Assembly (NCBI GenBank): GCA_012839215.1 | Contig: DUNV01000138.1 | Span: 1-50,773, forward strand | DNA length: 50,773 bases | From: Bacillota bacterium | GTDB lineage: Bacteria > Bacillota > Dethiobacteria > DTU022 > UBA8154 | Reading direction: 5' to 3' | Part shown: in pieces, positions 1-50,773 of the stretch | Numbering within the stretch: position 1 is the stretch's first letter | How the letters are laid out: each line of letters begins with the position of its first letter | Translations under genes and position numbers: made by a program | The notes under the pieces: generated by a model | Database searches by the model: none | Seen by the model: the letters and a program-made list of their open reading frames with translations, nothing else | What the model was told of the DNA's origin: nothing

Positions 1-350
1 ATAACTGCATCAAACCCTCTTAAAGGTTTTTGTCCAAGGCTTAGGGAAACCGGATGCCATCCCCTCTCTCCTGCCTCAAACTGATGAAGGCAGCTATCCT
101 TACCTAGGAAATAGCAGGTTTTACTTTCCCTATTCCTTATCAGGATAGGAAACCGATTTATTTGCGGAAATAATATTTTTTCCATAATATTTATCTCCCT
201 TCTGCATTACCTCTTTTATATGATATTAATTGTTAACCACAGATATTATTTTGCATTAATTAACATGTTGTTAAAATATTATGGTTCGTTAATAGTATCG
301 CTGCATATTGGAAGGGGGGTAAAGGAAAGGTATATTGTATTAATAGGTGG

Positions 351-821
351 ATGTTTGTCCTACTATTGGGAAATAAAAATTTCTTTCCCGTGCCTTCGGA
401 GGGTACACCAGGTACGGCTGATATTCCCCCCGGGCTGAATGCTAATGAGAAAAAAGGATTTGCCCTGTTGAATGAAACAAGGGTAAAAAATGGTTTGAAA
501 CCCGTTACTATTGCTCCCGGGCTGGCAAAAGCGGCACGCCTAAAGGCCAGGGATATGCTGGAAAGCAATTATTTCGCCCATGTTTCACCAGCATATGGTT
601 CCCTTGGCAACATGTTGCGCAATGTGGGAATCTCCTTTACGTCAGCGGCAGAGAACCTTTCCAAGGCGGGAAACATAACACAATGCCACTTGCAGTTGGA
701 ATATAGTACATTGGGACATAGGCAGGTTATGTTAAACCCCATTTACAATAACGTTGGTATTGCTGTCCTTCCCCTGACAGACGCACCGGGGATACTCATG
801 GTGCAGATTTATACTAATTAG
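351..821 (+). CDS. CAP/SCP-like (YkwD-type) extracellular domain protein
   Basis: Translation has CAP-domain motifs (LNETRVKNGLKPV, A..KA.DM, FAHVSPAYGS, AENLSKA, STLGHRQVMLNPIYNNVGIAV). N-terminus uncertain; no clear signal peptide in the called ORF. Confidence 0.8.
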   Translation: MFVLLLGNKNFFPVPSEGTPGTADIPPGLNANEKKGFALLNETRVKNGLKPVTIAPGLAKAARLKARDMLESNYFAHVSPAYGSLGNMLRNVGISFTSAAENLSKAGNITQCHLQLEYSTLGHRQVMLNPIYNNVGIAVLPLTDAPGILMVQIYTN

Positions 822-840
822 TAGATGATTCTGATAGAAA

Positions 841-878
841 GGAAGGCCCCCGAAACTTTGTTGGTTTCCGGGGCCTTC
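841..878. terminator. Long hairpin between convergent genes (probable terminator)
   Basis: GGAAGGCCCCCGAAAC (841-856) / GTTTCCGGGGCCTTCC (863-878), 16-bp stem with one mismatch, 6-nt loop; minus-strand transcript continues TTTCT. Confidence 0.65.
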
Positions 879-924
879 CTGAGGTGAACAGGGCGCGGCG
901 CCCTTTTCGGTGGTATATTTTTAC

Positions 925-1701
925 TTAGGGTGCGTTCCCATTATTATTGCCCCCATTACCATTATCCGCTGATGATGGGGATCGCTGCGGAGGGAACAAA
1001 CTGTCAATTGGAGGGCATTCAATTTCGATTTGCTGAGGGGCAGCCACGCAAGGTCTTGGTGTGCAGTAGCCATAAACAGGTACAAGCAGTTTGACGAATG
1101 CCGTAACTTCAATAACCTTGCACAGTTTAACGGTGATGATGACATTGTTTACCGGTGCGCCGGGAGGAACGGTTTCCGGCAGGCCAAAACAGGTAAAATT
1201 AACTATTTCGCAAAAAACGAAGGGGCCTCCGGCTGGGCCGAAAAGTGCGCCCGGAGGGGGGACATAAAGCAGCATTTGGCTAAAAAAGTCATTGATGGTT
1301 TCCTCAAAGGTACCAATAAGAACGGGATGGCCCTTATGTTCGCCCCAAAGTTTAATTTTCAATTTCACATCTTGCCTGACGGTTACTATGCGGTTGTTGT
1401 CCTCTATGGGAGCACTGACATCAACGACGGCACATTCTGCAGATACAACCTGGCACTCCACGCTGGTTACCTTATGCCAATCCGCGCCTTCACCTCCACC
1501 GGGAGCGCCTTTATCCCGGTAAATAGGGAAACTTCTGTAGATGATGTCTTCTGTGACACATTGATCAAAGACCTTTTCTGCAACAAGGCAATCTATTTCT
1601 GCTGCAGGGGGGCATTCTCTAGATCCTGTGTTAGGATTAATGGGGCAAGGACCGGGCTGCAAATATTCGCCGGTTTCTTGATTAATGCCTGGGCCGGCCA
1701 T
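925..1701 (-). CDS. Hypothetical Cys/Pro-rich protein (spore-coat or exosporium-like character)
   Basis: 258-aa ORF with AAAGGAG RBS on the minus strand; N-terminal PGPCPINPNTGSRECPP, C-terminal Asn/Gly-rich tail. Chosen over the antisense ORF 1030-1707. Confidence 0.6.
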   Translation of the reverse strand: MAGPGINQETGEYLQPGPCPINPNTGSRECPPAAEIDCLVAEKVFDQCVTEDIIYRSFPIYRDKGAPGGGEGADWHKVTSVECQVVSAECAVVDVSAPIEDNNRIVTVRQDVKLKIKLWGEHKGHPVLIGTFEETINDFFSQMLLYVPPPGALFGPAGGPFVFCEIVNFTCFGLPETVPPGAPVNNVIITVKLCKVIEVTAFVKLLVPVYGYCTPRPCVAAPQQIEIECPPIDSLFPPQRSPSSADNGNGGNNNGNAP

Positions 1702-1902
1702 TTTTAATACACTCCTTTCTTTACTTATTTTGGACTGTTGAACTCCAACTACTTTCTGCTTTAGTTTATGATCCGAAAAATATTGTGTTACTGTGAAAGA
1801 ATGTCTAAAAAGATCGATATATAAGTTTTCCTTTGCCGGGGTCTTTTAACAATCTTAACTTTTTCACCATAAAATAAAGAAGGTATAGCCTATTTTAAAG
1901 GG

Positions 1903-2100
1903 GTGAAAGATTTGATGGATGGGACGGATATAAAAACCACAGGCGAGGGTTTTCTACGGGGCATTTCTAAAAGACGCCGGCAGGTGCTGGGGAAAGAAGA
2001 TTTTACATTTTTTCATGTTTCCTGGGTGCCGGAAAACCTTGATCCCAAGGAATATGAAAAACGACTGAGGGTTCTTAAGCAGGCAGGAAATTTCCGCTGA
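1903..2100 (+). CDS. Small hypothetical protein
   Basis: 65-aa ORF, charged; function not recognised. Confidence 0.35.
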   Translation: MKDLMDGTDIKTTGEGFLRGISKRRRQVLGKEDFTFFHVSWVPENLDPKEYEKRLRVLKQAGNFR

Positions 2101-2303
2101 GGCGGGCCTGGGGGAAAGTTCCCTTCCGGTAGGTAGCCGGATTAAAATATCATTATAATCTAGATATTCCAACACGGCAGCACATGGCGTGTCTGGGGTA
2201 TCTTTTTTTATTTGCGCTGGCGGGATCCAGGTGATATAATGAGCGGTAAACGGGCCGGGGCCAGGGATGAGCCTACTTACCATACTACGGAGGTTGCTGC
2301 GCT

Positions 2304-3593
2304 ATGGAACGAGTTATTAAGATCGGGCTTTTGGGTCTGGGGACTGTTGGTTCGGGGGTTTTAAACATACTGGATATCAACCATGATGAGGTCACAAGCC
2401 GGGCCGGGGCCAGGATCGAGGTTAAAAAAATTCTGGTTAGAGACCCCGCCAAGCAAAGGCCTGTCAATGTAGATCCCCAGTTGCTGACGGTGGATCCCTG
2501 GGAGATTATCAGGGATCCGGAAATAGAGGTAATCATTGAGCTGATCGGCGGGACAGAGGCGGCACATAGCTATGTGGAGGAAGCCCTCAAGGAAAAAAAG
2601 TATGTTATTACAGCCAATAAAGATCTTATGGCATTGGCCGGGGGGGAGCTGCTGGCGCTGGCCAGGGGAATGGGCCGCAATATTTACTATGAGGCCAGTG
2701 TTGGTGGGGGGATACCCCTGATCAGGCCACTTAAGCATAGCCTTGGTGCCAACAAAATTACTCGTCTGATGGGCATTATTAATGGAACAACCAATTATAT
2801 ACTTACGCGTATGTCCCTGGATAAAGCAGATTTTGCAGTTGCCCTCCGGGGTGCCCAGGAAAAAGGTTTTGCCGAACAGGATCCTGCCAACGATCTAGAG
2901 GGCAGGGATGCTGCTTATAAACTTTGTATCCTGGCCGGGCTTGCCTTTAACTGCCGGGTAGGTTTCGATAGCGTTTATGTGGAAGGAATAGATGGTCTTA
3001 ATCTGCGGGATATTTTTTATGCCGGGGAGCTAGGCTTTACTGTAAAACTGCTGGCTATTGGCGAGGAGTTGGAAAGCGGCATAGCCCTGCGGGTACACCC
3101 TACCCTAATTTCTTCATCCCATCCACTGGCGGGGGTCCTCGATGAAAACAATGCTCTCTATCTGGTAGGTAATGCCGTAGGAGAGGTGATGTTTTATGGG
3201 CCGGGAGCAGGTTCCATGCCAACAGGTAGTTCCGTTGTTGCCGATTTAATCGAAGTTATACGAAACATTAATCATCAGGTCGAAAATGGCGTCATGGAAA
3301 CGTCCTTTGTTGAAAAAAGGGTCGTGCCCATGGAACAGCTTTCCTCAGCCTTTTACCTTCGCTTGCAGGCCCTCGATCAGCCAGGTGTCTTTGCCGGTTT
3401 GGCTAATGCTTTTGCTGACGAGGCAGTCAGCTTGGACAGGGTTATTCAAAAACGCAGTGCAGAAGGCAAGGCGGAGATTGTGCTCATTACCCATGTCGTT
3501 GCTGAAAAAAACTTCAACCATGCCTTGGAAAAAATAAAGGCCTTGCCGGCCATCAAGAAAATTAACAGTCTTTTTAGGGTCATTGAAGGTTGA
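2304..3593 (+). CDS. hom: Homoserine dehydrogenase with C-terminal ACT domain
   Basis: GLLGLGTVGSGV NAD(P)-binding, ITANKDLMA, GGGIPLIRPL, GIINGTTNYILTRM motifs. Confidence 0.95.
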   Translation: MERVIKIGLLGLGTVGSGVLNILDINHDEVTSRAGARIEVKKILVRDPAKQRPVNVDPQLLTVDPWEIIRDPEIEVIIELIGGTEAAHSYVEEALKEKKYVITANKDLMALAGGELLALARGMGRNIYYEASVGGGIPLIRPLKHSLGANKITRLMGIINGTTNYILTRMSLDKADFAVALRGAQEKGFAEQDPANDLEGRDAAYKLCILAGLAFNCRVGFDSVYVEGIDGLNLRDIFYAGELGFTVKLLAIGEELESGIALRVHPTLISSSHPLAGVLDENNALYLVGNAVGEVMFYGPGAGSMPTGSSVVADLIEVIRNINHQVENGVMETSFVEKRVVPMEQLSSAFYLRLQALDQPGVFAGLANAFADEAVSLDRVIQKRSAEGKAEIVLITHVVAEKNFNHALEKIKALPAIKKINSLFRVIEG

Positions 3594-3699
3594 TTTCCCC
3601 TTTGGTATAAAGAGGAAATATGCAAAAGGATACACTCAGCAGGAATAAAACTGTGCAACGTTGAATAACTATAAATACTGATTGCCGGGTTGGTGAGCA

Positions 3700-4851
3700 A
3701 TGGTTGCGGTTACTGCTCTTAGTTTAGGGAGGCCTACTTGGGCAGAAATAGATCTGTCCCGCCTGGTTTCCAACTTGAATACGTTTAAACAGATCCTTCC
3801 CTCCGGTGTAAGGATCATGGCGGTGATTAAGGCCGATGCCTATGGTCACGGGGCATATGAGGTCTCCCGTGTTGCCCTGCGTGAGGGAGTTTCCATGCTG
3901 GGAGTTGCCTCCCTGGAGGAAGGATTGGACCTGCGGCGAAAGGGGATCAATTCGCCCATTTTAATTTTGGGCTATACGGATCCCAGGCAGTATTATCTCG
4001 TTGTAGAAAACGATCTTACCACGACCATTTTCCACTGGGAAATGGCCTCTCTTCTTTCGGACCAGGCACAGGCAGCCGGAAAAAGGGTGCCAATTCACGT
4101 TAAACTGGACACAGGCATGAATCGGCTTGGTTTGCTGGAACCTACTAAGATTATGGCTTTCCTGGATAAATTATCAGCATTGCCGGGGATATGGGTCGAG
4201 GGTTTATTTACCCATTTTGCCACGGCAGATGAGCTGGAAAATGATTTCCTGCAGGAACAGATGCAAAAGTTCAACAAAATAATTAGGGAGAGCAAAAAAA
4301 GGGGCATGCATATTCCACTCATGCATGCAGCTAACAGTGCCGCGGCGGCCTGTTTTCCCCAATCGCACCTGGATATGGTACGCATTGGCATCGGCATGTA
4401 TGGTTATTATCCATCCGCTGCTATTTCCCGGGAAAAGTTCAAGCTTTACCCTGTCCTTTCACTGAAAAGCCGCATCATTCTTCTAAAAAAAATATATCCG
4501 GGGGCAACGATCAGCTATGGCAGGACCTTTACAGCTACAAAGGAAACACTGATAGCCGTGGTACCCATAGGTTATGGGGATGGATATAGCAGGCAGCTTT
4601 CTAATAAAGGAGTGATGCTGGTCCATGGGCAGGAAGTTCCGGTTGTCGGCCACGTCTGTATGGACCTGACTATGCTGGATGTGGGATCCGTCCCGGATGC
4701 CCGGGAGGGGGATGAGGTGGTTGTTTATGGAAAACAGGGGCTTGGAGAAATAATGGTGGAGAAGGTGGCGGAGCAATTAGGTACAATTAGTTATGAACTT
4801 CTTTGCAATATTAGTAGCAGGATTCCCCGTATTTACACCGGTAGTGCATAG
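3700..4851 (+). CDS. alr: Alanine racemase
   Basis: PLP-Lys motif VIKADAYGHGA, HVKLDTGMNRLG, SYGRTFTA, PIGYGDGYSR, GHVCMDLTMLDVG. Confidence 0.96.
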   Translation: MVAVTALSLGRPTWAEIDLSRLVSNLNTFKQILPSGVRIMAVIKADAYGHGAYEVSRVALREGVSMLGVASLEEGLDLRRKGINSPILILGYTDPRQYYLVVENDLTTTIFHWEMASLLSDQAQAAGKRVPIHVKLDTGMNRLGLLEPTKIMAFLDKLSALPGIWVEGLFTHFATADELENDFLQEQMQKFNKIIRESKKRGMHIPLMHAANSAAAACFPQSHLDMVRIGIGMYGYYPSAAISREKFKLYPVLSLKSRIILLKKIYPGATISYGRTFTATKETLIAVVPIGYGDGYSRQLSNKGVMLVHGQEVPVVGHVCMDLTMLDVGSVPDAREGDEVVVYGKQGLGEIMVEKVAEQLGTISYELLCNISSRIPRIYTGSA

Positions 4852-4917
4852 ATAATGGGTAATAATTTTGGGTTACGGGAATGATATGGAAGATATATTT
4901 CTTAGATTATTTAGGGG

Positions 4918-5199
4918 GTGCTTTCCTTGGCAAGGACAAAAAGGATTATGATCAGCCTTCCCCATAATCTCCTGCAGGAAGTTGACGGGGTGGTGGAAAT
5001 GGAGAAACGGACGCGGAGTGAATTTATCAGGGAAGCAATGAGGCTTTACCTCCGGGAGCGAAAAAAGAAACAGATTAGGGAACAAATGCAGGAAGGATAT
5101 ATGGAAATGGCTCGTCTAAATCTGACCCTGGCCAATGAGGCTATCTCTGCCGAAAATGAGGCGGATCGCCTTGCTGAGGAAATCGTTGGTGGAGAGTGA
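4918..5199 (+). CDS. mazE: Ribbon-helix-helix antitoxin (MazE/EndoAI type)
   Basis: CopG/RHH N-terminus ([42 protein letters not shown]) overlapping the start of mazF. Confidence 0.88.
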
Positions 5200-5555
5200 C
5201 AATAGTGGAAATAAAGCGCGGTTTCGTTTTTTATGCTGATCTAAGCCCTGTGATCGGTTCTGAGCAAGGGGGGTTCAGACCGGTATTAATTATACAAAAT
5301 AATGTGGGCAATAAATATAGCCCTACGGTTATCGTCGCGGCAATTACGTCCCAAATCCAAAAGGCCAAATTACCTACTCATGTAGAGTTGCCGGCGAGGC
5401 TGCATGGCCTGGAAAAGGATTCTGTTGTCCTTTTGGAGCAGATTCGTACCATTGACAAACAAAGGCTACAGCAGAAAATTACGGAGCTCGACGATTCAGT
5501 CATGACCCTGGTCGATGAGGCCCTGAAAATTAGCCTAAAGCTAATTGATTTTTGA
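5196..5555 (+). CDS. mazF: MazF/NdoA-type endoribonuclease toxin
   Basis: [48 protein letters not shown] ... LPTHVEL ... [16 protein letters not shown]. Confidence 0.93.
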
Positions 5556-5684
5556 TTTAAGTTGTAAAACAGATATAACCATCCGGCTGGCATTTTTTTC
5601 GGATGGTATTGTTTTTTAAGGGTAAGCTGCAAAAAAAGAAGGCAATACCGTTTTCGTTTTGCAGGGTACCCGTTTTTTAATTAA

Positions 5685-6422
5685 ATGCCTACTGGCTGGG
5701 GGGGGCTAATGATGCTGCCGATAGGAATCACATGCGGAACTCAGGAAGGCCTGTGCCTTATGAGGTTGTCATGGGATTATATTAAGGCCATTGAACGGGC
5801 CGGCGGGTTGCCGGTCCCATTAATGTTTTTTCAAAGGGACAGTGCCAGAAAGGCTATAAAAATGATCCGGGGGTTGGTACTTTCAGGCGGCGGGGATGTG
5901 GATCCTTTCCATTTTGGGGAGGAACCACGGCCAGGATGTGGCGAAATTTCCCCCTACCGCGACGAAAACGAACTGGGGCTGGTTAGACTGGCCCTAGAGG
6001 CACAGATGCCCATTTTGGGGATCTGTCGCGGTGCCCAGGTACTCAATATTGCCCTGGGGGGTAATATCTTTCAGGATTTAGGTATGAAAGGTGGGGAGTT
6101 GCAGGAACATTACCAAAAGGCGCCTGCATATTTGCCATATCATCAATTAAGGATCAATAAGGGGACCCTTTTGGGGAAGATCTCAGGTGGTGAAACTGCC
6201 CTACGTGTGAACAGTTTTCATCACCAGGCTATCAGGAAATTGGGGGAAGGGCTGATTATTTCTGCTACCACATCCGATGGTGTCATCGAGGCAGTGGAAT
6301 CTATCCACAGCCCCTTTGTCCTGGGGGTCCAGTGGCATCCTGAGGCCATGGCAGGGAAAAATCTTCCCGGTGGGCAGGAATTATTTGACGCTCTGCTCGA
6401 GGCAGCGGCGTGTTACCGTTAA
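5685..6422 (+). CDS. Class I glutamine amidotransferase, gamma-Glu-GABA hydrolase (PuuD) family
   Basis: LVLSGGGDVDP, GICRGAQVLNIALGG nucleophile elbow, NSFHHQAIRKLG, GVQWHPEAM. Confidence 0.9.
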   Translation: MPTGWGGLMMLPIGITCGTQEGLCLMRLSWDYIKAIERAGGLPVPLMFFQRDSARKAIKMIRGLVLSGGGDVDPFHFGEEPRPGCGEISPYRDENELGLVRLALEAQMPILGICRGAQVLNIALGGNIFQDLGMKGGELQEHYQKAPAYLPYHQLRINKGTLLGKISGGETALRVNSFHHQAIRKLGEGLIISATTSDGVIEAVESIHSPFVLGVQWHPEAMAGKNLPGGQELFDALLEAAACYR

Positions 6423-6549
6423 TGATTAAATACCCAATCCACGTGGCAAATTTCGCCATAATTGTTGCTAGAACGGTAAAATCATGATATATTTATTTAT
6501 TAAATAGCTTCTTTTGCATTAATGTTCTATTTGGCAATGATGCAACTTT

Positions 6550-8160
6550 GTGGGAGGTCTGGTGCAAATGGTTGAGACAAGCCGGTACAAAGTCTTGGTT
6601 AGTGATCCAGTTTCCGAGGAGGGGGTCAGCTTACTTCGGGAAATTGCCGATGTGGATGAAAGGCCGGGCCTATCCCCCCAGGAACTGGTGAAAATTATTG
6701 GGCAGTATGATGCCTTGCTGGTTCGTAGCGGGACACAGGTAACAGCTGATGTTATCTCGGCTGGCAAGAGGCTCAAGGTCATTGGCCGGGCAGGTGTGGG
6801 CGTGGACAACATCGATGTGGCGAAGGCAACGGAGGGCGGAATATTGGTCGTTAATGCCCCTGAGGGTAACACCATATCCGCTGCAGAACACGCTATGGCC
6901 CTGATGCTTGCCCTAGCTAGAAATATACCCCGTGCTTCTGCCTCGGTTAGGGAAAACCTTTGGCAAAGAAATAAGTTTTTAGGCGTGGAACTGTATAAGA
7001 AAAAGCTGGGGATTATTGGGCTTGGAAGGATTGGTAGCGAAGTGGCCAAAAGGGCCAGATCTTTCGGTATGCAGATTCTGGCCTATGATCCCTATATCTC
7101 CACCGAACAGGTGGAAAAACTGGGGGTTACAACAGCAACACTGGATGAAATCTATGAACAGGCAGATTTTATTACATTGCACGTTCCTAAGACCTCTTCT
7201 ACCAACCATATGTTAGGGAAGGCGGAGCTTGCCAAAATGAAAGAAGGGGTACGCATTATCAACTGCGCCCGGGGCGGCCTGATAGATGAAAAATCATTGT
7301 ACGAGGCTATTATCGGCGGTAAGGTTGGCGGGGCGGCCCTTGATGTTTTTGAAGGTGAACCCCCGAAGGATAACCCCCTGCTCCAACTAGATAAAGTTAT
7401 CGGTACCCCCCACCTAGGGGCTTCGACACAGGAGGCGCAGGTAAATGTTGCCGTACAGGTTGCCGAGCAGATTGCCCATGTTTTTAGGGGGGAACCGGTG
7501 CATATGGCTGTCAATGCTCCAGTCCTCCCGCCAGAGGTAATGGCCGAGGTGGGCAGTTTCATCCCGTTGATGCATACTATGGGCAGTTTTCATATGCAGG
7601 TTTTTAATGAGAGGGTGGAAAGAATTGAGGTGATTTATAGCGGGGAAATTGCCTCCTACCCAGTAACGCCACTTACAACGGCCCTATTAATTGGTTTTTT
7701 GCGCTTTATACTCAAGAGTAATGTAAACTTTGTCAATGCACCCCTGCTAGCTGAACAGCGTGGCATCAAGGTTAACGAAATGTCCAGCAAGAGCGCGGCC
7801 TTTTTTCACAACCTCATTACGGTCAAGGTTTTTACTGGCAAAAAAAGCTATACCATTGCCGGTACCCTATTTGAGGGGAACGATATCCGCATAGTACAAA
7901 TCGGGGAATACCGCATCGAGGTAATTCCCTCCCGCTATATGTTGGTGAGCCGTTATTATGATAAACCCGGGATTATTGGAAAGGTTGGCACTATCCTGGG
8001 TAAAAATAGTATTAATATCGGTAATATGCAGGTTGGCCGCCGAAAAGACAAAGGGGAGGCCATCATGGTTCTGCAGGTGGACCATCCAGTTTCGGAAAGC
8101 CTGATTAAGGAGATCGAAGAAAGCGGCGGTATCATTACCACCCGCTTTGTGGAACTGTAA
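6550..8160 (+). CDS. serA: D-3-phosphoglycerate dehydrogenase with ACT domain
   Basis: VGRAGVGVDNIDV, GLGRIGSEVAKRA, NCARGGLIDE, GTPHLGASTQEAQ; C-terminal ASB and ACT domains. Confidence 0.96.
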   Translation: MGGLVQMVETSRYKVLVSDPVSEEGVSLLREIADVDERPGLSPQELVKIIGQYDALLVRSGTQVTADVISAGKRLKVIGRAGVGVDNIDVAKATEGGILVVNAPEGNTISAAEHAMALMLALARNIPRASASVRENLWQRNKFLGVELYKKKLGIIGLGRIGSEVAKRARSFGMQILAYDPYISTEQVEKLGVTTATLDEIYEQADFITLHVPKTSSTNHMLGKAELAKMKEGVRIINCARGGLIDEKSLYEAIIGGKVGGAALDVFEGEPPKDNPLLQLDKVIGTPHLGASTQEAQVNVAVQVAEQIAHVFRGEPVHMAVNAPVLPPEVMAEVGSFIPLMHTMGSFHMQVFNERVERIEVIYSGEIASYPVTPLTTALLIGFLRFILKSNVNFVNAPLLAEQRGIKVNEMSSKSAAFFHNLITVKVFTGKKSYTIAGTLFEGNDIRIVQIGEYRIEVIPSRYMLVSRYYDKPGIIGKVGTILGKNSINIGNMQVGRRKDKGEAIMVLQVDHPVSESLIKEIEESGGIITTRFVEL

Positions 8161-8401
8161 TATAAAGAAGAACCCGCCTTTTGGAATGGTTTTTTCCTAA
8201 TAGCCGGCCCCAGGCAAGCGTTCTATCCAGTCTCCCCTTGGGGGGAGAACCTTTTACATCGCTTTGGCCTATCTATGGAAAAAACCTATAACAGGGTTAA
8301 GAATTATTCTTAGTTCCTATTGTTGCAAGAGTGGGCAGCTTGCTATAATGGAGTGGGAGTGGGATACACTTCTAATATCTAAAAAGGGATAGTGCAGCGA
8401 A

Positions 8402-8629
8402 GTGATCTATTCATATTTTACCTTTTCATCAACCTATCAGGCCATTAAAGCAGAAAAAGTCCTCACAGGGGGAGGTTGGAAATTTAAAATGGTTCCGGTT
8501 CCCCGTAACATCAGCTCCAGCTGTGGAACAGCCTTACGTTGCCTTCCTGATGATGCTGGCGTTATCCGTGACCTTTTCCTGGAAATGCAGGTGGAAACAA
8601 ACGGTTATTATGAACTGGGGCAGCGGTGA
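8402..8629 (+). CDS. DUF3343 protein (putative Se/S carrier-like)
   Basis: 75 aa, GTG start; FSSTYQAIKAEKVL...WKFKMVPVPRNISSSCGTALRC; overlaps start of the NifS-like gene. Confidence 0.8.
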   Translation: MIYSYFTFSSTYQAIKAEKVLTGGGWKFKMVPVPRNISSSCGTALRCLPDDAGVIRDLFLEMQVETNGYYELGQR

Positions 8630-9810
8630 CAGGCATGGAAAAGACTATAACAAACTGTTATTTTGATAATGCTGCTACCTCCTGGCCCAAGCCGGAGGAA
8701 GTGTATACGGCTGCGGAGAAATTCATGCGGCATGGAGGGGCCAACCCGGGCCGTTCCGGGCATACGCGTGCGCTTCGTGCTGACAGGCTAGTTTATGAAA
8801 CCCGGGAAAGAGCCGCTTCCTTTTTGGGTGCCAAAAGGCCCGAGGAAATAATTTTTACCCTCAATGCTACTGATTCCCTGAATATGGCCATTAAGGGTGT
8901 TCTAGAGCCCGGTGATCACGTTATTTATACCTCCATGGAGCACAACTCCATCTTGAGGCCCCTGGGGGCCCTTAGGCAGGCAAAGGTGATTACCACAACG
9001 ATGATTTCCTGTGATTCCGCGGGGCAGCTTGATCCGGCGGATATCGAAAAGGCTGTTCTACCAGAAACGAAACTGATTATCTCTACTAATGCCTCCAATG
9101 TTACAGGCGGGATCCTTCCCGTTAAGGAAGTTGGGCAAATAGCCAGGGAAAAGGGGATACTTTTTCTGGTGGATGCCGCCCAGACAGCAGGGGCCTTGCC
9201 CCTTGATATTGGGGAAATTGGGGCGGATCTTGCCGCCTTTACCGGCCACAAAAGTCTTCTGGGCCCCCCCGGGGTGGGGCTGCTTTATCTGCGCAGTGGG
9301 GTAAAAATTAAACCCTGGCGGGAAGGGGGCACGGGGAGCCGTTCAGATGAAGAATTACAGCCCGAAATAATGCCAGATTATTTGGAGGCAGGGACGATGA
9401 ATACGGCTGGAATTGCTGGGCTAAACGAGGGATTGAAATATTTGCAAAAGGTTGGCATTAGGGCTGTCCGCCAGCACGAAATAAAAATAAACCGTCATTT
9501 TATCGGCGGCCTTAGGGAACTTAGCGGGATCCGGGTTTATGGGTCAGGTGATCCTGAACAGTCTGTTGCGGTAACCTCTTTTACGATGGAGGGGATCGAT
9601 AGCGGTGAGCTGGGCTATATCCTGGAGGAGGCCTATGGGATACTCAGCCGCACGGGGCTTCACTGTGCACCGGGTGCACATCGTTCTATCGGCACTTTTC
9701 CCCAGGGAACAGTCCGTTTTAGCTTCGGCTGTTTTACCCGGGAGGAAGAAATTGATTATGCCCTAAATGCCCTGAAAAAGATAATTTCCCGTTTCCTACC
9801 CATCAGATAA
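8626..9810 (+). CDS. Class V aminotransferase / cysteine desulfurase-like (NifS/Csd family)
   Basis: YFDNAATSWPKPEEV, SMEHNSILRPL, NASNVTGGILPV, VDAAQTAGALP, FTGHKSLLGPPGVG (PLP-Lys), RTGLHCAPGAHRSIGTFPQGTVRFSFG. Confidence 0.93.
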   Translation: MTGMEKTITNCYFDNAATSWPKPEEVYTAAEKFMRHGGANPGRSGHTRALRADRLVYETRERAASFLGAKRPEEIIFTLNATDSLNMAIKGVLEPGDHVIYTSMEHNSILRPLGALRQAKVITTTMISCDSAGQLDPADIEKAVLPETKLIISTNASNVTGGILPVKEVGQIAREKGILFLVDAAQTAGALPLDIGEIGADLAAFTGHKSLLGPPGVGLLYLRSGVKIKPWREGGTGSRSDEELQPEIMPDYLEAGTMNTAGIAGLNEGLKYLQKVGIRAVRQHEIKINRHFIGGLRELSGIRVYGSGDPEQSVAVTSFTMEGIDSGELGYILEEAYGILSRTGLHCAPGAHRSIGTFPQGTVRFSFGCFTREEEIDYALNALKKIISRFLPIR

Positions 9811-9908
9811 ATCAATGGCTAAAACCCTGTTTTGCCTTATATGGAAAAAACCAGGTTTTATGCAGTATAAGGTGGGTATAAAGTGGGGATCATACAGGAG
9901 ACTGATCA

Positions 9909-11201
9909 ATGGATCCGATGAAATTTCAATATGAACTTGATGGGCTTCCGCCCTTTAGTGAATTAATTTTCCTTGGCCTGCAGTGGCTGGCCATTTTAAT
10001 CCCCATTGTGGTGATTATAGGGAATGTGGTGGCCGGTCTGCATTTCAGCGAATTGGCTGATCAGATTGTTTATATTCAGAAAGTATTTTTTATAACGGGG
10101 ATTGCCCTTTTGGCCCAGTTGCTCTTGGGGCACCGGTTGCCAATCGTTGTGGGCCCGGCAACAATACTTCTTGTGGGGATTACCGCAAGCCGGGGAAGTG
10201 GAATTGACGCTATCTACACGGCTATGGCCTTCGGGGGTTTGGTACTGTTTGTACTCAGCGCGGCTGGACTATTTAACTATCTTAAAAAGCTTTTTACCCC
10301 GCCTGTTGTAGCCACTATTCTGATTATGATTGCCTTTACTTTGACGCCCATGATCCTAGATCTGAGTACTTCTACCGCTACCCCGGAACTTTCCTGGGCG
10401 AGTTTTTGCTTTGTCCTGGTTTTTGTGCTCAGCATCTTTGCCGTGGGCAGGTATGTGCAGGGTTTTTGGAAATCTACACTGATCATGTGGGCACTTATTG
10501 TGGGGACGGTTGCTCATTTTCTGGTTTTTGCCCAGCCTCCCGTAGGCAGCCCGGCGGCTCATCATACCATCACAGCAGATTTTTTGCTGAAAATTGGTTT
10601 TCACCCTGATTTCGAGGCAGGGGTTATTATCTCCTTTCTTATTTGTTTTTTGGCCCTGGCAATCAATGATTTAGGTTCAATATATTCTGTGGGCGGCCTG
10701 CTGAGGCCCGCAAATATGCCGCAGCGTGTTTCACTGGGTCTTTCCCTGACAGGTGTGCTTAATGTCCTTGCGGGCCTTGGCGGCGTAATCGGGCCAGTTA
10801 ATTTTTCTCTAAGCCCCGGGGTGATTGTCTCGACAGGCTGTGCCTCACGTTTTGCGCTTGTGCCTGCCGGACTGCTTTTGCTGGCTATATCATTTTTGCC
10901 GGCAATCATTGCCTTTATTGGCGGAATACCCCAGGCAGTAGTAGGCGGTGTCTTTCTTTACATCATGTGTTCACAGATTGCCGCCGGACTTACCATGGTT
11001 GCCGGGGCCCCAAAGAAATTTCATTTTGAAAATGGCCTGGTAATTGGTCTTCCTCTTATGCTCAGTGTCATCGTTTCCTTTCTGCCAAATACAATTATAG
11101 ATTCGTTCCCCCTCTTTTTGAGGCCCCTTTTGGGCAACGGGTTTGTGGTGGGGGTTTTGGCGGTGCTGATCATGGAACATCTAATCTTTGGGGGAAAATA
11201 A
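9909..11201 (+). CDS. NCS2 uracil/xanthine permease family transporter
   Basis: Hydrophobic 430-aa protein with xanthine/uracil permease architecture (GHRLPIVVGPATILLVGI, NDLGSIYSVGGL, GVLNVLAGLGGVIGPVNFSLSPGVIVSTGCASRF). Confidence 0.85.
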   Translation: MDPMKFQYELDGLPPFSELIFLGLQWLAILIPIVVIIGNVVAGLHFSELADQIVYIQKVFFITGIALLAQLLLGHRLPIVVGPATILLVGITASRGSGIDAIYTAMAFGGLVLFVLSAAGLFNYLKKLFTPPVVATILIMIAFTLTPMILDLSTSTATPELSWASFCFVLVFVLSIFAVGRYVQGFWKSTLIMWALIVGTVAHFLVFAQPPVGSPAAHHTITADFLLKIGFHPDFEAGVIISFLICFLALAINDLGSIYSVGGLLRPANMPQRVSLGLSLTGVLNVLAGLGGVIGPVNFSLSPGVIVSTGCASRFALVPAGLLLLAISFLPAIIAFIGGIPQAVVGGVFLYIMCSQIAAGLTMVAGAPKKFHFENGLVIGLPLMLSVIVSFLPNTIIDSFPLFLRPLLGNGFVVGVLAVLIMEHLIFGGK

Positions 11202-11218
11202 ATATTCCAGCATTTAAA

Positions 11219-11677
11219 CTAGAACCAGCGTTTCTTTTCAATTACATATAAACGTTCAAACTCCCCGTCAGATTTTGTTAAATAAATAATCCCCTCTATG
11301 AGGGCGAATATCCCAAGGATCATATTGGGTATGAATAGTAGCATCCAGGTAATGGCAAAGCCAACGGTATTAACTAATAAATAAACCAAACCGGGGCCGG
11401 TAAATCCCAAATAAAACTTATGAATTCCCAGGCCCCCAAGGAGAATAGCGAGAAGCCCGGCAACAATCTTGTTTTTTTGACCTGTTTGCGTGCCTTCTAG
11501 AGCAATATAAACAGATCTGGCATAATTGCCATCTGCTTCAAAATCTACCATGATTCCCCGGGCCGGTGTTCGATCCCCCTGCCAATCAGTACCTGTAAAA
11601 TGGTACCTTCTACCATCTGATCCTGAGATCAGTCCGCTGTTTTCCTGCATTGAAAAATCCAAAATCTGTCCTTTCAT
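11219..11677 (-). CDS. TM2-domain membrane protein with N-terminal cold-shock-like domain
   Basis: MKGQILDFSMQENSGLISGSDGRRYHF OB-like N-terminus; TM2 motif LLGGLGIHKFYLGFTGPGLVYLL. Confidence 0.78.
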   Translation of the reverse strand: MKGQILDFSMQENSGLISGSDGRRYHFTGTDWQGDRTPARGIMVDFEADGNYARSVYIALEGTQTGQKNKIVAGLLAILLGGLGIHKFYLGFTGPGLVYLLVNTVGFAITWMLLFIPNMILGIFALIEGIIYLTKSDGEFERLYVIEKKRWF

Positions 11678-11789
11678 TAGGGCGGCCTCCCATCATTAAC
11701 CTAAATGTAGAATAATATGCAGAAGGTGATTAATATTCCTCTTCGACAAAATATTATAAATTCCTTTAGGAAAGGGGCCATCAAACAAA

Positions 11790-11831
11790 AACGGCTGTCG
11801 GTTGCAGTGCTGCACTGTTCCAACAGCCGTT
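11790..11831 (-). terminator. Intrinsic terminator downstream of nfnAB
   Basis: AACGGCTGT(11790-11798)...CAGTGC-T-GCACTG...ACAGCCGTT(11823-11831); minus-strand transcript continues TTTTTGTTTG. Confidence 0.85.
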
Positions 11832-11888
11832 AGTAGAAACCAACAGCTACTTATCTGATACTTGATGTTGTTCGGCCCTAATTGTCTT

Positions 11889-13334
11889 CTACAGTGTACC
11901 CAAATATTGATCGATGGCCCTGGCGGCAGTCTTCCCCGCACCCATGGCCAGGATAACAGTTGCTGCCCCGGTGACAATATCACCGCCGGCAAAAACTCCC
12001 TTACGGGAAGTAGCTCCATCGGCATCGGCTACGATTGTTCCCCTGCGTCCGATTTCCAGCCCGGAAGTTGTCTGCGGGATGAGCGGGTTGGGACTGTTGC
12101 CGATGGCGATCACCACTGTCCCTACATCAAAAACGAATTCCGAGCCTTCGATGGGCACGGGACGTGCCCGACCTGAATCATCAGGTTCACCAAGTTCCAT
12201 CTTGATGCATTTCATTCCTTTTACCCAGCCCTCCCCATCGGGGAGTATTTCAACTGGGTTGGTCAGTAGGTTAAAGGTTACTCCTTCTTCCTTGGCATGG
12301 TGAATTTCTTCCGCACGTGCCGGCATTTCTTTATCGGAACGCCGGTAGACGATATGAACCTCCTCAGCGCCCAACCTCAGGGCAGTGCGCGCCGAATCCA
12401 TGGCGACGTTTCCCGCGCCGACAACAGCAACTTTTTTAGTCAGCTTGATAGGGGTATCCCATTCAGGGAATAAATAGGCCTTCATCAGGTTTGTCCTGGT
12501 CAAAAATTCATTGGCAGAATAAACTCCACTATAGTTTTCACCGGGAATGCCCAGAAATTGGGGTAGTCCCGCACCTGTTCCAATAAAAACAGCCTGGAAT
12601 CCTTCCTCATCAAAAAGTTCATCGACGGTAATTGTTCTACCGACGACAATATTTGTTTTAATATCTACACCCAAGCTGGCGATATAGTCTATCTCGCGTT
12701 GCAGGATCTTTTCCTTGGGAAGACGAAACTCAGGAATTCCGTAACGCAGGACCCCACCAGTGGAATGAAACGCTTCAAAAAGTACCACTTCATGGCCCAT
12801 CTTGGCCAGATCTCCGGCGGCGGTAAGGCCGGCCGGGCCCGAACCCACGATGGCGACACGCTTGCCTGTTTTCGCTGGCTTGCCGGGCGTTTCCACCCCT
12901 TTGGCCAGTTCCCAGTCTGCCAGGAAGCGTTCCAAGCGGCCAATGGCCACGGGCTGCCCTTTCTTTCCCTTAATGCAAAAGGATTCACACTGGCTTTCCT
13001 GGGGGCAAACACGTCCACAGACTGCTGGAAGACTGTTTTTTTCCTTGAGCTTTTTAATACCTTCATCGAAATTTTCTTCCTGTATCAGTTTAATAAAACC
13101 TGGTATATCTACTTCAACAGGGCATCCCTTTACGCAGGGTGCATTTTTGCACTGAAGACATCTATTTGCTTCTTTTACGGCAGTTTCTGCATCGTATCCG
13201 AAAGGAACCTCATTAAAGTTTTTAATGCGTTCCCGGTGATCCTGTTCAGGCATGGGATGCTTTTCTTTCATCTTGCGCAGCTGCTTTATTTGCTCATTGC
13301 CAAGTGCCATAGTTCTTCTCCTCCGCATTTGCAT
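11889..13334 (-). CDS. nfnB: NfnB-type (GltD-like) NADPH-dependent oxidoreductase subunit
   Basis: CLQCKNAPCVKGCPVEVDIPGFI and CGRVCPQESQCESFC Fe-S clusters, GSGPAGLTAAGDLAKMGHEVVLFEAF; adjacent to NfnA. Confidence 0.9.
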   Translation of the reverse strand: MQMRRRRTMALGNEQIKQLRKMKEKHPMPEQDHRERIKNFNEVPFGYDAETAVKEANRCLQCKNAPCVKGCPVEVDIPGFIKLIQEENFDEGIKKLKEKNSLPAVCGRVCPQESQCESFCIKGKKGQPVAIGRLERFLADWELAKGVETPGKPAKTGKRVAIVGSGPAGLTAAGDLAKMGHEVVLFEAFHSTGGVLRYGIPEFRLPKEKILQREIDYIASLGVDIKTNIVVGRTITVDELFDEEGFQAVFIGTGAGLPQFLGIPGENYSGVYSANEFLTRTNLMKAYLFPEWDTPIKLTKKVAVVGAGNVAMDSARTALRLGAEEVHIVYRRSDKEMPARAEEIHHAKEEGVTFNLLTNPVEILPDGEGWVKGMKCIKMELGEPDDSGRARPVPIEGSEFVFDVGTVVIAIGNSPNPLIPQTTSGLEIGRRGTIVADADGATSRKGVFAGGDIVTGAATVILAMGAGKTAARAIDQYLGTL

Positions 13335-14158
13335 TCATGTTCAAATTTGTCTAGTGCGATCTTTTCTTTGTCGAGATAGGTGCGGGAGCGCCTGGCAAGC
13401 TCCTTAAAGTCGACCCGGTGGCCATCAAAAACAGGCCCATCAATACAGCTGAATTTTATTTCACCACCCACCGTTACTCTGCAACATCCACACATTCCTG
13501 TTCCATCAACCATAATGGGATTGAGGCTGACCATCGTTTTAATGCCATAGGGCCTTGTCTGGTTGGCAACAAAGGTCATCATGGGAATGGGACCTATGGC
13601 AATGATCTCGTCGATCTTTTTTGTTTTATCGTCGAGGAAGGACTGTAAAAGGTCTGTGACAAAACCTTTGTAACCTTTTGTGCCATCATCGGTGCAGACA
13701 TGCAGCTCCTTGCTGGCAAGGCACATTTCGTCGATTAGCATGAGTAAGCTGGCAGTTTTGGCGCCAATAATGGAAATAACCTCCAGGCCTGCCTTCTGAA
13801 ATGCTTTTACTTTCGGATAAAGGGGCGCAATCCCCACCCCTCCGCCAACGGCAATGACACGCCCCGATGAGGGCATTTCCATGGGCTTTCCCAAGGGACC
13901 TACAAAATCGTTTAAATAACCCCCGGCTTCCTTGGTTCCTAGCTCTCTAGTTGTTTTGCCAATCTCTTGAAAGATAATCGTTACTGTGCCTCTTTTTTTA
14001 TCACTATCGGCAATGGTTAGTGGAATTCGTTCACCTGTTTCACTGACACGCAACATAATAAATTGTCCGGGCTGTGCCTTTCGTGCAACCAGTGGAGCCT
14101 CGATTTCCATTAGCTTATTGACTTCAGATAGGACTTTTTTTGTTACAATTTTGAACAT
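13286..14158 (-). CDS. nfnA: NfnA-type ferredoxin-NADP reductase subunit (sulfide dehydrogenase-like)
   Basis: FAD/NAD-binding reductase with CGCCRVTVGGEIKFSCIDGPVFDGHRVDF [2Fe-2S] motif; overlaps nfnB. Confidence 0.9.
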   Translation of the reverse strand: MFKIVTKKVLSEVNKLMEIEAPLVARKAQPGQFIMLRVSETGERIPLTIADSDKKRGTVTIIFQEIGKTTRELGTKEAGGYLNDFVGPLGKPMEMPSSGRVIAVGGGVGIAPLYPKVKAFQKAGLEVISIIGAKTASLLMLIDEMCLASKELHVCTDDGTKGYKGFVTDLLQSFLDDKTKKIDEIIAIGPIPMMTFVANQTRPYGIKTMVSLNPIMVDGTGMCGCCRVTVGGEIKFSCIDGPVFDGHRVDFKELARRSRTYLDKEKIALDKFEHECKCGGEELWHLAMSK

Positions 14159-14846
14159 TTAAGTACGACCTCCTTTGCATTGTCTTTTGCCAATACTGCT
14201 ACATTTAATTCGCCATCGCTAAAAAGAGTCCTTTTAACTGATAATTACAGCAATTTGTAGTTATTTGGATAATATTGGCCGGAAAAGACCCAGGAAATAA
14301 AACAATCGGGTGTTTTCCGGTTAAGCGTGGAAATATTTCGTTATCATTGATAATAGTTGATACGCAGGCGGTAATTAGATCAATATTGGATGGGGTTGAT
14401 ATATTCCACTGGGAAATGGTTCATTCAAAAGTGAATTTTATTTTATGCGGCAGACAAAGTAAATTGCGAAAGTATTATTCTTATCCCTCTGTCTTTTTAT
14501 TATTACCTCCCTTCCTCCCCGCATTGAGGTGGCCCCGTATATGAATATAGCATTGATAAGCTATCCTGATCAAAGTAGTTCGATCTGCTGCTGAAGTTAA
14601 CCCTTCCTATGGTATTATACATTCGCCTGCACAAAATAAAAAAGAGCTTAACGATCAGCTCTATAATTATTATAAAGTAAATACCCCATGTTTAGCAACC
14701 ATTTTTTAAAAATTCTATTAGTGGGCAATACAAACAAAAAAGTGGGAAGAGAATAGTGAACCTTTTTTAGGTAGCCCTAACAAATCTGGCTATTTTGGTT
14801 CTTTTGTTTCGATTGCATTGATTATAGCCCAGCTATTTTTGATATA

Positions 14847-16031
14847 ATGTACGAAGATAGAGGAAATATCGGGGGGTTATTATTAAAAATGGGCAAAGAT
14901 TTATCGCATGAATTTAAAATAATTCTTCAGTTAGAGGGAAAAAGATCCCTTTCCGGGAATGATCTTTTTAATCTCTTGGAGAATATTATGGTTTCAGGAT
15001 CTATCAGTGGTGCGGCTGCAAGGATGGGTGCTTCCTATCGTTACTGTTGGGGGCTGCTGCGGGAAGCAGAAAAAACTTTGGGGCTGGCGCTAGTAGACAA
15101 GCAGGTGGGAGGAGTTGCTGGCGGCGGTACAACGCTTACTTTTCAGGGTAAGGAGCTGCTGGCCCAGTACAAGGCCTTTAAACAGAAAGCAGATAGCCAG
15201 TTGAAACATTTCCAGGCACGTGCCGGCAAAAATGCCGAGGTAACCGGTACACAACCCCCTACGCGGCATCTCCTGCTGGCCAGTACCATGGAGGCTGTGG
15301 AAACTGGCCTAATGGATTTGCTAGAGGAGGCTTTTTTGCATACCAGCGGTATACTCGTCAGGCATATTTCTGCTGGTAGCGGTCGTGCCCTGCAGATTGC
15401 CAGGGAAGGCCGTGTCGACATGGTGCTGACCCACGCCCCGGAACTGGAAAAGGCCTTTATGGATGAAGGTTGGGGAATCGAAATGTTCCCGATCATGACC
15501 AATGATTTTGTCATCGCCGGTTCCCTTGACGATCCTGCTGGTTTGGGCGGGCTTTCCAAGTCAGCCGGTGCTGCGGGGGTTTTTAGGAGGATTGCTGCTG
15601 CCGGCACGCCCTTTATTAGTCGCGGTGATAATTCTGGAACGCATATACGTGAACTGGAAATGTGGAGGCGGGCGGGGGTGACTCCCGCTGGGGACTGGTA
15701 TATTAAATCCTCGGATGTAGCAGGCAACCCGGGGGCCCTGCGTCTGGCCAGTGAAAGGCAGGGTTATACTTTTGTTGATCGGGCCTCTTTTCTACTGGCG
15801 GGGGAAAAGAACATGGGTATCTTTTCCCCCGCTGCCAGGGTAGGGGATCCGGACTGGAATCTGGAGAATGTTTTTGTTATCATCTTGGTCAACCCGGAGC
15901 GCGTTCCCTGGGTCAAACTGGCAGATGCCCGGCTTTTTTCCCAGTGGCTAAGGGGGAAAGAGGGGCAAAAGCTCATATCCTCCTTCGGCCGGGAGTCGAT
16001 CGGAAAGCCTTTGTTTACCGGGGTGTTGTAA
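14847..16031 (+). CDS. One-component regulator: ModE-like HTH fused to TupA/PBP-like oxyanion-binding domain
   Basis: N-terminal ModE/LysR-type HTH (GSISGAAARMGASYRYCWGLLREAEKTLGLALVDKQVGGVAGGGTTLTFQGKELL); C-terminal PBP domain with TupA-like SRGDNSGTHIRELEMWRRAG; no signal peptide. Confidence 0.85.
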   Translation: MYEDRGNIGGLLLKMGKDLSHEFKIILQLEGKRSLSGNDLFNLLENIMVSGSISGAAARMGASYRYCWGLLREAEKTLGLALVDKQVGGVAGGGTTLTFQGKELLAQYKAFKQKADSQLKHFQARAGKNAEVTGTQPPTRHLLLASTMEAVETGLMDLLEEAFLHTSGILVRHISAGSGRALQIAREGRVDMVLTHAPELEKAFMDEGWGIEMFPIMTNDFVIAGSLDDPAGLGGLSKSAGAAGVFRRIAAAGTPFISRGDNSGTHIRELEMWRRAGVTPAGDWYIKSSDVAGNPGALRLASERQGYTFVDRASFLLAGEKNMGIFSPAARVGDPDWNLENVFVIILVNPERVPWVKLADARLFSQWLRGKEGQKLISSFGRESIGKPLFTGVL

Positions 16032-16120
16032 TGCCTATTATTTCTCGATGATCTTTTATTTTTCAAACTTTGCAGGATTTGGGTTTGTTTAGTAGAATAA
16101 AATAGTAGTATGGTGAATTA

Positions 16121-16132
16121 TGGTTATAACCA
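16121..16132. promoter_or_regulatory. 12-bp perfect palindrome TGGTTATAACCA upstream of surface cluster
   Basis: Exact self-complementary sequence about 16 nt upstream of the first cluster ORF. Confidence 0.4.
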
Positions 16133-16147
16133 AATGGGAAGATAGGA

Positions 16148-19100
16148 GTGCCAATGTGGATGAAGGTAAACGAAAGAGAATCGGCCATGAGGTATTGGTC
16201 ATATTTTGCTTTGGCATTGCTTTTTATCATTACGATCGGTTTTCAAATGCCTAACGCTGTTCAAGCTGCAGGAGATGATATTACAATATCAGGCCCCGGA
16301 TTAAACAATCCCGGGGGTATAACCATTACCCAGAAGCAGCTCCAGGGGGAGGAACCCTTGTCACCGGAGCTAAAATTGCTGTACGGAAAAGAGTACCTGC
16401 AGCAATATGATGAATGGTACAGCACCATTAATTCATGGCCTACCAAAAGCTGGTTCCGGGGTGTGGGTGTGAAGCTTACCGAATTACTTGATCTCGCCGG
16501 GGGAATTAAACCACAGGCTACCCGGATTGTCTTTACGGCCAGGGATGGTTTTAAGGTGGATTTTACAATAGATGAGCTTTTAGGTGAACCCCGTTATCGT
16601 TTTCCCAACTTTATGGATACAGGCCTTCCAGGTCATTTTCCCGGCGATTCCTCATCAGCAGTACAGGTGGAAACAATTATCGCCCATAAAAGTTTTTCAA
16701 CACAGGACTATGCCGAAATTATTAAAGATACCTTCTTTAGCTCCTCTGATGCCAACCACCTTTTGTATGGGCAGCGGGCGGTGACCCAGCAAACTAGCCC
16801 CCGTTTTGCTAAATATACGAAATCAATAGAAGTGCTGATCGACGATCCGGTTTCCCAGTGGGAGAAGCCTACAGCTAGTATACCACCCGGGGAGGTGCCG
16901 GTTGGGGCCAAGGTGGAATTGCATGCCCCGGAAGATGATGAGGATAAGGTGCACTATACTTTGGATGGTAGCGATCCAACTATCCACAGCCCCATGTACA
17001 ACTGGGTTGCCAAGCGTTGGTGGCCATCCTGGGGGGAAGAGTTAAGCGAAATAAATTGCCCTATTGAAATATTGGAGGATACAACCATTAGGGCTTTTGT
17101 TACCGGCCCCGGTCGTAGGGATAGCGAGGTGGCCTCTTTTGCCTATACAGTTCCCTATGTGCCTGTTACAGGTATAAGTATCGATGGGGGTGATCTGAAC
17201 CTTTATGTAGGAGAAATTGCCTACCCCAAGGCTATTGTGCAGCCGGAAAACGCCACCGAGAAAGGAGTGATCTGGTCCACAGATGATGCAGCTATTGCTG
17301 TTGTAAGCGAAACGGGCCGGATTTCCGCGATATCCGAAGGCAAAACAACAATTACTGCTGCTGTGGTGGGGGGAAACTTTACTGCCAGCATTACCGTTAC
17401 TGTTGTTGCTACAACCGATCCCCCGAGATTGATTGCCGATACTACCAATAACGTGGTGGGCCATGCCATAGGGATCGTCTTCAAGGATGATGGCTTCTGG
17501 CGAAAGGCAATAACCGGGGTCAGCATCGACGGGAGACCACTGCGGGCTGATGAATATGTAATTCACGAAGGTAAAATTGCCTTTAAGGCTGGCCTTTTCA
17601 CCTCGGTAAAAAACTATATTGTTATAATAAGGGCGGCGGGTTATGGGGATGCCACTTTAACCCAACCAATTCGGGGAGACTCGGAATCAGGTTCTACCCT
17701 GAAAGAACCTCCAGGCTTGACGGCGGATAGTGGGGATCCCAGGGAGATTTACATAACCTACACGGACGGTGCAGCCTGGCAGGCAGCAATTACTGACGTT
17801 CTAGTTAATGGATCATCCGCTGCCGGCAGGTATCGCGTTGATGCCGGAAAAATTAGCATTGAATATACTTTGTTCGATACGGTTGGTGATTATACTGTTA
17901 CTATAGTAGCATCTGGTTACCAAAATGCTACTGTGACGCTAAAAATTAGTGCTTTTCTTATAATAACAGGAGATGGTGTGGCAAACCCTATGGAATATAC
18001 CCTTGCCCGGCTGGAGGGCATGCCCCAGCACCAGGAGGTATACAGCGTTATAAACACTTGGCCTACGAAGAGCTGGAGCGTGGGCAAGGGAGTTAGATTG
18101 GACTATTTGCTTGGCCCCGAGCAGGCAAACATGAGATCGGGGGCTACTATTGTCAATTTCTTTGCAAGGGATGGTTATAAAAGGACTTTAACGGTAAAGG
18201 AGTTGTTTGTTGATTGCCGCTATCGTTTTCCAGGTCTTATGGAGGGTGGCAGTGGCAGCGAAGGGCACCTGCCTGGTTCGGCCGAGGGCGCGATAGAAAC
18301 AGATACTATCCTGGGGTTGCAAAAGGCTGATGGTACCACAGATCCCTCAGCAATGAACATTGTAGAAACTCCAATGCTAATGCTGGGGCAGCGGGCTGTC
18401 ACTGAACAGACGGGCCCTTCACATGTAAAGAATGTAAGCAGGATAGAGGTGCTAACCGGCTATGTGCCCCAATGGGAGAGGCCTACAGCCTCCGTGCCCC
18501 CAGGGGAGGTGCCTATGGGGACCCAGGTGGAGCTTGAAAGCACTTATAACGATGATGATAAGGTCCATTACACCCTTGATGGCAGCAGCCCTACCTATGA
18601 CAGTTCCATGTACAATTGGCTGGCCAAGCGCTGGTGGGCACAACGTGGTGATGAAATCGTCCGGGAGATAAATCATCCTATAGAAATAAACAAAGATACC
18701 ACTATCAAGGCAATCACTATTGGCCCGGGCCGTGCGGACAGCGAAATTGCCGTTTTTGACTATACAGTTATCCGCGCCGCGGCGGGCAGGGTATTGCCCG
18801 ACAAGGATAATGTGATCAAATTTGGCGATAAAGTTCTCCTGGAAATACCTGCCGGGGCCTTGCCTGGAGGCAGGTCGGTAGAAGTTAAAATCGAAAGCAT
18901 TGAAAAACCTCCCCCTTTGCCGCCAGATCTTAGGTTGCTCGGAAATGTCTTCGAGTTCAGCGTGGATGGACGGAAAACCTTTACCTTTAACAAAAAAGTA
19001 ATGCTCCGGTTTACTATTGATGCCGAATCTGTTGGGAAGGACGGGGAATTAGCTGTCTATTACTACGATGAAGAGGAATGCCGCTGGGTGAAAATTGGCG

Positions 19101-20107
19101 GTACCGTGAAGGATAGTACCATATCCGTTGAAGTGGATCATTTCACAAAGTTTGCAGTCATGGTGGCCGGGGGGCCTGTTAGCAGCAAAATGATTGCGCC
19201 GGACAAGGGGGGCACGGTCGGCTTTGGCAAGGAGGTCCTCCTGGAGATACCGGCAGGCGCCCTGACGGGCAACAAAGCGGCAGAAGTAAAGATTACCCTA
19301 GTGGAAACACCCCCAGCTATTCCAGTGGGTTATAAACTATTAAGTGCTGTTTATGGGCTCAGCATTGATGGCAAAATAAGTTATAATTTTGCTAAAAAGG
19401 TGCAGGTCACACTTTGTTTTGATCCTGAAACCCTGGGGGAAAACGAGGTTCCAACCATCCATTATTATGATGAAAGGCAAGGCGGCTGGGTTGACGGAGG
19501 CGGTACTACCAAAGGAAATGTCATATCAGCCGGGCTTGATCACCCGGCTATGTTTGCTGTTTTAGCCACCGTTGTAAAAAAGGAACCCCAGCTTACGGAT
19601 ATTGCCGGCCACTGGGCCTTCCATGGTATCCAAAAGCTGGCGGCCTTGGGTGTGGTAAGCGGTTATCCCGATGGAAGTTTTAGGCCCGATAATGATATTA
19701 CCAGGGCAGAGTTTGTTACCTTGCTCACCGGGATTTTTCAACTTGAAAGCAAGCCAGGCGGGATTTTTGCCGATACAGAGTTACACTGGGCCAGGGATAG
19801 TATTGCTTCAGCAGTGTCAAGAGGTATTGCCAGCGGTTATGGGGCCGATATCTTTGGTCCGGACGATCCGCTCACCCGCGAACAGATGGCGGTGATGATT
19901 GTTAGGGCGGCCAAACTATTATCTTCGGGAGGAGATCCCCAATTTGCAGATAGTGGCAGCGTTTCCAGCTGGGCCGTCAATGCCCTCTTCACGGCGGCAA
20001 AAAATGGAATTATCAGTGGTTATCCTGATAACACCTTCCGGCCGCAGGGTCCCTCCACCCGGGCGGAGGCTGTGACAGTCATCGCCAGGGCGTTGCAAAA
20101 AATGTAG
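16148..20107 (+). CDS. SLH-anchored multidomain surface protein: 2x MoCo-fold-like/chitobiase-C modules, Big_2, 2x DUF1533 (Shr-HID-like), 2x ZU5-like, 3x SLH
   Basis: Signal peptide; modules at about 16274-17150 and 17957-18774; Big_2 at about 17160-17410; two DUF1533-like repeats (RKAITGVSIDGRPLRADEYVI...GYGDATL; QAAITDVLVNGSSAAGRYRV...GYQNATV); IPAGAL ZU5-like repeats; SLH motifs (ITRAEFVTLL, LTREQMAVMI, STRAEAVTVI). GTG start called; ATG at 16154/16160 possible. Confidence 0.85.
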   Translation: MPMWMKVNERESAMRYWSYFALALLFIITIGFQMPNAVQAAGDDITISGPGLNNPGGITITQKQLQGEEPLSPELKLLYGKEYLQQYDEWYSTINSWPTKSWFRGVGVKLTELLDLAGGIKPQATRIVFTARDGFKVDFTIDELLGEPRYRFPNFMDTGLPGHFPGDSSSAVQVETIIAHKSFSTQDYAEIIKDTFFSSSDANHLLYGQRAVTQQTSPRFAKYTKSIEVLIDDPVSQWEKPTASIPPGEVPVGAKVELHAPEDDEDKVHYTLDGSDPTIHSPMYNWVAKRWWPSWGEELSEINCPIEILEDTTIRAFVTGPGRRDSEVASFAYTVPYVPVTGISIDGGDLNLYVGEIAYPKAIVQPENATEKGVIWSTDDAAIAVVSETGRISAISEGKTTITAAVVGGNFTASITVTVVATTDPPRLIADTTNNVVGHAIGIVFKDDGFWRKAITGVSIDGRPLRADEYVIHEGKIAFKAGLFTSVKNYIVIIRAAGYGDATLTQPIRGDSESGSTLKEPPGLTADSGDPREIYITYTDGAAWQAAITDVLVNGSSAAGRYRVDAGKISIEYTLFDTVGDYTVTIVASGYQNATVTLKISAFLIITGDGVANPMEYTLARLEGMPQHQEVYSVINTWPTKSWSVGKGVRLDYLLGPEQANMRSGATIVNFFARDGYKRTLTVKELFVDCRYRFPGLMEGGSGSEGHLPGSAEGAIETDTILGLQKADGTTDPSAMNIVETPMLMLGQRAVTEQTGPSHVKNVSRIEVLTGYVPQWERPTASVPPGEVPMGTQVELESTYNDDDKVHYTLDGSSPTYDSSMYNWLAKRWWAQRGDEIVREINHPIEINKDTTIKAITIGPGRADSEIAVFDYTVIRAAAGRVLPDKDNVIKFGDKVLLEIPAGALPGGRSVEVKIESIEKPPPLPPDLRLLGNVFEFSVDGRKTFTFNKKVMLRFTIDAESVGKDGELAVYYYDEEECRWVKIGGTVKDSTISVEVDHFTKFAVMVAGGPVSSKMIAPDKGGTVGFGKEVLLEIPAGALTGNKAAEVKITLVETPPAIPVGYKLLSAVYGLSIDGKISYNFAKKVQVTLCFDPETLGENEVPTIHYYDERQGGWVDGGGTTKGNVISAGLDHPAMFAVLATVVKKEPQLTDIAGHWAFHGIQKLAALGVVSGYPDGSFRPDNDITRAEFVTLLTGIFQLESKPGGIFADTELHWARDSIASAVSRGIASGYGADIFGPDDPLTREQMAVMIVRAAKLLSSGGDPQFADSGSVSSWAVNALFTAAKNGIISGYPDNTFRPQGPSTRAEAVTVIARALQKM

Positions 20108-20118
20108 AGGGAAAATTT

Positions 20119-21858
20119 ATGTACAACGTTAGGCATAAAGCATATTCTAAAATCTTGTTGCCTACTTTTGGCGTTCTATTGCTGATCTGTTTAATGGGTG
20201 CGTGGACATGCCCGGTAGTACTAGGCGAAATGGGAAAGGCGGAAGAGCCCGGGCCAGTGTCTGAACCAGGGCCGGACCCTATGGGCCCCGTCCTGGAGAT
20301 TGTCGGGGATGGGGTGGAAAATGCCCTAAGTTTCACGCTTGCAGAGCTGGAGGCTATGCAGCAGTGTGAGCAGGTGTACAGCACTATAAATACCTGGCCC
20401 ACTAAGCGATGGTATATGGCCAGGGGTATTAAACTAAGGGATTTGCTGGAACTTGCCACGATCAAGGAAAGTGCCACACTCCTGAAATTTATCGGTAAGG
20501 ATGGCTATGGTACAAATCTCACGGTAAAGGAACTGTTGGAAAACAAACGCTACTTTTTCCCAGGTTTGAAAGAAAATCATCCTTATGATGGAAGTGTACC
20601 TGGATCCACTGAAGATGCGGTAGAAGTTGAGCCCCTTATCTCCCTTGTGAGCGCCGAGGACAGCAATGATCCGGCGGATATGGATGATAGAAATGGCCTG
20701 ATGCTGGTATTGGGGCAACGGGCAGTAACCGAACAGACTATGCTCCTGTACGTTTTTCACCTAAGGAGGATCGAGGTACTAACCAATGAGCTGGAAAAAT
20801 GGGATGCCCCCCGGGTAAACGTTCCCGATGGGGCTGTGCTTCCCCCAGGGGTTGGTCTAACATTGCAGAACAAATATTCTGATGCTGATAAAATCCATTA
20901 CACGATAGATGGCAGCGATCCAACAGTGGATAGCCCCATGTTTAACTGGAGCGCCAAACGTTGGTGGGAGCAGAGGGAGGATGTCGATAGCATCAATATC
21001 CCCCTTGAAATTATTAAGGAGATGATTAGTGATAGCTATGAGGGTGAGAGCATAGTAGTTCTTAAGTTGCGTACTATCGGGCCCGGAAGGGAAGATAGCG
21101 AAATAGCAACCTACACCTTCAGAATAGATCCCGACGCTGAGGATCCGACTGAGCTGGCTAGCGGCCCACCCACTGGCATCTTCCTCGATCAGGACAGGCT
21201 AGAACTCCAGGTGGGGGGCACTTTTCAGCTTGATGCCAATATCAAGCCATTTAACACGGGGGACAGAGGCATAATCTGGCGTTCCAGCGATACCAGTGTG
21301 GCCACGGTGGATACAAGGGGGCTAGTGACGGTTGTTGGCCAGGGCAGCGCTATGATTACTGCCGAAACTGTGGAGGGCGGCTTTACAGCTGTTTGCGTAA
21401 TCAATGGCCCTGTGGGGGGAGAAGGTGGCACCGGGGTAACGGCTGATGGGGAAAATAGCCAACCAAAGGAAGGCGATTCCCACAGGCACCAAACACCATT
21501 AGAAGAGGAATCATTTTCTCCCACAGGGTTGCCGGCAGAGCCGGATATGAAGGAATCAGTGGCTGGTTCAATATTCCATAAGGATGAGGGCTGGCTGCCG
21601 GCAAAAGAAGGAAATTGGTGCCACCTTTCAAGGCCGGAGGATTTGCCCGATGACCCTATTCGTGAGAACCCGGTTGCCGAACATTTCCAGAGCACCTCCC
21701 CCCAGCCACAAGTATTTGGGTTATTGATTGATAATGTTATACCTCTGCCCTTGCAGGAGCAACAGAAAGATTTGATCCCCTATGTTGCCACCATATTCTT
21801 GTTTCTCTTTTTTTGCGGCGTCAGTAAAGGATATGCAGAATACAACAGGGAGCATTGA
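20119..21858 (+). CDS. Exported protein with one MoCo-fold/chitobiase-C module, Big_2 domain, low-complexity linker and C-terminal TM anchor
   Basis: Signal-like N-terminus; LEIVGDGVENALSFTLAELEAM...GQRAVTEQT...DKIHYTIDGSDPTVDSPMFNWSAKRWW; C-terminal hydrophobic LIPYVATIFLFLFFCGVSKGYAEYNREH. Confidence 0.82.
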   Translation: MYNVRHKAYSKILLPTFGVLLLICLMGAWTCPVVLGEMGKAEEPGPVSEPGPDPMGPVLEIVGDGVENALSFTLAELEAMQQCEQVYSTINTWPTKRWYMARGIKLRDLLELATIKESATLLKFIGKDGYGTNLTVKELLENKRYFFPGLKENHPYDGSVPGSTEDAVEVEPLISLVSAEDSNDPADMDDRNGLMLVLGQRAVTEQTMLLYVFHLRRIEVLTNELEKWDAPRVNVPDGAVLPPGVGLTLQNKYSDADKIHYTIDGSDPTVDSPMFNWSAKRWWEQREDVDSINIPLEIIKEMISDSYEGESIVVLKLRTIGPGREDSEIATYTFRIDPDAEDPTELASGPPTGIFLDQDRLELQVGGTFQLDANIKPFNTGDRGIIWRSSDTSVATVDTRGLVTVVGQGSAMITAETVEGGFTAVCVINGPVGGEGGTGVTADGENSQPKEGDSHRHQTPLEEESFSPTGLPAEPDMKESVAGSIFHKDEGWLPAKEGNWCHLSRPEDLPDDPIRENPVAEHFQSTSPQPQVFGLLIDNVIPLPLQEQQKDLIPYVATIFLFLFFCGVSKGYAEYNREH

Positions 21859-21867
21859 AGCTGAACG

Positions 21868-22500
21868 ATGGAATATATGTTAACGTCTCTAAAAGAGGCC
21901 ATGCACGTAATCTCATCCTGTTTATTGATACCGACCGTTGTCATATTACTGCTATTTTTAGCCTGGACAGTGATCGAGTTGGGAGGTTTGGTGGTAGAAT
22001 TTTTTTATGAGCGCCGAGGGGAAAAACCCCACCTTCCTAAGCTGATCAATTTTTTTCAGGGAAAAAATGCAGAGGAGATTTCGGGGGAAATCGAACACAG
22101 CAGCCTGTTGCGCCGCCAGAAGAAGGCCCTAGGTGTATTGATCGATCACAGCAAATTGCCGCCTGCCTCCCTGCGAGCCTTGGCCCGCCGCCTGCTGGCT
22201 GGGGAGGAGATGCATTACCTCCGTATAACCAATAGGACTGATCTAGTGGTGCGACTTGGGCCCATGTTCGGGCTAATGGGTACGCTGATTCCACTTGGGC
22301 CGGGCATGATCGCACTCGGGCAGGGGAACACGAAGCTGCTGGCTGATTCCCTGCTCATTGCCTTCGATACGACGATTTCCGGGCTGGCCGTTGCCGGCGT
22401 TGCCTTTGCCATTTCCCGATTGAGAAAAAGGTGGTATGAAGACCACCTCAGCGTCCTTGAGATGCTGCTGGAGGGTTTATTGGAGGTATTCGATCGATGA
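21868..22500 (+). CDS. MotA/TolQ/ExbB-family proton channel-like protein
   Basis: VRLGPMFGLMGTLIPLGPGMIALGQGNTKLLADSLLIAFDTTISGLAVAGVAFAISRLRKRWYEDHL matches the TolQ/ExbB core; predicted TM helices. Confidence 0.9.
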   Translation: MEYMLTSLKEAMHVISSCLLIPTVVILLLFLAWTVIELGGLVVEFFYERRGEKPHLPKLINFFQGKNAEEISGEIEHSSLLRRQKKALGVLIDHSKLPPASLRALARRLLAGEEMHYLRITNRTDLVVRLGPMFGLMGTLIPLGPGMIALGQGNTKLLADSLLIAFDTTISGLAVAGVAFAISRLRKRWYEDHLSVLEMLLEGLLEVFDR

Positions 22501-22829
22501 ACGGGGGGCTGAGGGAAAAAGGGGGCAGGACATCGAGATTATGGGGTGATGTGGATCCCCTTGAAGGTACAACAAATATCGTAGATGCCATGCTGGTATT
22601 TGCCTGCGGGTTGATGCTTGCCCTGGCTGTTTATTGGAATATTGATCTAGGCCCTATAGGCGAGCGAATTGATTTGATCCGAGGACAAGAAATAACGGAT
22701 ACCCCTCTGTTGCGGGAGGGTTTGGTCGAAACGGAAGGCACAGGGGAACTTTATGAAAGGCTAGGTACAGTCTACAAGGATCCACGGACGGGGCAGTTGT
22801 TTATGTTGACAGAGGATGGTGGGAAATAA
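22497..22829 (+). CDS. DUF2149-family membrane protein (ExbD-like topology)
   Basis: WGDVDPLEGTTNIVDAMLVFACGLMLALAVYW: single TM with N-terminal-side Asp, overlaps the ExbB-like gene. Confidence 0.8.
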   Translation: MNGGLREKGGRTSRLWGDVDPLEGTTNIVDAMLVFACGLMLALAVYWNIDLGPIGERIDLIRGQEITDTPLLREGLVETEGTGELYERLGTVYKDPRTGQLFMLTEDGGK

Positions 22830-24264
22830 TGCCTACTATTCTACTGCCCTACTGCCCTATTATCAAACAAAATTATTATCGGGAGCCTATAAGCGGGGGG
22901 TGTATTGCTTGCCTGGCGGTAAAAAAAGTAAAAAACCATCTGCAATATTATTAGCTACATTGTTGTTCTTTTTGATTTTTGGCACCCTTGTTCCTGCAGT
23001 GCCCCTGGCTGCTGGAACAGATATGCTGGAAATACTCGGGGATGGGGTGCAGAATCCAATAACGCTGACCCGGGAACAGCTTGAGGGTATGGAGCAGCAT
23101 CAGGAGGTGTACAGTTCGATCAATACATGGCCTACCAAGAAGTGGTATGCGGGCGAGGGCGTCAGGCTCTGGGACTTGCTTCAACATGCCGGAATAAAAA
23201 AGGAAGCCAAATTGATCAAGTTTACCTCCGCTGATAGCTACACGGTGACACTTACAGTGAAGGAATTATTCCAGGACAAGCGTTATCGTTTCCCACATTT
23301 CATGGAAAACGCTGATGCTGATGGGCATCTTCCGGGTCTTGCTACGGGGGCTGTCCCGGTTGAACCGATTATTGCCCTGCTTAGCGTAGAAGGCAGCGAT
23401 GATCCCGGGTATATGAACAAGTTAAACACCTTGCTCTTGATGCTGGGGCAACGGGCAGTTACCGAACAGGTGGGAAACTTGTTTGTCAAGTATCTATGTA
23501 AAATCGAGGTGTCTACTGCTGAACCGGAAAAATGGGACGAGCCTCAGGCAAATCCCGGAAGTGGTTCTGTGCCCAAGGGAACGATGGTGACACTAAGCAA
23601 TCTTCACTGCGATGATGATAAAATTTACTATACTTTGGACGGCAGCGTTCCCGACATGAACAGTTCCATGTACAATTGGATTGCCAGCCGCTGGTGGCCT
23701 TCACGGGCGGATATTCTGGGGAAAATTAATCGGCCTATTGGCCCTATCAACGGGGATACCATCATCAAGGCAATAACCATTGGCCCCGGCAAAAAGGACA
23801 GCAATGTTGTTACCTTTAGCTATCATGCCGCTGCAAAGCCGGGGGAAAGCCAGAAACCGGCAGGTGATGGTGAATTGCCCACGCAACCGATAATGAAAGT
23901 TATTAAGCTGATCATTGATCGGAAGGAGGCCAGCGTAAATGGCGAACCCTATGAACTTGAAGCTGCACCCTATCTTAACCAGGAGGTTGGCCGCGTGCTG
24001 GTGCCGTTGAGATTTGTCAGCGAGACTTTGGGTGCTACTGTGGAGTGGAACCCGGAAACCCAACAGATTACCATCGCCGGCGAAGGGAGGGAGGTTATAT
24101 TAACTTTGGGTTCCAGGGAAGCATCAGTTAACGGATTGGCCGTGGCCCTGGATTGTATACCAAGATTGCGGGTTGGCCGTACTCTTGTTCCACTACGGTT
24201 TGTTAGTGAAAACATGGGGGCAAAAGTGGACTATCGGGATGGAATGATCATCATTGCCAAATGA
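22816..24264 (+). CDS. Exported protein: MoCo-fold/chitobiase-C module + copper amine oxidase N-terminal-like stalk repeats
   Basis: Signal peptide; module at about 23026-23826; C-terminal repeats KEASVNGEPYELEAAPYLNQEVGRVLVPLRFVSETLGATVEW and REASVNGLAVALDCIPRLRVGRTLVPLRFVSENMGAKVDY. Confidence 0.85.
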   Translation: MVGNNAYYSTALLPYYQTKLLSGAYKRGVYCLPGGKKSKKPSAILLATLLFFLIFGTLVPAVPLAAGTDMLEILGDGVQNPITLTREQLEGMEQHQEVYSSINTWPTKKWYAGEGVRLWDLLQHAGIKKEAKLIKFTSADSYTVTLTVKELFQDKRYRFPHFMENADADGHLPGLATGAVPVEPIIALLSVEGSDDPGYMNKLNTLLLMLGQRAVTEQVGNLFVKYLCKIEVSTAEPEKWDEPQANPGSGSVPKGTMVTLSNLHCDDDKIYYTLDGSVPDMNSSMYNWIASRWWPSRADILGKINRPIGPINGDTIIKAITIGPGKKDSNVVTFSYHAAAKPGESQKPAGDGELPTQPIMKVIKLIIDRKEASVNGEPYELEAAPYLNQEVGRVLVPLRFVSETLGATVEWNPETQQITIAGEGREVILTLGSREASVNGLAVALDCIPRLRVGRTLVPLRFVSENMGAKVDYRDGMIIIAK

Positions 24265-24484
24265 TGGAGGCTTGCGGAGTAAGCTGTAAATTGCATTATG
24301 TGAGTTCCCAGTAGCCTTCCACCGACTGTAAAGGGGGTGGGACCTTGGTACTAGGCTTTCCGGATACGGTGTGGCATCCTGTTCCGGTGTGGCTGGCTTA
24401 CAGTAAACTCTGTTTTTGGCATAGACCCGTTATGTTCCTTGAAACAGTCCGCGAACACTTGTTACCAATTTAACGAAAAGGGGA

Positions 24485-27400
24485 GTGTTTTTGATCATGT
24501 TTTTTCCGCAAGATGTTAGGAAAAAATCGCTGGAGCAAAGAGAAAGATCGCTGCTGGCTATCATGTTGGCGGTGCTTTGTGCCATGTTTGTCTTCATGGC
24601 AGTTGTACCACAATCGGTTATTGCCGAAACCCAAATTGTAGATGTTCTTTATGATGGTACGATGGTACTGGCCCCTAGTGAGACTTTTGAGGTGACTGCC
24701 TACAATTCAGGGAAAACATACATTGTGGGCAAGAATACGCCGCTGGGGGCATTGCAGGCGGCCGCTGATGCCAATGGCTTCACCTATGCAGTCACCGATA
24801 AAAATTATGATAAGTCAGGAGCATTGCTTCTAGATGATGTGGGAAGCTACAGCTATAAACCTGGTTCCTGGTATGCCTGTGTCAATGATATTCTCAAGGA
24901 TGGATTCAACAATTCTGAAGGAGCCCTCAACCTGATCGAATTAATGGATGGCGATCGGGTCGAATTCTATTATTCTACCGTCAAAGGCGATCTCAATGCA
25001 ATGAAGGCCGCAGCAACGGCGGCGGTGAAGGTCAAGGTAGCAACTGGAGAAAGCGGGGGTGATCCTGGCAATACTGTAGCACTGGAAATTGCCGGGGATG
25101 GTATAAACAATCCCCTAAAGTTGACGAAAGCCGATCTTGAGGAAATGAAATTATCCCGCTATTTGTATAGCACAATTAATACCTGGCCGACAAAGAGTTG
25201 GTATGTGGCCGAAGGGGTAAAACTAAGTGAGCTGCTTGCAAAGGCGGGGATAAAGGATGAAGCCAAGCTTCTAAAGTTTACAAGCAAAGATGGTTTCAAA
25301 GCAAACTTTACTGTTCAGGAACTTTTGAAAGAAGAGCGCTACCTCTTCCCGCGTTTCAGGGAAAATGAGGAGTATTCAGGGCATATTCCTGGTTCCCCGG
25401 ATGGGGCGGAAAAGGTGGAGGCCATTCTGGCATTTAGAAGTTTCGATAGCGATGATTTTGCCGATATGGGCGATAAAAATGCATTGCATTTAACTTTTGG
25501 GCAGCGGGCACAGACTGAACAGACGAATGCAGTGTTTGCCAAATACGTTACCAAGGTAGAAGTACTTACAAGCGATCCTGGTCAGTGGGATGCCCCAAAG
25601 GCCACACCGGCACCCGGGGAAGTCGTTGCCGGTACCCTTGTGGAGCTGAGTTCTTCCTTTAATGATACAGATAAAGTGCATTATACCCTTGATGGCAGTG
25701 AACCTACGGTGAATAGCCCTATGTATAATTGGGTTGCCAGCCGCTGGTCAAATCGATCGGATTACAAAGAGATTAATTGTCCGATTGATATCAAAAAGGA
25801 TACCACGATCAAGGCCGTTGTAATCGGCCCTGGCAAAAGAAACAGTGATGTTGTGGAATTTAAGTATACGGTTGCCGAGGGTTCAGCAGTGTTTGGTATA
25901 AGCGGCGATGTTTCGGCCGATTATTCACTTGGAAGATTGCAGGCCTTAGGGAAAACAACAGGGGAATATAGGTATACTAGTGGGGAAAAGTTAATCACCG
26001 AACAATGTACAGGCGTTTTGTTAGCTGATGTGCTGGCCAGTGAGGGCATCACCGATCCAGCAGCAAAAGTTACTATACTGACGACCGATGGATACCTGCA
26101 TGACAGCTATGAAGTAACCTTGAAAGCGGTTAGGGATGGCAACTATCTTGTAACGTATCAGGTTAACAATGAATCATTTGAAGATATAAGCAAGGATGGC
26201 AAGACTACTTCCCAAATCAGAATCTATCGCAATCATGATGATGGATCCGGTTGGTTGAATCGGCTGACTATGATTTCAGGTGTTAGTGTTGCCGGTTCAG
26301 CTGTTTCCCCAGGGGACTGGACGCTTCAGCTAGTAGGTGCAAGGAATGAGGCTGTTACCAAGGATTATTTCGAACAAGGCTTGGCCTGCCGCCCTACCCA
26401 TAGGGTTACATGGACTGATGAAGACGGCAATGAATGGGGCGGGGTGCCACTCTGGTTACTGGTGGGTATGGTCGATGATGATCCTGATCCAAATCCCACT
26501 CACTATACCTTTAGTGATGATCTTGCTGCCCAAGGTTATAGTATTAAAATAATTGCCGGTGATGGTTGGGATACATCTTTGGAGAGTGCCGATATTGCAC
26601 ACAGTGATGGTTATATTGTGGCAAACACATTAAATGGCAAGCCCCTTCCGGAAAAAACCCCGGGAGGCAAGGATTGCTGGCCACTACATTTGAAGGGCGA
26701 AAAAATTCATAGTGGTCAACAGGTCGGCAACATTGAACGTATTGAACTAATTGGTTTGCCCAAAAAACCTGAAGGATGGACCCTGGAAATGATTGGTGAG
26801 GTGGGTGATATTATTACCCAGGATGAATTTGAGGAAGGGTTAGCCTGTGTATCTAGCCATAAGGCGCAATGGACCGATAATGAAGACAATGTCTGGTCAG
26901 GTGTGCCCCTCTGGGTGCTTCTTGGTGCGATAGATGATGCTGAGACTAAGAGCCATTGGACCTTTAATGATAATGTTGCTGAAACAGGCTACACGGTAAA
27001 AGTGACTGCCAAGGACGGTTTTTCCAAGACTTTTAACAGCGTTGATGTTGCTCGCAACAACAACTTTATTATAGCTAGTAAGATCAACGGTGCACCGTTG
27101 GCTGATAAAAAATCAAAGCCACTACGCCTTGTGGGTGCCGGTGTGGCCAAAGGGGATAGTTCCCTTAGCGGTAGTGCTGTGGGCAATATCGTCAGGATTG
27201 AAATACCCGAGCTGCAGACACCACCCGCCGGGAAGGGCAGTTGGAACTTGATCCTCAAAGGTAGGATCAGCGACGTTCTTTCGCAGGCCGAATTTGAGGA
27301 GGCCTTGTCCTGTCATAAAAAAGAATGGACTGATGGTGAAGGAAAAGTCTGGTCAGGTGTACCCCTGCGGCTTTTGGCCGGTTGGGTTGATGATCGCCAG

Positions 27401-29062
27401 CCGCATAAATATGATCACGATCAGGCTTTGGCTGGTTATAAGATCTTTGTTAAAGCCGCTGATGGTTATAGCAAGGATCTTGACAGTAAGGATATAGCAA
27501 TGGCTAATGATAGTGACTATATTATTGCTGATAAGTGTGATGGCCAGCCGCTCACAGGCAACTCATGGCCGCTGCGCCTTGTGGGCGCCGGCGTAGCCAA
27601 AGCTGATGGTTCTCTCGGGGGGACGAGTGTTGGAAACCTTGCAGAGATTGAGCTTAAGGATTTTGGTGTTCTCCCATCCCTGCCAGGGGTTCGGATCGTC
27701 AAGTATGCCGAGGACAATAAAACCATCCTCAGTGAAAAAACGGTTGATTATAAATGGATGGAGGAAAATCTTCCAGTAATTGGCGATGGGAAGACAATAT
27801 ATAGATACGAAGGTATTACTAATAACCCTGATAATATCTGGGGTAAAGACGAAACCTATCCGGGTGGTTTCAAAATTGAAGATGCGGTGATGGGGACCCG
27901 TGTCAGGGATCTTTGTGATCTAGTTGGTGGCATGGGCGCCGGTACAGAAATAGTATTTGTTGCTAAGGATGGCTGGGAGAACAGGTTTCCCTACTCATCT
28001 ATATATACCGATCCCATAGTGCAGGCGCATCAGGGCGATGCGGTGCTGGCCTGGTTTGCAAACGGTAACTATGTACCAGAATATCGGGATGGCATGCGGC
28101 TGTTTTTTATGCCTGAAGATTGTGTTTACAGCCAATGGGATATGCACGAGTCCCTTCCGGAAAAGTATTGGCATTTCAAGGAAAGTGACGGAATTCAGTA
28201 TCCATCATGTGCTGGTCTGTCGCCAAAATATGTAACTGAAATTAGGGTTTACTCCTTACCCCAGGGCGATTGGGTGTTGGAACTTGATGGAAAGGCCATT
28301 GGTGGGCTGGAATATGATGTCAGCAAAACTTATTTTGAACAGGGGCTGGCCTGTACATTCGGGGCTGAACACAAGGCAAGTTATACAGATTCCCAAGGGC
28401 GCGTCTGGGAAGGAATGCCCCTGTGGTTTTTAGCCGGGTTTGTTGACGATGAGGATTTACACTCCAGGGAATCATTTGATGAGGAAAAGGCAAGGGCTGG
28501 ATATCAGGTGGTAATCACAGCAGCTGATGGCCATACAGTAACCATCGATAGTAAGAATATCATCCGCAACAGTGACTATATTATTGCCAATACGCTTGAC
28601 GGCACGGTTATCCCCGACGATCACAGTGACTGGCCGCTGCGCCTTGTAGGAAATGCTGTCACTGGAAAACAATCAATTTCACGGATTGTCCGCATTGAGT
28701 TGGTAGGATCGGGAGAAAGACCGGTTTATGACGTTACCCCGAAAACCGATATCGCCTATACTATCGGAAAAACTGCTGATGGCATTAGCACCATGACAGT
28801 GAAGAGCGGCGTTAGTGGCATGAAATATTTTGCTGCCAATGTAACACCGGTGGTTGCCCATGCCGGGCCGGAAACTGCCGTTTTTACCCATTTAAGAAAT
28901 GGTGTTCAGCTGGCGATTAGTGCTGTCAAAGCAGATTTTGATCAGGCAGGCGTTGACTTGGCCCAGGCTGGTTTTAATGTGCAACCCGGTGATGTGATCA
29001 AGGTTTACCTGGTCGACGACTTAAATAACCTGCCTGATCATAGCCCAATAGTTCTACAGTAA
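24485..29062 (+). CDS. Giant exported multidomain protein: DUF4430, MoCo-fold/chitobiase-C module, several further MoCo-fold-like repeats, C-terminal shared domain
   Basis: Signal peptide; DUF4430-like DVLYDGTMVL...GSWYACVNDI...GDRVEFYYS; module from about 25082; repeats at about 26315-26755, 26774-27210, 27236-27654, 27685-28257, 28265-28707 with GLAC/ALSC...W.GVPLW.L.G.VDD; C-terminal domain 28721-29059. Confidence 0.85.
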   Translation: MFLIMFFPQDVRKKSLEQRERSLLAIMLAVLCAMFVFMAVVPQSVIAETQIVDVLYDGTMVLAPSETFEVTAYNSGKTYIVGKNTPLGALQAAADANGFTYAVTDKNYDKSGALLLDDVGSYSYKPGSWYACVNDILKDGFNNSEGALNLIELMDGDRVEFYYSTVKGDLNAMKAAATAAVKVKVATGESGGDPGNTVALEIAGDGINNPLKLTKADLEEMKLSRYLYSTINTWPTKSWYVAEGVKLSELLAKAGIKDEAKLLKFTSKDGFKANFTVQELLKEERYLFPRFRENEEYSGHIPGSPDGAEKVEAILAFRSFDSDDFADMGDKNALHLTFGQRAQTEQTNAVFAKYVTKVEVLTSDPGQWDAPKATPAPGEVVAGTLVELSSSFNDTDKVHYTLDGSEPTVNSPMYNWVASRWSNRSDYKEINCPIDIKKDTTIKAVVIGPGKRNSDVVEFKYTVAEGSAVFGISGDVSADYSLGRLQALGKTTGEYRYTSGEKLITEQCTGVLLADVLASEGITDPAAKVTILTTDGYLHDSYEVTLKAVRDGNYLVTYQVNNESFEDISKDGKTTSQIRIYRNHDDGSGWLNRLTMISGVSVAGSAVSPGDWTLQLVGARNEAVTKDYFEQGLACRPTHRVTWTDEDGNEWGGVPLWLLVGMVDDDPDPNPTHYTFSDDLAAQGYSIKIIAGDGWDTSLESADIAHSDGYIVANTLNGKPLPEKTPGGKDCWPLHLKGEKIHSGQQVGNIERIELIGLPKKPEGWTLEMIGEVGDIITQDEFEEGLACVSSHKAQWTDNEDNVWSGVPLWVLLGAIDDAETKSHWTFNDNVAETGYTVKVTAKDGFSKTFNSVDVARNNNFIIASKINGAPLADKKSKPLRLVGAGVAKGDSSLSGSAVGNIVRIEIPELQTPPAGKGSWNLILKGRISDVLSQAEFEEALSCHKKEWTDGEGKVWSGVPLRLLAGWVDDRQPHKYDHDQALAGYKIFVKAADGYSKDLDSKDIAMANDSDYIIADKCDGQPLTGNSWPLRLVGAGVAKADGSLGGTSVGNLAEIELKDFGVLPSLPGVRIVKYAEDNKTILSEKTVDYKWMEENLPVIGDGKTIYRYEGITNNPDNIWGKDETYPGGFKIEDAVMGTRVRDLCDLVGGMGAGTEIVFVAKDGWENRFPYSSIYTDPIVQAHQGDAVLAWFANGNYVPEYRDGMRLFFMPEDCVYSQWDMHESLPEKYWHFKESDGIQYPSCAGLSPKYVTEIRVYSLPQGDWVLELDGKAIGGLEYDVSKTYFEQGLACTFGAEHKASYTDSQGRVWEGMPLWFLAGFVDDEDLHSRESFDEEKARAGYQVVITAADGHTVTIDSKNIIRNSDYIIANTLDGTVIPDDHSDWPLRLVGNAVTGKQSISRIVRIELVGSGERPVYDVTPKTDIAYTIGKTADGISTMTVKSGVSGMKYFAANVTPVVAHAGPETAVFTHLRNGVQLAISAVKADFDQAGVDLAQAGFNVQPGDVIKVYLVDDLNNLPDHSPIVLQ

Positions 29063-29192
29063 AGCATTAATGGGCAAGATTGTTAATGGAGGAAAAGGGG
29101 TGGGGAAAAAAGGATCTTTCTCCTCCCCTTTCACCCTTCATAAATTTAAGTTGCGTATAAAAGCCAGAGGGGAAAGCCGGGGAGCACTGCTA

Positions 29193-29762
29193 ATGCAGTA
29201 TCATAACCTGCACAGGCTATTCAAGTGTATAGTAAATTATGTTCTTCTGCTTGTCCTTTTGGCCTCAATTCCTTGCTGCTGCGGGTGCAGACCAATAGAG
29301 GAAACTACGGCGGGCACGCTTGCTATTGAAGGAAATGCGGTAAAGGGCAGGATCTGCTTTGCGCTGGATGAGCTCAAAGCTATGGAAGAGGGCTTTATAG
29401 AATCAGACTATTTTGCCCTAAATTCCTATGGCACAAGTCAGTATATCCATTTTTGTGGAATTGCTATGGGGTACCTCTTGCAGGAAGAGGTGGCCTTGAA
29501 GGAACATGCCTCTAAGGTGACTTTTACTGCCGATGATGGCTATACGGTGGAATATATGCTGGAAGACGTATTGCGGGAAGATTACATTGATGAACAAAAC
29601 CCCGATGTAAGGCACAAGATGATCCTCGCCTGGGAGGAGGACGGGCGGGAATATGATCCTAAAAAGGGCAACCCTTTTCGCCTGGTTGTCGGCCAAAGGG
29701 AGCCTGGAGATGTGAATAAACCTTATTGGGTATGCTACGTTAAGACCATACGTATTGATTAA
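29193..29762 (+). CDS. Putative lipoprotein with a MoCo-fold-like domain
   Basis: ORF called from 29070; ATG at 29193 gives a lipoprotein-like signal (LLVLLASIPCCCGC) then GTLAIEGNAVKGRICFALDELKAM...VTFTADDGYTVEYMLEDVL...NPFRLVVGQREPGDVNKPYWVCYVKTIRI. Confidence 0.7.
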   Translation: MQYHNLHRLFKCIVNYVLLLVLLASIPCCCGCRPIEETTAGTLAIEGNAVKGRICFALDELKAMEEGFIESDYFALNSYGTSQYIHFCGIAMGYLLQEEVALKEHASKVTFTADDGYTVEYMLEDVLREDYIDEQNPDVRHKMILAWEEDGREYDPKKGNPFRLVVGQREPGDVNKPYWVCYVKTIRID

Positions 29763-29819
29763 GATTGTCGGTGGATTTAATAATTGCTGTTCTATAAGGT
29801 GTAGAAGGAGTACTTTTCT

Positions 29820-31388
29820 ATGATGAAACCTGGATCAAGGTCCTTTGGCAGGAACATGCTGCCGGGTAGGCGTATCCTTTGCCTGGCAGTGTTGTTGGTA
29901 GTTATTTCCTGCATGTTGTTCTGGTCGCCGATTACAGCCGCAGAACTTTTGTCTCCGCAGCAAATAATTCTTACCTGGGTTGCTGATCCTGCCACTACGC
30001 AGGCAGTAACCTGGCTAATGCCTCCAGATCCTGCGGCTGCAATCCAGTATCTTTCGGCTAGTGAATTTTGCGCTGATTTTAATGCTGCCCTGCAATCGGA
30101 GGCCCAGGGGGTTGCTTTTGGTGGAGGGGAGACCATTTATCGTTATACGGTGAACCTTACCGATCTGACCCCGGATACCGAATATGTCTATCGGGTGGGA
30201 AGGGAAGGGGCCTGGAGCAAACCGGCAAGATTTATCACTGCAGCAGAAACAGAGGATTTTTCCTTCATGTATATGGGCGACGTACAGGCCGGCTATGAAG
30301 AATGGGGCGAGCTATTGGATTCAGCCTACAAAACCCATCCCGACATAAAATTTTCCCTTCTTGGCGGTGACCTGACAGATAAGGGAAACGACTTGGCAGA
30401 ATGGGGGGAATTCATTAATGCGGCGACGGGGCTGTTCTCACGCATTCCCATGATGCCCGCCAAAGGCAACCATGATGGGGAACTGTTTGCGGAATTTTTT
30501 TCCTTACCGGATAATGGCCCCCGGGGGGTAAGCGAAACTTTTTATTCCTTTGATTACGGGAATGCCCATTTTGTGGTTTTGGACACCAGCAATATCGTTA
30601 CTGAAAATGTTAAACAATGGTTGGCGGAAGACCTACAGGGTACGTACAAGAAGTGGAAATTTGCTGTTTTCCATAAACCCGCCTATCCGGTTGTCCATGA
30701 TAACAAGGGAATTGATGTGGCGATCCGTGAACACTGGGTGCCCATCCTGGAAGAAAACAAAGTAGATATGGTCTTTGTCGGACACCAGCATGTCTATATG
30801 CGCACCCATCCCCTTTGCCAGGAGACGGTAAAAACCGATTCTTACGGGATTGTCTACGTGATGGGCAACGCGGGTTCCAAGTATTATGCCAAGGGTGGGG
30901 TTTTCCCTTATAAGGCCGTTGAGGAGGAAGGAAACAATTATCAGGTGATTGAGCTTGTTGGCGATGTGTTGACTATGAAATCGTGGAAGGCAAACGGGGA
31001 GTTAATTGATTCTTATACGATCGATAAAACCCCGCAAGGACCGCCGGAAAGGCCGCGGTACAGTATTATCCCCAAGGAAGATCCTGCTTATAGTATAGGA
31101 TCTACGGCTGATGGTATTCAAACCATGCTTGTAAATGGGCAGCAAACCGGGTTGAAATATTTTACAGTTTCTATAGAGCCGCTGGTGTCGGCTAATGGTA
31201 TGGCTACAGCGGTTTTTACCCATCTAAGGGATGGTGTCCAGATAGGAATTAACGCTGCAGTGGCCGATTATGATGTGGTGGAAGCTGTGCAGGCCGGTTT
31301 TAATATCAAGGGTGGTGATATTGTTAAGGCGTATATCGTTGATGATTTGAGCAGCTCCATAAATTTTAATCCGAGACTTCTGCAGTAA
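29820..31388 (+). CDS. Purple-acid-phosphatase-like metallophosphoesterase with C-terminal domain shared with the preceding giant protein
   Basis: FN3-like PAP N-domain; metallophosphatase motifs GDVQAG, GGDLTD, GNHD, GHQHVY; C-terminal domain 31053-31385. Confidence 0.88.
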   Translation: MMKPGSRSFGRNMLPGRRILCLAVLLVVISCMLFWSPITAAELLSPQQIILTWVADPATTQAVTWLMPPDPAAAIQYLSASEFCADFNAALQSEAQGVAFGGGETIYRYTVNLTDLTPDTEYVYRVGREGAWSKPARFITAAETEDFSFMYMGDVQAGYEEWGELLDSAYKTHPDIKFSLLGGDLTDKGNDLAEWGEFINAATGLFSRIPMMPAKGNHDGELFAEFFSLPDNGPRGVSETFYSFDYGNAHFVVLDTSNIVTENVKQWLAEDLQGTYKKWKFAVFHKPAYPVVHDNKGIDVAIREHWVPILEENKVDMVFVGHQHVYMRTHPLCQETVKTDSYGIVYVMGNAGSKYYAKGGVFPYKAVEEEGNNYQVIELVGDVLTMKSWKANGELIDSYTIDKTPQGPPERPRYSIIPKEDPAYSIGSTADGIQTMLVNGQQTGLKYFTVSIEPLVSANGMATAVFTHLRDGVQIGINAAVADYDVVEAVQAGFNIKGGDIVKAYIVDDLSSSINFNPRLLQ

Positions 31389-31430
31389 TTGTTATTGTTC
31401 ATATTTTATGAGTAAAGTGGGGGGAAGATT

Positions 31431-32825
31431 ATGTTCAAGAAAACGTTGTCGATATTGATGGCAACTATGTTAATCGTCCTGCTGGCATCAACTGCGTCAT
31501 TTGCTGCTGGCAGCGGCGGGGGGGCTGGAGGAGTTGCAGCAGCCCCGGCAGAGACACCAGTTAGCCTTAACCTGGGTCCTGTCACAGCTAATCCGGGAAA
31601 CAGTGTCAATCTTTCTGGTGCGGCGAATGCCAACACCTGGGTTTCTGTTAAGGTTTTGGATAGCGCCGGGCAAATTGTATTTTTTGATGCTGTTAAATCC
31701 AAAGCTGACGGACAGTATGAATTTTCTTTTAAGGTTCCTTCCGTGGAACCCGGGGTTCTGACTGTTGTGGCCGGCTACGGCAGCAATGTGGCAAGCGCAA
31801 ATTTAACTGTAACTAGGGCAACATCTAGCGGTGGTGGTCCTGGTAGTGGCGTCGTGGAACCTCCCGCGGCAAAGCCTGCCGAAAGCACCACCGGTGCAGC
31901 CGACGTCAAACCTGATGCCGGTGGCAAAATCAGCTTGGGTGATAAGGCGAAAATTGATATTCCTGCCGGTGCCTTAAAAGGGACAGAACAGGTTAAGATC
32001 GAGATTAAGGAGGTCGCTGGCCCACCGCCTGTCGCCGAAAACACACGGATCATAAGTACTGTTTATGAATTTACTATTGGTGAGGAGACAAGCTATAGTT
32101 TTAGCAAACCAGTTACCCTTACTTTCGCTTTCGATCCGGAAATTCTTACTCCTGGGGAGATTCCCTCCGTCCATTATTATGAGGAGAACACAGGTGTTTG
32201 GGTAGAGCTGGGGGGAACAGTATCCGGCGACATTATTTCTGTAGCTGTGGAGCATTTTACCAAATTTGTTGTTCTTGCTGTGGAAAAGAAAGCCGATTCT
32301 GGCCCTGTCCTTAAGGATATTGCCATGCATTGGGCAAGGGATAACATTAAAGAGCTTATTGCAAAGGGAGCTATTGCCGGTTATGAGGACCAAACCTTTA
32401 GGCCTGACAAGGACATTACCCGGGCTGAGTTTGCCACGGTGCTGGTCAAGGCTCTGCAATTGGAGGCCAAAAAAGCTAAAACTTTCGTTGATACAGCCTC
32501 CCATTGGGCCAGGGAGGATATTACCACTGCCAACGCTCATGGCATTGTTGCCGGTTATAGCGATGAAAAGTTTGGCCCGGATGATAAAATTACCCGTGAG
32601 CAGATGGCTGTCATGATCGTTAAATCTACGAACCTGTCTACTGATGGGCAAGCACCGTCAGCCGATTTTTCCGACAGCGCCAAAATTTCAGCATGGGCCG
32701 GGGAGGCAGTTGCCGCTGCCGCCAGGGCTGGAATAATCAAGGGCTATTCCGATGGCAGTTTCCGGCCACAGGGCCAGGCCACCCGGGCTGAAGCTGCTAC
32801 TGTAATCGTTAATATCTTTAAATAG
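31431..32825 (+). CDS. SLH-domain surface protein with ZU5-like domain
   Basis: Signal peptide; IDIPAGALKGTEQVKIEIKE...VHYYEENTGVWVELGGTVSGDIISVAVEHFTKFVVLA; three SLH repeats. Confidence 0.9.
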   Translation: MFKKTLSILMATMLIVLLASTASFAAGSGGGAGGVAAAPAETPVSLNLGPVTANPGNSVNLSGAANANTWVSVKVLDSAGQIVFFDAVKSKADGQYEFSFKVPSVEPGVLTVVAGYGSNVASANLTVTRATSSGGGPGSGVVEPPAAKPAESTTGAADVKPDAGGKISLGDKAKIDIPAGALKGTEQVKIEIKEVAGPPPVAENTRIISTVYEFTIGEETSYSFSKPVTLTFAFDPEILTPGEIPSVHYYEENTGVWVELGGTVSGDIISVAVEHFTKFVVLAVEKKADSGPVLKDIAMHWARDNIKELIAKGAIAGYEDQTFRPDKDITRAEFATVLVKALQLEAKKAKTFVDTASHWAREDITTANAHGIVAGYSDEKFGPDDKITREQMAVMIVKSTNLSTDGQAPSADFSDSAKISAWAGEAVAAAARAGIIKGYSDGSFRPQGQATRAEAATVIVNIFK

Positions 32826-32909
32826 TTTAGAAAGGAAAACTAGGGAAAGTTCCCCTCCTTAGCAAGCAAATGTCAGGGGGGGAACTTTTGCCTTTCGGGG
32901 AGTATTTTT

Positions 32910-33632
32910 ATGTTTACCATTGAAAAAAAATTTATCAGCAGAAAAAACAATGTTTATTTGGTTGCGCAGGGTGGGGCCGGCGCTCAATCGAAAAAATATC
33001 TGGTGCAAAAGAGACACACACGCCTGGAGAGAATGTCGGGGGAGGCAAAAATGCTGGAAATGTTAAAAAGCAGGGGAGTAGCTGTTCCGGGCATCCTTGG
33101 CAGGGGTGAAAACTATCTTTTATTAGAATATCTTGAAGGCGAACTCTTCCTTGATTATTATTGCCGGCAGGAAATTGCCGATGGGCCGGCAAGTAGTGCC
33201 CCGGGGCAATCTGTTAGCAAAGCTATCAACCGCTTGTGTAGCTGGTTTAGGGACTTTTACACGGCAGCAAGGAAAACTGCCAGCAGGCAGCTTATCATGG
33301 GGGATGTCAATTTTAGGAATTTTATTATAAGCGGGGAAGGAAAAATATTTGGCCTTGATCTGGAGGAATGCCGTGAGGGACAAATAGAGGAGGATTTGGG
33401 AAGCCTTTGTGCCCATGCCTTGACATATTCTCCAACCTTTACGCCATGGAAGTGGGGTATGGTTAGTAGGCTCTCCCATCTTTTTTGTGATGCGTTTAAC
33501 CTCGAAAGAGATCTTGTAAAAAAAGAGATTCAAAAGGAACTTGGTGTCATGGCCAATAGAAGGGGTACACAGGCTGAATTAGCTAAACTGTCACTGCAAG
33601 ACCTTCTAGAAAAAAATGTTATAAATTCCTAA
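32910..33632 (+). CDS. Small protein-kinase-fold (Bud32/RIO/APH-like) protein
   Basis: LLLEYLEGELFLDYY, MGDVNFRNFIISGEGKIFGLDLEECREG (catalytic and metal loop). Confidence 0.7.
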   Translation: MFTIEKKFISRKNNVYLVAQGGAGAQSKKYLVQKRHTRLERMSGEAKMLEMLKSRGVAVPGILGRGENYLLLEYLEGELFLDYYCRQEIADGPASSAPGQSVSKAINRLCSWFRDFYTAARKTASRQLIMGDVNFRNFIISGEGKIFGLDLEECREGQIEEDLGSLCAHALTYSPTFTPWKWGMVSRLSHLFCDAFNLERDLVKKEIQKELGVMANRRGTQAELAKLSLQDLLEKNVINS

Positions 33633-33645
33633 AAAGGTCTGTTTG

Positions 33646-33675
33646 TTGACAATGTTTCTATGCATCAGCTATAAT
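33646..33675 (+). promoter_or_regulatory. Consensus sigma-A promoter
   Basis: TTGACA (33646-33651), 18-nt spacer, TATAAT (33670-33675). Confidence 0.75.
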
Positions 33676-33690
33676 TTTCAGTGACAAGCT

Positions 33691-33751
33691 CCTGGGACCA
33701 ACGCGTTATGCATTTTTAAGCAGAGGGAAATCCAAAGGGCCCGGGTTTTTT
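33691..33751 (+). terminator. Leader hairpin plus U-run upstream of MOT1-like transporter (attenuator candidate)
   Basis: CCTGGGACC (33691-33699) pairs with GGGCCCGGG (33737-33745; one mismatch, one G-U) followed by TTTTTT. Confidence 0.5.
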
Positions 33752-33863
33752 GCTTCCAAGCGGGGCAGACTGTGAATCGCTCGGTTTCGCCCCTCCCCGT
33801 TAGTGCCAAAATTGGTTGTTTATTGGAATCTTTGGTTACAGAAAGGCGGTATGTTGTAAGGCG

Positions 33864-35006
33864 ATGAAGATAGGATCATTTGAATTTAATCTACGTGAGC
33901 TGTCCGGTTCCATGGGGGATATGGGGACGCTTTTCCCCCTGGCCGTGGGTTATTTTGCTGTCTGTGGTCTTAACCCCGCTGGTTTGTTGGTGATGATGGG
34001 CATGGCTAACATTGCCACCGGGCTGATTTACCGGCTCCCTATACCCATTGAACCGATGAAGGTGTTGGCGGTGGTGGCCATTGCCCAAAAATGGACCCCC
34101 TCTATGGTTTATGCCTCGGGTATTGCCATGGGGGCTGTCTGGCTGCTTTTTGCTGCCACGGGTGTGATGAGTTGGGTGGCCAAATTTACCCCCCGAGCCG
34201 TTATACGCGGCATCCAGGTTTCCCTCGGTGTTTTGCTGGCCAAGGAGGCCCTGAAGATGCTTTCCACCTATTGGCTCCTGGGCCTTATTGCACTGGTTGT
34301 GGTGCTACTCCTGAGGACGAACCGTTATGCCCCAGGCGCTCTTGTTGTCATCGTGATGGGCATAGCAATTATGGTTTTCCGGGGCGATCTTCAGGGGCTT
34401 AAAATCTTTGAAATGCAGCTTCCCACACTTACTTCCTTTGCCCCTAAACAGATCTGGGAAACTCTTTTGCTAGCGGGATTTGCCCAAATTCCCCTGACTG
34501 CTACCAATGCTGTTATAGCTACCTCAGCCCTTATTACCGAATACTGGCCCGATCGCCATGTCAGCGAGAGGAAACTTTCTTTGAACATGGGCTTGATGAA
34601 TATTGTCTTTCCTTTTTTTGGCGGGATGCCCCTTTGCCACGGTGCCGGGGGACTGGCGGGACAGTATTATTTTGGGGCGAGAACGGGCGGGGCAAATATT
34701 ATTGAAGGAATTATAGAGATATTTTTAGGGATTTTCCTGGCTTCCTCCATTGCCTTTATTTTTGCCTCTTTTCCCATGGCTATCGTTGGGGCGATGATGT
34801 TTTTGGTTGGGATTGAGATGGTCAAGTTTGCCAGGGATATTACCATCAAGACAGAGCTGTTTCCTGTTTTGGTGGTCCTCGCAATTTCAATGTGGAAAAA
34901 TATGGCCTTTGGTTTTCTAGCTGGGATGGCCATCTATTATTTGATGGAGTTTTGGCGGAGGCGGGGCAGCGATGCAGGTTCTGCGGAGGCTGGAATTGAT
35001 GCGTAG
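33864..35006 (+). CDS. MOT1-type molybdate (sulfate) transporter
   Basis: [93 protein letters not shown] track starts at a TTG (33816); ATG at 33864 preferred. Confidence 0.88.
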
Positions 35007-35244
35007 AAGGGGTGGGCCATATAATAAAGCGTATGATGAAATTCGCCAGGAACTTGAAAAATTGGGATTTCAATGGACGCTGGGGAGCGTTTATATCAGT
35101 ACAGAAACACAAAACACCTTAACAACTGTATACAAGGCGATCAATATGTTATCGAAAATTACTTGGTTTAAAGACAGTGTCAGGGATATTCGTGCTTTTA
35201 AAGTAGAGGATTGGTCCGATTTTACTGAAATTGTAAAACAATAA
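34972..35244 (+). CDS. VapD-like (Cas2-fold) ribonuclease, apparently N-terminally truncated
   Basis: [69 protein letters not shown] matches the VapD core; the expected N-terminal beta strand (..IAFDLDT..) is absent. Confidence 0.75.
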
Positions 35245-35400
35245 CATCGCAGGATTACTTTATTGAGTTATTCAAAACTGCCATGCCTATTTAACAAAAC
35301 AAAACAAGCCGGGGTGATCCTGACAGCACAGGGTTGCCCGGCTTGCCCGATCCCTGCAGGAAACTTCCCGGGCTTATTACCGGATTTTTATGTTTCTGCC

Positions 35401-35439
35401 GGGACAGCGGTCAGGGGGCAGTACCCTTTGTCCTGTTTT
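35401..35439 (+). terminator. Intrinsic terminator-like hairpin
   Basis: GGGACA...GGG-GCAGTA-CCC...TGTCC followed by TTTT. Confidence 0.5.
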
Positions 35440-35490
35440 AAAAAAACGTGCAACCTTTTACTGATTTTTTGTGTAGGATCTGGATAGGGC

Positions 35491-35871
35491 TTGCGAAAGG
35501 GAATCATCCGCTTGGATCCTCTCATAAATTTAATCCGACGGTGCAAGAATAACGAGAAAGAGGCTTTTAATGATCTGTTGGCCAGACATGAACATTATCT
35601 TTTCAAACTCTGCTATGGCTTGACCCGGGATAGGGATGAGGCCTTGGACATCATGCAGGAAACTTACATTTTTCGCAACATACACCGTTTTGATGAAAAC
35701 CGCCCTTTTTTGCCCTGGCTCAGGAAAATAGCCATTAACTCATGCCTCAATTATCGCCAGGACTTACCTGGCACCAAATTGCTAAATAGGACACTATCTC
35801 ATTTGGGCAAAAGTGCCCAGGATTCATTTCGCAGGAGGAACCCCCTTCTTTCCAGAATTATTTTTGGCTAG
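35491..35871 (+). CDS. ECF-type sigma factor fragment, region 2 only
   Basis: KNNEKEAFNDLLARHEHYLFKLCYGLTRDRDEALDIMQETYIFRNIHRFDENRPFLPWLRKIAINSCLNYRQ; no region 4 HTH. Confidence 0.75.
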   Translation: MRKGIIRLDPLINLIRRCKNNEKEAFNDLLARHEHYLFKLCYGLTRDRDEALDIMQETYIFRNIHRFDENRPFLPWLRKIAINSCLNYRQDLPGTKLLNRTLSHLGKSAQDSFRRRNPLLSRIIFG

Positions 35872-35926
35872 CGTTTTTTTCCGCAGTGCTTTTCTGCAAT
35901 ATTTTTGTTGTTAAGGAGGCTGCCAG

Positions 35927-36610
35927 GTGGGTTTGTACCTAAATATTCTTTTATGGGTTTTAGCTGTGTTGTTGTTCCTACTGGCGGTATTCTTTATTTT
36001 GCCTATCCGCTATGAGTTGGCAGGGAGTTACCGCGAAGCATTTTTTTCTCATTTTCTAATCGCAATAAAACCTTTTATAGAATTGCAGGGTGATCCGGGG
36101 GAAGGATTTTCCTTCAGTCTCAACGTTTTGGGTATCCCTTTTAAATACCATCGGGGAAAGCATGAAAAAGGGGAAAAAGATTTAAAGGGCAGGGGTAAAA
36201 AGAAAGGGAAGGGAAAAAAGAAGAAAGGCCCCAGCCTGGATTTTGGCATATTTGCCGATAGGGAATTTATAAGAAACAGTTTCACCTTTGTTAGGGACGC
36301 ATTAAAATTGGTTGGCCCTAAGTCCTTGGATATACGGGGCAAAGTGGGTTTTGAAGATCGTTGCTACAATGGTTGCCTTGCCGCCCTGAACTCGTTTTTC
36401 GGGTCTGCGCTTTCCATACCAGGGATCGTGATTAACCTGGAACCCGTCTGGGAGAAAGAATATATTGATGTTTCCTTCTCTATTTCAGGGGAAATAATCG
36501 TTGTCCAAATCCTTTTCCGGACCATTAAATTTTTATTGGCTGTAAGGGCCTGGAAAATTTGGAAAGCTATCAGAGCCAGCCGAAGGAGGGCCAAACTAGC
36601 TGTTTGGTGA
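35927..36610 (+). CDS. DUF2953 protein (sporulation-associated membrane protein)
   Basis: N-terminal TM, PIRYELAGSYRE, Lys/Gly-rich linker; directly upstream of the GerW-like gene as in many spore formers. Confidence 0.8.
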   Translation: MGLYLNILLWVLAVLLFLLAVFFILPIRYELAGSYREAFFSHFLIAIKPFIELQGDPGEGFSFSLNVLGIPFKYHRGKHEKGEKDLKGRGKKKGKGKKKKGPSLDFGIFADREFIRNSFTFVRDALKLVGPKSLDIRGKVGFEDRCYNGCLAALNSFFGSALSIPGIVINLEPVWEKEYIDVSFSISGEIIVVQILFRTIKFLLAVRAWKIWKAIRASRRRAKLAVW

Positions 36611-36654
36611 AATTTGTCTTGTCATATTAAAAATGAGAGAGAGGCTGATGAGCA

Positions 36655-37023
36655 GTGGGCGAAACAGGAAACATCTTTGATACCCTTTTTGAAAAGTTGG
36701 GAAGTTTTCTGCGTTCGGAAACGGTGGTAGGTGATCCCATCCAGGTGGGAAATGTAACCCTAATTCCTATCGTCACGGTGAGCTTTGGGGTCGGCGGTGG
36801 GGAAGGCACAGGCAGGGATCATAGGGGTAACGATGGCACTGGTGGCGGAGGAGGTGTGGGCTGCCGCATTTCCCCTAATGCTGTGTTGGTGATCAAAGAC
36901 GATGAGGTTAGCCTTGTTTCCCTTGCCGGAAAGGGTTCCCTGGAAAAAATCATGAACATGGTCCCCGAATTAGTCGAAAAAATGAATTTTCATAGAAAAT
37001 CTGGGGATGAAAAAAAAGATTAG
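36655..37023 (+). CDS. GerW/YtfJ-family sporulation protein
   Basis: VGDPIQVGNVTLIPIVTVSFGVGGGEG...CRISPNAVLVIKDDEV; GTG start. Confidence 0.92.
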   Translation: MGETGNIFDTLFEKLGSFLRSETVVGDPIQVGNVTLIPIVTVSFGVGGGEGTGRDHRGNDGTGGGGGVGCRISPNAVLVIKDDEVSLVSLAGKGSLEKIMNMVPELVEKMNFHRKSGDEKKD

Positions 37024-37148
37024 ACGTGCGTTAAAAAGATTCACCCTTCCATAGCCATTGCAAAACGTTTTGGAAAAAGGGAAAAGGTCATCCTTTTTTT
37101 GCGGAGGGGCCTTCTTCAGGTTCCTTCATGCTCTCTAGTCCTTGTTCA

Positions 37149-37931
37149 TCATGGCAACACATCAAACCAGACTGGGGATCTGTCACGGGGATCACGGTTA
37201 TAGTTTACAGTGATCTCCTCCCCGGGCCGGATATCCCTGAGGGCGTTAAATTGCACGATCATTTCCTGATCCTTTACAGCATAGACTGCATTGGGGGTGT
37301 AGGAATGGTTATAAAGTGAACCGAAACCCATGGCCAGGGCAGTATGCTCCTGATTAGGTCCAATGCGGAAACAATAATTATCCAGGATGGTGTTCTGCAG
37401 GCAACTCCACTCCCGGGTAGGGATGAATAACGCCGGGGCCCTTTCGATTAATTCACCTCCGGCAATGGGCTGCAGGGCAAATATTCCCCGGCCCTTGTTC
37501 CGGGTAGTACGTACTTCAACAACTGCCCCAAACCTACCTGCTATTCCGGCTGTCTTAACCGCGAAGTGACCTTTACTGCCCGGCCCAGGCCGGTTTACTG
37601 TTATCTCCTCGCCCATCTCAATATTTTTTGCCGCATAGAACCCTATGGTTTGCTTAGTGGGAAAGTTAACCGGGTAAGCTGATGGCTTGGGTGAGCAGTT
37701 GTATAGGGAACCATAACCTAGGGCAATAGCGACACCAGTTTTGCCCTTGTCTTTGCCCCAGGTATAGCAGTAGTATCGTAAGGTAGTCCCAGAAACTGAT
37801 ATCCATTCACTGGCAGAAAGAGGGATTACCGGTGCATATTCAAGTATTTCCCCTTTTTTTATATCGTGCACGGCGAAAACCCCTCGCTTTTGGAAAACGA
37901 GGCTTGAATCGGTTTTGGATGGGTTTCTCAA
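37149..37931 (-). CDS. Tandem SET-domain protein
   Basis: Two homologous halves: GYGSLYNCSPKPSA...NIEMGEEITVNRP and GFGSLYNHSYTPNA...DIRPGEEITVNYN. Confidence 0.82.
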   Translation of the reverse strand: MRNPSKTDSSLVFQKRGVFAVHDIKKGEILEYAPVIPLSASEWISVSGTTLRYYCYTWGKDKGKTGVAIALGYGSLYNCSPKPSAYPVNFPTKQTIGFYAAKNIEMGEEITVNRPGPGSKGHFAVKTAGIAGRFGAVVEVRTTRNKGRGIFALQPIAGGELIERAPALFIPTREWSCLQNTILDNYCFRIGPNQEHTALAMGFGSLYNHSYTPNAVYAVKDQEMIVQFNALRDIRPGEEITVNYNRDPRDRSPVWFDVLP

Positions 37932-38055
37932 TTTATTCCCTCCATGTATTTGCCCACCGGTGATATATGCCCTGTTATCATACTTGTTCCCAGAGGGATT
38001 TTAGCGGGATGGATAGACCCATAAAATCTGGATGATCCACAACTTCCTCGTCCAT

Positions 38056-38745
38056 TCATGCTGCTACTAGGGCATAATTGCCATCCCGCAGAGCAAAACA
38101 TTCAAGGGTTTTTTCCTCCGGGCTGACAAGCCAATAATGTTCTACGCCTGCCTTTAGGTAGATATGCATTTTTTGCAAGCGATCCTTGCGCTTATTGGAA
38201 GGCGAGAGTACCTCCACCACTAATGCCGGAGAGCCATCAATGCGGGTTTCTTTAATAATTTTTTTCTTTCGTCCAGGGACATAGAAAAGATCGGGCCTGA
38301 CCACAGTGAAATCATGCAAGGTTACATCCAAGGGTGCATTGAATAGCTCCCCTTCCGAATCGGTTTCCCAAAAATAATCCTCCAGTACGCGTTGAAGCCG
38401 GCGCGAAACCCGCTGGTGCATGACATTGGGCGATGGGTCTTTAACCAGTACACCATCGAGCACCTCGTAACGGTACCCTGGTTTCTCCGCTAGTTCCAGG
38501 TAATCCTGGTAGGTATACTTCCTTGTGGGATCTACTTTATACCCGGCCATGTTTTCCCGAACCGTGGGATCGCTAAGGGCACTGATTACTTCCGCAAGCC
38601 TATAGCGGTATTGCTTGTTACCCAGCTCAATAAAGGGTATTTTATTTTCCCTGGTGTACCTCCAAATTGTTTCCACAGAAAGATTTAATGCGTCTGCAAG
38701 ATTGTGGGCAGTTATTAGCCCACGTTCTGCGGTCATATTTATCAC
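38056..38745 (-). CDS. HTH-Uma2 family putative endonuclease
   Basis: Excisionase-like HTH (LITAHNLADALNLSVETIWRYTRENKIPFIELGNKQYRY) fused to Uma2/DUF820 (GYRYEVLDGVLV, VRPDLFYVPG, ALVVEVLSPSNKRKDRLQK, HYWLVSPEEKTLECF). Confidence 0.87.
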   Translation of the reverse strand: MINMTAERGLITAHNLADALNLSVETIWRYTRENKIPFIELGNKQYRYRLAEVISALSDPTVRENMAGYKVDPTRKYTYQDYLELAEKPGYRYEVLDGVLVKDPSPNVMHQRVSRRLQRVLEDYFWETDSEGELFNAPLDVTLHDFTVVRPDLFYVPGRKKKIIKETRIDGSPALVVEVLSPSNKRKDRLQKMHIYLKAGVEHYWLVSPEEKTLECFALRDGNYALVAA

Positions 38746-38897
38746 CCCTCAAACATTATACATGATCTGCTAAGCAGAATCAATTAATATCAATCATAAC
38801 CAATCTAATCAACTTAACATGAACGTTGGGAGGCATATCCAAACATTACAATGCTTATGGATGTTTAGGCAATTGTTGGTGTAATTTTATCAATAAT

Positions 38898-38933
38898 GCC
38901 CAGGATCCAGGCAGGTGTGGCAGGATCCTGGGC
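38898..38933. terminator. Perfect 11-bp inverted repeat upstream of thi4
   Basis: GCCCAGGATCC (38898-38908) / GGATCCTGGGC (38923-38933), 14-nt loop, no T-run. Confidence 0.5.
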
Positions 38934-39020
38934 AAGATTCGCCGAATATATCGAATGCTAAAATATTGATAGCATTAATCAAGCAAATATGATTCGGATT
39001 AGAGAGATAGGGGGATCTAA

Positions 39021-39812
39021 ATGAAACTAGATGAAGTAACTATTTCCAGGGCAATTATCCAAAGGTATATGGATGAGCTTCAGGATTATCTTGATGTTGA
39101 TGTGGCCATTACTGGTGGAGGGCCTTCCGGGCTTATGGCTGCCTATGATCTTGCCAGGAATGGGGCAAAGGTCACTCTGATCGATGAAAAGCTAAGTATT
39201 GGCGGAGGGATCTGGGGCGGAGGAATGATGTTTAATAAAATTGTTGTGCAGGAGGAAGGCAAGGGGATTTTAAATGATCTAGAAATTAGGCATGATGAGT
39301 ACAAGAATGGGTATTATATTGCCGATTCTATAAATGTGGCAGCCAAGCTAATCGCTAAGGCAACTGATGCCGGTGCCAGGGTTTTTAATTTAATTTGTGC
39401 GGAGGATCTGGTGGTGCATAATGATAGAGTAAGCGGCCTGGTTCTCAATTGGGGGCCAATAATTAAGAGCGGGTTACATGTTGATCCCCTAGTCTTGCGT
39501 TCAAAATATGTCATTGATGCTACCGGCCATCCTGCTGCCCTTCTTTCAATTTTAACAGAAAAAATGGGTGCAAAAATCAACACCCCTACTGGGAAGGTGG
39601 CCGGGGAAAAATCCATGTTTGCCCTGGAGGGAGAACGGGACGTTGTTGCCAACACACAGGAAGTATATCCGGGGATTATCGTTACCGGGATGGCCGCCAA
39701 TGCTGCCTTTGGTAGCCATAGGATGGGGCCTGTCTTTGGAGGCATGTTGCTCTCGGGCCGGAAAGGGGCACAGTTAATCCTGGAAAGTCTAGCGGGATCC
39801 CTACAAAAATAA
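39021..39812 (+). CDS. thi4: Sulfide-dependent adenosine diphosphate thiazole synthase (Thi4 family)
   Basis: VAITGGGPSGLMAAYDLARNGAKVTLIDEKLSIGGGIWGGGMMFN; LHVDPLVLRSKYVIDATGH; GMAANAAFGSHRMGPVFGGMLLSGRKGA. Confidence 0.92.
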   Translation: MKLDEVTISRAIIQRYMDELQDYLDVDVAITGGGPSGLMAAYDLARNGAKVTLIDEKLSIGGGIWGGGMMFNKIVVQEEGKGILNDLEIRHDEYKNGYYIADSINVAAKLIAKATDAGARVFNLICAEDLVVHNDRVSGLVLNWGPIIKSGLHVDPLVLRSKYVIDATGHPAALLSILTEKMGAKINTPTGKVAGEKSMFALEGERDVVANTQEVYPGIIVTGMAANAAFGSHRMGPVFGGMLLSGRKGAQLILESLAGSLQK

Positions 39813-39860
39813 AAAAGGAATATTTCGTGCATTGTGCCGGGAAAATATTTGCCAATTCCC

Positions 39861-39877
39861 CCCAGGTGCCTGGCACC
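39861..39877. repeat. 17-bp repeat CCCAGGTGCCTGGCACC (copy 1)
   Basis: Identical copy at 40752-40768; contains near-palindrome GGTGCC-T-GGCACC; 4 bp beyond the stop of the minus-strand Sir2 gene. Confidence 0.75.
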
Positions 39878-39881
39878 GATG

Positions 39882-40712
39882 CTATAGAATATTGTCGATA
39901 CCCTGTAGTCCTTTTAGGGCCCCGCAGGGTATCGATAGATGGGGTGGGGAAATGTGATAATCGCGGGGGTTAATACGTATGACTGTGGCATTCTTTTTCC
40001 TGCCCATATATTCACCCATATTGCGTATGGAGGAGATGGCTGTACCGGCTCCCAGTTCGATAATGGCCAGGGGGTAAGGGGCCTTCTTTAAAAAAGCACG
40101 GAAATTGCTATCTTGTTGATCCGAACGCCGGCTAATCCAGGAACAGTCGCCAAACATAAGCACATTTGGCCTGGAAACATCGCCGCAACGGGGGCAGTGC
40201 AAAGTCTTCTGCGCCCGCATGCAGGAAAGATCCACGGGAACTATTTCATCGTTTTTCCAGATATCATCATGGCAGGGCCTAAGGCATTGCAGGTAATGGA
40301 TAGAACCGTGAATTTCATAAATCCTGTTATCGCTAAAGCCGGCCTTCTGAAACTGGCCATCTACGTTTGATGTTACCACAAAGTGTTCCATGCTAAAGCG
40401 TTCTATCCACTCCTGCAGCAGGAAAAAGCCCCTGTGGGGTACAGTCTGGCGGTAGAGATCGATGCGGTGGGCATAGAAACCCCAGCCGAAAGCGGGATCA
40501 TTGCGGAAATGGCAGGGGTTGGCAGCATCATAGTAATTTATGCCCAGAGGTTCGTACATGGGGTACGATTTCCAAAAGCCCTTTTCTCCCCTGTAATCGG
40601 GTAAACCAGAATCGACGCCCATCCCGGCGCCGGAAGTAATGACTATGGTGCGGGCCTTTCTTATTACTTCCGCGGCCTTCCGAAAACGCTTTTCCAATGT
40701 CTCTTTTATCAT
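39882..40712 (-). CDS. SIR2-family NAD-dependent protein deacetylase-like
   Basis: TSGAGMGVDSGLPDYRGEKGFW, VTSNVDGQFQKAGF, YEIHGSIHYLQC, zinc-ligand-like CPRCG, RPNVLMFGD, ELGAGTAISSI, VIRINPRD. Confidence 0.9.
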   Translation of the reverse strand: MIKETLEKRFRKAAEVIRKARTIVITSGAGMGVDSGLPDYRGEKGFWKSYPMYEPLGINYYDAANPCHFRNDPAFGWGFYAHRIDLYRQTVPHRGFFLLQEWIERFSMEHFVVTSNVDGQFQKAGFSDNRIYEIHGSIHYLQCLRPCHDDIWKNDEIVPVDLSCMRAQKTLHCPRCGDVSRPNVLMFGDCSWISRRSDQQDSNFRAFLKKAPYPLAIIELGAGTAISSIRNMGEYMGRKKNATVIRINPRDYHISPPHLSIPCGALKGLQGIDNIL

Positions 40713-40751
40713 AGTTAATCTTCTCCGTTAAAAATTATCTTAAATATCATT

Positions 40752-40768
40752 CCCAGGTGCCTGGCACC
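40752..40768. repeat. 17-bp repeat CCCAGGTGCCTGGCACC (copy 2)
   Basis: Identical to 39861-39877; 3 bp beyond the stop of the minus-strand HTH-Uma2 gene. Confidence 0.75.
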
Positions 40769-40771
40769 AGC

Positions 40772-41599
40772 CTAGCTCGGCCTGCTAAACAGTTCATCAA
40801 TATCAAAGGCCAGATCCGGGAAACTTGGGTGGGAATAGGTACCGCCATCGGCCCTGACAATGGATACATAAAGTCCCTCCCGCAGCTCATAGGCCTCAAT
40901 AAAGCCTTCATCCGGGTCTAAAATCCAGTAGTGTGGAACCCCCGATGACTGGTAGTGGTTGAGTTTTAGCACCCGATCCTTTTTCCCGCTTGATGGTGAT
41001 AAAATCTCCACAATTAACTCCGGGACGCTATCCACCGGGTCATTTTGTGCTGGCCGGCTGCCGGGCAGGTACATCAGATCCGGTTGCACAATGGTGTACT
41101 CTTCCAGATTCAGATCCAGGGGGGCATTAAAAACCTCACCTTTAGGATCCTTTTCATGGAAATAATCCTCAAGTATGCGTTGCAACCGCCGGGATATTCT
41201 TTGATGCTGGTAGGAAGGGGAAGGATCTCGCACGAGTATTCCGTTGATAACCTCATGCTGAAAACCAGGTTCCTGGGGGATTTTTGCATAATCACTGTAG
41301 GTCAGTTTCTTCTCACCCAGATTGCCCTGCTCACCTTGGTAGTGGGCCGGATCTTTTTTTATCTGGGAAGGGGGGCCTTTTTCAGATAGCGCCCCGAGCA
41401 CTTTTTGCCTATTATAGCGATACTGCCTATTGCTTATTTCCACACAGGGAATTTTCTTTTCCCGGGTATACCTCCAGATTGTATCCACAGAAAGGCTCAA
41501 AGAATCGGCCAACTCCTGGGCAGTAATGAGTTCATCTCCGGTGTTCATAAAACCACCTCCACCTAATAATAATTTACAACAATAATTAACCCATGTCAA
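40772..41599 (-). CDS. HTH-Uma2 family putative endonuclease (second paralog)
   Basis: LITAQELADSLSLSVDTIWRYTREKKIPCVEISNRQYRYNRQKV; Uma2 motifs VQPDLMYLPGSR, ELIVEILSPSSGKKDRVLKLNHYQSSGVPHYWILDPDEG. Confidence 0.87.
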   Translation of the reverse strand: MTWVNYCCKLLLGGGGFMNTGDELITAQELADSLSLSVDTIWRYTREKKIPCVEISNRQYRYNRQKVLGALSEKGPPSQIKKDPAHYQGEQGNLGEKKLTYSDYAKIPQEPGFQHEVINGILVRDPSPSYQHQRISRRLQRILEDYFHEKDPKGEVFNAPLDLNLEEYTIVQPDLMYLPGSRPAQNDPVDSVPELIVEILSPSSGKKDRVLKLNHYQSSGVPHYWILDPDEGFIEAYELREGLYVSIVRADGGTYSHPSFPDLAFDIDELFSRPS

Positions 41600-41911
41600 C
41601 TGCTACCAACAAAAATGATGTTCTTAGTCCCACCCTTACCCGACTTTTTTTTCATATCGGGCAAAACAGCAAATATCCCGGGCATTCAGTTATCCGTGAG
41701 AAGGCCATCCGGGCAACGCCTATCTTGTTATTCTCCCGGGGATAGCTTATAATTGATACTGTTGCAAGCCCGATATTGTTGCAGGGTTTAACATTTCCGC
41801 AATCTGCATGGTCAAGTGCGGGCCTTGCTGCTTGAAAAAACTAACTGCATTTCAGGGATTTGCCGATTTGCCAAAAATTAAGCCTGAGCTTTGCCACCGG
41901 GTAAAGATTCC

Positions 41912-41968
41912 AAGGTGTTCTGGAACATTCCATTAGGTCCTTGAAGGAATGTTTTTTAGGAGCACCTT
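41912..41968 (+). promoter_or_regulatory. Nested hairpin with U-run upstream of MATE transporter (attenuator candidate)
   Basis: AAGGTG (41912-41917)/CACCTT (41963-41968) enclosing AACATTCC (41924-41931)/GGAATGTT (41946-41953) followed by T6 (41952-41957). Confidence 0.45.
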
Positions 41969-41980
41969 TTATATTAGAGG

Positions 41981-43336
41981 GTGCCTTGTATGGAAAAGTC
42001 TTTATTGAGGAACTTTGCCAAATATGTCAGTTTGAATATCCTGGGTATGGTTGGTCTTTCTTTTTATGTCCTTGCTGATACTTATTTTATTGCTAAGGCC
42101 TTGGGGGCAACGGGAATCGCCTCGCTAAATTTGTCAATAGCGGTTTACGGCCTCCTCCATGGCATTGGCCTGATGCTGGGAATAGGCGGGGCCACTAGGT
42201 TCAGCATTTTAAAGGCACAAAGAAAAGACAACAAGGCCGCCCAGGTGTTTTCTACCTCGATCAAACTTGGTTTGGTGGCGGGGGTTTTGCTCGCCATCAT
42301 AGGGCTTTTTGGATCGAAGCATTTGGCGTTGGCACTGGGTGCAAACGGCTTTACACTACCCATGACAAAGATTTACCTAATGACGATACTAACCTTTGCA
42401 CCTTTTTTTATTGTCAACAATATTGTCATTACCTTTGTGCGCAACGATAATAATCCAAATTTGTCTATGCTGGCAATGTTGGCAGGCAGCTTTTCTAATA
42501 TTATTTTAGATTATGTGTTTATGTTTCCGCTAAAAATGGGTATGTTTGGGGCTGCCTTTGCCACCGGTCTTGCCCCGGTGATCAGTATTTGTTTGCTGCT
42601 ACTCCATTTTATTAAAAACAAAAACATGATTACTGCCCTCAAGGAGAAAATTGTCTGGCCCCTGGTCCCCGATCTGTCTGCCCTGGGCCTACCGGCCTTT
42701 GTTGTGGAAATTTCTTCATCGGTTGTTTTGATCACTTTTAACTGGGTGATTTTGGGCCTGGAGGGCAATCTGGGTGTGGCGGCATATGGGGTAATTGCTA
42801 ATCTTGCCTTTGTGGGGGTGGCCATTTTTACCGGATTGGCTCAGGGTGTGCAGCCCCTGGCCAGCCATTATTACGGGTTGGGGGATGATGTGAAGGTGGA
42901 AAAAATACGCAACCTGGCCATGCTGGCATCCGTTTTTATGGCAATAGCAATCTATTCGGGCGTATTATTTTCTACTGACAATATTATCGGCCTTTTTAAC
43001 AGCGAGAATAATACAGAGATCGTCCGTATTGCCGGAACCGGGCTGCGTATTTATTTCCTAGGATTTTTCTTCTTGGGGATAAATATTGTTACAACCATAT
43101 TCCTGGGTGCCATTGAAAAAGCCAGGGAGGCCTTTATCATTTCTATTGCTCGGGGATTTATCATTATTGTTCCTCTGGTTCTGGTGTTTAGCCGGATCTG
43201 GGGGATGATAGGTGTCTGGTCTGCCTTTGTTGTTTCCGAACTTATCGTGATGATTATGGCTATCTATTTCGCTGCCGCCAAAGGAAGGCTGTTACGGAGC
43301 AAACACGGGGCGCATCAGGAATCGGCTCTCGGTTAG
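41981..43336 (+). CDS. MATE-family efflux transporter
   Basis: 451-aa multi-TM protein; YVLADTYFIAKALGATGIASLNLSIAVYGLLHGIGLMLGIGGATRFSI; second half GVAAYGVIANLAFVGVAIFTGLAQGVQPLASHYYG. Confidence 0.92.
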   Translation: MPCMEKSLLRNFAKYVSLNILGMVGLSFYVLADTYFIAKALGATGIASLNLSIAVYGLLHGIGLMLGIGGATRFSILKAQRKDNKAAQVFSTSIKLGLVAGVLLAIIGLFGSKHLALALGANGFTLPMTKIYLMTILTFAPFFIVNNIVITFVRNDNNPNLSMLAMLAGSFSNIILDYVFMFPLKMGMFGAAFATGLAPVISICLLLLHFIKNKNMITALKEKIVWPLVPDLSALGLPAFVVEISSSVVLITFNWVILGLEGNLGVAAYGVIANLAFVGVAIFTGLAQGVQPLASHYYGLGDDVKVEKIRNLAMLASVFMAIAIYSGVLFSTDNIIGLFNSENNTEIVRIAGTGLRIYFLGFFFLGINIVTTIFLGAIEKAREAFIISIARGFIIIVPLVLVFSRIWGMIGVWSAFVVSELIVMIMAIYFAAAKGRLLRSKHGAHQESALG

Positions 43337-43413
43337 CTAGCTGTCCTACTAATTAAAACAGAGGTGCACCGGCCGCTGCCGCGGCATGCACCTCCTGTCA
43401 CGTGTTGTTGAAT

Positions 43414-43641
43414 CTATTCCTTAATAAACATGACCGAAGTTGCTTTAATAAGGGCTGTAAGCTCATCTCCTTTCCTGATCTGCATTTCATCGAGAGACTT
43501 TTTTGTGATGACGCCGGTGATCATCTTGCTATTGCCGATATCCAATTCCACTTCAGCCGTAACAGTGCCCGGAATAATATTGGTCACTGTTCCATCAAGT
43601 TTGTTTCTACCGCTGATCTTTGCCTCCAAGGTTGTTTGCAT
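43414..43641 (-). CDS. Molbindin-like TOBE/Mop-domain protein
   Basis: 75 aa: AKISGRNKLDGTVTNIIPGTVTAEVELDIGNSKMITGVITKKSLDEMQIRKGDELTALIKATSVMFIKE. Confidence 0.9.
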   Translation of the reverse strand: MQTTLEAKISGRNKLDGTVTNIIPGTVTAEVELDIGNSKMITGVITKKSLDEMQIRKGDELTALIKATSVMFIKE

Positions 43642-43859
43642 TTTATGCCTCGCCCTCTCTACCTAAGTTCTATTGAAAACTTTTAGTCAAATAGTATAAT
43701 TTCCTCTAAAGGGTAGATATATACATTAACAGGGGGAATCTGGCAAAACAAAATAGTATTTAAAAGTATTTTTATTCAGGCAGGAAAATATGTCATATTA
43801 CTCGAATATATTACACTGCTTAAGTTTGTTTTTGGGAAATTTTTAAAATATCATAAATA

Positions 43860-44612
43860 ATGGAGGTGATTTTATTGGAGGAACCTATCGTCTTTAGGAG
43901 ATTGAAGCCCTATATTGATAACGTCCTGAAGGATCCTGTCCTTTCCGGTTCAAGCATTTCGATTACCTGTAAAACGCTCACCCCGGAGGAAGCCATCGGT
44001 AATCCGGGAAGGGATGATTTTCCTCTGCAAAAGGGCAAAGAAAAACTGATGCAGGCAGTAATAGATGGGTTCGCCGGCCAGGCCTTTACTGATATGCCCG
44101 GAAATTTTGAAGGATCCCTCAAGGATGCCTTGACTCTCCCGCCGGATAACAATTATAACAGGGCAGTCATTATTGCTGCACTCAACGCTCTTTGCAGCAA
44201 GCGGGGGGAGGCGGGCAACACTATCCATTGCAAGGATGAAGCCCCGGGCCTCTGCAGCCAAAAGCTGGTTGAAACCATCTCCAAAGAGTATGGCCAGCCG
44301 CGCATTGCTGTAATCGGCCTTCAACCGGCCATGGTTGAGGAGCTGGCCAGGCATTTTGAACTCAGGGTTTTCGATCTCGATCCGGACAATATCGGCCAAA
44401 AAAAATATGGTGTGACCATCGAGGACGGCGAACAAGACCTTGCTAAAATCGAGGATTGGTGCGATCTTCTGCTTGTTACGGGAAGCACATCGGTTAACGG
44501 CAGTATCGATCCTTTTCTTGATTTAAAAAAACCGGTCATTTTTTATGGGACGACGGTGGCAGCCGTAGCCGGCATACTTCAATTAAATAGATATTGCCCT
44601 TTGGCAAAATAA
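43860..44612 (+). CDS. DUF4213/DUF364 Rossmann-like protein
   Basis: NYNRAVIIAALNAL, IAVIGLQPAMVEELARHFELRVFDLDPDNIG, DLLLVTGSTSVNGSIDPFL; lies between mop and modA. Confidence 0.8.
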   Translation: MEVILLEEPIVFRRLKPYIDNVLKDPVLSGSSISITCKTLTPEEAIGNPGRDDFPLQKGKEKLMQAVIDGFAGQAFTDMPGNFEGSLKDALTLPPDNNYNRAVIIAALNALCSKRGEAGNTIHCKDEAPGLCSQKLVETISKEYGQPRIAVIGLQPAMVEELARHFELRVFDLDPDNIGQKKYGVTIEDGEQDLAKIEDWCDLLLVTGSTSVNGSIDPFLDLKKPVIFYGTTVAAVAGILQLNRYCPLAK

Positions 44613-44701
44613 AAATTATTACCAGGTAGGCTAAGGTGGCTGAAGCAATGGTTGCAAGGAAATGGATTGGGGCAGCATGACCCTTCAAAAACATAAATGT
44701 A

Positions 44702-45577
44702 GTGAGGTGGGTCAAGTTGTTTAAAAGAATAGGTAGTTATAGTATCTTGGTAGCGATTTTCCTAGTTTTAATGCTTTTTGCCGGCTGTGGGGATGGGCAG
44801 CCAGCAGGTTTGGGTGAACAAGGTCCAGAACAGCTTGGAGAGGAAGGCGGCGGCGAAACGGTTGCTACCCCTGCGGAGATAACAGTTTCAGCGGCGGCAA
44901 GTCTGACGGATGCCCTGGAAGAAATTAAGGTAATGTATGAAGCCGAAAGCGTCAATACCCTGGTAATGAATTATGGCTCCTCCGGTGCTCTGCAGCAGCA
45001 AATCGAGGAAGGGGCCCCGGCAAGCATTTTTATTTCTGCTGCCCAAAAACAGATGAATGATCTGCAGGATCAGGGGCTTATCGATGAGGACAGCCGGATC
45101 GATTTGTTGGAAAACCTGGTTGTCTTAATAGTACCCGCCAGTGATGCCAACGCTGACATTGTTGGTTTTGAATCCCTTGGTGCAGATTCACTCGTTAATC
45201 TTGCTATTGGAGAACCGGAAAGTGTTCCAGCCGGTCGTTATGCAAATGAAATCCTAACGGCATTGGAGCTTTGGGATGGCCTGGAGTCTAATGACAAACT
45301 GATTTTGGCCAAAGATGTGCGCCAGGTGCTTACCTACGTGGAGACAGGGAACGTTGATGCCGGTATCGTCTATATGACAGATGCCCTGACAACCGAGAAG
45401 GTCAAGGTTATTGACTCTGCACCTGTCGGCACCCATACGCCTGTCACCTACCCAGCGGCCATCATTAAAGATTGCGCTGAGCAGGAGGCCGCAGAAGACT
45501 TTATGGCTTTTTTGCAAGGAGATAAGACCGCTGCTGTTTTCGATAAACATGGTTTTACCTTCCTTGCTGGAAAGTAG
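44702..45577 (+). CDS. modA: Molybdate ABC transporter substrate-binding lipoprotein
   Basis: Lipobox LMLFAGCG; EITVSAAASLTDALEEIKVMYE, NYGSSGALQQQIEEGAPASIFISAAQKQMNDL. Confidence 0.94.
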   Translation: MRWVKLFKRIGSYSILVAIFLVLMLFAGCGDGQPAGLGEQGPEQLGEEGGGETVATPAEITVSAAASLTDALEEIKVMYEAESVNTLVMNYGSSGALQQQIEEGAPASIFISAAQKQMNDLQDQGLIDEDSRIDLLENLVVLIVPASDANADIVGFESLGADSLVNLAIGEPESVPAGRYANEILTALELWDGLESNDKLILAKDVRQVLTYVETGNVDAGIVYMTDALTTEKVKVIDSAPVGTHTPVTYPAAIIKDCAEQEAAEDFMAFLQGDKTAAVFDKHGFTFLAGK

Positions 45578-45593
45578 ACTAGGGATAGGTTAA

Positions 45594-45648
45594 AAAGTAG
45601 GATCAGGGGAAAGCAGGATCAGAAAGTAGAATCAGAAAGTAGGATTAG
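45594..45648 (+). repeat. Four degenerate 13-bp tandem repeats (AAAGTAGGATCAG) between modA and modB
   Basis: 45594-45606 AAAGTAGGATCAG, 45610-45622 AAAGCAGGATCAG, 45623-45635 AAAGTAGAATCAG, 45636-45648 AAAGTAGGATTAG. Confidence 0.8.
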
Positions 45649-45653
45649 ATACA

Positions 45654-46334
45654 ATGGACATGTTGCCCCTTTGGATTTCCCTGAAAACATCCCTGTCGGC
45701 CACCTTTTTAGCTTTTGTGTTAGGTGTGACTGCAGCAAAGCTGATGTCCGTTTACCGGGGCAGGCTTAAAAGCGTACTCGATGGCGTTTTTATTCTGCCC
45801 TTGGTACTTCCCCCCACGGTAGTGGGGTTCTTGCTGCTCGTTCTTTTTGGCCGGCATGGACCTTTGGGTAAGGTTTTAACTGCGCTATTTAGTACCACGG
45901 TTATTTTTAGTTGGAGCGCCACGGTCATTGCCTCCACGGTAGTAGCTTTCCCCTTGATGTACCGGACGGCCCGGGGTGCTTTTGAACAGGTTGATCCCCA
46001 TATGCTCGACGCGGCCCGGACCATGGGAATACCGGAAAGCAGTATTTTTACCAGGATAACCATGCCACTGGCCTGGCCGGGAATTGCCGCCGGTACAATT
46101 TTGGCTTTTGCCCGGGCCCTGGGTGAATTTGGGGCGACGCTGATGCTGGCCGGCAATATCCCCGGCAAAACCCAGACAATCCCCTTGACTATCTTTTTTC
46201 TGGTGGAATCTGGGCAGCGGGACAAGGCTGCCCTCTGGGTTTTGATTATTATTGTCATTTCCCTGGCAGCTATAACAGGGCTTCATTACTGGACAAGCCA
46301 CCAGATTCCGGCTGGTGGTCAGCCGGAGAGGTGA
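45654..46334 (+). CDS. modB: Molybdate ABC transporter permease
   Basis: LPLVLPPTVVGFLLLVLFGRHGPLG, ARALGEFGATLMLAGNIPGKTQTIPLTIF. Confidence 0.94.
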   Translation: MDMLPLWISLKTSLSATFLAFVLGVTAAKLMSVYRGRLKSVLDGVFILPLVLPPTVVGFLLLVLFGRHGPLGKVLTALFSTTVIFSWSATVIASTVVAFPLMYRTARGAFEQVDPHMLDAARTMGIPESSIFTRITMPLAWPGIAAGTILAFARALGEFGATLMLAGNIPGKTQTIPLTIFFLVESGQRDKAALWVLIIIVISLAAITGLHYWTSHQIPAGGQPER

Positions 46335-46346
46335 AGGAGGTAAACA

Positions 46347-47414
46347 ATGGCATTAAGAGCAGATATAGAAAGGGACTTGCCCGGTTTCAAGCTACGTGTT
46401 TCGCTAGATTGCCAGGAAAAAACCCTCGGTCTTCTTGGTGGTTCCGGTTCCGGCAAAAGTATGACGCTGCGTTGCATTGCCGGATTGGATAAGCCTACAA
46501 GGGGGCGCATTACCCTGGGAGGGCGGGTCCTGTTTGATTCAAAGGAAGGCATAGATCTTCCCCCACAACAACGCAGGGTTGGTTTCCTGTTCCAAAATTA
46601 TGCCCTTTTTCCCCATTTGACTGTGGCAGGAAACATTGCCATGGGCCTACGGGGAATGAAAAAGCATGAACAAAAAAAAACTATCAAGGAAATGGTGGCC
46701 AAGGTCAAACTGGAAGGGATGGAAAACAGGTTTCCCCGCCAGCTTTCTGGCGGGCAGCAACAGAGGGTTGCCCTTGCCAGGGCCCTGGTCCTGCAACCGG
46801 AAGTACTATTGTTAGATGAACCTTTTTCCGCCCTGGATAATCACCTGAGAGGAGAAATGGAACAGGAACTGAAGGATTTGCTGGGTAGTTATGATGGCTC
46901 ATCTGTTTTCGTGACCCATAACCTGGAGGAGGCCTACCGCCTTTGCCCAAACCTTTTGATTTTGGAGGATGGAAATGTTATAGCTGGTGGCCCCAGGGAA
47001 GATATTTTTAACAATCCCCCGAACCTGGCAACAGCCCGCATAACGGGCTGTCAAAATTTATCAAGGATTAGGATCCGCAAGGATAACACCGTGGAGGCCC
47101 TTGATTGGGGATGTGTCTTGCATGTGAACAGTAACAATATGCCTAGTGGGGCAAGCTATGCGGGCATTCCCAGCAGATATATCCGTCCAGCCGGCAAGGA
47201 TGACCTCATTAACGCCATGCACTGCCGGGTTATAAATGTCATCGAATCCCCCTATCAGGTAACCCTGTCGGTTAAACTCTTGGGGCGGGAATCGAATAAC
47301 CTAAGCTGCCTTAAGCTATCTGTCCAGAACGAGGAATGGCAGCGGATAATTTCCCAGGGCCTTGAAGAATTTAAAATATGCCTCCCACCGGAAAGAGTCT
47401 TCCTAACTTTTTAA
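46347..47414 (+). CDS. modC: Molybdate ABC transporter ATP-binding protein
   Basis: Walker A GGSGSGKSMT, signature LSGGQQQRVALARAL, Walker B VLLLDEPFSALD; C-terminal TOBE-like region. Confidence 0.94.
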   Translation: MALRADIERDLPGFKLRVSLDCQEKTLGLLGGSGSGKSMTLRCIAGLDKPTRGRITLGGRVLFDSKEGIDLPPQQRRVGFLFQNYALFPHLTVAGNIAMGLRGMKKHEQKKTIKEMVAKVKLEGMENRFPRQLSGGQQQRVALARALVLQPEVLLLDEPFSALDNHLRGEMEQELKDLLGSYDGSSVFVTHNLEEAYRLCPNLLILEDGNVIAGGPREDIFNNPPNLATARITGCQNLSRIRIRKDNTVEALDWGCVLHVNSNNMPSGASYAGIPSRYIRPAGKDDLINAMHCRVINVIESPYQVTLSVKLLGRESNNLSCLKLSVQNEEWQRIISQGLEEFKICLPPERVFLTF

Positions 47415-47503
47415 AATTGCAGGAAGGACTTTGTTTAATAATGAAGAATAATATCCTAACCTGTTGTTAACAGATTTACAAGTCTAGCGAAAGAGGGACG
47501 GCA

Positions 47504-48529
47504 ATGAAGGTCTTACCAGTGGAAAAAGCAATCGGGCAAGTATTAGGGCAAGATTTGACAAAAATTATTCCCGGAGAGTTTAAAGGACCCGCTTTTCGTA
47601 AGGGACGGATTATTAAAGAGGAAGATATTCCCCATCTGTTGCAAATGGGTAAGGAAAATGTTTTTGTCTATGAACTGGACGAAAACTCCCTGCATGAAAA
47701 TGATGCCGCCCGCATCCTGGCTGCAGGGATTGCCGGTGAGGGCATGGCATTGGGCGAGGCAAAAGAGGGCAGGGCTAATCTGCTGGCCGTCGAAAAAGGG
47801 TTATTAAAAGTAGATGTCAATGGTTTGTATGCTGCCAACAGGCAGCAGGAAATCGCCATTTCCAGCATTCACAATAATAGCGTTGTAAATGCCGGTGATC
47901 TTTCCGCTGCTGTTAAAATTATCCCCCTAGTGGTGGAGAAAAAAAAGATAGAAGATATTATTCGGCAAGTTAAGGAAAACGGGCCGCTTGTTTCTGTAAA
48001 ACCTCTTAAACCTCTGGCGACATCCCTAATTATTACGGGGAATGAAGTGTATCATGGCCGGATTGCTGATCGTTTTGCACCGGTAATTGAGGCGAAAATG
48101 CAAAAATTTGATTGTGAAATCATCAGCAAAGAATACCTGCCCGATGATAGCATAAAAATTTCCGATGCCATTAAAAAGGCCAGGGATGCAGGGGCAGGGC
48201 TAATATTGGTAACCGGTGGTATGGCTGTGGATCCGGACGATTCAACACCGGCAGCTATCCTGGCTGCCGGGGGCCAGGCGGTTTCCTATGGTGTGCCCCT
48301 AATGCCCGGGGCCATGTTTATGCTCGCCTATTTAGACGACCTGCCGATTATGGGACTTCCCGGCGGGGCCATGTATTATAAAACAACTGTCTTTGATCTC
48401 CTGCTCCCCAGGATACTGGCAGGGGAACGTGTCCAAAAGGAGGATATCGTTGTCCTGAGCCATGGAGGGCTATGTTTGACCTGTTCCGTGTGTACCTATC
48501 CAAAATGCCACTTCGGCAAAAGCATTTAA
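47504..48529 (+). CDS. Molybdopterin-binding (MoeA/MogA-domain) protein with Cys-rich C-terminal tail
   Basis: LIITGNEVYHGRIADRFAPVIEAKMQKF, LILVTGGMAVDPDDSTPAAI; tail CLTCSVCTYPKCHFGKSI. Confidence 0.85.
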   Translation: MKVLPVEKAIGQVLGQDLTKIIPGEFKGPAFRKGRIIKEEDIPHLLQMGKENVFVYELDENSLHENDAARILAAGIAGEGMALGEAKEGRANLLAVEKGLLKVDVNGLYAANRQQEIAISSIHNNSVVNAGDLSAAVKIIPLVVEKKKIEDIIRQVKENGPLVSVKPLKPLATSLIITGNEVYHGRIADRFAPVIEAKMQKFDCEIISKEYLPDDSIKISDAIKKARDAGAGLILVTGGMAVDPDDSTPAAILAAGGQAVSYGVPLMPGAMFMLAYLDDLPIMGLPGGAMYYKTTVFDLLLPRILAGERVQKEDIVVLSHGGLCLTCSVCTYPKCHFGKSI

Positions 48530-48554
48530 AAATCTTCAAGCCGGAGGTAACATT

Positions 48555-49235
48555 TTGAAAACAACAGATATGTCTGCTGTGATCCTTGCCGGGGGGAGCA
48601 GTAGCCGCATGGTGAAAAACAAACTGCTTTTACCTCTTGGCGGGTTTACCATAGTGGAGACGCTTGTAGGAGTTCTTGATGGACTGTTTGACGAATGCAT
48701 TATCGTCACGGATCGGCCCCAGGATTATCGTGGGCTTCCCGTTCGCATAGCTCCTGATTTATATGAAGGTGTTCCCAAAAGTTCTTTGCGTGGTATTCAT
48801 GGGGGGCTAAGTGCCTCACACCATGCCTATAGTTTTATTGTGGGAGGCGATATGCCCTTTGTGGTGCCCGGGTTTGTTACCCATCTTTGCATGCTTGCCG
48901 ATGGGTATGATTTGGTTGTCCCCTGGAAAGAACCTCATTTTCATCCTCTTGTCGCAGTATATAACCGGGGCATTCTTCCGCTTGTGAATGAAATGCTTGC
49001 TTCGGGAAACTATAAGCTAAACTCTCTGCGGGAAAAGATCCACACGCTCAGCGTCCATGTGGATGACCTGCGTACTTATGATCCCCAGCTGTGGTCTCTC
49101 TTCAATATCAACACACCGGATGATTATGCCCTGGCCAAAGCACATTTTGAAAGGATATCTGAAGTTAAAAATCTTCCCGATGGGAGAAACTCACCAGATG
49201 ATCGCTCTAGAAAAAGCAAAAAAGATACTCGATGA
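48555..49235 (+). CDS. mobA: MobA-type NTP-transferase (molybdenum cofactor guanylyltransferase)
   Basis: SAVILAGGSSSRMVKNKLLLPLGG, VGGDMPFVVPGFV, HPLVAVY. Confidence 0.88.
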   Translation: MKTTDMSAVILAGGSSSRMVKNKLLLPLGGFTIVETLVGVLDGLFDECIIVTDRPQDYRGLPVRIAPDLYEGVPKSSLRGIHGGLSASHHAYSFIVGGDMPFVVPGFVTHLCMLADGYDLVVPWKEPHFHPLVAVYNRGILPLVNEMLASGNYKLNSLREKIHTLSVHVDDLRTYDPQLWSLFNINTPDDYALAKAHFERISEVKNLPDGRNSPDDRSRKSKKDTR

Positions 49236-50439
49236 CTATTTACTAGAAGTACTACCAATTTTTCGAAGGGTTGAAACGGTACCTTTATGGGAGGCCGGGG
49301 GAAGGGTACTTGCCGAAGATGTCGTTGCCGGCGAGGATGCTCCTGCCTTTAACCGATCCCACGTGGATGGTTACGCGTTTTTAGCGGCCGATAGCTACGG
49401 GGCCGCCCCAAATAGCCCTGTTACCCTAACAATTATCGATACCATAGCTGCTGGCTCATACTCGCTTAAAGAAATTACCCCAGGAACGGCTATGAAAATT
49501 TTTACCGGGGCACCTCTGCCTCCGGCAGCCGATTGTATCATCAAAAAAGAAGAGATCGAGGAGACTTTTACCGCCTCCGGCGCGGCCATTATTATCAAAA
49601 GAGCTGTTGGTGCCGGTGAAAACATATCCAACAAGGGGGAAGATCTTACCTCCGGCGATTTTCTTCTCAGCCGTGGTACTATTATTTCCTCGGCGCAGGT
49701 GGAGATCCTGGCAACTTTGGGGATCGATCCTGTTACAGTATATGCCCGGCCTCAGATCGGAATATTTTCCACAGGCAATGAACTGGTCACCTTGCAAAAC
49801 AAGTTGCAACACGGGCAGCTTCGGGCTTCCAATATTTATACCCTGGCAGAAATTATCCGACGGGCCGGAGGGTCTCCTGTTAACTTGGGAATAGTTCGTG
49901 ATCGGGCTGATGATGTGCTGCAAGCCTATGCCAAGGCGGATCAGTTACAATTGCCAATGGTTATTTCCACCGGGGGTACTGCCTCAGGCGATTTTGATGT
50001 TACCAAGGCCGCTATGGAACAGGCAGGATCGAGCAGGCTTTTTAATAAAGTTGCCATGCGCCCGGGAGCCCCATTCGTTGTTTCCAAAAAGGAAAACCGG
50101 CTTTTAATTGGCCTGTCGGGAAATCCGGGGGGAGCAATTGTAACCATGTTCATTTTTCTTTTTCCGATGATTTCCAAGCTGGCGGGGGACAACAAATATT
50201 TGTCACCCAGTCGGGGGAGGTTGACAGGGCCAATTGTTCGCCAAGGCGGCCTGAGGGGGTTCTTTTGGGGATGTTGCGATAAACGGGGCGGTCGTCTTTA
50301 CGTTACCCCCTTCCGAAACCAGTTTTGTGGTGCCATCAAAGTTCACCTGCACAGCAATTGCTTAATTGAGGTTCCGGCCGGAAAGGTAAATTTGCTTCCC
50401 GGCGACGATGTTAATATTTGGCATTTACCCTGCTTGTAG
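49180..50439 (+). CDS. moeA: Molybdopterin molybdenumtransferase
   Basis: PAFNRSHVDGYAFLAADS, IFTGAPLPPAADCIIKKEE, IGIFSTGNELV, VISTGGTASGDFD, MRPGAPF, GLSGNPGGA. ORF track starts at 49057; ATG at 49180 preferred (overlaps mobA). Confidence 0.93.
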   Translation: MGETHQMIALEKAKKILDDYLLEVLPIFRRVETVPLWEAGGRVLAEDVVAGEDAPAFNRSHVDGYAFLAADSYGAAPNSPVTLTIIDTIAAGSYSLKEITPGTAMKIFTGAPLPPAADCIIKKEEIEETFTASGAAIIIKRAVGAGENISNKGEDLTSGDFLLSRGTIISSAQVEILATLGIDPVTVYARPQIGIFSTGNELVTLQNKLQHGQLRASNIYTLAEIIRRAGGSPVNLGIVRDRADDVLQAYAKADQLQLPMVISTGGTASGDFDVTKAAMEQAGSSRLFNKVAMRPGAPFVVSKKENRLLIGLSGNPGGAIVTMFIFLFPMISKLAGDNKYLSPSRGRLTGPIVRQGGLRGFFWGCCDKRGGRLYVTPFRNQFCGAIKVHLHSNCLIEVPAGKVNLLPGDDVNIWHLPCL

Positions 50440-50669
50440 GGCTGTTAATAAATGGTAGATTATTATATGAATTACAATCTACAGTTAAATAGGGCAATAT
50501 AGCGCAATACTATGCTTTACTGAGGCTATTGCCATAAAAGACGATAATTCCCCTAATATCCCCATATTTAATCTGCAATTACAATTTATAATTTTCTTTT
50601 TTAGCTTTATAATATAAATAAAAAAACAATCGTTCACTATTCCGAACACAGGCGAGGAGGTGGGTATTT

Positions 50670-50773
50670 ATGGAAAAAAATGATGAAATTTATTGTTTTG
50701 GTTCTATAGCATCCCGGGGGAAAATTCCCAGCCTCATCAAAGCCATGCATGAAGAGGAGCGCATACGCAATAG
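50670..50773 (+). CDS. Start of an unidentified ORF truncated by the window end
   Basis: AGGAGGTGGG RBS upstream then ATG; MEKNDEIYCFGSIASRGKIPSLIKAMHEEERIRN..., open to the window edge. Confidence 0.45.
   Translation, partial: MEKNDEIYCFGSIASRGKIPSLIKAMHEEERIRN

Follow-up and report, generated by a model that had tools for sequence, protein, structure and literature searches.

A conserved train of MoCo-fold surface proteins around an ExbB/DUF2149 pair: a possible system for scavenging Mo/W pterin cofactors in anaerobic bacteria

The window analysed here, a stretch of 50,773 nt from a Bacillota bacterium, carries a train of same-strand genes in which an ExbB-like protein and a DUF2149 protein are encoded among exported proteins with MoCo-fold modules, and trains of this type are present across many anaerobic bacteria. 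The interpretation we prefer, at a probability of about 0.5, is that of an energised surface system, related to HmuUV and regulated by the Mo/W cofactor, which would scavenge tungsto-/molybdopterin or a pterin/Mo/W complex.

The sequence-only reading had described nine same-strand genes following a ModE/TupA-like regulator, with one exceptional interval of 220 nt, and the coordinates, strand and gaps of all ten ORFs were confirmed: they run from 14847-16031 through 31431-32825 on the + strand, separated by +116, +11, +9, -4, -14, +220, +7, +57 and +42 nt. Domains were called with Pfam/NCBIfam. The first ORF (14847-16031) is a fusion of a ModE DNA-binding domain and a TupA-type tungstate-binding domain (TIGR00637, E 6e-19; NF041772, E 8e-42) and a probable Mo/W-responsive regulator of the train. 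Ahead of the first train gene lies a perfect 12-bp palindrome, TGGTTATAACCA (16121-16132), noticed after the fact, which hints faintly at a candidate operator; a search for the classical ModE box that tolerated as many as 3 mismatches gave 0 matches. That gene (16148-20107, +) encodes a surface protein, anchored through SLH domains, that has two MoCo-fold modules (16271-16891 and 17948-18505), two chitobiase-C/Fn3-assoc domains (CHB_HEX/Fn3_assoc), Big_2 and two Shr-like HID domains. Its GTG start is doubtful, as the AGGAG at 16144 suits the ATG at 16154 better, and the signal peptide begins at ATG 16187. It is followed by an exported protein with a MoCo-fold module (20287-20835), Big_2 and a C-terminal transmembrane tail (20119-21858, +), by the ExbB/MotA-like proton-channel subunit (21868-22500, +; PF01618, E 1e-8) and the DUF2149 protein (22497-22829, +; PF09919, E 3.5e-8), and by an exported protein combining a MoCo-fold module (23017-23568) with chitobiase-C and Cu_amine_oxidN1 domains (22816-24264, +). 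Beyond the 220-nt interval stands a giant exported protein (24485-29062, +; PF00174, E 3e-26) with a single module of the INTWPTK type (25073-25615) followed by four of the Cys/His type (26312-26761, 26774-27214, 27233-27667 and 28262-28714), then a small MoCo-fold lipoprotein (29070-29762, +; PF00174), an exported purple-acid-phosphatase-like metallophosphoesterase (29820-31388, +; PF16656/PF00149), whose gene was found again in related trains, and a second SLH-anchored surface protein (31431-32825, +; PF00395, E 1e-47). A MOT1-family molybdate transporter, at most a possible member of the train, lies further on (33816-35006, +; PF16983, E 4e-53). The interval 24265-24484 holds no Rfam element, folds no better than its shuffles (z +1.26) and is without conservation, and promoter and terminator scans resembled those of shuffles.

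If these genes form one functional unit, as had been proposed, the motor-like pair should keep the company of the module proteins elsewhere, and this is what was found: same-strand MoCo-fold proteins lie within 9 kb of the pair in 53 of 72 non-redundant loci. The order C-tail-anchored module protein, ExbB, DUF2149, module protein is repeated in relatives, so that the arrangement is far beyond chance. An exported C-tail-anchored protein is encoded directly 5′ of exbB in 48 of 58 loci, as opposed to 54 of 450 other ORFs, and is the likely force acceptor of the motor (in the window, the 20119 protein).

Both members of the pair exceed their Pfam cut-offs (PF01618, 35.2 bits against 22.9; PF09919, 34.1 against 27.1), and our A2 profile matches MotA (E 6e-5). 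The single transmembrane helix of DUF2149 bears, within N-[IL]-x-D-x-ML-V, an aspartate of the proton-binding type (Asp30) that is invariant in ten sequences and that we take to be the counterpart of ExbD Asp25, whilst a profile search of the PDB with DUF2149 gave no ExbD match. The pair is probably powered by the membrane proton gradient. A channel, a one-helix Asp-bearing subunit and a membrane-anchored exported partner are likewise the components of ExbB-ExbD-TonB and TolQ-TolR-TolA; however, the partner in the window has its anchor at the C-terminus, the reverse of TonB, and matches no TonB family, and the train encodes neither TonB nor a TonB-dependent outer-membrane receptor. The closest arrangement is that of HmuU and HmuV in the Bacteroidota heme-uptake cluster hmuYRSTUV, where adjacent ExbB-like and DUF2149 proteins (for gene order and annotation, PMC10434189) also stand beside a large exported cofactor-handling protein, HmuS being a heme de-chelatase (PMC12583661). 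In place of CobN/HmuS and the TonB-dependent receptor the window train has MoCo-fold modules; its clade has Mo/W rather than iron/cobalamin regulation, and its surface is of the S-layer type.

The MoCo fold of the modules was claimed earlier from sequence, and structure prediction bears it out. AF2 models of the 20119 module and a Cys/His module (pLDDT 93 and 82) retrieve sulfite-oxidase-fold (PF00174) structures with Foldseek at E 9e-7 to 2e-5, namely sulfite dehydrogenase 2c9x (E 9e-7) and PruR 7kom (E 1e-5) for the former, and PruR 7kom as best match (E 7e-6) for the latter. Oxidored_molyb (PF00174) lies above cut-off in 22816, 24485 and 29070 and slightly below it in 20119, and the A8 profile of the 29070 lipoprotein type matches sulfite dehydrogenase (2ca3, E 2e-11). 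The INTWPTK-module profile found nothing significant in the PDB, so its fold assignment rests on AF2 with Foldseek and on Pfam. These modules differ from sulfite oxidase/YedY in being, as judged by alignment, without the Mo-ligating Cys, while conserving Arg, Lys and Gln, and the proteins are without a catalytic partner domain or heme. In the Cys/His modules of the giant Cys and His are invariant in 22 of 22 copies; since the match to sulfite oxidase spans the C-terminal half only, this Cys is at most a putative Mo-ligand equivalent. No twin-Arg motif is seen by eye in the N-termini of the module proteins, whose signals are Sec-like, and they are therefore probably exported empty. PruR, which binds pterins in the periplasm and is a pterin sensor, has a pocket reported as too small for whole Moco (PMC13259868). 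It is likewise a stand-alone exported domain, whereas the window's modules are multi-copy on giant surface proteins, include Cys/His types, have larger insertions and do not adjoin DcpA.

The suggested connection to Mo/W gained support from regulation in the relatives. The Moco/tungsten riboswitch RF01055 lies 5′ of or inside trains in at least 12 related loci, reaching gathering score in L012, L039, L027, L033 (twice), L034 (twice), L041, L035, L038, L103, L048 and L060, and also in L019. At the genomic density of the class (146 matches in ~206 Mb), the ~0.58 Mb that were scanned should contain ~0.4 matches, whereas 13 were observed, an excess of about 30-fold; these Rfam counts replace a p-value from our own RNA model R1, set aside because R1 was built from the same loci. 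The P3 hairpin is found only in L012, both among four RNAs aligned to the family model and in a 13-sequence alignment. RNAs lacking P3 were assigned to the tungsten cofactor by Regulski 2008 (PMC2408646), so the RNAs of the trains would mostly be of the tungsten-cofactor form. The window has no RF01055 (no riboswitch at E<=1) and its genome has 0 matches; the link there thus rests on the ModE-TupA protein, which would control the train, and on the neighbours, the window encoding ModE-TupA, MOT1, ModABC, MobA and MoeA. In relatives, genes for aldehyde:ferredoxin oxidoreductase (AOR), mod/tup and moa/moe adjoin the trains, moaC-moaA-moeA occur on the same island, and in L034 ModABC-like genes are found 2-3 kb upstream. 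Importers of the ECF or FecCD type often stand 3′ of these trains, the FecCD type in gut Clostridia, and are of YkoEDC-like and MolBCA-like kinds respectively. CbiQ is found among the ECF neighbours, and an ECF S component lies nearby in six loci, several of them fused, unlike in YkoEDC, to a C-terminal MoCo-fold domain of the 29070 type. The window has no such importer, and that of its genome was not located. Taken together, the riboswitch, the neighbouring genes and the sulfite-oxidase/PruR-like fold make a strong link of this clade to the Mo/W cofactor, and not to heme.

Riboswitch and neighbourhood would fit equally the uptake of molybdate/tungstate oxyanions, thiometalates or Mo/W-metallophore complexes, with the modules as general anion binders, a reading that we consider unlikely and yet a serious competitor. 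The Arg, Lys and Gln of the INTWPTK modules suit it, as does the substrate-binding protein of the FecCD importers, for which the closest PDB protein that could be named is HI_1472 (3psa, E 9e-16; BtuF 2e-4; HutB 3e-3), presumably the molybdate/tungstate-binding MolA. Against it, ModABC/TupABC/MOT1 are already in the genomes, a giant energised apparatus would be odd for a small diffusible anion, and the fold is that of pterin-cofactor proteins.

The modules could instead hold Moco or a pterin for catalysis or signalling, in the manner of PruR-DcpA, while the motor remodels the envelope; PruR is after all a sensor (PMC13259868), and RF01055 also governs Moco-using enzymes (PMC2408646). The importers within many trains, the S components, several of them domain-fused, and the Sec-like rather than Tat signals make this improbable. 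Acquisition of heme, a corrinoid or another tetrapyrrole, as in HmuYRSTUV, had also been entertained, and the HmuUV-like pair and the Shr-like HID domains of 16148 speak for it, although HID domains also occur generically on surface proteins. CobN-like chelatases do accompany the pair in a sister clade, with a cobalamin riboswitch in 2 of 5 loci, but only across a 100/100 branch: CobN/HmuS-like chelatases are absent from the window train and the 53 MoCo-type loci, and the riboswitches of the window's clade are of the Mo/W kind. Such a ligand was thus set aside for this clade on regulation and tree, and overall we give it very little chance.

In the scavenging system that we favour, SLH-anchored and free exported proteins would display arrays of sulfite-oxidase/PruR-fold modules binding a pterin ligand, most likely the tungsto-/molybdopterin cofactor, or products of its breakdown, that other anaerobes have released; nucleotide forms may be trimmed by the metallophosphoesterase at the surface. 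The HmuUV-like pair would spend the proton gradient on moving the C-tail-anchored 20119 protein, which would strip the ligand from the surface modules and pass it to the 29070 lipoprotein, and thence to an ECF-type importer (FecCD-type in gut Clostridia).

The window's genome makes its own cofactor (MoaA x3, MoaC, MoaE, MoeA x4), so that salvage there would be a supplement. Salvage is hinted at by a few genomes from the gut in which tungsten enzymes are encoded but no genes for cofactor synthesis were detected: G109 and G115 have AOR and no match to MoaA, MoaC, MoaE or MoeA. In a set of 79 genomes with AOR from a single order, the pair occurs in 2 of 4 without MoaC and 5 of 75 others, a link that is not significant when the chosen centre, one of the two positive genomes, is removed. 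Moco auxotrophy as a general rule was rejected, since 27 of the 40 genomes that have the system also have MoaC and the order-level contingency is weak.

Import of the Mo/W cofactor is documented in an animal, C. elegans, from its diet (PMC9793310), and no description of a bacterial importer or of such a surface machine was found in the literature searched. It is tempting, if rather speculative, to see here the first bacterial machinery for the intact W/Mo pterin cofactor, proton-driven, with some gut Clostridia that have tungsten enzymes being auxotrophs fed by other microbes. The system may account for the sulfite-oxidase-like exceptions beside tungsten-type RNAs in Syntrophomonas wolfei reported by Regulski 2008 (PMC2408646). 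It would provide a function for DUF2149/ExbB pairs where the cell is not known to possess an outer membrane, and would mean that a single type of motor works for two classes of cofactor (CobN/cobalamin and MoCo-fold/tungsten). With a surface system that is widespread, under riboswitch control and equipped with a motor, the sharing of cofactors between anaerobes could be put to a direct test.

The ten open reading frames that the sequence-only reading had placed on a single strand, i.e., the ModE-TupA regulator gene (14847-16031) and the train downstream of it (16148-32825), were all confirmed with their coordinates, and domain searches of the window proteins matched the assigned domains. The tight spacing was borne out as well, the exceptions being one gap of 220 nt and the 116 nt downstream of the regulator. 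A perfect palindrome, TGGTTATAACCA (16121-16132), separates the regulator gene from the train and is a possible operator; in L018, a related locus, the resembling sequence GGTTATAAC precedes the homologue of the exported MoCo-fold protein encoded at 20119-21858 (the 20119 protein). Directly after the train lies a gene for an APH-like kinase (32910-33632), with a 54% identical homologue on the contig of the G070 train (L025:1140-1895). Further on, the window encodes a MOT1 molybdate transporter (33816, by domain search) and, in ORFs between 44702 and 50439, ModABC, MobA and MoeA, read by eye, MoeA being confirmed by PF03453; directly 5′ of the ModABC-like genes is that of a DUF364 protein (43860-44612; putative heavy-metal chelation). 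Two SET-domain matches fall in one bacterial protein (37149-37931), and a similar-looking pair of proteins (38056-38745 and 40772-41599) shows, by eye, an HTH at the N-terminus and a nuclease-type region resembling Uma2 at the C-terminus.

An ExbB/MotA-like gene (21868-22500) and an adjoining DUF2149 gene (22497-22829) form a motor-like pair. In the class, DUF2149 is present in 9 of 98 genomes, with one copy in the host assembly (2.06 Mb, 156 contigs, 97% complete). The ExbB-like gene adjoins DUF2149 in every class locus inspected, and among relatives at the genus, family and order levels a 20119-like protein precedes the pair, whilst the module proteins mostly follow it. Scanning the ExbB alignment against named genomes gave 534 relatives, the best 80 of which were retrieved and are mostly from Bacillota, with some from Actinomycetota and one from an archaeon. 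Of 72 non-redundant loci, 53 have MoCo-fold proteins encoded close to the pair and on its strand, and five have CobN-like proteins; in the other 14, several of them on very short contigs, neither was detected. The five CobN-type pairs are split from all others by a 100/100 branch of the ExbB tree, which is rooted at midpoint only and samples the CobN type sparsely. L026, whose contig is labelled Bacteroidales, has a pair nesting within Bacillota sequences, near L027, and is probably mis-binned. In L054, L080 and L099 a C-tail-anchored protein of ~820 aa precedes the pair, and in L054, the one of the three tested, Pfam detects Listeria-Bacteroides repeats; since no MoaC, MoaA or AOR (aldehyde:ferredoxin oxidoreductase) was found in their genomes, this subgroup may have a ligand different from that of the other trains.

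DUF2149 has a single TM helix bearing an invariant Asp, and a profile of the ExbB-like sequences matches MotA weakly. Of the 58 genes directly before exbB, 48 encode a hydrophobic segment at the C-terminal end and none internally, as opposed to 54 of 450 other ORFs, although the significance of this difference is optimistic, the threshold having been set after a first look at the data. The tail is short and basic, often with an R-[IV]-x-[RK]-Y-type motif at its end, and the C-tail-anchored protein encoded directly before exbB is a candidate force acceptor of the motor. In gut Clostridia, a FecCD permease, an ATPase and a Peripla_BP_2 lipoprotein are encoded directly before this partner (19 loci); Thermovorax and Dethiobacter relatives have instead an ECF set of PF09819 S component, CbiQ and double ATPase (6 loci). 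The S component often carries a fused MoCo-fold domain, C-terminal in L014:7815-8894, L016:6278-7360, L039:17129-18211 and L041:18316-19452, which is an unusual architecture. The nearest PDB chains to the SBP of the FecCD importer are structural-genomics entries, the nearest named one being HI_1472 (MolA). Neither type of importer was found within the 50-kb window.

The module census comprises 60 INTWPTK-type and 22 Cys/His modules, modelled confidently by AF2, with pLDDT 93 and 82 respectively (one good model of five for the latter). Foldseek places both predicted structures in the sulfite-oxidase fold, alongside PruR. At the sequence level, sulfite dehydrogenase is matched (E 2e-11) by the small lipoprotein and by the domain that the ECF S component carries. 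PruR is a periplasmic protein that binds reduced pterins, without the Mo-ligating Cys and with a pocket thought too small for Moco (PMC13259868), so that the likeness argues for pterin binding and not for binding of the whole cofactor. All 22 copies of the module type found in the giant protein (24485-29062) keep the Cys and the His, which implies a functional site.

Salvage of cofactor is hinted at by gene content. Eight genomes that carry a train, MoCo-type or related, gave no hit for MoaA, MoaC, MoaE or MoeA, and AOR is present in seven of them. A tungsten island of Mogibacterium (L136, G103:C86:14000-33999) holds the surface system, an AOR operon, LysR, a ThiF-like gene and moaC-moaA-MOSC-moeA-moeA, and the same island recurs without the cofactor-synthesis genes in L137/L138 (G109:C27). 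Absence of MoaE is uninformative, because it is undetected in most genomes, even some having MoaA and MoaC; and as moaA, moaC and moeA can form one cluster, a single missing contig could explain their loss in a MAG (genome G115 passed the 90% completeness filter). A controlled comparison of missing MoaC with presence of the pair in 79 AOR-bearing genomes gave 2/4 against 5/75, an association whose significance is gone once the chosen centre, G109, is removed. Salvage therefore stays at the level of a hint.

Riboswitches distinguish two cofactor regimes. In the CobN-type loci of the class, the gene of an exported CobN-like protein follows the pair, and two of the three loci scanned have a cobalamin riboswitch upstream (minus strand, L021:8953-9136 and L022:11275-11452; L021 also has a DUF2162 gene). 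As both directly precede the ExbB-DUF2149-CobN-like genes, they suggest that anaerobic bacteria possess a B12/cobalt form of this same motor. In MoCo-type loci, Rfam finds the Moco/tungsten riboswitch (RF01055) instead, either ahead of the first train gene or within the train in an intergenic position: at gathering score in L012, L039, L027, L033 (twice), L034 (twice), L041, L035, L038, L103, L048 and L060, and also in L019, with ~0.4 expected in the ~0.58 Mb scanned at the class-wide density (146 matches in ~206 Mb). Most of these elements stand 5′ of a MoCo-fold gene; those of L012, L048, L060 and L103 are one to several genes distant from the pair. Aligned to the family model, the RNA of L012 has its P3 hairpin filled; the two RNAs of L034 and that of L041 lack it. 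In the 13-sequence alignment, L012 alone has the P3 insert. Regulski and colleagues correlated P3-lacking RNAs with the tungsten cofactor, listing as possible exceptions two S. wolfei RNAs upstream of ‘putative sulphite oxidase’ genes (PMC2408646). The Rfam scan gave no RF01055 match in the window's own genome, where the ModE-TupA protein, encoded next to the train, is a plausible regulator.

In the literature searched, with subscription papers largely outside its scope, DUF2149 is mentioned in five papers, none of those examined dealing with this surface system, and no bacterial Moco-uptake or molybdopterin/S-layer-homology/ExbB/tungsten system was found; the HmuS literature describes a Bacteroidota operon. 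A ligand of pterin type is an evenly balanced proposition, salvage of the intact cofactor is rather unlikely, it is likely that the system serves acquisition, and the link of the clade to the Mo/W cofactor is strong (probability about 0.85).
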